NCBI GenBank assembly: GCA_002224055.1
Contig: AZLU01000053.1
Span: 130,629 to 194,628, forward strand
DNA length: 64,000 nucleotides
Direction: 5' to 3'
Origin: Pezizomycotina sp. ARF18
Taxonomy: Eukaryota > Ascomycota
Shown: piece after piece, positions 1-64,000 of the stretch
Position numbering within the stretch: the first letter of the stretch is position 1
Layout of the letters: each line of letters starts with the position of its first letter
Program-made: the position numbers and the translations under genes
The notes under the pieces: generated by a model
What the model saw: the letters and a program-made list of their open reading frames with translations, nothing else
Database searches by the model: none
What the model was told of the DNA's origin: nothing

Positions 1-1
1 C

Positions 2-493
2 ACCATCTACAACTTCGGAGAGCTCCTCCTCCACCCCATCCTCGATTCGCTCCGCGAAACCCAGCACTCCTGGCTGCGCGAGATGCTGTTCGCCTACAAC
101 GCCGGCGACCTAGCCAAATACCACGGCCTGTCCGGTCACCTCGGTAAGGAACCGCTGCTTGCCGACCAGACTAGTTTCCTCCACGAGAAGATCTGCCTGA
201 GCGCTCTGACCGAGTGCGTCTTCAAGCGTGCGCCGAACGACAGGGCGCTCACGTTTGCGTCCATCCAGTCGGAAACGGGTGTGCTTCCCGATCAGGTTGA
301 GCATCTGATCATGAAGGCGCTGAGCTTGGGTCTTATCCGCGGGTCGATAGATCAGGTCGCGCAGGTTGCGAGGATATCGTGGGTGCAACCGAAGGTTCTA
401 AACATGCAGCAGATAGAAAACATGAAGCAGAGGTTGATGGAATGGGACGCTAGCGTCAGCAACCTCAGCACCTGGATTGAGGGGAAGATGTAA
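2..493 (+). CDS. RPN9: 26S proteasome regulatory subunit Rpn9 (PSMD13), C-terminal part
   Basis: This is the last 163 residues of a PCI-domain proteasome lid subunit; the 5' end lies outside the window. The frame is open from base 2 and reads TIYNFGELLLHPIL and then an Rpn9-type winged-helix tail (SIQSETGVLPDQVEHLIMKA, then ISWVQPKVL). It ends in a helix, QQIENMKQRLMEWD, and the stop at 491-493. In the family, Rpn9 is a structural lid subunit of the 19S particle that helps hold Rpn11 and Rpn10 in place, in nucleus and cytosol. No intron or frame slip is seen in this piece, unlike most other genes here. It is convergent with the J-protein gene that follows. Identity rests on motif recognition; another PCI lid subunit is less likely. 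Confidence 0.85.
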   Translation, partial: TIYNFGELLLHPILDSLRETQHSWLREMLFAYNAGDLAKYHGLSGHLGKEPLLADQTSFLHEKICLSALTECVFKRAPNDRALTFASIQSETGVLPDQVEHLIMKALSLGLIRGSIDQVAQVARISWVQPKVLNMQQIENMKQRLMEWDASVSNLSTWIEGKM

Positions 494-909
494 GTAAGGG
501 GGAAGGGATATCTTTGAGCACGTTCTTAGCTATAAAAGCACTGTTACTATACAGCATTAGATATTAGGTATCATTAAGGCAAAAAGCGAGCGCACTAAGG
601 CAATTCAATGCATTGCACTTTGGTCTTTGGGTAGACATTCCTAAATATTGCGGTGATTTTATATGCAGTGATCACCTTGAGCTACAACATCTTCGTAACT
701 GCATATTACAAAAACATATGACAACCAGAAGAAAAAGGATATGCTCAAACAACAAACCCAAGTTCTCCAGCCAATAGAATAATATTTTCATAGATTGAAC
801 CAAGTTAATCGTTTCTGGAAAACCAAGTTAGCAGCTTTAGAAGTTGACTGCCTGCAAGTTTAGTAAATGTAGAAGAGCTATCTTCAAGTAGCGAGCGGAT
901 TTGGTCTTG
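494..909. other. Intergenic, no gene seen
   Basis: This is the spacer between the convergent 3' ends of RPN9 and the J-protein gene. It is AT-rich with several ATA/TATA patches and has no conserved reading frame. Confidence 0.6.
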
Positions 910-1940
910 TCATGGCCGTTTCTGGATGCCATCGCTCATGCAAACTTCAGCTTCGGGCAATATCCTCTGTAGTTTTTCTTCCCTTACTTCTTCTGGAGTG
1001 ACTCCCATGCTCTGCGGGTTCCGAACCCGCAAGAAATTTTGGACCCGCTCTTCCCTCGTCGCCATTTCCATCTGCTCCCTCCGCAACATGTTAAGCTCGC
1101 GGCTAATCTCCCCGTTCGTCCGGTCCCGTTGCTCCTCCAGCCTCATCTTCTGCGACTCAATCCTCAAAAGCTGTATCACCGACCCAAACGCTCCGAAGCT
1201 CAGAACGAGCATAAAGAAGAAAGCCCTATCGTCGATGATCGTCTCCCGACGCTTTCCCGACGCCTGCTGGTGTTCTCCCCGCTCCCGCGCGGCTTCTTCT
1301 TCCCGCCGCTCGTACCACTTTTCCCAATCCTCCCACGTCGCGTTCGCGAACGGCGTATCGTGCCCGTACATCCGCCCCTCAGCCCTCCAACCACGCGTGT
1401 TACCATTGGTCGCTTCCTTCTGGCCGATGACCCCCTCGACTCCGGCCCACCCGGCGCCGAAGTGGTCGTAGGCGCTCTTCTTCTTAGGATCGCTGAGGAT
1501 CTCGTGGGCGGCGACCACGAGCCTGAAACGCTCGACCGTCTCCTCGCGCGAAAGCCCCGAACGGCCGGTGCCTTCCTTCGGATTGCGGTGGTGATGGTGA
1601 TGATGAAGACGATTCAAGTGGTGGTGATGGTGGTTATGGTGGCACCCGTCCGGGTGGTAGAGCTTCGCGAGGCGGTAGAAGGTCTGCTTCGCTTCAGCAG
1701 TGTACGCGGCCCGACGCTGGAGGTTAAATATAGTGTTACGGCGTGACTTTCATCGGCGGCGTCGGCCAGATCGGATCTCCCGGAGCATTGCTGTCCGCCG
1801 CGGGAGTAGCGTGGCCGCGTAGGCATTTTTATACGGGAGATTAGCGGTTGGTTTCCGTGGAGCCTCTTCCGGGCGCGAGGTGCTGCGGCAATTGTGAGGA
1901 AGGTTAAGGCGAGCGGGCTGCCGCAGCGGTAGAAGTACAT
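910..1940 (-). CDS. J-domain membrane protein, Jid1-like, with a His-rich insert
   Basis: On the minus strand, an ATG at 1940 begins an Arg-rich, mitochondrial-presequence-like N-terminus (ending HGNQPLISRIK). A region WPTPP..VTP follows, then the J-domain helix II and HPD motif (KQTFYRLAKLYHPDG, about 1685-1640). The J domain resumes at RFRLVVAAHEILSDPKKKSAYDHFG (split here by a short insert). Between HPD and helix III lies an unusual run of about 13 histidines in two blocks. Next come WEDWEKWYERR, one hydrophobic segment (FFFMLVLSFGAFGSVIQLL, about 1195-1250) and a charged coiled tail. Such proteins stimulate Hsp70 ATPase; the yeast relative Jid1 sits in the mitochondrial inner membrane, so that location is inferred. 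The frame slips near 1826-1830 (an A run) and 1738 (a codon of the NP-YN stretch). It is divergent from RIB7. Confidence 0.7.
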
Positions 1941-3189
1941 GGCCGGTAGCCTAATTGCATTTCGACCGCCGATGCGCTTGGACCATCTTTTCCTAGCTTT
2001 GTTTTTCTATTAATGGTTTTCTCTTCCTGATGATGATTGCAGATAGTCAACGATATAAGGTTCAGATCAAGACGGTGGATAGCGTAACCATCGCACGAAG
2101 GTCCACAACTAGGATGCGTAGATGGTGAAACTCGAGAGGAACGATATCAAAATTATATCGACTGCGTCATTCAATGTTGATATACAGAACTAGAAATAGT
2201 CATAATTTATTCCCTTGAATGCTTATTACATGTAGATTTATAAGAGACTTTGGTACTAGATGATGAGCTTCTCAGGCGTGATGCAGCTGAAGAGTGGAAT
2301 GTTAAAGAAAAGGAGCTATCGTAGTAAGTAGATAAGAATTCACCATCGATCAGGATAGACGGATTGAAAACGGTCGAAAAAGGTCAAAAAGGGATCCAAT
2401 AATTCATTACGATTACTTATCACGCACGCATTGCCAGGTTAGTGAGCGATTTTTTATTTTACAATTTGGAGCTGCTGTTTACGTCAATTCGGGGGGGGCA
2501 TGTTCCACGGCGAGGGATTTGGTGGCGGGGGTGGCTGCCCACGCTGCCGCGAGAGGGGCGCCTGATTGGTGCCTCACTGCCGAGGGACGAAGGGAGTTTA
2601 GTGGGCCTTAGTGGGGGCTGTTGGTGGGGTCCAATGTAGCTCGGGGCAGACCGGGACGCGACGCCGAGAAAAAATAGCAATTCTAGTCCCCGCAAATTTA
2701 AAAAGACACAACGCCCAAAGAACACAGCTCCCTTTTTATTCCAATGGGCGAGAGAGACGGTTACGAGAGGGTTACTCCAAATACGTAACTTCTTGACCAA
2801 GCGTTCGTTTATCATTGTTAGCTGACAGGTGCAGCCCTGTTTTTTTCCTTTTCTCTTATTTTCCTCTTTTTGCTTCCCTTCGCTCTCCTTGCTAATAAGA
2901 AATTGTCAGAACACCATTGGAGTAACCAGCCAGCCTCGTCCACTCCTTCAAATGGCACTCACAGCTAATTCAGCTGAACCAATTTCCACCCTAACCTCCA
3001 TCCACTTCTTATACATATATATATAGACATAACTCTTAAAAATTCGATCTTGATTCACTCACGACCCTAACCGTTCATTCATTCGTTATCTCTCCTTCTC
3101 GCAGCTCGCCAGTACCCTCGAGAGGGCCAAAACAGTCTTCAAAGAATCACTCTGCTTGTTTCAATTAACACGAAGAATACTCACGCGCA
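1941..3189. promoter_or_regulatory. Divergent intergenic region upstream of RIB7, with a G-rich patch
   Basis: This is the spacer between the J-protein gene (leftward) and RIB7 (rightward). Most is AT-rich without coding signs. At about 2489-2660 there is a sharply G-rich patch with G8, GTGGCGGGGGTGG, GGGGGC and GTTGGTGGGG runs and nearby CCAAT/ATTGG pentamers (2560-2575, 2629-2634, 2741-2746). A TATA stretch lies at 3011-3026. Promoter function is inferred from position only. Confidence 0.35.
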
Positions 3190-4078
3190 ATGTCAATAGA
3201 GTTCCTAGATCCGATATCACCCCACGATCTGCAATTCCTGAAACCCTACCTGCCAGAGGCTACTATTGGTTCGAATGGACATCCACCGTCAGCGGATTAT
3301 AACCCGAACCGGGAGGCCTGCCTTTCGTCACCTTGACTTATGCTACTCCCTCGACTCCCACGTCTCGCTCGTCCCTGGCGTGCGGACCGTCTTATCGGGC
3401 CCGCTGTCAAAGAGGATGACGCACACACTCCGATCGTGCCACCACGGCATCCTCGTGGGAGCTGGAACGGCCGTTGCCGATGACCCGGCCTCAATTGCCG
3501 GATAGATATTACGCGCCTGAGTCGAACGCAGCTGAGCCTCGCCCGATCATCATCGACCCTCGCGGCCGCTGGCTGTCAAAGCTCCACGAGGACACCAGGG
3601 TGCTCAGGACGGCCAGAGACGGCATGGGTCTGGGACCGTGGGTGTACCTTTCGTCGAACACGGAAGGTGACTGGACGGACGCAGAGAGGCTGCTGGAGGA
3701 GCACGGTGGGAGCTCATCAGGATGCGTCCGACAGAGACCTTGGAGGCGGACCTCAGGAGAGCGGAGGCAGGTGCGAGCACTTCAAGTTCAGCTGGCTACA
3801 CATTTTCAGGGACCTCTACGCTTCGGATTGCAGAGCGTCATGGTCGAGGGAGGAGCAACGGTGATCAACGGCCTGTTGAAAGGGGAGGATTCCAAGTTCG
3901 TCAATTCGGTGATTGTTACCATCGCACCTGTGTACTTGGGGAAAGGTGGCCTGCAGGTTTCCCCAGAGAACAGAACGACTGATGAGGGAAAGGCGACTGC
4001 TGCGGTAGCTTTCCGGATGTCAAATGGACCCAATTGGGAGACGACGTCATTTTCACCGGAAGGATACGAAATCGCTAG
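3190..4078 (+). CDS. RIB7: 2,5-diamino-6-ribosylamino-pyrimidinone 5'-phosphate reductase (HTP reductase)
   Basis: Rib7 is the NADPH-dependent reductase of fungal riboflavin synthesis, acting in the cytosol just after GTP cyclohydrolase II. The protein starts MSIEFLDPISPHDLQFL at 3190. Family blocks appear in order: GLPFVTLTYA, SLDSHVSLVPGVRTVLSGP, MTHTLRSCHHGILVGAGTAV, ADDP (3478 region), PIIIDPRGRW (3543), MRPTETLEADL (3722), then the strongly conserved LQSVMVEGGATVINGLL (3826). It ends IAPVYLGKGG and VKWTQLGDDVIFTGRIRNR with a stop at 4076-4078. Length, near 295 residues, is somewhat longer than the roughly 245 of yeast Rib7. These blocks lie in different frames, with slips near 3310, 3346, about 3490, 3720, 3810 and about 4015. 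No intron is needed to explain the order. Confidence 0.8.
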
Positions 4079-4766
4079 CTGAGAAGAGCTATGGTGTTAA
4101 AAAAGAAAAGAAACGTGGAAATTTTATCATAAAGTCAATTAAGACGAAAATACAACGCGAGAAATTAAACTTTTAAAGAAAGTCGTACGAGCATGGTTCT
4201 AAGCAGCGCGACGTTCCTCTATTCAAGCATCTTTTATGAAAGAGAGACTCCAGCGTAGCAATTTGCCGAGTAGGTCATTGTCAGAAAAAGCTATTGAATA
4301 TAAGCCCGCAAGGCAGGAATTTTGTTACTTGCTATCGCTGGGTAAGCTAACACCCGTATGTATAGAGCTCGGAGTTTATTTCTCGAGGAAATTGTAGATG
4401 TAAATGAATGCAAGTGACTCGTTCAAAATGAGAATATACAATATGATACAATTCGTATTATCGCGAGAATTTGTAGCAAGCCGTGGCTAGATTCGACGAA
4501 GAAGGAAGCAGTTGGGTATATTTGCAGTAGTGGTTGCTTTTGTTTATTTGTTTACATTTTATCTTTTGTCGAATAATTTCTAGCCGCGGCGCCAAGGACG
4601 ACGGGGTAGCAACAACAAGAAAGTAGCTAGTAGCTTAAAAAAACACACCCAAATTTCCAGCACCGAAGCTCGAATTCGACGCGAATTTTCCGACAGAGAT
4701 TAACAATACTATCAGGAGTAGGTACGTGTAGAAAGCGAAAGTAACGTCTTGAATTTTCTCGATATA
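4079..4766. promoter_or_regulatory. Intergenic between RIB7 and SMC4
   Basis: This is an AT-rich spacer in tandem orientation, without recognisable coding sequence. It presumably holds the SMC4 promoter; I see no diagnostic element. Confidence 0.35.
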
Positions 4767-7700
4767 ATGAGCACGCCAGGCCGACCTAGACGGACGCGGA
4801 GGACCAAGGTGATGATAGCGACGAAGACGATGCTGTCGAAGAACCGACGACTCCAGCTCCTAGAAGACGCCGGGCCGTAGAGACGACCGTCGAAGGCGAG
4901 CACAGCAGCAGCAGCAGCTCCGAGAACTTCACGTCGGACAACCAGGAAACAGCAGGTAGAGGAACCAGACGAGGAGAACAAGCCGAAGCTGAGGAGGAGC
5001 TTGTTAAGGTGAAGGACGAGCCAGTTGATGAGCCCGTGGGACTTCCTAAGATGACCATAGTAGGCAAACAGCGGCGCCCGACGACGCCCCCCGAAGTGAA
5101 CATGGAGGACGTAGCCGATGCACCCGCGACGCCGGCCGTACAGCAGCAGCGGGAAGCTTTGACACCAACTCCGAAGCAAGCCAAAACCCCGTCGGTTAAT
5201 GGTCAAGGACGAACACCTTCCGCAGAACCCGAAAAGACAGTACCCAAGGAGCAGACGCCTCTGTCACCAGTTAGAAACAGGCAGCTACTGACGCCGGCCG
5301 AAGAAACGAAGAGCGCCGAACCCCAACCGCGCATCGTCATTACACATCTCGTCCTCATGAACTTCAAATCATACGCGGGGAGGCAGGAAGTGGGGCCGTT
5401 TCATTCGGTATGTGGGTCTTGCATTTCATCTATAATCAAAGATACCTAGGTAATATAGCTAACCGAAATTCTACTTTAGTCCTTCAGCTCAGTGGTCGGT
5501 CCCAACGGTTCCGGAAAATCCAACGTTATCGATTCCCTCCTCTTCGTCTTCGGTTTCAGAGCTAGCAAAATGCGGCAAGGGAAGCTTTCGGCTCTTATTC
5601 ACAACTCCGCTGGCTTTCCAAATTTAGAATTCTGCGAAGTCGAGGTGCACTTTCGAGAGGTCATTGATCTAGTAGGTACCTTCTTCAGCGTCACGCATTT
5701 ACACTTCCCATTCTTCTGGCTCATTTACTGACCAAAACTCGGAAACTTGTAGCCTGGAGGAACAGAGATCATTCCGAACTCCGAATTCATGATTTCCAGA
5801 AGGGCATTCAGGAATAATTCTAGCAAATACTACATTAACGGCCGCACGAGCGACTACACTACTGTGACAACTCTTCTAAAGGCGCGTGGCGTCGATCTTG
5901 ATCATAAGCGTTTTCTGATCTTGCAGGGCGAGGTCGAGAGTATTGCACAGATGAAGCCAAAAGCTCAAACGGAACACGAGGATGGTCTCTTAGAATACCT
6001 TGAGGATCTCATTGGTACCTCTAATTACAAAAGCCGATTGAAGAGTCTGCTGCAGAAGTTGAAGCGCTTAACGAAGTGTGCACGGAGAAGAATAACAGGG
6101 TGCAAATTGTTGAGAAAGAACGCAACAACCTAGAGAGTAAAAAGAACATGGCGGTGTCGTACATCCAGAATGAGAACGAGCTCGCCATGAAGCAGGCGAC
6201 ATTATACCAGATATTCGTTGCGGAATGCGAACAAAATTTAGAAATTACTGCAGACTCCATCAACCAGCTGACGACTCAGATTAACGCCGAGTTCGAGAGA
6301 AGAGAAGGAAGCGATAGCGAGATCAAGAAGCTTGAAAAAAGGTACAAGCAAGGTTCGAAGGAGTATGAGAAATTCGAACAAATGACGCAAGCTATCCTTA
6401 AGGAGAGCGCAAAGTACGAAAAGGACAGTGTCAAATTCCAAGAGAAGGAGAAATTCTTGACGGGCAAGCAGAAGAAGCTGGAGAAAACTCTTAACTCGAG
6501 CAAGCTCGGTGCTTCGGAGGCGCTGAATCTCATTTCTCGGTTCAGCGATGATGTCGAGAGGCACAATGAGAAGCTCGCAAAGCTAGAAGTTCAGCTCAAG
6601 ACGGAGGAGGACGAACTTGCACGAATTCGAGATGAACTCAAAGACAAGACTCAAGGGTTATCCGACGAAATTGCGGAGAAGCAGAAGCTTCTGGAGCCTT
6701 GGACGAAAGATCAACGAGAAGCAATCCGCAATTGCTGTGACAAGGAGTGAACTCGATATTCTACACGAGAAGAGCAACGCTGGCCAGCGTGCGATGGACG
6801 AAATCCAGGCAAAGATTGCTAACATCCAAAAAAATCACGAGGCTAAAGAAGCTGAGCTGGAGGCTACACAGGAAAAGCAAGCAAATATTGCTCAGGAAGG
6901 CAAAACCATCCAGGTGCAGATAGCAAAATTAGCCAGTAAGGAACCAGAGTTTACGGCCACTGTCTCCGCGGCTCGCCAGCGCGCGGATGAGGCCAAGGCT
7001 TCTCTTTCGGCGACTCAGAACCAAGGCAACGTTCTGAATGGCCTTATGAGGCTCAGGGACTCTGGCAGAATTGATGGCTTTCACGGCCGCCTTGGAAACT
7101 TGGGGACCATCGACGCAAAATACGACATTGCCATTTCCACAGCATGTCCTGCTCTAAACAATATCGTCGTTGATACCGTCGAAGTCGGTCAGAAGTGCAT
7201 TGACTACCTCAGGAAGAACAATCTCGGACGAGCCAAATTCATTCTTCTAGACAGGCTTGGCAGACGAGACATAAGCCAAATTCAAACGCCTGAAAATGTG
7301 CCTCGTCTCTACGACCTTGTCAAGCCGAAAGATGCTATATTTGCCCGGCATTCTACAGTGTGCTTCAGGATACACTTGTCGCAAATGACTGACGCAGGCT
7401 AATCGGATTGCGTACGGCGCGAAGCGCTGGCGTGTCGTTACCCTTGATGGCCAGTTGATCGACAAGTCGGGTACAATGTCTGGTGGTGGAGGCAGACCCT
7501 CCAGCGGTGGTATGTCGAGCAAGCTCGTAGCGCAGACCACGAAGGAAGCTGTAGCGAAGCTGGAGGCAGATCGTGATGCCCAAGAGCAGAAATTCCGTGA
7601 GTTCCAGAAGCAACAGCGAGACCTTGAAGATTCTCTCAAGGATCTCATGGACCAATCGCCCAAGCTTGACATGAGAATGTCAAAAATCCAGCTTGAGATC

Positions 7701-9856
7701 GAATCCATGGAGAAGAATCTACAGGATTCCATGAGACGAATGAAAGAACTCGAGTAAGTGTTGACATTAAAACAGTGTACTCTGAGAACATGTTTTCTAA
7801 CTAACACGATATTTTCGTCATACAGGGCTCAGAATCGGCCATCATCATCCGAAGGTAATCAAGCAGCCGTCTTGGAGAAAAAGATTAGAGGTCTTGAGAA
7901 GGACATCGCTGGTTTGGAGAAGGAGAAGAGTGGTGTCGAGGGCAAATCAAGGCGCTTCAGGACCGTATCATGGAGATTGGAGGTATCAAACTTCGGAGTC
8001 AAAAGGCAACAGTCGATATGACCAAGGAGAAGATGAGCACGATCAACGACGAAATAACATCCGCAGAAGCTTCGAAGGCAAAGGCCGAGAAAACAAAACA
8101 AAAGTCGGAAAAGGCGGAACGCGACGCAACAAAGGAGCTCGAAGGCATCGAGAGGGACTTAGAGAAGCTGAACCAGGAAATCGAAAAGCACAAATCCTCA
8201 GCCGATGCCGCCATAAAGAAGGCTGAAGAAGCTCAATCTGTTTGTCTTCCTAACGATCTCGGATTCCTCCTTTGTGATGTACTTACTAATATCATCTACA
8301 GACCCTCGATGATAAAAAGGATGAAATAGCAGCTTTGAAACAGGAGTTGGATGAGAAGACGGAAGAGTTGAATCAGTTCAGAGCCGCCGAGGTATGTTTA
8401 TTATTAATTAACATTTAGATCTTTAAGTTATCCGAAAATGCTAACAACGTTCCTAGATTGAAATCAAAAACACCCTAGAGGAGCATCAGAAAGTCTACGC
8501 CGAGAATGAAAAGAGGCTGAAATACTGGCAGGAAAAGATGTCAAAGCTGACGCTGCAAAGCTTGAGGTACTTGATTCCCTGTGTTACCTGGTTTGTTACT
8601 AAAGTCACTAATACCTATCAACCGAATTTAGCGACCTTGGCGAAGAAGACGGCGAGGGCCATGTTCTGCCAGTGTTCAGCAAAGACGAGCTGGCAGACAT
8701 GGATAAAGATGAACTCAAGGGAGAGATTGCTGCACTTGAAGGTTGATTGCCGGAAAGCACCCTTCTCACACTATGGAGAAGAAGCTAACCATTACTCGCA
8801 GAGAAAAATCAAAACATCAATGTAGACCTTGCAGTGCTGCAGGAATATCGTAGAAGAGTGGAAGAACACACTGCTCGTAGCAAAGATCTGGAGGAGTCCG
8901 TAACGCCCGTGATTCTGCAAAGAAGCGTTGTGATGATCTCCGGAAGCGACGGCTCGATGAATTCATGGAAGGCTTTAGCATAATTTCGCTCAGGTTAAAG
9001 GAGATGTATCAGGTAACGATTTTTCCGGCTTTTGTTCCATAAAATTGCTTGGTGTTGAGCTGTTTTGCTAAGTTGGTCTTTTAGATGATTACTATGGGAG
9101 GAAATGCGGAGCTTGAACTAGTAGACAGTTTGGATCCGTTTTCCGAAGGTATTCTATTCAGCGTCATGCCGCCAAAGAAGAGTTGGAAGAATATTTCGAA
9201 CTTGTCGGGCGGTGAAAAGGTACATTATACACGTTTACGTTGTTGTTGTTGCTGCCGAAAATATATCAAGAACTAACCTAGTCACCGTAGACGCTGAGTT
9301 CACTTGCCCTTGTTTTCGCCCTCCACCACTACAAACCGACTCCACTTTACGTCATGGACGAAATCGACGCTGCCTTAGACTTCAGAAATGTAAGTCCTGA
9401 TGTTTAGAGTATTGCGTAGATCGGTTATTAGTATTGGATCAAGTTGGCTGACTTCCCATAGGTGTCCATCGTGGCCTCATATATCAAGGAGAGGACCAAG
9501 AACGCCCAGTTTATTGTTATTTCGCTGAGAAACAATATGGTAAGCCCTAAGTAATTTATCGGACGTTTCCAGTCACATTCCCTGCTAACGGCTCTCATAA
9601 ATCAGTTCGAGCTTGCTGCTCGCTTGGTCGGCGTATACAAAGTCAGCCAGATGGTAAGCAGAAACGCACCTCCATTCCCGTTCTCTTCCCCCACCCCTTC
9701 TACTCGTAAAACATCCAAGCCACCCCCATACCGTGGAACCGGTTAGGCTTCCCTTGCAGCAAGCATCCCAGAACGTCGGCTAACCTGGAAACCCAATCTA
9801 CACGTCAGACCAAGAGCATTACAATCGAAAATCAGGATTTCTTGGTCAAGGCATAG
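4767..9856 (+). CDS. SMC4: Structural maintenance of chromosomes protein 4 (condensin ATPase)
   Basis: Smc4 pairs with Smc2 in condensin and compacts mitotic chromosomes. The start [12 protein letters not shown] at 4767 leads an acidic/Ser-rich tail, then [20 protein letters not shown]. Walker A is [11 protein letters not shown] (about 5491-5523). Coiled coil follows from about 6080, the hinge at about 7070-7260 ([12 protein letters not shown]), the second coil to about 9000, the ABC signature NLSGGEK (about 9199-9219) and Walker [16 protein letters not shown] (9346-9390). The end is [15 protein letters not shown] with its stop at 9854-9856. At least ten introns are visible, for example 5410-5480 and 9654-9808. 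Frame slips occur near 4800, 6036, 6705, 7344 and 7388, each returning at once to Smc4 sequence. Assignment to SMC4 rather than SMC1-3 rests on the N-terminal extension and the flanking motifs. Confidence 0.92.
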
Positions 9857-10674
9857 CCGGCTCGCCGCATCTGCGCGCATCGTTTCATGTCTTTCTGCAG
9901 CTAGCCCGGACACCTTGACCTGAAAATCATGCAGTAACATACCTTGTATACGTAGAAATGCACACACCCTATTCTTTTTCTTTTTTTCTTTTTTTTTTTT
10001 TTTTTTTTGGTCTTGTTCTCGTTGAAATATTATGATTATTCTTTATAGCATAGCATTCTTTGTAAAAGGCATTGGAAATTATAGGAATTGATGACTATCG
10101 CGGAATATATCCACAGAAGTTGGAAACGCCTTTGCTTAAGTACTAGTCTACCCTTTCTTTTATTTTATATACTGCTTCTCAAGTTGGATTTTGAAACTCA
10201 GATCTATTCGTCCACCATTCTTCAAAAGCCACCTCGTACGTCCAGGTATTTAAATTTCTACGTAAGGGCTTCACCCAGGCATTACCGATATGTCTGAAAA
10301 GCTCACCAATATGGGCGCCGCATTCCAAAGGACGTAATAATAGAGACAAAAACGTTTAAAATGTTAAGCACTTATATAAGCACTTCTTATATTTATTTAT
10401 TCGCCTCTTTCTCCGTGTTTTAATTGAGAAATCAGCGTTTTATTCTTGCCCATATTTTTCTTTATTTTTATTCAGAAAATATAAAATTTCGTACTAGGGT
10501 GTCTTGTTCATGCTGTCGACGTGAATGATGAGACTTCAATAACACGATCTGTTGAAGTTAAAAAAAAAAAAATTTTTTTTTCCGTTACCCTTTTTTTTCT
10601 TATCAAACTCCCTTGGAAGATCAAGAAAGCCTCTGTATCAGACAAATTAACAGCACTAGCTCAGCGACAGAAGG
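9857..10674. promoter_or_regulatory. Intergenic between SMC4 and EFM5
   Basis: An AT-rich spacer with long T tracts near 9976-10008 and an A13T9 junction at 10560-10581, just under 100 bp upstream of the EFM5 start. No coding region is recognised. Confidence 0.35.
10560..10581. repeat. A13T9 palindromic tract upstream of EFM5
   Basis: Thirteen A then nine T, read directly. An identical A13T9 occurs in an EFM5 intron at 11417-11438. Such A-to-T junctions are self-complementary and intrinsically bent. Confidence 0.8.
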
Positions 10675-11888
10675 ATGGAGCAGGATGACGATCTAACGTG
10701 AGTACTACCTAATAGACTAAAAGAAAAAGATACAGTTATCAAATAAACGAGTGGGATCCGAGAAATCTATTGTTATTAGAGCTATAGCTAAACTAACTTA
10801 TTCACTCTTCTTCACAGGCTTTCGGCATCTACCCTGTCAGCGTTACAGGAGTTCATGAATGAAAAAGATGCCCGTTTGAAGCGCTTCGAGGAGTTGCAGT
10901 CCGCTGCCGAAGATGACCGGCAGAAGCGCGCCGAGGCGCTCTCTATGGACGCATTCGAAGCCGACTGGAACCAGTCGCAGTTCTGGTACGACGACGCGAC
11001 GGCAGAAATGTTGGCGGAGGAGATATCTAGCGGTGCCTCGCCGGATTCTACGATCGCTTCATCTCGAGCCCCAGCGTCTTCGTGAAGCTAAAATCTATGA
11101 TAGTAAGGTGGACTTGGAAGGTCCCTTTGGCCCATGGTGAAGCTTTGCAGGATTTTTGCTGCTTGAAGCTAACTTTTTTTTTTTTCAAGAAAGAGGGCCG
11201 GGCACCAAACTTTCAATTGAAATTACTTGAATATGATACCAGGTTCCAGTTGTTCGAAGAGTTCGTTCCGTACGATTATAATTTTCCATTAAAGTATGTT
11301 TGAGCATTCAAGTGATATTGCGATATCTAAAGATAACATGCCCCGGATTTCCGCACGAAAAGCACCACATTTCAGTTTGATACAATCACATTGAGAGTAA
11401 TACGAAAATTAACATGAAAAAAAAAAAAATTTTTTTTTCTTTCTACAAGGCTTCCAACAGAATTGAAGGGTCACTTTGATCGCGTATTAGTTGATCCACC
11501 ATTTTTGAGCGACGAGTGTCAAACGAAAGGTAAGAATCAGAGAGTTCGTTGCACTAAAGTCTCCACGATCTCCGGTTTAACTTTCTCAAATATTAACAAT
11601 CCTGGGACCTTTTTTTTTTAGCCGCTCTCACGGTTCGGTGGTTGCTAAAGGCATGGGATGCTTCATCATCACAAAGCGGCAAGTCCGGGTCATTGTTTGC
11701 ACTGGCGAAAGGATGAAGGAGCTAGTGGAGCGACTTTTACAAAGGTGTTGGGGTCGGGTGCACAGCTTTGATATCAAGCACGCCCAAGGTCTCAGCAATG
11801 AATTCGTTGCTATTCCTCATTCGAGAGCGAGCGGATCAAGTGGTGGAGAATCCAAAGGCTCATAGGAATAGTAACCAAAATAATGTAA
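10675..11888 (+). CDS. EFM5: eEF1A lysine methyltransferase Efm5 (N6AMT2 family)
   Basis: Efm5 is an S-adenosylmethionine-dependent methyltransferase that modifies a lysine of translation elongation factor 1A. Exon 1 is MEQDDDLT (10675-10697). After an intron at 10698-10817 comes LSASTLSALQEFMNEKDARL, then the family hallmark DWNQSQFWYDDATAEMLAEE and the SAM-site region SSPSVFVKL. Next are LLEYDTRFQLF and YDYNFPLK. The DPPF-type catalytic motif FDRVLVDPPFLSDECQTK spans an exon at about 11453-11530. After another intron come RVIVCTGERMKELVERLL and LSNEFRCYSSFESE. The order matches yeast and human orthologues. Slips lie near 11058 and 11805 and within 11650-11690. The last one decides the stop: 11863-11865 as read, or 11886-11888 in the frame that restores NEFRCY. 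It is tandem with SMC4. Confidence 0.85.
11417..11438. repeat. A13T9 palindromic tract inside an EFM5 intron
   Basis: Identical in composition and length to the tract at 10560-10581. It lies about 20 bp before the acceptor of the intron that ends near 11450, so it replaces a normal polypyrimidine tract. Confidence 0.75.
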
Positions 11889-14800
11889 GCTCTCCGTGGT
11901 GAATTGCGACCGCTAGTTGATGCCACCTTGATATCCGATATCAATATGTCTTTGCTTTTCTTTTTCTTTTTTCTTTTGGTGGTCTACGTGCAGCAACTGA
12001 CTCACGGCAATGCAAGCAAATAGTTTTATATTCCTTTTCCTTTCTTCTTTCTTTTTTGATTTCAACATCTTTTAGCTTTTTCAGAAATGGATAGATTGCG
12101 ATCGTAGGTATTGAGTGAATAAGTGCGTCCTCGTCCTTCGTCCGTATTTATAATCCATGAATATTAGTGCATAAGCAATGGTCGGCCACTATCATTTTTC
12201 GTACGAGGTCTGCGGCAGTCCGGCATGGGGAATGTGACAAACAAGCGGGACGCCTATATATATCGAAAAAAAAAGGCGCAGCAACCTTACCTGGTTACGG
12301 ACTGTATTCGAGACAGAGAGCGCCTTTCAACGCTCTTGCCTTACCCTGGTGAACATGGGCAACGTTTGTTAACCTGGACGAAGCTGCGCGAACCTTGAGA
12401 TCTTTTTTTTTTTTTTTTTTTTTTTAAAACACAGCAGTAGGTAGGAAACCCGAATTGAAGAGAGCATGTTCTCAGTTTCTCACCTTTGGGGAAATGTTGG
12501 TTTTTTTTCCTTCCCTGAACCACTACAGAGGGTTGCTACCAAAAAAAAAAAGAGTCGTCAGCGATCGTATTGTCTATAGAAGAAATCGGTGAAATGGCGA
12601 GCTACCCTAACCATCAGCATCAAAGGCTTCAACTAGGGTTCCCGGAGTATACGGCATTATTATCTCCGCCGGCTCCCATGGTACGAGAAATCTGAGCGAC
12701 ATTGATTTTATACATCTCTCTAATAACGACACGTCCGATGCCAGATATACAGCTCTGCACCCGAATTCCTTATGACACCAACGTCATTGGCAGCTCGTGC
12801 AGCAGAGTTCCTTTCTGTTTTTTACCAATAACAATGGAGCTTACTGGATAACGTCTTCGGAAGTTCATGGAAAGAACCTTGGCGGAGTCGATAAAGAAAA
12901 AAGGAAAGGGTGAAGGAAAATGCATGGCTAAAGGAAAAGAAGGGCTAACGGCACTGTGCAGGGCTTCACTCACCTATCAGCCATCTACTTCTCCCTGCGA
13001 AGAGTGGGGTTGTTTTGCTTTTTCATTGTCAAAGAATCTTTCGTTTTTTTGTTTTTTTCTCCCCCTTTCAGAAATCCTAACGGCGTCGGTTTATTCAGTG
13101 GTGCTTTTAACGAGAAAAAAAAGCAAAGGGAGATATATGGGTAAGGATGAGGAATTCACACTAGCGAATCGAATCCATTTCGTTCATCAAACTTTTTTCT
13201 TCGACTGGAAGTCCATGGAGTGTTTATTGTCATCTTGGGAAATGCTGAGATGCTTGCTCTTCGTGATTTCTGATATGGCCTGACCCGAAAAGAAAGAGAA
13301 GCCAAACCCATGGATGAACCCAAAACACCTTCAGGCGATTGTAGAGAACGGTTCCTTCGAAACATTGTCTGTAGTGGCCGTGGTAGCTCTATAAAATCAA
13401 ATATATCAGCACCAAGGAAAGAAGATAAACAGATAAACCAATATACAAACAGTACTAATTATTGTATCCTTCGTAAGTTTCGGAGAGAAAGAAAGAACTG
13501 TGGTTGAAATACTTGTGATAGCCTTTTCTCCTTTAGGCGTAACGTAAAGGGAAACAAATCCACATCGAAGATGCGTGATCCACGGAAATATAATTGCTCA
13601 ATCGAGTAGGGGTTCTTTTCTTTTCTTTTCTTTTCTTTCTTCTTTTTTCTAATTCGATTGATTTTTTTTTTTATTATTCCTTTTTTCTATAATTTTCTCT
13701 TTTGAGATGTGGTTATCAGTATCTTCGCCTTATCTTACGTCTCTCCGATTTCTCACTTCTCTTCTATTGGGTGCTCCTGGTTTTCATATCTTCTAAGTCC
13801 CTCTATTGTTCTCTATTCCGTTTTTCTGACCGTCAAGTCTGAATGTGATCTTGGACAAGTTTGTAAAGCTTCTTTTTGAGGGACTTAGGCCTAACATCTC
13901 CTGGGGCGCAATTCCCAATTTCGTGGGCGTCCATCTCATTTTCTCCGATTACGTATATATCCATGATAGGAAAAAGAAAAGTAAGCAAGCGTGAGGAACT
14001 TTGAGCAAAGCTGCTAGGCTAGAAATACTCGATACTGCCCCGCGTAGCTTAGTCTCTCCCGGGCCCTCTTGAAAATTCACTGCTTCATTGCTTATAGGGA
14101 GGGGGGAAAAAGGAAAGGAATCAGACCGGGGGGGGGTGGGTCTTACCTGATGATTGGGGATATATGCCAGGTCTTCGACGTCGCTCATCGAATGTCAGCG
14201 AAAAGAAAAATACTGTGGAGGGGCACCAACAAGTTTTCGTTGGCGATGCAAAAAATGAAAAAATGCCGTTCGGTATCCGGCACGTTGTGGATCAAGTACT
14301 TTCTTATTCCCCTTGACTCTTGACTCTTATCGTCAAAGAACCCAGCAAGGAGCTATCGGAAGCTAAAGTGATAGCTGTTTTATTAAGTATGTCATATAGA
14401 GTACGAATACTAGACCGTTATATATAAGAAAAAGAGCAGCGCCGTGAGGTCAATGTCAGACCATTCTGAGATTGTTGCGACTTATCGTCTGAACCCTCGT
14501 ATCTTGATTTACACCGATGTTCAGTACTAAGAATCGGTCCCTCATATTTTTTGTCCTTTTTGAAGCTTCTTGAATCCTTCGTTTATTGCGCGCGTTTCAC
14601 AGAATAGGAAGTACAGGGTCGCGATCGTAGTTTTCGGTGGAAATATATCAATTATATACGGTTTACTGGATTTCCCAGACATAAAAAAGACTTCGATACC
14701 CATTTGCTTACAGGAAAAGGAAGAAAAAAGCACAAAGTGATTTTTCGAAACAAAAGGACATCGCCAGTATTTTTGTATTATATTAATACTTTCGTTCATC

Positions 14801-14959
14801 AGCTTCTGATTTATTGTCCCTTTGTTTCCTCTCAAGACCACAAAGACCTTTCTGAGGACCTACTTATAGTATAAAATTTACTATTCCATCGCTGGTCTTC
14901 TAGCTGAAGAGGTTGAAGCCAAGGTGGCGGAGAGAAATGGCGTTGCCGGCTCGTTTAGC
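11889..14959. other. Gene-poor 3-kb stretch between EFM5 and YTP1
   Basis: I find no conserved protein on either strand. The sequence contains T tracts (about 12402-12425), TTTTC-type runs (13615-13640), TATA patches, and G7 and G8 runs at about 14101-14138. Short open frames are present, but they start at arbitrary codons, lack family motifs and overlap homopolymers. A non-coding transcript or degraded gene cannot be excluded. Confidence 0.4.
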
Positions 14960-17259
14960 ATGGCTCCTGTATTGCTGCTACTGCTTGTCGGTTTCGCGTC
15001 CACAGCAGCACTGGCGCACGAAGATCATGAGAAAGTAAGTCGCATGAGGAAATGCACGGCCACATGGATATGCACCACGCTGCAGCGCCAAAGCCAACAG
15101 CTTCTCTAATTCCGAACAAGGAAGAGGACTCTTATTGGACCTACGATGGTGGGAAATTTTTCCTATACAGCCATATTGGAATCATGATAGTCGACTGGGT
15201 GTTTGTATTACCAATCTGTAAGTTCTCGTCTTTAATTGATGGCGGCCGAAAGGTAGAAATTCTTTGTAGGAAAAAAAAAAAAAAAAAAAACCAGAAAGGA
15301 AGAAAGAAAGAAAACGAGAAACCGATAGGAAGAGAATAAGCCATAGAAGTGAGTGGTACTAAAGCGCTTTTACCATTGGGAATTTCTAGCTGTAATGTTT
15401 TCCGTTGCAAAATCGAATCTTCATATGCCTACCCAAGCCTTATTCCTTATTCTGCACGGCCTCGGGGTTTTGTGTTCGATGGCCTACAACTCTCAGACGC
15501 CGGACCTGTACCCGAAGAATGCCACCACCGGATGAGTTGGATCGCGACGTTCGTCTTAGCTGGCCAAGCAGTCATTGGTATCGTTTTCCTTAGCGGCAGG
15601 AGCAACAGCAAGAAACAGCTTGGCGGAAGCGCGGCGGAGATGTCAGCGTTCATTCCCGCCGGATTTCAGCCTATACCTCAGCGGGGGAGCCAGTCCAAAG
15701 GTCGTCCTGGATGAGCGATAGCGCACACGGCGGTTCTGAACGCAGCTCGAATTCGTCTAGCCACGGAACCGAGAGCACTCCATGGAACAGCGCCGCGAAT
15801 ACTTCCCCGAAATCCCGCTTTACGATGGTGGAGACGACGAGTACGAAGATTCTATTCGCGATAAACAGCTGCAAATGCAGCAATCGGCTTTCTTGAGCAA
15901 AATTGTGGGCCGGTTTACGCCTAAAATCAGATTTCCGCACGAGCCGTACGCACCGCGAGCTTCATCTACTCTTTGGTCCAAAGGATCATGATAATCTGGG
16001 GTTTCATTATTTTACTCACCGGATTGGTTACCTTACTGGGGCTTTTGTACGCTTTCCCTCCCAACTACCCTTCAAAAAAAAAAAAAAAAAAAAAAAAAAG
16101 GAAAGGAAAGACTGAGCAGCCCAGCTAACAAATGTTCGTCTAGATGGGCAACAAAGTGTTCACGGTCTTGCGCATTTGATCAAAGGCGGAATATTCTTTC
16201 TGTATGGCATTTTGACTCTGGGAAGATATCTCGGTGCATTTGCTGACATTGGTTGGGTGAGTTTTTTCTTCTCGAAGTTCCGACATTTGTTTGTTTATAT
16301 TTTTCTGCCGTGGCGGTTCAAATTGTTTTTTATTATTTTTACCGTTCGCCTACTTTCTTTTTATGACGTCGTGGAACCCGCTTTCTTTTGTTTCTTTCGG
16401 CTAATACTTTTTTGCCCTACAAGGCGTGAACCTCCGCCCGTCGGATTCGATGATCAACAAATGGCTCGCCACGTTCCTTCCTCCGAGATGACCGAAAGCT
16501 TCGTGATTTTCCTGTACGTATAAACTCGAACATAAACCGCGTCTTCCACTACCTTTTTTTTTTTTTTTTTTTTTTTTTTTGGCGGTTTCTAGAAATATTT
16601 CAAAGTACTAAATTAGTATGACTATAGGTATGGTATTACGAACGTATGGCTCGAACATCTTGCAGGTTGGGGCCAGGAATGGTCACCGATGGATCTGGAA
16701 CATGTGTCGATATCCTTCTGGTTTATGGGCGGCGGGCTTTGCGGAATGCTGCTAGAATCAAGGAAGCTCAAGGAACCTGACAAAGTCTTCAAAGCAGCCT
16801 GTCGGCATCAAACCCTCAATTTTCGGTTTCGATCGCTGAGCACACCGAGCCTAGCACTGTTCGGTCGCCGAACTTCAACCCTGCTCCATCTCTCGTCTTC
16901 TTCATGCTAGGAATTCTGATGGGAGGACATCACCAGCACGCTCACCTTGGTGCTGTAATTCACAAGCAGGTTGGTTTTTTCCCTTTGGCGAACTTTACTA
17001 CTTTATATCCTATATAGCTCGATCGATGTGACTGACGCATTGATCACAATGTAGTGGGGAATACTTCTCTCCGGGTTCTCTGCTATGAGATTGGGAACAT
17101 ATGCCCTACTCTATCTCGCGCCTCCTAGCTCGTACCTTCCTACGCGTCATTTACTGAGCTACTGGGATCCTTCTGTCTCATGTCAGGAGGATTGATCTTC
17201 ATGATGAGTGTAGGTCTCCTTTCTTCGTTTCTCACTTCATTCTATCTCTTTTGTCATTT

Positions 17260-17303
<44 letters not shown>

Positions 17304-17574
17304 TTTTCTTTTTGGCGTCATTCAGCTCGGAAGATGTCCAGTCCCCTCAACTGTGTTTAGTTGTTGACAAGTTGATTTTTAGAACGCCTCAACTGTGAAC
17401 TACCTCTTAGCTCTCGACATTGACGGCATGTTTGTTTTTACTATAATGATCAGCCTCGCGGCTCTAATCATGAGCTGGGTGATCATTCTTCTCGCTCTTA
17501 AAGGCTGGGCTGCGAGACGAGAGATTTTACGCTATGCTGGTAGGAGTGTTTCACACTGCAGCGTAGAGGTGTAA
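14960..17574 (+). CDS. YTP1: Ytp1-family multi-pass membrane protein with signal peptide
   Basis: This integral membrane protein family (DUF2427 followed by a Ytp1 domain) is of unknown function. ATG at 14960 gives a clear signal peptide, MAPVLLLLLVGFASTAALA, then HEDH and a His/Met-rich stretch (HGHMDMHHAA) that could bind metal. The first helices are LYSHIGIMIVDWVFVLPI, then across intron 15218-15389 VMFSVAKSNLHMPTQALF with YNSQTPDLYPKNA. A cytosolic acidic loop, IPLYDGGDDEYEDSIRDKQL, precedes helices around VHGLAHLIKGGIFFLYGILT, MTESFVIFLYG, WLEHLAGWGQEW and MDLEHVSISFWFMGGGLCG. LGILMGGHHQHAHLGAVIHK is the Ytp1 signature. The end is LALDIDGMFVFTIMISLAAL and a stop at 17572-17574. At least six introns are seen; one holds a CTTT microsatellite. 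An alternative start at 14937 would need a frame slip. Confidence 0.8.
17261..17304. repeat. CTTT tetranucleotide microsatellite in a YTP1 intron
   Basis: About eleven tandem CTTT units on the plus strand, ending in CTTTTTTC. It lies inside an intron whose downstream exon encodes NYLLALDIDGM. Confidence 0.85.
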
Positions 17575-17587
17575 ACTCAGGTGCGAA

Positions 17588-17620
<33 letters not shown>

Positions 17621-20615
17621 ATCTTTGACAAATGGTAATGAAGGTCCTTTCTTATCTCTGTTTTACTTGCTCACTATTAGCCTATTTTCTCCACCTTCTA
17701 CCGGGTCTTTGAAGCCCATTTCATTACTCTCATTTATGAACACTGGCGTTCCTTTTGTCAGGTTATTTTATTTTTGGTTGACGGGGATTCTGCGCCCGTG
17801 TTATGTTACTTGTACCCCAACCCGAATTTCTTCTCTCGACCGAGGTCATGAGTTTTTGCTTGTTAAGATTGGCCTTAGTGACTGATTATAGAACGATCGG
17901 ATGTACGAATTCTCATTTATATTTGTCACTATTAGGGATTGTTACACAAGCAATTACTACTCTACCCTACCCTGTCCTATTATATATAACTTCCCATTTG
18001 GTTCCCCCCCTTTTTTTTTTTTTTTTTTCTCTGCGCTACCTTTTTCGCATATTTATTGTGATGAAGAGGATACCTTTTACCCCTCTTGAGCACTTTTTGC
18101 GATTGGCTAAGGATGTGTGTATCTATATTTGAACACGAGTTTGTCCTGGCTCTCTACTTGAGAGCTCACTTGAGTAGGGATAGAAACCCGATCTAAGGGC
18201 TACAATACAATTATGTATCGGCCCGTAGCTGGCTCCTGTTCCAAAGTACTTAGTCTAAGGTGTACTTTTGAAGTTCGTTCGTGAAATCTCTTAACAATAA
18301 TTCGCAAAGAATTTGGCTTCGGTGGATATGAATCGAATCCTCGCTTTACGAAAGTAATTGCCAAGAGCGAGAGCCTTTAATTGATATATTTGCCGCTCTT
18401 CTCCCCTCCCCGAGAGAGGAGAGAGAGAGAGAGAGAGGCAATAAGTTTCAACCCAGTATGTCTTATAAACATTCATGCGCGGTTAATTAGCTATGAATAG
18501 CGTAAGGTGCCTCTGAAGTTGCGATATAATATTTTGAATGGACTAAAAAGACCACTAAAGATATGCAGGAACCAAGCTGGAGGAGAAACATGCTCAAAAA
18601 AAAAGGTACTAGCAGGTATAAAGGGAGATATAAACAGATCGCGGTCGATATAGCCAACCATAAGTTCCCCTCTCAGTTGGGCCGTATAAATCCTTTCCTT
18701 TCAATGTCTCGGATAATATACTCAGTATATATATATACTAATTTACACAATTATACTTACGAGAAAATTATAAGCGCATTGATACTCCTAGCTACGACGC
18801 GAGCTAGGCAAGTTATTAGGTATTCACGGTATTCCCCCGAGAACGCTCTCTTTTTTGGTTAGTTTGGGATCAATTCTATACTTATAAGTACTTATCTAAG
18901 TATTTAAATTATTAATAGCCGTTGTGATAGTGGTTCCCCCGCAATTAACGGATTAACTATCCGTCCTGCATCCTCCGATAAAATAACGCAAGCCTCTTCC
19001 GCGGACTGCAGTACTGGCTTTTTTCCAACTTCCTAGCCACCCAATCCATGTCGGGCTTTCAACTTGGAGCAATAAGAAAAATATAATAATTAAACTCCAG
19101 AAAAAGTTATAGATCATGATCACGATCATGACATTGATGTGATCTTAGATCGTCACTGTAAGGGTTGTGTCAAAATCCGAGGTGACATTTACATGTATGA
19201 CGATATATATATAGAAGGGAAAATCCAACAAAGGAAATATTCTCCTCCATTTCAACCCGGTCGGATCGAGTAGAATAAAAAAAGCTTAAGCGAAAAATGT
19301 GGATACTTTGTATTTCCGATTTTTAAATTGTCAGGCACCCGGCGATACTACTGCTCCTTGCATGGACAGGAAAAGTCGCTACCTACGGCTGTATATATAG
19401 ATATGCACCTTTGCAGATCTCGAAACGTATATAAAAGGTTGTTTATAAGAATTAAAGATATATCTATATTTAAGAGGAACTTCAACCGTGATACATATTA
19501 GATTTCGAAGTTCAATCTCCTAGATTGTTCTGGGTAAATTCGATACTTCGGAGCAGACATCGATTTGGTGCTATAACTGAGGATCTTGCCAAAAGATATA
19601 TGAAATCTTTAATGAATTCAGGGTTAACTCGTATATAATTTCACTGAATAATATTAATAATATATACTTATATATAGTTGCATTAATTGTCCCTGAGAGG
19701 ATTATACTTCTAAGATATAGGTGTCTCTTATTAGGCGTACCTTGAGATATAAGCCTCGGCGAAATTGTATACGCCACTGTCCAGTACGATCAAGTTGGGC
19801 AGGTCGTTCTGTTTTTGGATTCCCGATACTTGTCCAAGCTTTGCAAAGATTGAATGTTGATTACCTGCTACCACAATTACGAAGCAGAGATTCTTTTTGT
19901 TGTTTTGCAGTGAGCGCGTCATAAGAAAAGCTCATAAAGTAAGGCATTGACCTTGAGACGGCAATGCAGGACGTTTCTATGAAACGGTCGGAATATTCTG
20001 TCAAATATCCGATGCTGATTTAGAAAGCCGTTCGACAGATCACGATAAATTGTTCTCGATAAGGGAAAGAATAGCAAGGCGGGGAGCCTTTTTTCCATAT
20101 CTAGGTCTCCCTTCTTCTGCGTTGTGATCCTTTAAGTCCCTCTGCATGATAGTAATAATTATGAATTTATCCTGTTCTTTCTCACGAGTATCTTAGCATG
20201 TGCCAAAAGCAATCGGGGTTTTTTGTTGCGAGCCATAATCAGTCCGGAGCCTTGAGATACTGATCCCCAGCCCGCCGCATTAGTGCAAGAGCTGAGAAAT
20301 CAGTAAGTGTATATGTCAATCTGTAGAAAAGGTGTGCACCTACAATTTCGGAACCCCCCTTTAATCTACCAAGAAGTAAAAATGTAGTAGTTTATCTTTT
20401 TTTTTCATTTTATCTCTTTCTTTCTGTTTCATGACTTCTCTCATGATTTATCTCCTTCCTCCTTTAGAGTTTCCAGCTTCCAAAATCTCCTGGATCTCGG
20501 TCTCTTCAACAGGTGGGTAAATGGGTAAGCAGCAGTAGTAGTAATTCGGTAAATAAGGAAGAAAAAGGAAACGAAGAAAGACGAGAAAAACAAACGTATG
20601 TGGCCCCATAGCCTC

Positions 20616-20648
<33 letters not shown>

Positions 20649-21358
20649 CTCCCTTGCCGTCGTCTACCTTTCTTAGTAGAAAAGAGTAAGCCAAAATTGC
20701 ATTTCCCCTTTCCTTTATTATTTTTATTATTTATTTTATATTAGATTAATTATATTATGTATATTAATTTTCTCATTTGATTCATCTCGAGTAATTCAAA
20801 TATTACACTACTATTCTCTTCCTCTTTCTAACGCTCTTCAGTCTTTTGTTGAATATTACTTTATATATCAAAGGTGTGATCGCTGGGTTAAAGTAGAAAG
20901 AGAAACTCCCGCAGTAAATTACGCAGCGCGAACGTCTCTTTCTCGTTCCTCCTCTCTATCTCTATCGATCCGGGAATATATAAGGGACTTCGGGATCTAT
21001 AAAAATTACTAAGAAAGAGATATAATATAATCTTCAAATAAAAGCGAAAGATAATTTTAACGAGATTGAAATATCTCACCAGCGGGAATTTTAAGATAAG
21101 AGAGTGGTAGTACGGTATAGTACGTACAGAAAGACTTGAGGACCAATTTCTTATTACAATATCATTGCGAAAAGAGAAAGGGAGAAAAAAAAAAAGAAAG
21201 AAGAAAAATACGAAGTCCAAAGGCGATTTAAGAACGAAAAGAAAAAGGCGGAGACATTCGAATTCCTTCATCCTGGACCTTGATCGCGCCTTCTTAACGA
21301 CCCCTCTATTCCACTACCCCTCCAAAGCCCGTCGGCAAATATATACCCCAACGGCAAT
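17575..21358. other. AT-rich gene desert of about 3.8 kb
   Basis: No conserved reading frame is found on either strand. Features seen are T tracts at about 17590-17620 and 18007-18030, a GA run at 18418-18437, many TATATA stretches between 18700 and 19700, and a T20A13 hairpin-capable junction at 20616-20648. The segment 18.5-19.8 kb is strikingly rich in TA steps, which would fit old RIP-mutated repeat DNA, but I recognise no element and see no terminal repeats. Confidence 0.4.
20616..20648. repeat. T20A13 inverted homopolymer junction
   Basis: Twenty T followed directly by thirteen A; able to fold into an AT hairpin. A similar T12A29 lies at 43421-43461. Confidence 0.8.
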
Positions 21359-21673
21359 TATGATAACTTCTACCGGTCGCAACAACAATCTCCACCACGG
21401 CGGGCTAGGAAACCCTGACCAGGAACGCCAGGACGAATTATACGAGGACGACCAATCGGTGCTAACCTCTACACTTTCGGGTCGTTCCCGATACAAACGT
21501 CCGGTATGCCCGCAATTACAGTGCGAGCGAGAGCGCAGCAGCGTTAGCGAATTTCCCTTGGATTCCGCTGGTGGTAGCTTCTCCAGCGGGAGCATATCCG
21601 GCAATGTTGACATAAGCCCCCACGAAGCATCCGTAGATGCGACACCAAGGCAAATTGAGGGCCAGTTCCGTAA
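21359..21673 (+). CDS. Possible 5' exon, Ser/Gly-rich, unrecognised
   Basis: An open frame begins MITSTGRNNNLHHGGL at 21359 and runs through an acidic/Ser-rich stretch (DELYEDDQSVLTSTLSGRSR) to a GTAAGT-type donor at about 21672, followed by a T tract. Base composition is coding-like compared with the flanks. It could be the first exon of the transcription-factor-like gene beginning about 1.1 kb downstream, or a small separate gene. No domain is recognised: there is a CPQLQC pair but not a complete Zn2Cys6 cluster. Confidence 0.3.
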
Positions 21674-22810
21674 GTACATATGCTTTTTTTTTTTTTTTTT
21701 TTTGGTTTGGCTCAGCCCAAACCAAGGCCCCTTACACTTTTTTTGCCTGTATAAACTCCTTGTACTATCCTAGACACCTCACTGCGTATAGCGCGGGTCT
21801 GAATAGCTAGGGTCGTTCCTCTGGCGGTTGTTGAGCCACACTCACCTCTGACTGCTCGGCCCATTTGGGGATCGCAATGATACATATTCAAAATTATATG
21901 GGTACGATCATCTGGACCACGAATAGCGTCAATTATATGTGTTGTCGCAACCATGATAGACGTTATTCTCAACAGTCTACCCATATTTGCGATGGAAAAC
22001 AGGCCTTCGTCTATGTAACTGGAGCAAGGCGATCACCCCTGCGACGATATTATCTCAGAACATCGAGATATACTTAGTTCGCAGGGAATACTTCCGTCAT
22101 GATCGAGGCCTTTTTGTCTCCTATCATAAAAGACTGTTACCCCAAAAAAAAAAAGAGAAAAAAAAAAAAAAACTCTTAACCGCTCTGAGTGGTGACATCG
22201 AGCTTCGGTTAGGACTTAAACTTTCCTTTTTTCTCTCTTGCTATGGCGGTCGTAAGAAGGAAAGTTAAAAATAAGATAATGTTGCCGATTTACAACCTTG
22301 TAGCATTTTGATTCCATTCCGTTTCTATTTCCTCTCTCTACTGTGGGGTTTTTTTTTTGTTTCTCAATCCATCCTAGGTAGCAGATCAGGCGGAACCCGA
22401 AATTTTTCTAAAATTACTTCATTTTTACTTTTTTTTTTTTTTTCCCTCCAACCACTTCAAGGACTTCCCCGCCTGGGTGTAGAACTTGGGAGACTTTATT
22501 ATTCTAGACCTCGTTGTTGTCTTGGATAATTGTTTGGAGTCTCAGGTTTGCCCAATTTCCCTTTCCTGTTACCTCGTGTCCATCGTACAACGTTTACGCC
22601 TCCTGTCTGTTCTCTCTCCTCTATTTTTCTTAAATTTTTTTTCTTCTCCAACCTTCACAAGCAACGCTTTTCTCGTTCTTATCATTCATTACTCTTACTG
22701 TCGTTACGATATTTCTTCGCTCCATCGCTCGACATACCGATACCAAGAGACGCGCACGGTCGATTTTCTAATTAATATTCCATCTTATATTGCTGATCCT
22801 GGTACTAATG

Positions 22811-25376
22811 ATGGCTGAGGGCTGGTTTCCAGAAAATGTCGAACAGATATTACAGGAGCTCGTAAAGCGTAACGAGATCATGCAGGGTCCAAGCCGGAAA
22901 GAAAATTAGCGGTTAGTCCAATAAAGCGATATTCGATCCAAAATCTAATTTCAATTTTATATCCTTCCTTTCGTCCTTCCTTTTTATCTCCCCTTCCCAT
23001 TTCTTATACTTATTAGGTTTAAATGATATTACGACGACTTGACATTCTGACAGTGAATTTCCGGTAGGATGACAACCGCGGGAGGATATTGGGTCCGATG
23101 CGGAGGAGCATTTTCGAGCACAGATGATGTCTCAACTGACAGAGGAATCTGATTCGGACGATGAGTATCCTTATAACGACTATCCGTTAACAACCGTCGC
23201 CTCCCTTCCAAAAGGCCAGTTCGACCAATATTATCCAAAATCACCACTTTTTCTCTGACCAAGAACCCATAAACGTTCCGGAATTCATGCCCGACTTTAC
23301 TTCGTACCTCCCCCACGTCCCCGAGGACATTTTTGACCAGATACAGCCTCTGAGGGGTTCAGCCCTTCCACAAAGACCCTTACACCCGTACGGTCCAGTG
23401 CTTTGGACCAGAACTCCAACCATGTTTTATTTCAAGCCTTCCTCGAGGTATCGGCAGAGCGACTAAGCCATACATCTCCAACGTATATTGATCTGTGGCG
23501 GAGATATGTCCCCGCGATGGCGCAAGAATCCCCTGCTCTGATGGAAGCGCTTCTTGCGATTGGTGCTCTCCAGAGCGGTCTTTTACGGCACGACGAACAA
23601 ATGCTCAATGTGGATGCTACATACCATTACCACAAAGCATTGGCCTTACATGGACAAGCTCTTGCGAACCCTGATATGCGTCAGAGCGATGCGCCACTAG
23701 CCACGGCCATGATAATGACACATTATGAGGTATATATCTCTTTAGATTCAACAAAAAAAAAAAAAAAAAAGGAAAAAAAAGACCGAGTATATAACAGAAA
23801 TTTATACTGACAACGTAACCATTAGCTTTGGCAAGGCGAGAACGTGAAAATGGGACTCCACATGCTTGGCGGAAAAGAAATTATCCTTGGAAGGGCAAGG
23901 AAGCGTTTATGACCCCTGTGGTACGTAATAAGGCTCAAATATGCTTTCTTCCGCTGTCGACTATTCGCTGATGCGGGGTTTATAGGGTCGAGCTTTGTTT
24001 ACAAATTTTAAGAGATTTGATATTGCTTCTTCTGCATATCTGGAAACCCATGTTTCCTTACACACGTAAGACCTCGACCTTTCCCTTTCCCGTCTCGGTA
24101 CGAATTGATTTCCTAACGTCGGGAGCGTTATAGGATTGGTGGTTTGCGGATCCCATGACCCGTATACTGTAGTGGACGATGCACCTCCACTTTTCGTAGC
24201 CGACTCTCTATTGTCAAAATCGACAATCATCTGCTCGAAGCTAACTTACGTTAAGGCATGGGCTGTTAGGAGCGACGTGATCTCTGGGTACAAACGAAAG
24301 GAGTACTACGTCGAACTTTGAGGAGAAAAAGAGAAGCTGCAAGAGAGTATCGTACGTAAATGCGAAAGATTAGAAGCAGACGTAGATGAGTGGAAAGAGG
24401 AATTCCCGGACTGGTTCCGAGCCTCCGACGAGAGCGTTATACCGGAGAAAACGGGCAGGAAGAGGACATAAACTCGACGATATTCATGTCATTTTCCCAC
24501 TGAAATACTCACACTGGGCAATCCCTTGTATGGAAGCATGGGAAATTGCGATGCGACTTCAAATGTACCGTGTCAAGTATCCAGACCAGCCGGTCTGCAG
24601 CCCGGAGATGGGCTCTTTAGTCCATAAGATGCTCCGGATATGGATATCCCTTCCAATAGGTTGTGACGACTAATGTAAGTGTGAAAACCATCAGCTCCTT
24701 AGTAATATTACTACTTTCTTTGGCCAGAATTAGCGCTGACAATCTCAATGCAGGATGCCATGCCTCTTCGTCGCGGGTATGGAGCTTCGAAATAAACCAC
24801 ATCAGAAATGGTTCTGCGATATGTTGCAGTTACACATCGCGGAGACATCCTTCGCAGGCTTCATGTTTGTCTTACAAGGCTGCAGGTTCGCATGGTTGAA
24901 ACTCGAAGGATTGAATAGCGGTCGTTGCGCGTGTAAAAGAAGGCTCAACAGCAAGGTAAGTCTTACGAATCTTACCGACCTGATTCGCTCAAGCACACAG
25001 GATCTAACCATTATTTTAGAATCGAGGGTGTTTCGGAAAACCTATGGTCTGCCGAAGGCGTACTCGGCACGCTCGAAGCCTTGTCCCTTTACGATTCGCC
25101 GACGTTTCAAACAGAGGAAGAACTTTGAAGGTGATTTGGACCAGGGCCTTACTGGTGAAGTCGACTTTGATGAAGAGGAGGAAGATGACAAGAAGAACAA
25201 GAAGGAATGCCAAATAAGAGGTACAGCAGCAAGATTTACGACAGCAGGAGAGGGAGGACACGCTCGGCTTTCGCCAACACAAGAGGACGACTGGCAAGGT
25301 CAGGAATCTCCTGGCGATTTCAGCAGTCAAGTAAACGGCAATATTTCGCCGGTGTCAAATCGCTCTACGCCACATT
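22811..25376 (+). CDS. Fungal-specific transcription factor domain protein (C6-type regulator, zinc cluster not seen)
   Basis: The core is a fungal transcription factor domain 2 type region: FQAFLEVSAERLSHTSPTYI, LWRRYVPAMAQESPALMEA, LLAIGALQSGLL, then YHYHKALALHGQALANPDMR and MIMTHYELWQGENVKMGLHM across the intron near 23728-23825. An acidic Asp/Glu-rich stretch (LTEESDSDDEYPYNDYP, about 23130) precedes it. Later blocks are LKYSHWAIPCMEAWEIAMRL (24500), CLFVAGMELRNKPHQKWFCD (about 24760) and LEALSLYDSPTF (25070). The tail, rich in D, E and K, ends at 25374-25376. Several introns and frame slips interrupt it. Such proteins are usually DNA-binding regulators with an N-terminal Cys6 cluster. 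I could not find one between 21.3 and 23.3 kb, so it is either in a small missed exon or absent. The start at 22811 is a guess. Confidence 0.6.
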
Positions 25377-25865
25377 GATACGACAATCTTTTTATACAAA
25401 ATGCTCTCCCTTCGAATATAATGTACGAAACGGTGGCGAACTCGATGTCGGTGTTTCTTTCTTTTTCTTTTTAGGTTGTTATAAGTCTACTTCCTTACGG
25501 TGTTTCTGGATTCTGTTTGATCTTGTTGTGGCCAATTTCATTTTTGAAATAATACGTAATATACCTCTTTGTGTTTTTGGGTTAAATCATGCCTATTACA
25601 ACATCTTTCAAGTTCATGACGAGCAATATTTGATATTTCATTTATTCTACTTTATTATCTATCATGTCTCTACCCATTTTCAATAACCGTCTTGCATTTC
25701 ATTACGTTGGCAGAGAAACATACACGAGGATGTATATAGTAAGGAATATAATAAGGGTATATAATATGTACCGAATCTTGGAAGAAATCTATTCCCCAAA
25801 TGCGCCAAAGGATGCATGTTTTAAACAAGGCTAATTACAGTATATTTAAATTCAAACGCATCAAG
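25377..25865. other. Intergenic between convergent genes
   Basis: AT-rich spacer between the 3' ends of the transcription-factor-like gene and the RING gene; no coding signal seen. Confidence 0.5.
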
Positions 25866-26804
25866 CTATCTCGAGTGACAGCTCGATTGCACATGCAAGA
25901 TCTCACTCCGCATCGGGCTATTTCTTTCGCCAGAGGCCCGTCCATTGTCCGTCGAGCTTTCGAGTTCTATAACCTGGCCCTGAGAAAATTTCGGGTACCG
26001 TCTCTCGTTACTGCGCCATTTATCAAAATCCTGCACCCTGACGAAAGGGGACCTCAGGAACGCGTGCAGCTCGTGTATGAAAACGCCCGCAAAGTCCTTC
26101 CCGAAGAACTCTTCCGCGAGCTTCTCGCCGTCCCGTCCGCCGCTTTCAGCTGGACGACTTGACGACCGAGAGCAGGTAATCAGCAGCCACTCCCGGTTGC
26201 CCTCCGTCCACTCGAAGACTTCCAGCTCCCGCCGTATCCACGCTTTGGCTTTCGACTGTAGCTCGGCCGCTCGCGCACGTTCTGCGGCGTGAAGTTCATG
26301 AAGCGGGACCGACGGTTGATGCCATGTGCAAGGACCGCAGGCGGTGCTTGTAGATGAAGCCCCGACGGAGGATGGAATTATCCGGCGACGGAGACGATAC
26401 GGAGACTCCTCCCTTCTCCGGGAATAATTATGACGGCGGTCGTCTGTGTTCCGGCTGCGGAAGAGGCGCGCGGTTCACCAACATTTTTGGGCGATGAGAA
26501 CTATTTCCCGAAGATTAGTAATTTAGCAACCGATTCTAATATATAGCAAACGCTTGTGATTGTGAATATTTAAAGACCTTACCTTCTTGAACTTCGTACT
26601 CCCCACGTCAAAGTCGTATTTGATGTACTCAACGACGTGTTTACACAGAGGACAAGTGCGCTTGCTCTCCTCTCGCCCTTTCAACCACGTCGCTAAGCAT
26701 CCGAAATGGTAGCAGGCGTGCAGGCAGCGCTCGCGACGCCGCGCTAGACGTCGACAGGGTTTAGGCATATGACGCATGTCTTCTTCCCGTGTTGGCGTTG
26801 TCAT
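25866..26804 (-). CDS. RING-H2 E3 ubiquitin ligase, fungal Topors-like
   Basis: The start is MTTPTR at 26804. The RING begins TCVICLNPVDV and continues, one frame over, as RRERCLHACYHFGCLATWL, then KRTCPLCKHVVEYIKYDFD. Zinc ligands follow C-x2-C, C-x-H, H-x2-C and C-x2-C spacing, as in the Topors-type RING of fungal E3 ligases. After an intron (about 26575-26490) come FIYKHRLRSLHM and FTPQNVRERAELQSKAKAWI, then RRELEVFEWTEGNREWLL, FFGKDFAGVFIHELHAFLRS and PFVRVQDFDKW. This is the helical block typical of these fungal proteins. The Ser-rich tail stops at 25866-25868. It probably transfers ubiquitin (or SUMO-linked ubiquitin) to nuclear targets; substrates are unknown. Frame slips occur in the RING and near 26340. 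Confidence 0.72.
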
Positions 26805-27439
26805 ACCTTTTTGGTAATGAGTCGCATCGTCGCGGCTGTTCGAAGTAGGTTCGGAGGTTATCGTGGAAGCCGTTCGACAGCGCTGTTAGCTACGTTTACT
26901 AGGAGCAATTATATGGAGCTCATTTGATGGTGCTATTGGGTTTTCATTCCGCTGTTTCTGGCTGTTCCATATGCGTTACTAGAGCAATTATATGGAGCTC
27001 ATTTGATGGTGCTTTGGGGTTTTCATTCCGCTGTCGTCTGGCTGTTCCATATGCGTTGAAAGACTTGGAAACTAGAACAAGCGAAGAAAGAAAGTGGCGA
27101 CCAGGATACTTATATATTCCTTCCAAAGAACCTTGTCACGTGATATATAATATTTTTGTAAGAGCTTCCATAACGTTTCTTACTAGTACTGTCCAACCTT
27201 GAACATCTGTGTTCCTGAAAGTAGGCGTTGATTAGAGCTATGTTCGATGAGATTAAGTATAATTTATTTGTTTAATTTGTAGTGATAACGCTAGAGACGC
27301 TAAAAAAGACTCTCAATAAACGCAGCAGATAGATGGCGCAAATCAAGTAAGAACAGTGAATCGAGCTTATAAGAGCTCAAGCCATGCAAAACAGAATATT
27401 ATTCAGCCATAGTCTAACGTGTAGTATAACGCCCCCGAG
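26805..27439. other. Upstream region of the RING gene, with a tandem duplication
   Basis: The spacer is between the RING gene and the 3' end of DAM1. It contains the tandem repeat at 26903-27057 and otherwise no coding sequence that I can support. Confidence 0.45.
26903..27057. repeat. Direct tandem duplication, about 78-bp period, two copies
   Basis: Copy 1 (26903-26977) and copy 2 (26981-27057) both run from GAGCAATTATATGGAGCTC to CTGTTCCATATGCGTT. They differ by a few bases around GCTATTGGG/GCTTTGGGG and CTGTTTCTG/CTGTCGTCTG. The copy junction shows ACTAG. It lies about 100 bp upstream of the RING gene start, so it may sit in its promoter or 5' leader. Confidence 0.85.
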
Positions 27440-28172
27440 CTATGCCACTTGCTCTCCTTGCACGACTACTCTTCGTTCCCCGGAAATGGGATAGCAGCTA
27501 CAGAGCAAGACGTGCACAGGAATGGGCTTGGTGGCCTTACATAAATGTCGTTTCTGCGTCGTAGTCGTTTCTGTAACCGGTACCTGGCCCTGAGTTGGAA
27601 CGTCCTATTTATTTGGGAGGAATATTTTAGTTAGCTTCCGAAGCAATCGGCGTACGCAAGGACAGAGTGTAAGGTGTGAGCTAGTTACCTCGTGGAGTGG
27701 GAATCTTCCTCCTCCTTCGCAGCTCTTTTGAACGATTCAGGTACAGGCCTCTAGAATAGTTGCCCAAAAAACCGTTAGCGAAGCAGCCGCAGATTCCAAA
27801 ATATGAATAAATTATGAAAAATTCCACCCATAGGGTGCGCCAGCGTACCTCTGCGAACTCGACGCAAAACGCGTTCAGTATTTAACCCGTAGAGCAAGCT
27901 GAAAAGTTCTCGTTGATTTGTTGATGCTCTCGTGGAGCTGCTGCAGCTGGTAAAAGTTCTCGTGGAGGGTCTGCATCGCGTCGTCCAGCTCCTGGACGTG
28001 CGGTAGGAGGGCGCGAGGGTATCCGGCCCCGATGAACCCTGCAAGGACGGCGGAAAGATTCGCGCGAGGAGGGACGGAGCGGGGGTGGTGGGACGAGACT
28101 GCCGCTTCGATTCGCGGTTGCGGGACTGCGACCTCTGCCGCGATTGGGACCCTTGCTGTGGCTGGCGGACAT
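27440..28172 (-). CDS. DAM1: DASH/Dam1 kinetochore complex subunit Dam1
   Basis: Dam1 is the microtubule-binding subunit of the ring-forming DASH complex that couples kinetochores to spindle microtubules. The complex is restricted to fungi. From ATG at 28172 (MSASHSKGP) a basic region reads LRPSSRESFRR. The helical core follows: GFIGAGYPRALLPHVQELDD, AMQTLHENFYQLQQLHESI and INENFSALLYGLN. It then runs NAFCVEFAEV, close to the hallmark FLYGLNMNAFCVDFPEAP. After an intron (about 27851-27745) comes PVPESFKRAAKEEEDSHSTR. A third exon, DVPTQGQVPVTETTTTQKR, runs to a stop at 27440-27442. Several one-base slips divide the core, as is usual in this window. The C-terminal exon is less certain because that part of Dam1 is poorly conserved. 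Confidence 0.8.
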
Positions 28173-28676
28173 CTCTGTAGTCAATGTATCTCGGTTTTGT
28201 TCTTGGGCAGTGTAGATTTCCTTTCTTCCTTTCTTATACTTTCCCTGGATAAGGAACCGGAATGGTTCTTTACGGCGCGCAATAAAATAATATTTCAGAG
28301 GATTGGGAAGGAAATTGCTTAGCGCAGAATAGAGGAAGCGAACAAGTTGCAACCGGGATAAGGTCGTGCTACTTCCTAACCAACAAACAACAACAACAAC
28401 ACAACAACAACATAACAACAAAATAATAATTCCCCAGATTTAAATAGAGCCTTAAATAAATATATAGTAAGTACTGAAAACCCGAAAATAATAACGATAA
28501 TTTATATCCTATATCCATTAATACTGAACAAATTATCTACCTACTTGTCCTAAGAGGGGCAGAGAAAAAATTGGAAAGAAAAGGAAAAAATGTCACGAAG
28601 GGATTTGAGCTTTAAGTGGCGGCGCGCTAAATGGATAATAAGTAACAGTATATTACTTACGGCTTTACGACGTCTG

Positions 28677-28716
<40 letters not shown>

Positions 28717-29232
28717 CCAATATGATACCATGCATGACAACAAGGTATGAGATTAACGACTTCAGAAGTATCTTGACAACTCACGAACAAAAAAAGCATA
28801 AAGCAAGGTCTTAAATAGATCGAGTCTCCGTTAGACCGAAAAAAAAAAAATTTCAATATATAATATACGATAATATATTCAGAAGTTATTTCATAATAAT
28901 TGGCCAAATCGAGTGCGCTTTTCAATTGGGATGATTTAGATTTATGTACTTCATCGGAGACGCACCTGTACTTGGACTATAGCTACCTATTTTTCAAGTG
29001 TTTTCATAGACGATTATATAGATGGAGATATTAAGTAATTCTTAGCTTCCTCCATTGATCCTACATGAATAAATAGCTCTCTCAATCTCGTATCCCCTAG
29101 TATCATTCCTTGAAACAGATATAGACAGAAGCTGTGTTCTTCTTCTTTTTATTAAATTGCTCTTAGATGTATAAAATTCCAGATAAACTGTATATCTCGG
29201 TGACGCCCATATTACAACAGCCCTGCTTCAGC
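28173..29232. other. Intergenic between DAM1 and the OTU gene, with CAA repeats and a T36 tract
   Basis: Upstream of DAM1 lies an AAC/CAA-rich microsatellite (28379-28422). A pure T36 tract is at 28681-28716. No coding region is recognised. Confidence 0.45.
28681..28716. repeat. T36 homopolymer
   Basis: Thirty-six consecutive T on the plus strand, among the longest pure tracts in the window. Confidence 0.85.
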
Positions 29233-30186
29233 TTACGAAGTTCTCAAGGCTGCGATCCTCTGGAAAAGCCTGCTGGCAGCGTCACGAATCTTCTCATCGT
29301 ATGGTTCGATCTAGTTATATCGCCCCGTGCGTCATTTGGCGACTGCGTCATGGCAATCGCATCGAAATGGTCTCCGTAATAGACCATATAGGCGGCAGTA
29401 TCCCTCCGTCTTCCAATTACCTGCCAGCAAGCTTCCCTTCCGCTCAAATCCATGAGGTAAATCTAACAAGAAGGCGAAATCATGAGTTTGCCGAGTCTTT
29501 TATATATATATTCTAAAATCAAAGGGTGATTAACAAACGAATATAAAATAGCATAACTCACTCTGGTTTTTTCGTAATACGCAAATACCTCGAGTTCGTA
29601 GTTGCTAGCCGGAACAGTATCTCTGAATCAATGAGCATCTCAAGTTCGTTACTGATAACGCTCAACTCAGGAGAGAAGGTTGTTGTTCAGGTACTTACTC
29701 TCTACCCTACTCAGGTATTCCTCAACGTCGGGTTCATAAATGGGGAACCTATCTGGATGCTTTCTCATAGCTCTCACAGCGCTCAGTCGCAGCTGATGCG
29801 AAGAATATTTTCTTGGTAAAATATGTGGTTTACTGCGTGAAACAAGCAGTTACCGTCAGGACGGCACTGCGTAAGACCAGCCGATCATTATTCCAACCGT
29901 CATGACTCCGAATATGAACGCTGAGAGGTTTATCCTCTTCAATAACATACGAATCCATATCTTCCGAACAATGGTTTATCAGTTGAAAAGCGCGGTTTGA
30001 GAATTTGAAAAACCAATGGCGTAAAAATCCTAGTATTCTGTAGGTTTTAGGAAGAATTGAAATTTGATTTGGCTGCTGGAGGAGATTGGTAGCATTGGAA
30101 TGGGAGGTGCTGTTTCTTTGCAAATGAGGTATCATATCAGGTTTTTCGTTTCGTTCCTTTTGACACTTCCTTTGAAGATATGCCAC
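29233..30186 (-). CDS. OTU-family cysteine protease (deubiquitinase-like)
   Basis: The catalytic box PDGNCLFHAVNHIFYQENIL (about 29868-29809) carries the OTU Asp-x-x-Cys signature. ELRRxxxxYMRKHPD-like sequence follows (AMRKHPDRFPIY, then EPDVEEYLSRVES), then ELSVISNELEMLID, as in the WGG-x-ELxxxSN block. The final strand AAYMVYYGDHFDAIAM supplies the catalytic His. The C-terminus DEKIRDAASRLFQRIAALRT ends at 29233-29235. OTU enzymes cleave ubiquitin chains; the substrate here is unknown. Upstream, VIEEDKPLSVHIRSHDGW belongs to the same frame. The first in-frame start near 30186 is GTG, so the true start may lie in an upstream exon. Frame slips lie at about 29865 and in the last exon. The conserved WGG itself falls in an intron-disturbed stretch and is not seen cleanly. 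Confidence 0.7.
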
Positions 30187-30884
30187 AAGCGTGCGAGAAA
30201 GGACTCTTCCTGTTTCATAAACATTTGCTAAAGTCGGTTGGTATTGTTTAAAGACGACCGCAAAACTCCCACCAGAAGGTTAAATTACAGTAGTTAGAAG
30301 AAGATTGGACTTGTTACGTGAGAAGCCTCAAGGAGCGAATGCTGAAAATGTTTCGCACATTAGAGCGACCCTGAATATTTGTTTTCATTCTACTCTGCGA
30401 GCTCAGACACAAAGTTTCTATAACGATATATGCCAAATATAACAATATATTGAACATCGATCAAGAAGCCGCTGGTTATAAAATAAACAAACTTGAGGTA
30501 GACCGAGTGTGTGATTTTTTTTTGCGATATTATTTTTACAGAGTATCAGGACTAATAACCTAATTCGTGACTATACAAGCTTGAGGCAAGTGGCGGGTTC
30601 GTCTGAAGAACATACCGCGAACGACTTTTCTAATACACAATCACAAGATTATCTTCTTATATTTCAATTATCCACTGCTATAATCTGCTTCTTCTTTCGG
30701 ACTATTTTGAAACTTGTTTGTAAAGGATCCTTCAAAGGACGACTCTCGGTCATTCGTTTACTTACAGCCAATAGGTACCTTGCACGCTCTTATCTACGCC
30801 TAAAAGAGGGAGAGACAAACAATCAAATAGCAATACAAACGACACGTACCGCGGCTGTATCACTACATCCACGCAACTTTGGCA
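30187..30884. other. Divergent intergenic region
   Basis: AT-rich spacer between the OTU gene and the next rightward gene. Short frames are present, but none shows family motifs. Confidence 0.4.
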
Positions 30885-32051
30885 ATGGAGTCGCGCCGAC
30901 GGGGCTTCGACAAAGTAAGCACCACTAAATAGGCAAAACTCTTCCTTTCCAGCTTGAAATATTCTATTTACTTATCTAATCCTGAAGTTGACCTTTAATT
31001 TAGGATATTGGCTGCGAGGTCGCGACTTGGACGGAAAGGGTCATCGGAAACAAGTGTACGAATACGCTTCGCGGAGACCGCGGCGCCTGCCGTCGCGAGA
31101 CGTCAGCAGCGATGGTCTGCTGCCAGCTATAGAGGATGGCCGCGTGTTGACTTTGGCCCAATTGGCCAGACATGCCATCTTGAATGATATTGAGAGATAT
31201 AACAAGGATTCATTTCGTGGGTGCCCTACGAGAATAGGGATACTCGTTTGGAGGGATGTTTGCCAGCGGTAAGGCCCACAGGCAGACGCTCTCTAACTTC
31301 GAACCTGGGCTAGCCTTGAAAAAATATCTATCTCGAGAACGCTTATCAGAGAAATATTTTTTCTTTCTTTGCTACTTTCTAAATACCGAACTAATCATGT
31401 TACGGACGTAGTGGACTGGATTCCTTCAAAAGTTTTCGAGCATTTGTCGAAGCCCTTCCGATCGAGGTCGCAAACGGAGAATTCCAGCCGAATCACGGCT
31501 ACAGTCAACCTCACGGAAAGGGCGACGAGCAAGAAATACCTCTCCCAATAGATGGCGTGCGGGTCAGAACGCAGACCGTCCTTCTAGAATACGGGAAACT
31601 TCAAAACTCGGAAACCCTGCGCGTCCTCGATTCACCCTGCTGGCTCGTGCTGCTCTCTCTCGACTCATCCTCTTCCAACCTGCGGTACGAATACACCGAC
31701 CTCCTAGCTTTGGCGAGATACCGACGCTCGCCGCCCTCGACCTTTCCAGAGATGACTATACGAGCAAGACGAAGAGGAAGGTTTGATTCCCGTAAACTAC
31801 CACATCATCAGGATATGGCGAGGCGAGCTGCGGAGGATGGCAAATTCTCCAAGTTGAGGATCCTGGTTCTGCGCGGCCAGTATGAGATAATGAACGAGCC
31901 CTACGTTATCTTTGAGCAGCTTTATAAATTTCCTGCGTTAAGGTACGTCGATATTACGGCTTGTAATTTCTCGAGGACGCTGTCTTCAAAGGAGTTGCCA
32001 ATGGAACCGCGTCGGTTGGAGAAACGGGATGGACTTATGCAACAGGGATAA
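30885..32051 (+). CDS. Unrecognised multi-exon protein, possibly F-box/LRR-like
   Basis: Exon 1 is MESRRRGFDK (30885-30914), with an intron at 30915-31003. Exon 2 reads ILAARSRLGRKGSSETS, and in other frames LLPAIEDGRVLTLAQLARHA and GCPTRIGILVWRDVC. A third exon from about 31411 gives FRAFVEALPIEVANGEFQP, then IDGVRVRTQTVLLEYGKLQN and DSPCWLVLLSLDSSSSNL. Next are LLALARIPTLAALDLSRDDY and LRILVLRGQYEIMNEPYVIF with KFPALRYVDITACN. Repeated LxxLxxLxL patterns and the shape 'list loop, then leucine-rich end' resemble fungal F-box or leucine-rich proteins, but I see no clear F-box. The gene looks real because coding continuity survives across slips. The stop at 32049-32051 is provisional. Confidence 0.5.
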
Positions 32052-32767
32052 AGAGTCAAGCTGAACCTGGAGCTACCCTCAAACGTGAAGAAGTACTGGG
32101 AGAGACTACGCACTGGCCGATGGATTTAGTTGGGTTAGTTGCAGCATGGTTTTTCTTTTCCCCCCTTTTTTTGGACTTTATTGATCATGCGGTCGTAGAG
32201 TAATTTATTATAATGCAGCTAACAGTACCATAACATAGGATCTACTCGAGCCTCTTCGGAACCCAACCACAAAGCCTCTTTGCGTTTACGGAAGGGCATG
32301 TATAAGCTAGCTTACGACAGGGCCGGCGGCTTGTACGACAGGTCCGTTTCCAGGGTTATTTAACAACCGCACTGCAGATCTTATGGCTGCGGAGGCATGA
32401 ACCGCGAGCGCTGGCAGCGCAAACGCGAAGGGAGGTGCAAAGAGGGAGCGGGCCGAAAGCAATCCTTCAGCCAGTAAACCTACCAAGAGTATCAGAATGA
32501 TCAAAGATAAAAGGACCAAAGAATTACAAAATTCCTTCGATTCACTTTTGGAATCGGGAGGTAAATAGAACGTTGCCAAATACAGCATACACAGTAATCT
32601 TATGAAAGCATGGCTTAAAGCTGTAGGATTGACTGCTGGAAACTTTTTTTTTTTTTTTTTCATTTGGTATCGCTTTCTGCGCCAAATATTTTTTGAAACA
32701 TAATTAAAGGCATCTGTACAAGTTTGAAAGCAACATAAGGATGCATGCTACAAAGACAAAACTGGTA
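32052..32767. other. Spacer before the Tc1/mariner element
   Basis: Holds a T20 tract (about 32644-32660) and no recognised gene. The frames here (for example around 32310-32660 on the minus strand) have a hydrophobic stretch but no family resemblance. Confidence 0.4.
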
Positions 32768-32848
32768 CAGGTGGTGACCAACGTATAGTGCACAAACTTC
32801 AACTCCAAGTTGGGATATCGTCAGAACCCCCAAAATTCTCAAAATTAT
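32768..32848 (+). repeat. Left terminal inverted repeat of the mariner element
   Basis: Eighty-one bases, ending CTCAAAATTAT; reverse complement of 34151-34230 apart from one extra C. Confidence 0.95.
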
Positions 32849-33040
32849 AGCAAATGACAGATATCAATACAAATAATTAAATATAATGTTTCAAAAATGT
32901 GATACGGCCCCTTTGTTGTTGATATCACGATTTGAAAACAACACATAAAAATAAAATATATTAAAATTCGTGATATCGATGGCTTCAGCCTCCAACATAA
33001 AAGCTCGACTCAGCTTCTCAGATACTCTCTCCTAATCGAT

Positions 33041-34072
33041 ATGGCAGGCCAATATCAAAGACAACATTATACTCCTCGCAAGAGAGCCTCTATACAAGCT
33101 TTATCGCGTGCTGGTCACCCGGTTCCTTCATTTCACTTCAAGAACGCACCCCCATTAGATCTATCTATAAATTCTTAAAGAACCAACCAACCCTCAATCA
33201 GGTCGCACCGGAGCAATACGATTCTTAACTCAAGCAAGCCGGACCCGACTCCGCGCTATCGCTCTTCAGCATCGCTTCGCTACTCTTAACGAGATTACTC
33301 GTCTTAATAATCGAGATCCCACCCAACCCATGCGTCTAAATCAACAATTCGACGGGAACTTCGTAAAATAGGAATCTCTCAACGTCGAGCCCGTCATAGC
33401 GTCTTTACCAAGCAAAATCACCGCGATAAAAGAATCGAATACGCTCGAAATAATAAAAATACAGACTTTAATAACGGAATTTATATTAACGAAGCTTCAT
33501 TTTGCTCTGCTTCGAGCAATAAAGTGCGCCGTGTCTGGCGTTATCCGGGACGGCCTACGAGCCAGAAAATATATTCGCTACTTTTAGAAGTAGCCGCTTT
33601 AGTTTAATGGTATGGGGTGGGATCGCGATTAATAATAAGAGTGAGTTAGTTATCTTTCCCGAAGGTAAAATTACGAGCGCCGTCTACGAGCAGGAAATTT
33701 TAAGGGGCGGCTTAAAGAGGTTTATTGCAAGATTGAAGCGTCGCCACCCTAATCGAAATTAGTTTGTCGTCGAGGATAATGCGGCGGTTCATGGTAAGAA
33801 AAGCTAGCAAAATTGAGGGCTGATCTTGGTGTAAAATGGCAGAACCACCCCGCCTGCTCACCCGATTAAACTGTATAGAGAACGTCTGGGCCTTGATAAA
33901 GGAACGTCTTAATGCATTGCCGCGCAAGGCGACTAGTAAAGAGGAGCTCAGGAGCCAGGTGCAGCAGCTATGGGATGAGCTTAAAGCTAGAGACTTTAAT
34001 CCTTTTATTAGGTCGATGCAAAGCCGGTTGACAGCTGTTATTTATCAACGTGGATTACCCTACAAATATTAA
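33041..34072 (+). pseudogene. Tc1-type DDE transposase, decayed
   Basis: The start MAGQYQRQHYTPRKRASIQA looks like the basic helix-turn-helix entry of a Tc1 transposase. Middle blocks are RRELRKIGISQRRARHSVFT, then INEASFCSASSNKVRRVWRY (first catalytic acid region, normally DEASF) with PGRPTSQKIYS, and FSLMVWGGIAINNKSELVIF. The second acid is in FVVEDNAAVHG. The final block is LNCIENVWALIKERLNALPR, whose Glu lies about 33-34 residues after the EDN Asp, giving a DD34E spacing. The reading ends RGLPYKY with a stop at 34070-34072. The total span fits about 340 residues, normal for the family. At least one in-frame stop (TAG where Trp is expected, near 33762) and several frame slips make it inactive as read. 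The TGG-to-TAG change would fit RIP, but one site is not proof. Confidence 0.85.
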
Positions 34073-34150
34073 ATTTTGGGGCTTCACACAACAAAAAAAC
34101 AATGTATTTAATTATTTGTTAATTATATAATGGCAGGCCATTATTTTGTC

Positions 34151-34230
34151 ATAATTTTGAGAATTTTGGGGTTCTGACGATATCCCAACTTGGAGTTGAA
34201 GTTTGTGCACTATACGTTGGTCACCACCTG
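34151..34230 (-). repeat. Right terminal inverted repeat of the mariner element
   Basis: Eighty bases ending TGGTCACCACCTG next to the flanking TA; pairs with 32768-32848. Confidence 0.95.
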
Positions 34231-34583
34231 TACCTCTTTTCAACACGCCACCCCTGAAGCTATAATAAGCTGGAACACCTCGAAAACAAAAGACTTTGAG
34301 ACTAATTACATCTTTTGGGAATGAAGGAAAAACAAACGAAAAGTACAAAAAAGGTACTTCATTAGAGCAAAGACACCGAAAACCTTGAACACCCACGCCA
34401 TTCCTTATGCCACTGTAAAGAACTTAAAACAAAAGGGAGATGAAAAATTGTAGGAGAAGGTAGGAACGCAAGGAGAGAACAAGCAAACAGGGAAGCACGA
34501 ACTGCTTCAATATTCGAATAAATGAATGGATGCAAGTCGGACTACAGATCTCAATCACAGGGCTTTTCATTACGCGGTTGATT

Positions 34584-36146
34584 TTAGATCAAGCCCTTCC
34601 TAAAGACATCCGGCGATCCACACTTCCGTACGACTTTCGATGCCTCGACCTTGAGCGTTCCGGCCGCGTTCCATGCTGCGAGAAGAGCGGCGGTTTTCTC
34701 TGGCGAGATACTTCTCCTTCAGAACTTATATAGGAATTGATATTGTGTTTCCGATTGCACCATATGCATTCTCTGCTCCCTGAGGTGATCCACTGTATCA
34801 AAGATAGGGTCTTCAAGTGTACTGTCGAGGCTACCGTCGCGCAATTCCGTAAGGAGATGTCGAGTGCGATAAAGGTCCGGAACGTCCGACACCAGCGCTG
34901 CAGTGGACCTTTTCATCGTCATTGGAAATCATGTTTAGTGTGATGGCCACCTCCAGGTTAAAATAAAAGTTAGGGATACATACAATAAGTGGGTTGCTGG
35001 GGTCGTTGCCGTTCTTCATATTCGCAACCTTGATTAGCTCCAGGAGCGCCTTTTTTTCTTCCCCTTCAGGAGCGTTCCAGTCTGGCCAGCCTTTGAAGAA
35101 TAAATGCCAATCGTTTTCGTTTGTGTGAACCGCTTGGCAGTCATTGAATTTCGCCGCGGTACATCTTGTTTCACTGTGAGCAGAAGCTTCCGGATTTCTG
35201 TTCTTGATGCTTCGTGGACAGTAAGTTCCAGAAGCTCGACATCGATCTCGTATTCTTCCTCAAAGTCTTCGTATGCACGAAAGGTCATGGTTCCCATGTG
35301 TGGATAGTACTCAAAGCACTTTTCTCGGTTAAGTTCTCGCGGTTTAGTCAACATCACAACGACGCCGATGTCTCCTGTTTGTTCGAAAACCATCCTCCAG
35401 AAATGTGCAGCTTGTGCTTCCTTTGGACCCTGCAAGGCAGAAAATTCTTCTATTAGCATTTAAAAATTAAATAGATAAAATAAAGATTGCCTAGCGCCAA
35501 AGATACTGTGCATTCATTGCCAGTAGTAGAGAAAAATCTCTGAGACTGACCTGCGTGGCAATGTAATTTTTGAAAGCTCGTGCGTGTACGTTCGAGGACG
35601 ATAGGTGAAGCATTGATATAGTCGCAGACGCCGGGTAGAACATTGAGGTGAACCCTGTTTCTCTCATAAGGTGCTATGTTAGAGTACCTATTCCGTCGCA
35701 GGGCTTCCGGTGACGTGTTCAATATCCATGGCGAATTCCGACCGACCAAGGCAGGATCCTCGAGCCTTTCTCTCTGCTTGTTCTCGAGGCCCCTAAACTT
35801 CAACGCTTGTTCTGCTAATGTATCAGCCGCCGTAAGACGAATTTTCACACTTTTTCGCTTCCTCCCTCCCATTTTCCCCACCAAAAAAAAAAAAAAAAAT
35901 AATAAAAAAATAATCATGGGAGAAGACTCTTTCCGTCTTTTATATGGCAACAAATCTACAAGATGAAGAAAGCAGCAAAAAAACTGGTCGTAAACACTAA
36001 CCTTGCTCGTGTTGGCAGAGGAAGTTGGGGAAAACCGATTCTGGATAAGACGGTCCGACGGATTTAGAGCGTGCTTTCTTGCTGAACATAGGCTGCGCAG
36101 AAGAACTTCCAACAGAATGGTCCCTACCCCTCTTAAAGATCGTCAT
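34584..36146 (-). CDS. Protein tyrosine phosphatase, Ptp1/Pyp-type
   Basis: A classical PTP domain is read leftward. Exon 2 has FRGLENKQRERLEDP, RNRYSNIAPYERNRVHL and CDYINASPIVLERT. After an intron come GPKEAQAAHFWRMVFEQTGD, IGVVVMLTKPRELNREKCF and EYYPHMG. Then come EIDVELLELTV, FKGWPDWNAPEGEEKKALLE (the WPD loop with its general-acid Asp) and, after a short intron, the P-loop VHCSAGVGRSG with nucleophilic Cys. The Q-loop follows in DTVDHLREQRMHMVQSETQY, then QFLYK. A helical tail runs to a stop at 34584-34586. It removes phosphate from phosphotyrosine, probably in MAPK or cell-cycle signalling. ATG at 36146 (MTIFKRGRDHSVG) is the first clear start; open frame continues upstream to 36293 without an ATG. 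Slips occur before the Q-loop and near the C-terminus. Confidence 0.88.
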
Positions 36147-39026
36147 ATCCAGCTTCAACGGCCTAACTAGAGGCGACAACCGGCGAAGTGATGTGGCAGC
36201 TTTCAATGCTGGCGAATGAAGCAGTTCCTTTTCGCTAAATATGGGACCAAGTATTGTTGAGCGTCGGAAAAGCTTGCTCCACTGTGTACTCAATGTGGCT
36301 GTAGCTAGTATTATTCGGATACATGAAATATGTGGACAAGAGACATGAGTTTAGCTGGTTGCTCTCTAGCATGAGGGAAAGAGGAAAATAAAACATGAAA
36401 TAATTTCGATATAGGGAGGGGGAAAATAATAAGAGGCAAATTTGTGCCAAGGGAGAGCGTCATGGATTGACATAGCTATAGCTAAAAGGTATAAGAAGTT
36501 ACAGGCTAGGGAACGGAAGCACACCTACCAGTCGTTCTTTTGAACTTGCATACAGAAAAGAAAATGAAAAAACTCAAGGGCCGGCGGAATTTGAGTTAGA
36601 TCGATTATCGATATATAATAAAATTATACTGGTCTCTTTTTCACTCCCTCTAGTTATAATCTTTTCACTTGAAGAACCAGAGGTGAAAAAAAAAAAAAAA
36701 AAAAAAAAAGAGAGAGAGAGAAGTTTCTTATGGTGCAAAGGAGAGGCTCGGCGAATGATATTCTATGCCAGTCTCATTGGATAGATTTATTTATACTGGT
36801 TCTGTCGGGTGAAGGAGAGGGAAACCTCAAGCTAATAGTTAATTCGATGTTCGAGAGAAGCCTAATGACGTACAGAACAAGGTCTTGTGGTTGCGAGAAG
36901 CAGCAAGATAAGAAATAAAACGCAAAAGGTACTTTATGTGTATATATATCGAAATTCTGATGAATCATATACAGTCTGGATATACCAAATGGATAGTGGA
37001 AGATTCTGAAGATATCGTGCGTGACAAGAAGCTGATAAAAAAAAAAAAAAAAAAAAACTTCGAAAAATAGAGAGGCAAGGGCAAGGATAGATATATGAAA
37101 TATTAATAAAATAAAATAAGAATAAGTATCAATTCGTCAGGCACTTACTACAAGTACCTATCAATCTATCAATCAGTAATAATAATCTTAATATTATAAT
37201 TTTTGTATTCCACCCTTAAGAAAAATCGGTGTGTGATAATAATAACACTACTAATATATTGTCACATTTTAGGGGTCGAAGATACCATGGTATACTTCAT
37301 GTACGGTGTATCACACCCACCGCTGCCACTGACACAAAGTGCACACCGCATCATCCAAAGCAGAAAGTGGAAAAAAGAAAAAAGAAATTTAAGTAAAGAA
37401 ATGGATTCTTTACTCTTCTGGAGCATGTTTGCTTAGTATTTAATATTTATCAGCAGTAGCAGTAGCAGTATTGTCGCGTTTACTGCTAGTTGTTTGTTGT
37501 GCAAGAATCTTCAGAACTCGGTTAATTTCAGCTTTTTATTTTATTTTTTATTTTTTTCTGGGTTTACTTTTTTCTTTGATTTTCAATTATTATTATTTTT
37601 CCAACCTCCAAAAAAAGAAACCCTGAGGCAAAACTTTTCATCCCACTTCATTCTTTTTGGATCTTCTTATTCAATAAATTGCGATTGCAATCAACCCTCA
37701 CGAGAGCTCTAGGCCGAGAGAAAAGAAAACGGGGGAAAAAGGGAGAGGAGAGAGCTTCTCCGTTTCAACAACCAAGCAAGGTCTCATAGCAATAACTTAG
37801 GAGTCGGCCCGGACAAGATGTGGGGACGGTTGGTCTTCGGATGTTGGAAGGATACTTGGTGGCTCGTGTTAGTTTTTTTTTTTTTTTTTTTTTTTCATCT
37901 TTTTTTTTTTATTCATCTTCAGCTCTCCACGCGAACCAACCAAGATTGGGTAGCTGATGATTTTGACGCTTTGTTATATTGAAATCTTTTTTCCAGTTGT
38001 TATCGTCGCCGACGTTTCACCGTCTTGTCCACCGGCTTCACGGCCGCATCACCAGGTTTCGCACTGGGGAGCCTGAACCCGGCTCCATTGGAGGGAGCAA
38101 TCATCCCACGGCAAGTGGTACGATTCTTTTTGAATCCCCCTTCGATTCGAATTTTCGACGCTCCTTTGTTGTCGTCGTCGAGGTTAATTTCGCCATTGCT
38201 GACAATATTCAACAGACGAAAGAGGTTTCAGAAAGTTCATGGAGCTGTACAAAGAGGAATTCCGGAACTCTGAAATTGGTCAGAAGATATATAGGAAGTG
38301 ATCGACTGAAGCTTTTCACAGTCTGATTCGTCTCATGGAGTCTTCCGCGTTGCATTGATGATTTTTTTTTTTTTTGGCTTACACTGATACGGGTGTCATG
38401 GTTTGGCGTTATGGGTTTTGGTTTTTTCGATTTTTGGATCTGTTCTTTGGGCACGGCGTATAATTGGTTTCTTCTGTATATGTTTTTTTTACTTCTTCCA
38501 GTTTTCGATATATCTTTCATCCTCAATCCTACGGCGAGCGTCCATCGATTGTGAATTTCAGTGGTCACTCATTTCTCTCCCCATTCATTCATTACTCAAT
38601 TCCTCCTCTCCACTTCCTTTCGGACATTAAATTGGGCTTTTTATGCTGTTTTTTCAAGTCATTTGGCTCTCATTCCGTCCGTATATCAAAAATAGCTCAA
38701 GAACGGCACACAAATGCTTCCAGGAACACTCGCAGAGGATGAAAGGTTTCCTACGATGTTGCTGGTGTTGAGGACAAGATTGATGTAATATACAAGTCGT
38801 ATCATTATTATTCTATCAGCGTCGAATAACGAACGTGAAGCTACCAACCAAAAATAACAGAAAGATTCCGTCTAACTTTATAAAGTGCGGTGTGCAATCG
38901 TTATATGTTCCAAGTCCTTCCGAATGAAATATAATATGCAACTCTTTTAAAAGAAAAAGGGAAAACGAACTCTCTGAAAAACAACCAAAATGCGACTCCC
39001 AGGGCAAGTTCGGAAAGGTTGGTACA
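36147..39026. other. Gene-poor stretch between the phosphatase and UNC50
   Basis: AT-rich with A tracts at about 36686-36709 and 37038-37057 and T tracts at 37871-37895. Around 37990-38330 there is a slightly more balanced stretch whose minus-strand frame reads NGEINLDDDNKGASKIRIEG; I cannot assign it to a family and it may be the end of a small gene. Nothing else is supportable. Confidence 0.4.
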
Positions 39027-40259
39027 CTACGCTTTAGAGGAGACACCGAGAACAAACGGGGCCACATGGCTGGCGATGTTGAAGCCGAACAGACTGACGA
39101 GCCAAAGGACAGCAAATACAAAAATTGGGAATAGGAACACCTCGGTGTGATTCAGAAACGGAAGAGCTGGACACGATACGTATATTAGCACACGTTTTTA
39201 ACAGAAACTCCAATCAAACCGAGCAATCCTTATATCAAAAGACTTGCCGTTGTATCCGAGGAAAGTAATAACACACATAAAACGTGAAAGCCACAAAGTA
39301 TAGCGAATTTCCAATGAAGCGTGATATCCTGAGAAAGAAGCAAATACGTTAGAATCGGGAGTCGCACAACTGGAACAATCCTCAAGCTCGCCAAGCACAA
39401 TTCTATAGAAGACTGATATGCTCACCAATATTTCGTCGTCAAAACGGGCATCGCGACGAACTGTATGACGTATAAGAAGAAGAATGTGACAAAAAACGCT
39501 CGGACGGCGACGTCGAAGCAATACGCCCATTCCAGCTCCCCTTCACCTCCGACCCCGCAGCCCCAACGACTCCCCTCCCAGCCCGCAGGAACCTCCCAGC
39601 GACGAACCAGCCTGCCGTGGCGACTATCGTCGCCATGAGGAGGAAGTGACCCAGCGTTAAGACCGCCATGAGCCGCATTATGGATCGAAGGACGGCGTAT
39701 ACGCTAAGCCCCAGGCGATCGATGTGAGCAGGAGGAAGAACGACAGTAGGACGACGAAGGAAGGGTCATCTCGGGCCAGGTATTTTTCATTTCTATTGGT
39801 ATTTTTTCGGCAGGCCACATCGGTCAGTATTTTTGGCCAAATCCACCGTAAATAACCCGACCGTTTGATATGAGGTCGCTGTTTGCACGTACGCTGTGGT
39901 AATATATCGACCTGAAAACTTTCTTCGGAGCTATGATGAGGCATGTCATCTCCCATATCGCCATCTCGAAATCCATCTGCGGGTACTTAAATAACCTAGC
40001 GGAAGCGAAAAGGAATAAAAGAACTATGTAAGTACCTGCGATGTCTCTGCGACGGCTTTTTCAGTGAATATTATCTTTCGTACCGTTTGAAGAAGAGGGG
40101 TAGGCGCAACCCATCGCTGCTACTACCGCTCACCGAACCGCTGCGAGGGGCCGAGATGTGAGGTCTTACGGGTGACGACGAAGTTCGGGACGAAGGTCTG
40201 CTCAGCGGCAATATGGGTGAGTTGCGGGAGGATATCCCGGGTATAGCGGACGACAACAT
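39027..40259 (-). CDS. GMH1: UNC-50 family Golgi membrane protein (Gmh1)
   Basis: UNC50/Gmh1 is a multi-pass Golgi protein linked in yeast to the Arf exchange factors Gea1/Gea2. From ATG at 40259 a Ser/Pro/Arg-rich N-terminus (MLSSAIPGISSRNSPILPLS) leads to LRLPLFFKR. After an intron come PQMDFEMAIWEMTCLIIAPK and KVFRSIYYH, and after another YLARDDPSFVVLLSFFLLLT and SIAWGLAYTPSF. Then MRLMAVLTLGHFLLMATIVA, TAGWFVAGRFLR, ELEWAYCFDVAVRAFF and LYVIQFVAMPVLTTKYW follow, all UNC50 hallmarks. A further exon gives FIGNSLYFVAFTFYV and FLGYNGK. The last exon, LPFLNHTEVFLFPIFVFAVL, then WLVSLFGFNIASHVAPFVLG, stops at 39027-39029. About four introns. One slip lies in the Golgi-loop region near 39545. 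Confidence 0.88.
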
Positions 40260-43200
40260 GACTGAGTTCGAAAACAAAAAAAAAAAGGCGGGTCTGTTCT
40301 GGATGTCGTGGTAGTGGTAAGTAATCGCTGGAGAGGATGACAGAGGTTAAGGTAGTTGGGAATCGAGGGTCGAAGTTTATCGAGAGAAAAGAAAAATGTC
40401 TTAGTAGGTCCCAGTTTTCGTTCTGAATTCTCCCAACCAGCGGTAACTTTTAATCGAAGCCTTGGAACCTTTTTTCCCTTAATAAAAACAGGCCCAACGA
40501 CAGCAAGCGAGCAGTAACCTCCCTCTTTTCTCTTTTTTTGTAAGTTAATTAAGTATATATTCAATTCCACTCGTATGGATAGGAAAGCTATAAGATTACT
40601 TCTCTTCAAAGCTCAGAAAATTACAATTGAATAATTACAATTGAATACGTACTCAATTTAAATACGAGGAGAGATTCTACCAAGAATTAACAGCTAAAGC
40701 CCTAAGTATTGTCCTCAACTGAATTCGAGTACCGATATAAGCACAGAACAACAGATCAAGACGAACTATAAAAATAAAGCGATCGCAGAAAGAAAAAGTC
40801 GGCAGTTGATTACCGTTTTTAGAGGGTAGATAATAGATATCGAACGGATATTTTAGTTTTTTTTTTTTTTTTCATATTGCAAAATATACATATACGCGTA
40901 TACTTGTTTCCTGATTCTGATCAGTCTAGATTGTAGAGTTTCTCTGCGGCGGGAAGGTTTTGGCGCCCACTCCCGAAAGTCAAAAACGCTATCTCAACGA
41001 CAGGCAGACGAGAAGTAGTCTGGTTCGCAAAGCAATACACTTGAATATTAAAACTATCACGTTAATAACCTATATATACCTGGAATAGCAAAGATACGCT
41101 CATCCATTGAAAACATTTCTCACAATAAGGGCAGGGCCACAGTAAGCAAGAGACGTAGGTGGAACATTTAAGTACGAATACCTATAAAAAAAAAATTTTT
41201 TTTTTTGAAACGGCGTCTTTGGGCAGAATTAACCTGAAGCAAGGACACTGTTAACAATGACGATTCTCTTTGGTGGTTATCCCTTTATCGTTTCGTCTTG
41301 TTTCTTGATCTCACCCCTTTCCCTTTACTGAATCTTTGGCCGAAAACGGTTCAAGGGTGATGCTTGCCTGGATGTTACATGGGGAAATACCGTAGGGTCG
41401 GCGTCACAAAGAGCTGAAGATATAGTAGTAGTAGATAAATTAGTATACCCGATATTATCATCATTATTATTGTTATTACTATTACTATTAGATGATACAC
41501 ACCCAAGGCACCTTTTACCAGATACTCTTAATATATTTAAACGAATATATACAACTCGATTGGAGCCTTGAGCTTACGAAAAGGATCGGATCACCTCCGA
41601 CGGCTCCGTATCGTTTTCCTCCTGAGGCACTTTTTTTTTTCATACCCGTAGAGATGGACCCGAGCGGCGAATTAAAGGTATTTGCCCACAACACAAAACA
41701 GTAGTAGTATGGTAGTTATAGATATACCTAACGCATGATAACCGGCGTATTAATATCGTAACTGCGACTAGTGCAGATACTCGTTAGCTACGTACCACCC
41801 GTGCTCCGTTCCCCCGTATATACGATGCGGATAAAAAGCTTGAGGCTAAAGGGGGAAGCTGAAATGCTAACACGGAGAAAAAAAAGATTAAATAATAATG
41901 AGAACCCTAGTATATAGTAGGCTCTCAGGCCTGTGCGCCGGCTGTAACGTATTGCGATTTATATATAAACACTTTTTGACGCCCTCTGAAGTCGCCTTTC
42001 ATTTTTGCAGGGGAAAAAAAAGAAGAGAAGAAGGGAACTGAAGATTCTGTTGCATACTTTCTACTATTATTATTTATTTCTTAACGGTTAAGCTGCTTTG
42101 GTACAGCTGGAGACATTTTTAGACCTACTAGGATGAAAACGTCAAACCCCTAATCACCATTTTAGCTTCGTATAACCACCCTTTTTCTTTCTTCTTCTAT
42201 AAACCTTGTTTCCGGTCGAATATTAGATTCTTATTAAGAGTAAGTGAACACCTGGATAGTAAACCATTCTGATATTCGTCAAGTGTTTTCTGGGCTGTTT
42301 CTCCTCCTAATTCAGTTGCAGATTAATCAAACGCTTGCTGACGAATTTCATCTCAATAATCCATTTTTATTTTCTTACGCAAAATAGACGCAAGGTGAAC
42401 CTCTGAACCGAGAACCAAATTACTTACCTACGATTTCTTCGATCTTTCCTCTATTTATTATTACAATTGCATACTATTTTTAAAATACTCTAATCTTATT
42501 TGTTTCTCCTACGACTTATCTTTTTGCGGCGAGGTCTCGAAAAAGCTCTGTCGCAGTCGTTACTGGGTGTTTCTCTATATATGCCAAAGGGCGTCGGATC
42601 TCGGGTGAGTGGAACATTCGAAAGAAACAGGAAAGATGAAAATAGAAGAGACATGGTTGGAAAAAAGCAAGAAAGAAGTGGGACAGGTTCGAAAAAAGCA
42701 TCTTCGTTCGTTCTCCTTCCAGTTCCTGCATCTTGCAGATGCGACTGGAAGAACGAAACGAACAAATCCCAAAACCCCAAGAATCAACCCTCTCTACCTT
42801 GCCTTAACCTTATCTTACCTTACACCACATTATGCTTCCTTCACGTTCTATATAATATCCAATTCCCGGGTGAGATCGGCAGATCAAGTAGGAAAAAGTA
42901 GCAGCGCCGTTGGAAAGCGGAAGAAGATGCAAGGGCACGGAACAATTGACTGCGCCTCGCAAATATCCTCTTTCATATGTAGCACGACGGCTTTTGTATC
43001 GAGGAGCGCGAGCCTAAAAGCTAAGCTTCTCGTGAAACTTACGAGGCCAGTTCAATTCATGCGTCTGCTCTTTTTTTTTTTTTTTTTTTTCTCATTTCCT
43101 TCCTTTCCACAGTATCTACGTGATACGAAGGGAAAGAGAAAGGGACTCCCAAGTCCAACTGTATCTGAAGAATAGAAAAGAAGACGATATAACATTTCCT

Positions 43201-43420
43201 GAATCAAACAAGTTAGTACCTTGAAAGCAGCCCAGCCCTTTTCCTTTTGAATTGTCCGCAAATATCCGCAAATTAACTCTTCAAGGATTCCTTTGGCAAT
43301 TTTATTTACATTTCATTTACAAATTAAATATTTATATTACGTCTACTTATTTACCTACTGTTCTCTGTAGCACATATTTCTTGTCATCATTTTCTTCTTA
43401 CCGAAGCACTTACATTTAAA

Positions 43421-43461
<41 letters not shown>

Positions 43462-45669
43462 CAAAGTAGATGAGCTTCAATCTTCATTGGCTGGTCCTGA
43501 CGAACGTTCTCAACTGTGGCTTTTCTATTTCTCCTTTCAAGGAACGATACCACTTCTTTTAGATTTCTTTCCTTTTTCTGCTTTTCGTCCCCCTTCTCTT
43601 TCGTCGACAGCCAGATCCTTATGCGATACGCCGATGCGATTCACGGTTACGGGGAATACAAACGCACGGGATATACGCTACCATCCAAAAAGTACCTTCT
43701 TGCTTCCTTTCAAAGGAAACGTCGATAAATGTATATACACGACGGCGGTAGTGCCAAAATCTTACAGGATCTAAAAGAAAGGGAAAGGCGCCAAAGTATA
43801 TTAACATTATATCGAGCAAAAAGGTCTTAAAGTTCAAAGGGAGATCTTTGGAATAAAGGAAAACCATCTCAAGTTTCTTCAACGTTTGCTGTTTCTTATT
43901 GGCGGAAAGGACAGGCTTAAATTGGTCGGCGCTGATACCTTTTTCTTAGTGGTAATTGAGAGAGAAAGATAAAAAAGAAAGAAAAATATTGAAGAGAAAC
44001 GTGGGAGAGTAAAAAAAAAGGGGGAAGTGAGACCCCCTTTTTTTTTTTTTCTAAACTAGCAAGGTACCTGTGAAATTACCAGAGCGCGTGAGGGGTGTGG
44101 TGGAAAGGGAAAAGGGAAGGGGTTTTTATTAAAAAAAAAAAAAAAAAAAAAAAAAGAGGAAATAAAGATAATAAAAGATCATGGTTTTCGGCCAAATTAC
44201 AATAGAAAGGGCAGCAGGAGCCAACTACGAGGACGGCAGCAGCAACAGCAGCAATAGCGGTGGTACCACGATCCTGGTACCAATCCAAGAAATTTCTCCA
44301 CACTAAGGCCACACTCACCAGCAGCACCGCTACGATACCCACCCGGAAAGTCACATCTACTAGGACGGTAGTACTAGCAGTAGTACCAGTACCGGCAGTA
44401 CAACTACTCTCAGGCCAGCTGCCCATCAGGGATTTGTATCCTCTCGGAGGAAGAAGACAACCGCTAGTCACAATCTCCCCATCACACCTTTTCCATCCAT
44501 CAGCGGAACTGAACAATATCCATCGGCGACATCTATGCCAGACTACTACAGCAACAAGAAACAACAACCCTGACGCCGTATCTTCAATGCAGAGGACACC
44601 GACAAGACCGACTACTAGCAATGCAACCAACCAAAGGCCTGCACATGCGGACGACGATGGTACCTTTCCAGCCCAGGAGGGCGCGACTCGCACGATCTTA
44701 CATTTACTTCAACAATCCAATCGCGAGGGAGAGTTTAGTTGAGAATATGCGTCAGTATTCTTTCTCCCTCTCTTGTTTTTCTTTTTCTGGTCATCTTATT
44801 CTTATTTCCTTTTTCTCTCTATATATTTTTGATTTTGTTTTATTTCTTTGTCTGTCATCTTATTTTTATATTTATTTCTATATTTTATATTTTTATATTT
44901 TCCAAGCCCTGGTTATCTTCTTTTTCCACCTTCGCTTCGCTTTAGAAGTGATCAATTTTATTTTTATTTTCCCTTTCCCCCTTCCACGCTAACTCTTTTT
45001 TTTTCTTCCTCGAAATCTTTAGTCCTCTCTTTGGATCGCCTTGGAACGTCGGACTTTGGTTTCTCCCTCGATACTAGCTTCAACCAATTTTCCCAACTAA
45101 CGAAATCGCCGATATCGACTACGTGGACGAGGACGAGTACTACGAGGACGCCGAAGGTTGCCCGGCCCCTACCACAATCCTCCATTGACGCCCGATAATC
45201 GAAGCCATCCGTCCAACCTCGTCAATACTCCATATCAGCATAACCAACAAGCCTCGCGACCTAACTACCTTGCCAGTGCTTCTCAACGCGGCTTTCCCAA
45301 CCGCGATAAGTCTTTACCGAGCACGCCCTCTCAGCAGTCCTTCAGTGACGGTATGCTCGTGACGGGCATCCTGTCCCAGCAGACCCGAAACGTCTAATCA
45401 AGGCAGACCATTTCCTGGGGGAGCGTATAGCGTGGAAATATATTCTGACGCGGCGCCGACTCCCACCATCCCAAATCGCTCGAGGATCGTGTCCTCCATC
45501 CAGGAACCAATCTTCGTATCCCTTATCTCCAGCCACAGTAACATTCTCGCTGCCGTGCTACCCCTCTACCTCCGCCGCCGTCCACCGCTCCACCACTACC
45601 CGGCTTGAACGGAAACGATCAAATACTACGAGGAGTTACAAAAGGGAAAAATTCCTTCCCAACCCAATC
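40260..45669. other. Long divergent intergenic region between UNC50 and the Sec7 gene
   Basis: About 5.4 kb with few coding signs. It contains A10T11 (41186-41206), T12A29 (43421-43461), A and T tracts around 43070 and 44030-44155, TATA patches and trinucleotide ATT runs (41455-41490). Between about 45080 and 45395 a Pro/Gln/Asn-rich frame (YHNPPLTPDNRSHPSNLVNT) is coding-like and may be 5' coding of the Sec7 gene; Thr/Ser-rich frames also occur at 44260-44740. Confidence 0.4.
43421..43461. repeat. T12A29 inverted homopolymer junction
   Basis: Twelve T followed at once by twenty-nine A, read directly. Confidence 0.85.
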
Positions 45670-48600
45670 ATGGATGATACAGCTCCCGTTTCGCAGACAT
45701 TAGACTCTTCCCCGGCTGCCCCTGCACCGTCTGTACCTCAAACGGCGTCGAAAGCTAGCGGCACTCAGCGTGCAGGCTTTTCAGGAGGGTCTTTGGGGTT
45801 CTAATAAGACTCCCACGACGCAGAATGTTGCCGGTTCTTCTGAGAATCCTACTACAATACCGCCTCCGCCGCCCCCGCAGCAACCCGCAGCATCAACAGC
45901 AACAACAGCGGCGACGGTGTCTCAGGAACCAGCACCTGGCCCGATACCAATCGCAGCAGATGTCCTTCAGTACCTTCATCTCGACCCAGACTGTTACCAA
46001 GAAGGCGTCTGGATTCTTCAGGAGGAGAAAGAGGTCTGTAACAGATTTCGAAGCAAATCAGATGCCGAGGACGCCATTCCATCAACTACCTAGCCAGCAG
46101 TTCGACCTAGTCGAGAACCCTCTACCATCACCTCCACCGCCACATATGCCTCAAGGATCCTTTGCAGTAATGAGCGCCCCTGCACCCATGAGACCCGTGG
46201 AAACATTCGCCGAGCCTATTCGGAGGGCAGAGACACCGTCGAAGCAAGTTCAAGATGGCTTTGTTCCCAACAAGGTTACGACCTCACCTTCGAATAAAAA
46301 TAACGATGATGCTGATAGGAAACCGACGATACGCACCGTCACATCTCAAAACATTTACCAGCATCGTCCCTTGCGGCTTTTGATAATATCGGAAGGATGA
46401 AGATCCTGCCACCATGCCATCAGTGTCCGCCGATACAGAGAAACCGCCGCCTACGCTGAAAGAAACTGATATTGGACTGGATGGTGTGAAATCAGCTGAA
46501 AATGCTACGCCAAAGAAGGATGCCGAGGGATTCTCTACCAGCCTTCGGCGATCATATACACCAAAAAGAACACTAACACAGGATTCCAATTCGACCAACG
46601 ACGATGCTGATGTACCTGATGAAGTGAACGGTACAAGAGGACTTAGGGTCATGGATGAAGACGATTTATCTCAACGAACACCGACACGAAACAGTTCGAC
46701 TCCAGTTGTAGTCCTCAATGATTCAGGTGATGCCGCCAACGGAGAAGTGGATCCCGATGCCACTCCGCAACCGAAGCGTAAGAAGGACAATGAGGTGGAT
46801 GTTGGTGAACCATCGGAAGAAGAGAAGGAAAAGGCAAAGAAGATATTTGAGGGCGATGAAGAGTTTATGAGCAAAGCCCGGGCAGCGGCTTGGTTGGGCG
46901 AGACGTAAGATAACCCTGCCATATAAACTCTCTTTATTTTATTATCTTTTGCTAACATGATTTTTTTTCTGCAGTGGCGATCCGAGCACACGGATAAGGC
47001 AAGCATATATGGCAATGTTCGATTTTAGCAACGTGAATTTCTTGGCTGCTATGCGAATGCTTTGCGAGAAGCTGGTATTAAAAGGCGAGACACAACAGGT
47101 GGAGAGGATCTTGGATGCTATGGCGAATAGATGGCTAGATTGCAATCCGAGCCACGGTTTCAAATGCATAGGTATTTCTTGGCTGCTATGCGAATGCTTT
47201 GCGAGAAGCTGGTATTAAAAGGCGAGACACAACAGGTGGAGAGGATCTTGGATGCTATGGCGAATAGATGCTAGATTGCAATCCGAGCCACGGTTTCAAA
47301 TGCATAGGTAAGTGTCGACCGAAGCTTTTGCGTGCGTAAGGCTATCAGTGGTTCTTGGGCTTATACTTTGTATACTTGCAGACGTCGTACGAACGATTAT
47401 GTATCTCTCCTGCTTCTCAACACCGATCTCACGTTGCCGATATACCGCACTCTCAGAAGATGACTCGCAGCCAATTCATCCGCAACACCGATCTCACGTT
47501 TGCCGATATACCGCACTCTCAGAAGATGACTCGCAGCCAATTCATCCGCAACACCATGATGCGGTGCGTAAATCAATGGCCGATGCCGATTTGACGACCT
47601 CAGCCTTCCCAGCTCAAAACACCTTGCCGGCGCGTTCGCAGACCCCTCATTATTATCTGATGAGAGGGATGACACCCAGCTTTCCGCTAGTAAGGCAAAG
47701 CTGTCAGAAGGGAGGTCATCCTTGGATCAGCCAGGTCGAACAGGTTATCCTTTTCTGGAGCTGCCGGAATCGCGCCTAGGTTCTTCGACGACCTGTCAAT
47801 GGATTTGGGTTTCGTGCAAGGGCTCGATGGTCTAACGGAGAAATGGAGGCCCATTCGTTATACCCCATTTAACGGGTCGAGCAAACAGTGGGAAATGTAC
47901 TCGAGGCTATATTGAAGGTTTCTACGCGTCTTCCGATTGAGCGCCTTGCCTCTACACGGCATGTCCTCGGATCGTAATATCGACTCAGGTTCGAATAGCA
48001 GCTCTCTGATGGTTTCCTGCTCATTACGTAGAACCCCAGCACCGTGAGCAAGGCTCCTAGCGAGATGTCACTTCGAACTCCCGGTGACAGGTACGGGAAT
48101 GTTCGTGAACTCCGCTCGAAGCGATACTGCACCGAAATTTGGTTCATCGAAATGGGGAAGAACGATCAAGACACGTCTTTACCCGAGCTCGTTTGCCGGC
48201 TCTTCCAGGACTAGCTTTGAGGACCGCATGTGGAGTCCTTCTGCATCTAGTACATGGAGCAAGTACTCCCTAGATAAAACCACGCATCTATGATGTCTGT
48301 TGATTCTCTCGGTGCCGGTTCGGTCACAAGGATTACCAACAAAGCTCGGCTTTGCAAACGCTCTAAGTCACGCTATCATAAGGGAAGAGGCGGCGAGCGG
48401 ATCCGCGGTGTCTCTCGATGGCACAGAGAGCATGCAAAACGTTCTTGTGGATGAAGACCTTGAGGATCTCGCTTTTGCACGAACGCAGAATCCATTGGTT
48501 CATTTATGCTTCGACAGAGTATCGCTTCCGCTCTTCCGCCACCCGGCTATTCTAAATCTCGACCACATGTCCTCGCGCTTTCCTTGCCGACTGGAGCCGT

Positions 48601-49250
48601 CCACCTGTTCCAAGTAGGCACCGCCGACATCGTCAAGGAATGGGTAACCACCGCCAACTATTGGTCAGCCCGGCTTTCGAAGGAGCCTCTGATCGGAGCC
48701 GTCAGCAATATTGAGTACGGATGGGGCAACTGCCTCGATCCTGCCCTGATCCACCCCGGAACTTCGTCGTCCTCGAGGGCCCGCTACCTCGATGAGCTCT
48801 CGACCTAGCTTCTCAGGAAAGTATTAGGAGTTCTATGGATCACGGCATGGGCGCAAGGGCAAGATTGCCGGGAGACAAGGCAGTCATCGGCGAATGGCAA
48901 CCGCCCAGTCAGAGCATGGTAGCCAGCAATCTGGGAGAAAAGGATCAGCTAAAAGCGCTTGAGGCGTACGTTAAGAATGTCGAAGACGAACTCCAAAAGC
49001 ACAATGAATTGAGAAGCGCAATGGTTCTCGCCTTCACACCCAGGCATATCAACTACTCTAAAGCAATGAACAACTGGGAACGGAAATCTAGTTACCCTTG
49101 CGGGAGATTGTCAAGTTCCAGACCTATATTGACGCCTTGACTACTGCGATCGAGATGCGCGAGAAGATTTTGTCAGAACGGGAAGCAGAGGATGACGACA
49201 GGTCGCAACTTGAGTGCCCGGATGTTCCAAAACCGAATCCAACGATATGA
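45670..49250 (+). CDS. SYT1: Sec7-domain Arf guanine nucleotide exchange factor with PH domain (Syt1-type)
   Basis: It should load GTP on Arf GTPases at Golgi/endosomal membranes. ATG at 45670 (MDDTAPVSQTLDSSPAAPAP) opens a long Pro/Ser-rich disordered region. The Sec7 domain starts FEGDEEFMSKARAAAWLGET, crosses intron 46905-46974, then continues GDPSTRIRQAYMAMFDFSNV, KLVLKGETQQVERILDAMAN and, after another intron, LNTDL and IPHSQKMTRSQFIRNTM. Sec7 normally has a catalytic Glu before the AYVLAYS-like helix; that part is scrambled here by two tandem duplications. A linker has WSKYSLDKT. The PH region holds DIVKEWVTTANYWSARLSKE and GAVSNIEYGW. A C-terminal helix, LKALEAYVKNVEDELQKHNE, then AMNNWERKSSY, IVKFQTYIDALTTAIEMREK, stops at 49248-49250. 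Coding-like sequence upstream (45080-45395) could extend the N-terminus. Confidence 0.75.
47037..47309. repeat. Tandem duplication of 137 bp inside the Sec7 domain
   Basis: Copy 1 is 47037-47173 and copy 2 is 47174-47309. Both run from ATTTCTTGGCTGCTATGCG to AAATGCATAGGT; copy 2 lacks a single G (ATGGCTAG versus ATGCTAG). The final GGT of copy 2 forms the intron donor GGTAAGT. The period is not a multiple of three. Confidence 0.93.
47418..47548. repeat. Tandem duplication of 65-66 bp inside the Sec7 domain
   Basis: Copy 1 at 47418-47482 and copy 2 at 47483-47548 each begin CAACACCGATCTCACG; a third CAACACC follows at 47549. The copies differ by one T. Borders coincide with the heptamer CAACACC, which encodes NT in both LNTDL and RNTM. 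Confidence 0.93.
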
Positions 49251-50964
49251 AATCGCAGCCTAGAGTTAATCGATTCAACGCTTACGCCAGATTTCAAAAC
49301 TCCCAATACCGTACCCTTATATCTCTTTTCATGTTTACTCTTTTCCATTCTTGTATCTATATTTTGACTTCATTTGTCTGTTCTTTGTTCGTGCTCCTTT
49401 TTCACTTTTATTTCTTTTTTCCTCTTTTCTTTCTCGGCGATGAACCTGCATCTATCAGGATATTCAAAAAAAGGGTCCCCAGACGAACTTATATCGCGAT
49501 GATCATGCCTATATATTCTCACGAAGATGTACAAAAAATTAGTTGATTTGTCTTGTTTTGTTTTGTTTGATTTTTTACCTTATGAAAAGTAGCAACCAGC
49601 ATACTGTGGCATCTAAGTCCTTCAGCTCTCCGTTTGCAGATTTTGTTTAATTCCTAATCATCTTTCTTCTATAATTTACACTGTATTATATATTCTATTT
49701 TCTTTCTTTTTTTTTTTTGTTACACGATGATAACAAATACCTTCCATAGTAATTTCTTCCCTCTCATGGCCCTTAAGCTTTACTCTTCAGTCTCATTTCT
49801 TCCACAGATATACCTCCATATACATATACCTATGGTCTAATATGCACCTAATCCGATTTTGAAGTCTCTATTCCTATATGCCACTATTTCCTGTTTCTTT
49901 CCCTTTATTTTCAGGGAATCTGTTTGGTTCTCTATAGTGCTCCGTCTAATTTTTGACCAAGTGCTTTTTTTCTTTTGCGTTCGCTACATGGAAAGATTAA
50001 GACTAACACTTGCTTTTTGGTTTGAATCTGGGCGGTTCTTGTTATTCAGTAGGATCTAAAATATAATTCAGCGATTTTTTTTATTCACGGACCAGATCTT
50101 AGTCTTGGTATTCGAGGTATTTATATAAGTAACTAGTCCTGTACGCCATTAATCTAATACTCGCGAGCGTCTTAAGCAATTTAGGATTTAGAAAAGCACC
50201 CGGAACTTTGACTTATAAGCTTTTGGTATGGAGGTTTTTGATTTTTTTTTTTTTTTTTTTTTTTCGATGGCTAAAATTATAATTGACTTATTCCCTCTCT
50301 AACGTTTCCCTTCGAGCAAAAAAAAAAAAAAAAAAAAAAAAAAAGGGAACAAGAGGCTACCAGAAATAGGACATGTGTGTATAGTACATACGTAGTGTAT
50401 CTATTACTAAATCAAATGCAATTGGATGCTATTAAAAAAAAAAAACGATGAGAATGTTTCGGCGAGCTCCATGCCCATGTACGTATCTTTTTTCAACGTG
50501 AGTGGGTTTCCTTGCTAAGAGTTAGGCGATACAGACTTGCATATATTTTTTGATCAACTCCACCGCGCGGGCAAATCCGAAACAAAGGGAAAAAAAAGGA
50601 AAAGATAAGGTCAAAAGCGTGGGAAGCCTAGAAGAATAAATCGCCCATGGAGCTCCGATCTCGCGAGTCATAAAGAAAAAAGAAAAAAAAGAGAAGAACG
50701 GTACGCTTTCCGTGAAAATGTATTAATAGTGGTGGAGGCGTTTGTATATAAGATGATAATTTGCTCATCTATGAGAGTTTTCATTGATGCTCGCTTTTTC
50801 TTTTTTTCTTTTTTTTAATTGTTTTATATTAGGAATTTTGCAATCGTTCGTCAATTGGTAGCTCGAGCCTGGAGGAACATTTGTTGCAGTGACAAAGAAT
50901 ATAGTTCGAGTTTTCTAAGTCCAGAGCTACTTTAATATATACGTTTCTGTGTTGGTTGTTTTTA
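49251..50964. other. Intergenic between the Sec7 gene and D-amino-acid oxidase
   Basis: AT-rich, with T tract 50243-50264 and A tract 50319-50344, and other A/T runs. No coding region recognised. Confidence 0.45.
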
Positions 50965-52394
50965 ATGGCTGAATCTCGAATCGTCGTTATCGGGTGAGTT
51001 CCTTATATCATCCAATTAGGGGATAGAAAAAAGCGATAGAGTTAAGACAATATGGATGGAAAGGAAATTTGAATGGCATGTCTACAATCTATGCGAAATA
51101 CTAATATATCCCAGCGCTGGCGTCGCCGGGTTGACGACTGCTCTACTGCTAGCCGCAAAGGTTACTCGATAACTGTGGTAGCAAAGCATCATCCCGGAGA
51201 TTACGACATAGAATACGCTTCCCCCTGGGCAGGCGCTAATTACCTTCCGTAAGTCAGTCAATTTCTCTCGGCAGGAAGAGCTTAAGATAAGGAATGTTCG
51301 TTGCTAAAACAGCAGCTTTTTGAAGATTCTCGGAGCCGGGTTCTGCGGAGGCAGGTTGGGAGAAACACATTCCCAGACTTGTGGTGGCTAGCAAACGAAG
51401 TTCCCGAAGCTGGAATACACGTCCAAGATACGAAAATATACAACCGCAACAGGACGCTGATGCTCTCTCTCCGATTGGGTGAAGGACCTGTGCTCCACAG
51501 ATCCCTGGTGGAAGGACGTCGTTCCCGAATTCGTGTCTAGAGAAGGACGAGCTTCCGCCTGACGTAGACTCCGGAACGTGCTTCAAAAAGCGTGTGCATC
51601 AACACCGCTCTTTACCTGCCGTACTGATTGGCCAGTGCAGGAAGCACGGCGCGGTTATAAAGAGGGCAAGCCTCAAGCACATCAAAAGGCGGCAAAGCTG
51701 CACCACTCCGGCAAGGACGCCGACTGGTGGTCAATTGCACGGGCCTGTTGGCGTCCAAGTTAGGCGGTTAATGGCAAGAAGCTTATCCCAGCGAGGGCCA
51801 GATTATTCGTACGGAACGAGGCGCCCGCGATGATGACGATATCCGGTACCGATGACGACGACGCCGACTCCATTACATGATGATGAGGGCTGCTGGTAAG
51901 CCTCCATACCTTTGCCCTTTCTTCTCCTACTTCGTAACCTAAACAAATGTCTGACTTTCTTGTTTTTTTACAGGCGGCGGAACAATCTTGGGTGGTTGCT
52001 ACCAGAAGGGCAACTACTCCTCTGATATTGACCACAACCTCGCGCGAGGATACTGCGGCGCCTGTGCCCAGTACTGCCCGGAGATGACTAATGGGAAAGG
52101 TGTAGACGGTTTTGATATCATCAGGCATGGAGTTGGATTACGGCCGTGCGCGAAGGTGGACCTCGTGTAGAGACGGAGACCATAGACGGTATCAAAGTAG
52201 TCCATAACTACGGTGCCGGCAGCTTTGGATGTAAGATTTGTCATTTGTATATCTTTTCTCTAGGTTTATTAGGAATTCTCTTGCTAACATCTTCACTTCG
52301 CGTGCCCGTTTTTCCAGATCAAACATCCTACGGAATGTCAAACGAAACTGTGGAGCTAGTAGAGAAAGCTTTGAAAGCAAAAGCAAAGCTATAA
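50965..52394 (+). CDS. DAO1: D-amino-acid oxidase, peroxisomal
   Basis: This FAD enzyme oxidises D-amino acids to keto acids, ammonia and peroxide. Exon 1 is MAESRIVVIG; across an intron (50993-51114) the Rossmann fold GAGVAGLTTALLLAAKG continues as YSITVVAKHHPGDYDIEYAS and PWAGANYLP, the DAO signature. Later blocks are RNTFPDLWWLANEVPEAGIH, then SVCINTALYLPYLIGQCRKH, NCTGLLASKLGGVNGK and IPARGQIILVRNEAP. After the intron at about 51897-51974 come GGTILGGCYQKGNYSSDIDH and NGKGVDGFDIIRHGVGL. The C-terminal DAO motif is EGGPRVETETIDGIKVVHNY then GAGSFG and SYGMSNETVELVEKAL. The protein ends AKL, a type-1 peroxisomal targeting signal; stop at 52392-52394. Frame slips are near 51160 and in the middle exon. 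Confidence 0.92.
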
Positions 52395-52847
52395 GTGGTT
52401 TTTTTTGTACACGATACCTATCTGCGAGACGTTTTACATATATGGTTTCCTTACGTGGCTAAGCTATATCTTGTACATGCCACTGTTAGTTGGGCTAGTA
52501 AACATAATAATTGAAGTCAAACTTATAGTGATAACCACCATGATAGATATCAAGGGATTACTTGATTTCGATTTCGTCCGGGGTCGATTACAGTCAATAA
52601 AGACAATATAGAACTTTGTATTAAGATATTACATGAACATAACAGTCTAATAATATAGACTCTGACAAGCATTAGCAATGGAAATTTCGAAATCGGTTTT
52701 TATCATACACGAATTAAGATCCGCTCCATGTCATAAACGTACGTATTCATCGCCAGTTCATACGTTAATATGGTATTCGACCAGACCTCTAGGGTTTATA
52801 GCCGTAAAATCCTCCTAAATTCTCAAAAAATAATTAAACGAAAGAAA
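52395..52847. other. Spacer between D-amino-acid oxidase and the tRNA-like gene
   Basis: AT-rich; nothing recognised. Confidence 0.5.
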
Positions 52848-52965
52848 GTGCTCTTGGTATAGTTGGTAACATGCGGCATTGCTTTCGAAATCAGCGGGGG
52901 TCAACGTCCAACTAACCAGGGTCTAGTGGTAGTGTTGCGATTCGGGTTCGAATCCCGGAGGGCAC
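52848..52965 (+). tRNA. tRNA-like gene, isotype unassigned, probably intron-containing or aberrant
   Basis: The ends form a perfect seven-pair acceptor stem: GTGCTCT (52848-52854) with AGGGCAC (52959-52965), one G-U pair. A clean T arm follows the pattern CGGGTTCGAATCCCG. A D-arm-like TGGTATAGTTGGTAA lies at 52854-52868, with GTAT/ATGC stem pairing. The total, 118 nt, needs about 45 extra bases to be explained as an intron. The centre contains a second D-arm-like string, GGGTCTAGTGGTAG, and the loop TTTCGAA, which would allow TCG or CGA anticodons, but I cannot draw a convincing anticodon stem with a U at position 33. A T-rich tract follows at 52979-52990, as expected for Pol III termination. 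Confidence 0.45.
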
Positions 52966-53507
52966 AGAAATCAATTAGTTATTTGTTTTTATTTTCTTTT
53001 GCTGGCTGTTTTTTTTTTTTTTTTTTTTTTTGGTACGATATAATTTCATGCGCGATGCTACGAATAAATACGACAGTTTGTATTGAAAATTCGAATTTGA
53101 AATCGTATCATACGAATTTACTGGTATATCAAGCCAATCTAATCTAATAAAGGATACCTAGATGCAAATCCTAGTGGGATAAATATAATAATAGTACCTG
53201 CGAGCTATTAATAATCAACTTCGCACAAGAGAGATTGCGCGGAAATATCTCGTTGACATTACCTCTTGAAGAAGACAGACCCTTACTATAATTTGTTTAA
53301 ATACACCCCGACGAGTACCTAGATTCTAAAGAGCACGAGTGCCACGTAGTTTCAAAGAAATGCGCGGGATAATATCTTCATATAATAGTGATACTAGGCA
53401 ATTTATATTGTATCTAAGTTACCAGTATCGATATGATAGAATAATCGTTGATCTAAGCAAATATGCTCAATTGTATATTTTCAACATAGCGCTTGAGCAA
53501 AATCCAA
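52966..53507. other. Spacer between the tRNA-like gene and the M20 gene
   Basis: Contains a T tract (53010-53031); otherwise AT-rich with no gene recognised. Confidence 0.5.
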
Positions 53508-55364
53508 TCACTCTAACTCGTTAAGGGGAATATGAAAGACGTCAGCTGCCATTAAAGCTCCAATTACCTGCTCCTTTACAATATCAGGAATATCAAGCAT
53601 AGGTGCCAATGACGGCGGCGGTGACGCTAACAGCCTGTCAATCTGCTCCTGAGTTGGGATGTCGACTTTGTCGTAAGCTTGAACGACTGTGGCCGCCTTG
53701 GCGGCTACTTGAGCTTTGAATACCTTCTGGATCGCGTCATAATCAGCACGCCCAGTCAGCACGTCTAGACCAACAGCGCGCAAGGCCTTTGCCACAGTCG
53801 AGAGCTTTTTTGAAAGCATCCTTGGTTCCGGCAGCCTCAGCAAAAGGGGCTGATGGTTTACGGCCTCATTGTCGAGGAAAAAAGACGGTTGGATTGCTGG
53901 AACGACGTAAGAGACGTTTCCTAATAAATCTCAAAGGGCGTATTAGTTAAGTATTGCTGCTTTTGACTGCGATTTTTGGAGTCGTATAAGACTTTGATCC
54001 GTATTGCATTCCTCATAAAGTTTCTTACCTTGGTCCGATGCAGCACCGGGATTGTTGGTGATTTCGGGATACTTGTATACGGTTTTACTCCAAACTCATT
54101 CATGCGATCAGTGAAGTGATGCAAAGAACGTCGTTAGATATCATATCCCAGTACGCTTCATGAGGCCTTAGTATAAGAACAAAATTTAGCAAATCAAGGA
54201 CTATCTTCTGTGTACAGGTCATGTATATGAATACTTGGCTTCTGCCGTACGAAGAGAAAGGTTGGGTTTCAATTACTCTTCCATGATAACCGTACAATTA
54301 GCAGCATCCGCTCCAGCCTGGAAGCAACTTTTGACTTTCCTCTTCAGATCATCCAGGCTATCCTTCCGTTCGGCCCTTATGCTATATACCGCTTGCGTAT
54401 GCTCCGGTATGATATTAGCCGCCGTTCCTCCCAGCTTCACGTAGCCGCTCACCGCTGCGTTGGCTCCAGCTGTTGTCGCATCGTAGATATACCGACGTAT
54501 GCGTTGACCAGCGCATCGAGGGCGTTCCTCCCTTTCCACGGCGCCATACCGGCGTGCGACTGAAGTCCTTGAAAATCGGCAGTCAGCCCCTGCGATGCGA
54601 GGGTCCTCGTAAACGCAAGGGCCTTTAGGTCCCTATCTGAAGCTCTGGGACCAGGATGCGCCATCAGGCACGCCGAAGCACCGACGTATGCTCCCTGTTT
54701 CAGCAGGGTTATTTTGCCGCCGCCGTTTTCTTCCGCGGGTGTTCCGAGGAGTTTAACGGTACCCCTGATGTTAGGAGGGGCATCTTTCAAGCTTTCCCAG
54801 CAGGCTATAAACCCTGCGATGGAAGCCGAAGCGATGAGATTATGCCCGCAGGCGTGTGCGGGTTTGGACTTTGGTTGATCTGGTCCTTCTACCTTAACCG
54901 TAATCGGGAGGGCGTCGTATTCGGCGTTAAACACTACGGTCCGAGGAGGACCACCCGAAAAAGAGTCGTGATCTTGCAGGGTAGTTTTTGTGGCTTCAAC
55001 GAGGAAGCTAGTTACCATGTTACCGATCTTATACGCTTGTCGCGTAACCTTATAATCTGAACCTAAGCTTTCGAAGTAGTCGCAGATAGCGTCATGCGCC
55101 GTGGTTTCTTTCCAGGCAAGCTCTGGGTTGTTCCAAATCTGTATCGGTGGTTTTTCTCGCAAAATATGGAAAATCATTCAGAAGGCATAGTCTTGAGGAA
55201 ACTTGATACTCACAATGCAGGATCGTAGAATTAAGATATATACTGACAAGGAGTGTTACCTTGTCGTTGATCTTCTTGATCGCGTCATAATGTGACTGAA
55301 TAGATGATTCAATTTTCTGACGGACTTCGTCGTCTAAAGCCGGGATCTTGTTATCGGATAGCAT
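53508..55364 (-). CDS. M20-family metallopeptidase/amidohydrolase (PM20D2/ACY1L2-like)
   Basis: ATG at 55364 gives MLSDNKIPALDDEVRQKIES and, across an intron (about 55260-55142), IWNNPELAWKETTAHDAICD. Metal and catalytic motifs of the family are present: NAEYDALP (Asp), HACGHN (54860 region) and TPAEENGGGK (general base Glu and metal-binding Glu). Then AHPGPRASDRDLKALAF, GLQSHAGMAPWKGRNALDAL and NAYVGISTMRQQL belong to the dimerisation/lid domain. GGTAANIIPEHTQAVYSIRA and FQAGADAANCTV follow. The final catalytic domain shows SDQGNVSYVVPAIQPSFFLD and KALRAVGLDVLTGR. Members hydrolyse dipeptides or N-acyl amino acids; the substrate is unknown. After GLDVL the frame continues about 90 residues, with roughly 65 (AAKAATVVQAYDKVDIPTQE onward) beyond the usual end. 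Convergent with D-amino-acid oxidase. Several introns and slips. Confidence 0.8.
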
Positions 55365-57202
55365 TGTTGACCTTTGGCCTCCCGTTTGAAGGCAATTGAA
55401 CGAGCATGATGTATAGGAAGTAGTTTTCGAGAAATAAACAAAAGTGAAGGCCTGGCTATTGTAGGTGCAGATATTTATAAGATCTCAAGCTATTTTTCGT
55501 GATTAATGAAGGTTAAGTATATACGTAACACAAGAGTGGAACGGAAACTATAGGGCAAGTAATACAAGAACATCTCGAACATATATGCGGCAGGAAATCG
55601 CTTTACTGAGGCTGAATTAATTAGCGAATGGCGATTGCTATCAACAGCCCACAGAAAACATGGCGTGGTCTAGACTAATCCGAAAAGGTCATCACTGCGA
55701 TCCCGTGCATGTTTGGTCCGGTATTGATAACGCGGTTGATACATGGCTGCGAGAGCTAGCTCGACGTGGGATGACTTGAGGACTGATGTACTTGAAAAGA
55801 GCAATCAATGTGTTCCCTGACTGGCTAGGTAGAGACGGAGACTTGCACATAGACACCGCCGACTGTTTCTTTCATGTACCTGCGGCCCGAAAAGACGATG
55901 GCGGGGAATGAATGGCCAATGAGGATCTCACTGGATTGGGGTGGCCAGCCAATCCTGGTGTTCCGCTCTTTCGCCATCCCAACCCCCCCCCCCCCCCAAA
56001 AAAAAAAAAAAAAAAAAAAGGCTCAGGAAACCCTTCAAGGCAAGTATCGACTTTGGCGATTGTATTTAATGGAAAAGGTTAGAGTATTTGCTCGTGGGGC
56101 TGTGGGCGACATTCTTAGGCGAAGCAGAGGGCCATCTTCACCAGATCACAACCTGCAGAGTCACCTCGCTATCCCGCAACAACAGCAACAAAAACAACAA
56201 GAAGATTGACGGAGAGAAGGACAAAAAGGATAATTATTCGCCAAAGGTAAAATATATAAGAGACGTCCTGCAAAATCCGTGCAGCAAACGCCATTTTTTG
56301 ACAAGGAATTGCAAATTTGCGCCTGCGCAGGCAAAACAACCAGCGTTCCGTCAACACAACTCCAAAATGAGCAAGAAAAAGATAGGCGAATCCTGGCCTT
56401 GCATTGATTGTTGGGGTTACAAGCTATCGCCAATGATTAGCATAAGCTGATGTGTGATCAAAAAATTGAAGTGTCAATACATACTGCAATACCTACCACT
56501 GGACCAATCCGGCAAAATTTCAGTCCTATTCGGATCGGAAAAGGCCTCTATAAACCTTGGCTGTCCATTCCTTGAAATATTTTTGAAAGAGAACAGGATT
56601 TTGGGCCTCATTGCTGAAATATTTTGATTCGGTAATAGTATTTGCGGAGAAGCAGTAAAACTTGTTTTCCGGAAATTTAAGGATCTTTAAAACCTTCAAG
56701 AAAGATACCTCCGGGAGTCTATGTAACGTGAAAGCTAGAGTCAGACCTAGATAAACTATAATCTTGTGTAACGATAGTTCGGGTTAGAATTTTAGAGGAT
56801 GGCTACTTATGCATAAATTTAGAGCTTTTAAAACCGCCTTGTATTCATAAGGCAACCCCGCGCTGACATTGGTTTCTATACAAACCATGCCCGTAGAAGG
56901 CAAGGTCACCCGAAAGTTGGCTGCTTAAGCAAAGTAGTAAACAAAAACAATGAACTTAAACGACCCGAAGCTTACTGACGAGCAAGAGCGGTACGTTCAA
57001 TCAGAGTTTTGCTTGTCCTTAAGACCGGAATCGGTTTGCGGTAGCCTCTTAGTTGATTCGGAAGGTCCCGACTTCTTTCGCGGGATATTTGAAATTATAT
57101 TGTCGATGATAGCGACTCATAAGTAGGACATCGGAACGCTAGATCGGTAGAACAATCGACTAGTATGTATAAATCGCTACTCTTGAGAAAGTTGTGAGGA
57201 AT
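55365..57202. other. Intergenic, no gene recognised; C15A22 tract
   Basis: Contains the compound C15A22 tract at 55983-56019 and short frames rich in Gln/Asn (56160-56220) that I cannot assign. Nothing conserved is seen. Confidence 0.4.
55983..56019. repeat. C15A22 compound homopolymer
   Basis: Fifteen C followed directly by twenty-two A, the only long C tract in the window. Confidence 0.85.
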
Positions 57203-57826
57203 TCACTCTCTGAGGGACTGAGATGCCGAACTCAGCAGCAGCAGCTCCCGCCCCTGTATCTTCTGCAGGTCAGAAAAACCATGGTTTAATGAGCCCTCAT
57301 ATTGCTTGGACGAAGTTGGTGTTAGCGATATCGGGGACCGACGAGAAGCAATACCGCTTTCGGTCCTGGCACCACGATGATACCGTTTTAGACAACCGAC
57401 GTTGAAAACCGGTCTCGAAATATCCTTCTGGAGCGCCTGCTCCAAATATATACCATCCCAGAGTAGACATTGGAGATTCTCAGCCTCCGCGACTGTGGCG
57501 CTCGTATGGGCGTAGCCCATACAACACAGCAGGGTACAAATTCGCAGGGCCCCGAAGAATGTGCTTATTCAGATGATTTTCGAATTGGAAATTATTAGAA
57601 CCATCCAAAACCGGCCATACTTTGGTGGATAGGTATAACCACCTCTCCGTTTTGCTTTTGAGGATTCGCAGTCCCACTCGGATTGGCGTTCTCTTAGATT
57701 TGTCGACCGTTGGATTTGGTTCAGGAGTCTGAGGATAAAAAATCGAAAAATATGACTAGAGGTTGAAAGAGCCAAAAACCAAACGTGAAAAGAAAGGGAG
57801 GAATGCCCTAGCTTACTCGCCCGCAA
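57203..57826 (-). CDS. Unrecognised coding-like region
   Basis: On the minus strand a coding-like stretch reads QTPEPNPTVDKSKRTPIRVG, then LRILKSKTERWLYLSTKVWP and VLDGSNNFQFENHLNKHILR and GPANLYPAVLYGLRPYERHS. One frame over it reads ENLQCLLWDGIYLEQALQKD, then ISRPVFNVGCLKRYHRG and a Ser-rich tail ending at 57203-57205. The alternation of frames with amino-acid-like composition looks like other genes here with one-base slips. I do not recognise the family and give no function. It could be one exon set of a larger leftward gene starting near 58000, where ASKLASSL is seen. Confidence 0.35.
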
Positions 57827-58205
57827 CGCGGACGAAGATTGTACTCGTCCAGCAACTTTAACGGGTTGGTCCAGATGTTTTCCGGCACCTCGATGTTTGA
57901 GTAGCTAAGCTGCTAGCCAGTTTGCTGGCCAGACGCAGCTCTAAACTGCAGAGACGGATGGCATTATACTTCACCTCGCGCACTGTCTCGGCTGCAAGGC
58001 GGTCATGAGGCTTGTCCGTAAAAGGGTCTAGTTTCAAGTAAGCTTACGCTCAAGCATTACAAGAGGGGGAATGAGGTCTCCAATTAACGGATGTCTTCAG
58101 TATACTTAAGTAGGTTTGGATGAAGTTGAATAAAGATAGACTAAGAGTTCATAGAGACTGCAAAGCCATTCGGGGGATATCTGTAGGACGAAATTTAGCC
58201 TCGGA

Positions 58206-58244
<39 letters not shown>

Positions 58245-59146
58245 GGAGAGCATGCTTCATAGAGGAAATTAAACGAACACTCAGAAGGATATACAGGAGT
58301 CGGTATATTGGGTGGCATGTCGTGGATTGACGTATAGTAAATATTGCTAGTGAACTTGAAGCCGTGTAGCAGTAAAAGTGGTAATTTTATCGTACAATCA
58401 CACCGTCGACTTCCAGAATTCTTCTCATATCGTTCCCCATTCTATTTGTTATTTAATGATAGATTTTTGTTGTATTTCTGCAGTTTCCATTAAGTACTTA
58501 GTACCGCCAGCACCATCGAACGACAATTTGAAAAAAAAAAAAAAAAAAAAGGTAGTTAGTTTATTTGCAAGAGATACTTTATAAGTATACTTATTGCCTA
58601 GGTATTATTAATATTATTGGAGTATCGAATGTTTGGTTACTTTTTCAAATTGTTCTAGTATAAAATGGAAACACAAAATATAAAAATGCGATATATATAT
58701 CACTTGAAAGTCTCCCCGACCCTACAACATTTCTTAGAAACGCATTAATGTAATTGCGATTTTCAGTAATATCTATAGATCTGTGTCTATAGTATTATTA
58801 TTATCGTAACCACTTGGTATTTGCCTGGTAGTTCCCCAAGTTTGAAGCTTTCATTTTTTTTAAAAAAAGAAAAAAAAAAAAAGAAAAAAGAAAAAAAGAT
58901 AAAAAAAATATTATTACCACTAACAGCTAATACGTATATACTAGTGTGTATACTTTATTTCGCCTAGTGTCCGCCGGTTTCCCTGTTTTTGCTTTCTCCG
59001 CCTTTTCTTTTCCGCCCCCCCCCAACTTCTCCCATGAATTGGTGCTACTGGTCGGTTTTTCGGTCTTACATGTCGAATTACTTATGAACAACAAACATCA
59101 TAGTGCTTTTTTCGTCCCACCTTAATTTATCTTTATTTAGGGTCAG

Positions 59147-59179
<33 letters not shown>

Positions 59180-59769
59180 GTCTAGTGAGGTTTTAGGCAG
59201 GTTAGAGAATCGGAAAGGGGCACAGGGATGCAGTACCGTTAAGAATTATATAAAAAAAAAGGGCAGTCAAAAGGCGGTTGATGACTGACCTATTTCAAGT
59301 TATTCGCTTGGAATTGCGCAACTTTGCCGTTCCAGAATAATAATATATAAGAATATAGTCGTTACTTTTTATTATTATTTTATTATTAGCAGGAAACCCT
59401 TGATGACTTATTCGGAGCTCTTTTTCGTCTAGTAAGCCTCTTTACCCTTACCCTTTACTATTAACTACTCATTATTATCCTAAGAATAAAGAAAGAAGGG
59501 AGACAAGAAACGTCGTCTACCAGCTCAGACCTGATCGTTATTATTGTTATACTTTACATTTATTATTGTTTATTATTATTCGAATACCCCTAGTTTTAGT
59601 TTTTATTTCCGTTTTCGTTGCGAGAGGAATCTATATATAAAATAGAGTTGTTTTTCTTATCTTTGACCGTTCTCGGCTGCGAATCTTGCGATATACTTTA
59701 TTTTTTCCAAAATAAATCTTTCTATCCCCCTTCAACATCAAGAGCTCCTTTTGACAAGCTCTCCCAGGG
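57827..59769. other. AT-rich intergenic with long T/A tracts
   Basis: Includes T33 (58208-58240), A20 (about 58531-58550), an A-rich block (58861-58910) and a T tract (59151-59179), plus ATT/TTA repeats (59360-59400, 59530-59580). No gene recognised. Confidence 0.45.
58208..58240. repeat. T33 homopolymer
   Basis: Thirty-three consecutive T, read directly. Confidence 0.85.
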
Positions 59770-60947
59770 ATGGATACTGGCACGACCATATTTCAGGCCC
59801 AGGTGAGGGCACTCGCAGAGAGGGTACCGCTACCTAACCGGCCAACCATGCTGTCGCCGTCGTCCAAGAGGAAACGGGAGGTCGTCCTTCAGATACCGCC
59901 GACACCGGAGACCATCGTCGTTGCGAACCGCGGAGACGAACCGAGAAGAAGCTCGCTAGGCAGCATCACACAGGACAGCGATGCCCCTTCCTCACCGAGG
60001 TCGAAAGTCGCCAACAAGCTCCAGCAGCTCACTCTCCACGGCATGCCGATCACGAAGCGAGGTGCGTTTAGCGAGTGAGAAAGGCTCCGATAGTAACCGG
60101 CAGTGTAAAATTCAACGATTCGGACTCCAGCAGCAGCGATGATGAAAAAGCGAGTTCGTTGCCCGGAAGAAGAGGGCCGTAGGTTCGACCTTTAGCAACA
60201 GTATGGACGGGGATGTGCCAGTGTCAGGGACGCTTCTTTCTGAGTTCAACGACGTCGACCGGGGCAGGCCGAGGGCGAGGCTCGATACTTCTCCGCCGTA
60301 CGATGAAGCCACCGTCCTGCAGCAGCCGCTAGCCGACGGGAACACGCCTACAGTAACCCTAACCCCGGCTCCAGGTAATGTTGTCAAGCGGAGGTTAAGG
60401 TCTCCACCTCCGGATCCCGACAATCAATTCCTCGACGTTTCGGAGGAGGACACGGATTCAGATCCAATAACAGCGGGATAGGGTTCCGGCCGACTCCCAA
60501 CCAGCGGTACCTAAGGAACCAGAAAAGGATGCAACAGGTAGTCAACATTCAATTATATATTTTTTTATCTCCCACAATACAACTTTGATGGAAACCACTT
60601 GGCTAACTCTTTATAACTTAGATCCGCGAATATTAAAGCTGCGAGAATCAAGAGAAGCGCGCGCAAAGCGATCTGAGAGGCGAAGAAGGTTCAGTGCGAA
60701 TCGCAGTGTTTCCGCAAAGTCCTCTACTTCAAGCTTAGTTACAGGGATGGCAGATACCACATGGGTTCAGACTCCGAAGAACCACCTCTTGTCCAGAGGA
60801 AAAAGTGCACTTTTTGGAAGAGTGAAGAACGCTCTCGTTTTTAACGCTGCAGGACCTGTCATTTGTTTTAACCCGTTGCCTTTTTCTCTTTTTTTTCTGC
60901 TATTGATTCCCCCCTTTATTATAGATATTGCTTTTTATGGTACTTGA
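59770..60947 (+). CDS. Conserved-looking fungal protein of unknown function, disordered with basic C-terminal helix
   Basis: ATG at 59770 gives MDTGTTIFQAQVRALAERVP and KRKREVVLQIPPTPETIVVA, then RRSSLGSITQDSDAPSSPRS. An intron (about 60061-60129, GTGCGT..CTCCAG) follows. Exon 2 is Ser/Asp/Pro-rich: SGTLLSEFNDVDRGRPRARL, VVKRRLRSPPPDPDNQFLDV and SEEDTDSDPITA. One frame over it reads GIGFRPTPNQRYLRNQKRMQ, then another intron (about 60538-60621) and ESREARAKRSERRRRFSANR. The arrangement 'GIGFRPTP...RNQKRMQQ, then basic helix' recalls a family of fungal proteins without assigned role. No enzyme motif is seen. The end at 60947 is provisional, because the last frame becomes hydrophobic and low-complexity and may be past the true stop. 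Convergent with COX20. Confidence 0.5.
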
Positions 60948-61072
60948 TGTGAAGAATTCAGTGATGCTTGGTTGGCGTTGAGGTTGGAGCATGGGGTGTG
61001 ATACTTTAGCTTGATCTGTTGTAAGATACATGTGTGTGGTTGTTCTCTCTCTCTCTCTCTCTCCCACTCTCT

Positions 61073-61111
<39 letters not shown>

Positions 61112-61393
61112 TCTAGTTTTGCTTGTCATTACTTTTATATGTCATTGGGATCCATGTCTGCTATTAAAGTCCCTCACGATGTTATTTGTATTTTGTTTCC
61201 GCATTCTCGAGACGATGCTGTTATACCCCCAAAACGCCGTTCTAGCTATTGAAAAGAAGTGTATAGAGGAAACCCAGAAATGTACATACATGATAAGTGC
61301 ATATATACGATCGTAAGATGACTGCCATTTTACAAAAAAAATTTTAATAGTTGATATAACAAGAGGAGATAATGTTCTTGAAGCAGGATAGTG
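60948..61393. other. Intergenic with CT repeat and T34 tract
   Basis: A CT dinucleotide run (61045-61063) is followed by T34 (61075-61108). This lies between the convergent 3' ends of the preceding gene and COX20. Confidence 0.55.
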
Positions 61394-62009
61394 TCATGTT
61401 CTCCATGTCCATGGCTTGTACCACCTTTTCGCTGCCTCGATCTCTTCCTTTTCCTTCTATCCTTCTCTAGCCTGAGGCGCTCCTCTTTCTGCTTCTTCTC
61501 GGTCGCTTTTCTCTCCATCAGGTATCTTGCCTGTAGCATGCCTTCTATTTCTTTGCCCCGCCGGAGATGGCACATTTCGAAGCTCACGATGGATCCTCCG
61601 CAGAACGTCGCGACAGCCCAATTCGCAGCGCTTTTTACCGTAGCTACGGTTTATCGCGAAAAATCAATGCGTTAGCCAATTAATTCATCTTTTACTTCGG
61701 TTTCTTTCTTTTCAAAAGTCGAAAACAGTGTTATCGGAACGCACATCTGAGCACCAGCTAACCCCCCCGAACCCGAATCCCGCCGCGATCCCGACCGCAG
61801 CGCCTCCCGGACGCATATCTGCTTGTGCACCTTCGTGAAATTCCTCCAGCTGGATAGTCTTTGCAGCTTCGGTGAACGTAGGGAATGCGCGGGAGGTGTC
61901 GATGTTTTTGCGCCGGGGTATCGTCGAAGTACTTCTTTGGAGGAGCGGTGGCTGAAGGTTCCTTCTGGGCGTCCTCTTGCGGAGGCGCATCTTTTGGAGG
62001 GTCGGACAT
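61394..62009 (-). CDS. COX20: Cytochrome c oxidase assembly protein Cox20
   Basis: Cox20 is a small mitochondrial inner-membrane chaperone for the Cox2 subunit of complex IV. ATG at 62009 gives MSDPPKDAPPQEDAQKEPSA and APPKKYFDDTPA, then AFPTFTEAAKTIQLEEFHEG, and AQADMRPGGAAVGIAAGFGF with GGV, the first membrane hairpin. After an intron (about 61760-61635) come SAANWAVATFCGGSIVSFEM, CHLRRGKEIEGMLQARYLME and RKATEKKQKEERLRLEKDRR, matching the family order 'AANWAVGTF..SFEFCQ..R'. The short aromatic tail KRWYKPW precedes a TGA at 61394-61396 in the frame I prefer; another frame runs on to 61330. Slips lie near 61906 (an A5 run) and near 61440. The start is ATG rather than the in-frame GTG six bases upstream. 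Confidence 0.78.
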
Positions 62010-62439
62010 CGGCACTCCCTTCGCTGCAGATGTGGTGTTTCTATCCGGTGTGGGTTGGTGATTGGAGGGGTTTAAGAATTGTCAGAAGCGGATGGAGGGC
62101 TTTCAGTAGGAAAGGTTTGTGGCGGTGGCTTCGTTTCTTTTTGTGTGGCACGCAATTTTAGGGGAGCGCTTTATGATATCATCAATTGAAGGTTTTCAGA
62201 GCCTCAACTGCGGAGACGCGACAGGGATGGAAAGAGATTCTGCAAAAGTCAAGACGCAATTGAATCCGATGTATATAGAAAAAAGTAAATAAAGAAGGGG
62301 GTATACTACAATCGAGTCTTTTCACGATTCATAATGGGACAAAGATGCTAATGCACAAAAAGAGAAAACATGAACAGTAATACAATGAGTCGATTCTTTC
62401 GTGATTTTCTGGTTATAGATATCTTATGATTCATCTTCG

Positions 62440-62475
<36 letters not shown>

Positions 62476-62498
62476 GAAAAGAAAAAAAAATTAGATGA
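62010..62498. other. Intergenic between SUB1 and COX20, with T34 tract
   Basis: Pure T34 at 62441-62474, about 25 bp downstream of the SUB1 stop. No gene seen. Confidence 0.55.
62441..62474. repeat. T34 homopolymer
   Basis: Thirty-four consecutive T immediately 3' of SUB1 (A34 on the SUB1 sense strand); it is genomic, not a transcript tail. Confidence 0.85.
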
Positions 62499-63335
62499 TC
62501 AATCCACGTCGTCCACATCTGATTCCGAATCCGGCTCCGATTCTTCCTTCGCCTTTGCTTTCACCTTCTCCTTCGTTTCTTTATAGTCTTCCTCGTCCTC
62601 TTCTTCCCCTTCGTCCTCATCCTCGGAATCCTCCTCTTCCTCGCTACCCTCGGAGTCGACGATCTTTTTCTTCTTCTTAGGTTCTTCTTTGTGCGAGATG
62701 ACGGTTTTCTTCTCGACCTGATCAGCGTAAGTCGGCCTGGCGACTGTGACGTCCTTAGCGCCCTTCAGTTTTATGGCAACTTCGATCTGCGGCGCGAGTG
62801 CGAGAGGTTATTATATTGCTCCAGCGTCATTGAAATACCCTGTACGAGTTGAAAAGGCGTAGATAAGTATATGAAAGTTCTTTGGCGACAACCATACAGG
62901 AATGTAGAGGTGGGAGATTGTTAACGATACCTTCTTTCCAGGAAGAACCTGGCCGTCCTTCTCGTAGTACTCCCTGATGCTCACCAGGACGTTGCCTTTG
63001 AAATCGGAGACGGTGACCCTACGGAGCCTTCCACCAATCTATTCGCAGAAAATAAAAAAAAGGTTGTTAATCTGGCGCTCCAAGCAGACACTGTTTTCTT
63101 ATGATTCCCCAAAGGTAAAAGAGAGTCGCACCTCCAATACGAATTTCCTTCATTATCAGTCTTTTAGTGCCGTCAACTGCCGTCTTCTCAGTTTTCGGCC
63201 TCTTCGCCTCCGGTTCGTCTTCCCTCGAGAGACCCGGATCGTTGCTTCTGAACTTTTCGTGAGACGACGATCCGTACTTGTTGAACTTTGAGCCGCCTCC
63301 GCCGCCGCCTTTACTGTAGAATGTCGCTTCGGCAT
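62499..63335 (-). CDS. SUB1: Transcriptional coactivator Sub1/PC4
   Basis: Sub1/PC4 binds single-stranded DNA and supports RNA polymerase II initiation. From ATG at 63335 (MPKRHS) a Gly-rich then Ser/Lys/Glu-rich leader follows (YSKGGGGGGSKFNKYGSSSH, EDEPEAKRPKTEKT), ending DNEGNSYW. Intron 1 is 63039-63131. The PC4 fold follows: IGGRLRRVTVSDFKGNVLVS, IREYYEKDGQVLPGKK. Intron 2 is 62840-62930. Then come GISMTLEQYNN and LALAPQIEVAIKLKGAKDV, completing the domain. A tail, KKTVISHKEEPKKKKKIVDS, leads to a long acidic Glu/Asp stretch (about 62630-62560) and the stop at 62499-62501. Such an acidic tail is longer than in human PC4. Slips are near 63325 (start region), about 63147 and 62803. Confidence 0.88.
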
Positions 63336-63603
63336 TTTTTACGAGTACTTTGTGAGTATTGCGACGATATGGTTCAAGTGAAGTACTACTCTTGGTTGAG
63401 AGTTGGTTAAGTGGTGAATCTCGTCAATTGTGAAATCGCTTTTAAAAAGCGAAATAATCCCTTTAAAAAAAACCTTAGCGAGGGCTTTTCTTTTTTAATG
63501 GCCCGTTTAATTATTAGTGCAGGTACTTCTTTTTTAACCTCTAAAATCGCCAATTAGGTGGAACAAAGGGAAGACGCGTCGCGCGTTTTTTGTGCATCAG
63601 CCC

Positions 63604-63643
<40 letters not shown>

Positions 63644-64000
63644 AAAGAGCACAATGTACCTGTCATTGGGATTCGCTCATAGAAAAGGCACTTTCGTCAA
63701 GCTCGGTTGTCGTCTCCCTACAAGGTGCTGCTTCGGTTTTTCTTGCGGAATTCGGAAGAGCCGAAATTGCTTGCAGCTACTATCACGCTACTATACTACT
63801 ACCACCTTTTTTTTTATTTCTTTTTCTTGTGCACTGGCTAATACCAAAAACAGCTTCGTACACACGAGAGCTTCGAACCTTTGCTTTTACAAGAGAGGTT
63901 CAGTTCGCAAATACAGGAAACGCGCCTCATTCCCTCTAAAAACATTACGTCTCTTAAGCTTCAGCAAATCTTGATGAGTTAGAGAAACAAAACCACTTTT
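63336..64000. other. Upstream region of SUB1 to the window edge, with A37 tract
   Basis: Pure A37 at 63605-63641 lies about 270 bp upstream of the SUB1 start. No further gene is recognised up to 64000. Confidence 0.5.
63605..63641. repeat. A37 homopolymer upstream of SUB1
   Basis: Thirty-seven consecutive A, the longest pure tract in the window. It is T37 in the SUB1 sense orientation, the arrangement of a poly(dA:dT) promoter element. Confidence 0.85.

Follow-up and report, generated by a model that had tools for sequence, protein, structure and literature searches.

Single-base frame slips in conserved genes of the Pezizomycotina sp. ARF18 assembly are very probably consensus errors

Genes of the window and their frame changes

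We analyzed a 64,000-nucleotide stretch (the window; G000:C53:130629-194628) of the Pezizomycotina sp. ARF18 assembly, which comprises 46,361,250 bases in 408 contigs. By reference and profile matches, the window carries genes for condensin SMC4, an Rpn9/PSMD13-like protein, a J-domain protein, and proteins with RibD_C and PC4 domains. A sequence-only reading had listed 14 sites in the window at which conserved genes change frame. These genes, and the GT-AG introns, are typical of a eukaryote, most probably a fungus. The slips are present in the sequence, and all five of the sites that were checked against a reference hold.

The aligned SMC4 coding stretch lies on the plus strand at 5756..7754, with frame changes at about 6032, at 6706, and by 7388. 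Its pieces, in successive frames, match residues 256-353, 353-566, 529-777, and 792-918 of the reference chain 6yvd_D in order, and the start of the piece matching 529-777 overlaps the preceding frame. The alignment contains 293 identities in 641 positions and no in-frame stop. It puts two changes that had been reported at about 6036 and 6705 at 6032-6033 and 6706, respectively. For the slips claimed at 7344 and 7388, a net loss of two bases stands, with the reference matched up to residue 777 and again from residue 792, and 14 residues spread over 40 bases. Their separation into two sites is suggested by a short piece in the third frame.

An EFM5-like methyltransferase gene at 10792..11300 (plus strand) changes frame at 11058-11073. 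Here, positions 2-38 and 34-80 of PF10237 match in two frames that overlap at 11058-11073, in agreement with the slip proposed at 11058. Other genes are likewise divided into pieces in differing frames. In the RIB7-like gene (3242..4079, plus strand), identified by a RibD_C match and adjoining frames, RibD_C positions 7-57 fall within 3242-3502 and positions 117-175 within 3420-4079. The J-domain gene (JID1-like; 913..2006, minus strand) was identified by a DnaJ match and adjoining frames, and its open piece at 913-1749 covers the 63-position DnaJ profile from position 37 to 63 only. The SUB1-like gene (62502..63423, minus strand) has its PC4 domain in 62814-63038. The stretches previously called DAO (51020..52167, plus strand) and COX20 (61675..62081, minus strand) are delimited by adjoining frames only. 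None of the three pieces tried at 51020..52167 matched the DAO family and the COX20 pieces tried at 61675..62081 had no Pfam match; one sub-threshold Fer4 match was the only Pfam result for these two stretches. In SUB1, RIB7, JID1, DAO, and COX20, the slips are thus visible as adjoining frames, with Pfam matches limited to single pieces of SUB1, RIB7, and JID1.

The window also contains repeated and non-coding elements. One repeat of about 760 bases occurs at 32765-33525 and at positions 20-766 of locus L020 on contig C55, the two being 79.6% identical. At 52848-52966 (33.8 bits) lies a tRNA-like gene interrupted by some 50 inserted bases, and the segment that holds it together with its downstream flank (52746-53303) has a diverged relative, L048, on contig C21. 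Repeats among the sampled loci were few or strongly diverged and insufficient for counting errors.

Frame slips in unrelated essential genes

To count slips, we wrote a frame- and intron-aware aligner, took solved homologue chains as references, and used one setting of penalties of our own choosing. Four genes on four contigs were aligned: SMC4 (C53), CCT2 (C54), CCT5 (C99), and HSP70 (C70). We take the reference chains to be from yeast for CCT2, bovine for CCT5, and human for HSP70. CCT2 contained six slips (379/487 identities), CCT5 seven (308/428 identities), and HSP70 five in 766 bases (209/252 identities). Altogether, we counted 22 slips in 5,534 coding bases, a length made up of intervals typed by hand from the alignments, which corresponds to 3.98 per kb or about one per 250 bases. 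This total counts the SMC4 sites at about 7346 and at 7388 separately and becomes 21 if they are merged, since the aligner returned one net event there; the 14 reference residues at about 7346-7388 were entered as X and site 7346 was set by hand. By arithmetic from the alignments, the rate for individual genes ranges from about 2 to 6.5 per kb across these unrelated essential genes. At 18 of the 22 slips one base is missing, while one base is extra at two and two bases are missing at the remaining two.

CCT2, CCT5, and HSP70 are 72-83% identical to their homologues, which is still the level of working homologues, and SMC4 is 46% identical. No in-frame stops were present in the 1,808 aligned codons of the four genes.

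We considered whether the slips could be overlooked introns, as these genes have many GT-AG introns (51-178 bases) that account for part of the frame changes. Frame changes of this kind were modeled as introns. At the counted slips, however, the homologue resumes at most one codon away, leaving no space for an intron. The 40 bases of SMC4 that precede 7388 are the sole exception, and there the 14 reference residues were accounted for. Overlooked introns are therefore an extremely unlikely explanation.

A whole-assembly search for the chaperonin family yielded 33 matches in eight loci. Seven of these loci contain one or more junctions at which consecutive matches differ in frame, with too little space between them for an intron. 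On C70, the eighth locus consists of two distant matches in the same frame and could not be judged. Together with the four genes on four contigs, this result upholds the proposal that unrelated essential genes are struck alike. Some pieces were free of slips: neither a CCT3 piece (200 codons) nor a CCT4 piece (168 codons) contained one, and we counted both against a reading as sequence error. As these two had been picked as open pieces, they were excluded from the slip rate.

We also sampled 20 random stretches of 10 kb. Pfam searches with the longest frames gave matches at 4 of the 20 loci, from which HSP70 was used because it was the most conserved. Three of the stretches contained withheld letters; among the frames shown for the other 17 and the window, none was open for more than 406 codons, which we counted in favor of consensus error.

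We asked what sequence surrounds the slips. Most sites had been attributed to the loss of one base in a short homopolymer, which our counts do not bear out: a run of at least three bases lay within 3 bases of 7 of the 22 sites, compared to a background of 20% (P = 0.14). With other widths, P for such runs was 0.09-0.41. For mean run length, P was 0.05 with a 5-base width and 0.11-0.28 with the others, and the first 17 sites alone gave P = 0.03 for mean run length at the 5-base width. Because a deletion shortens the run that it strikes, the homopolymer test is conservative. The nuclear sample contained 144 runs of at least 12 bases, which we counted against sequence error.

No motif common to the slips was evident among the 22 sites, and a classical slippery heptamer lay within 12 bases of only one. 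These data bear on the idea that the slips are real and are either bypassed by programmed ribosomal frameshifting or mended by insertional RNA editing. Conserved residues resume immediately past each slip and the protein is otherwise normal, in line with such a process. Insertional editing is known in slime-mold mitochondria, and in Euplotes ciliates programmed frameshifting is widespread, with a constant sign and motif. As in Euplotes, many of the genes examined here need a change of frame to be read. Unlike in Euplotes, the slips are of mixed sign (18 with one base missing, two with one extra, and two with two missing) and share no evident motif. Moreover, slippery heptamers are near just 1 of 22 sites and several events would be required per gene. 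Frameshifting or editing is thus exceedingly improbable as the explanation. That essential genes of the nuclear genome are truly missing single bases at intervals of a few hundred positions, and are rescued by insertion at the RNA level or by very frequent ribosomal frameshifting, is barely conceivable.

Second copies and the origin of the slips

One way in which many genes could be broken together is that, in a hybrid, a single nucleus or subgenome decays while an intact copy elsewhere supplies the functions. This alternative had been raised in the sequence-only reading, and we find it disfavored. Searches of the assembly for a second copy of SMC4 (window 5800-8800) and of window 53400-56400 returned only the self-match in both cases. 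A 20-kb query gave five short relatives (67-311 bases, 69-89% identity), which is a weak negative, as the query's own place was not among the matches listed. The number of chaperonin loci also speaks against a second genome. Nine members of this family are expected in a eukaryotic genome, and the eight loci found, seven of them broken, do not exceed the number for a single genome.

One of the five short relatives is a partial duplicate of the SUB1 5′ exons, in which window 62991-63315 corresponds to positions 655-965 of locus L046 on contig C7. By our own reading of the frames, the C7 relative stays open where the window copy of SUB1 changes frame, as hybrid decay would have it. However, this relative is only partial, with 82% identity over about 330 bases. 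It suggests that the ancestral SUB1 frame was open at this point and is no demonstration of a second genome.

A decaying copy should also have acquired stops by substitution, and the 1,808 aligned codons hold none. In the sampled coding stretches, 187 of the 4,437 possible substitutions (4.2%) create a stop. By arithmetic, decay with three substitutions per indel would predict about three stops over 22 indels, and genuine decay usually shows more substitutions per indel than that. Considering the copies and the stops together, hybrid decay is very improbable.

A second way of breaking frames without broken genes is a consensus that is a mosaic of two collapsed haplotypes or nuclei, with each haplotype intact and the junctions between them breaking the frames. 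Apparent frameshifts of this type are described, in the parts of the report that we consulted, for a collapsed diploid assembly (PMC8445201). The slips here resemble those frameshifts in that the breaks would lie in the assembly and be absent from the organism. They differ from the allele mixing in that account in that the two stretches tested here gave no hint of a second copy. In such a mosaic, moreover, the haplotypes would have to differ by about 4 coding indels per kb in the most conserved stretches, and both would then be frame-broken. A mosaic consensus is therefore highly improbable.

In all four genes aligned across their breaks, the only damage consists of indels of one or two bases, although a eukaryote would hardly be expected to survive the loss of these genes. 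We therefore favor consensus error. In this model, noisy and probably long reads without sufficient polishing would leave missing bases in the consensus. The slips are very probably residual one-base (rarely two-base) consensus errors, mostly missing bases, that occur at about 4 per kb in the sampled nuclear contigs. The preference for consensus error over pseudogenes that had been expressed from the window alone thus gains support from the size of the indels (one or two bases), the lack of stops in 1,808 codons, and the occurrence of slips on four contigs and in 7 of 8 chaperonin loci. Although we infer both the cause and the long-read origin of the errors, consensus error is the simplest explanation, and the living cell very probably does not carry the sequence as assembled.

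Errors of this type have precedents. Frame-breaking indel errors are described for draft long-read assemblies in the sections that we consulted of three reports (PMC12007338, PMC8812927, PMC9262707), which emphasize homopolymers. As in two of these (PMC12007338, PMC8812927, same sections), many genes here are broken by short indels while the protein sequence is otherwise normal. Two features differ from PMC12007338, as far as the consulted text of that report goes. First, homopolymers are given there as the predominant error context in long-read assemblies, while homopolymers are not significantly enriched at our slips. Second, its abstract puts errors at <0.05% of the genome, and the rate of about 4 per kb found here lies above this value.

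The slips are almost certainly an assembly artifact of an ordinary kind and not a feature of the organism. This has consequences for use of the assembly: its gene models, pseudogene counts, and protein predictions are unreliable, and genes that are broken or missing in it are not to be taken as biology. Other findings in the window that are based on broken frames warrant equal caution.

The mitochondrial contig and structured RNAs

Contig C50 (at least 230,876 bases; L030-L034) carries many tRNA matches on one strand and COX1 exons that are many kilobases apart. Because of the one-strand tRNAs and COX1, we assigned it as the mitochondrial contig, which makes it a very large one. In the 15.9 kb of C50 covered by five loci, the first COX1 exon and the LAGLIDADG-type intron ORF that it runs into form an intact frame of 505 codons. 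The last COX1 exon is open as well. The COX1 family matches on C50 are single-frame by construction and unfit as a count of slips, so that only the 505-codon frame was used. This frame would fit a molecule that was read more deeply and has fewer consensus errors, an agreement that is suggestive only. Some intron ORFs on C50 look broken, which we counted against sequence error; these breaks may be natural. The first COX1 exon and the start of the following intron ORF occur twice on this contig (L031 1333-1986 and L034 1332-1986), with 94.4% identity over 656 aligned positions.

Structured RNAs were examined for indels outside of coding sequence. The cores of U2 (four loci) and U6 (two loci) showed no clear indel, which we counted against sequence error, but their length is too small for this to be telling. 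Two tRNAs examined as a non-coding control were too short or too diverged for indel calls.

One of the U2 loci, L044 (G000:C36:33050-33350), contains a long insertion that starts with GTAAGC and ends with CCCCAG. The insertion ends exactly where the other U2 copies (L042, L043, and L045) continue, and in its ends and position it resembles an intron of spliceosomal type within the snRNA gene. The two U6 loci (L035 and L036) are adjacent on one strand (G000:C4:71422-72350) and have the core in common, with strongly different 5′ and 3′ parts.
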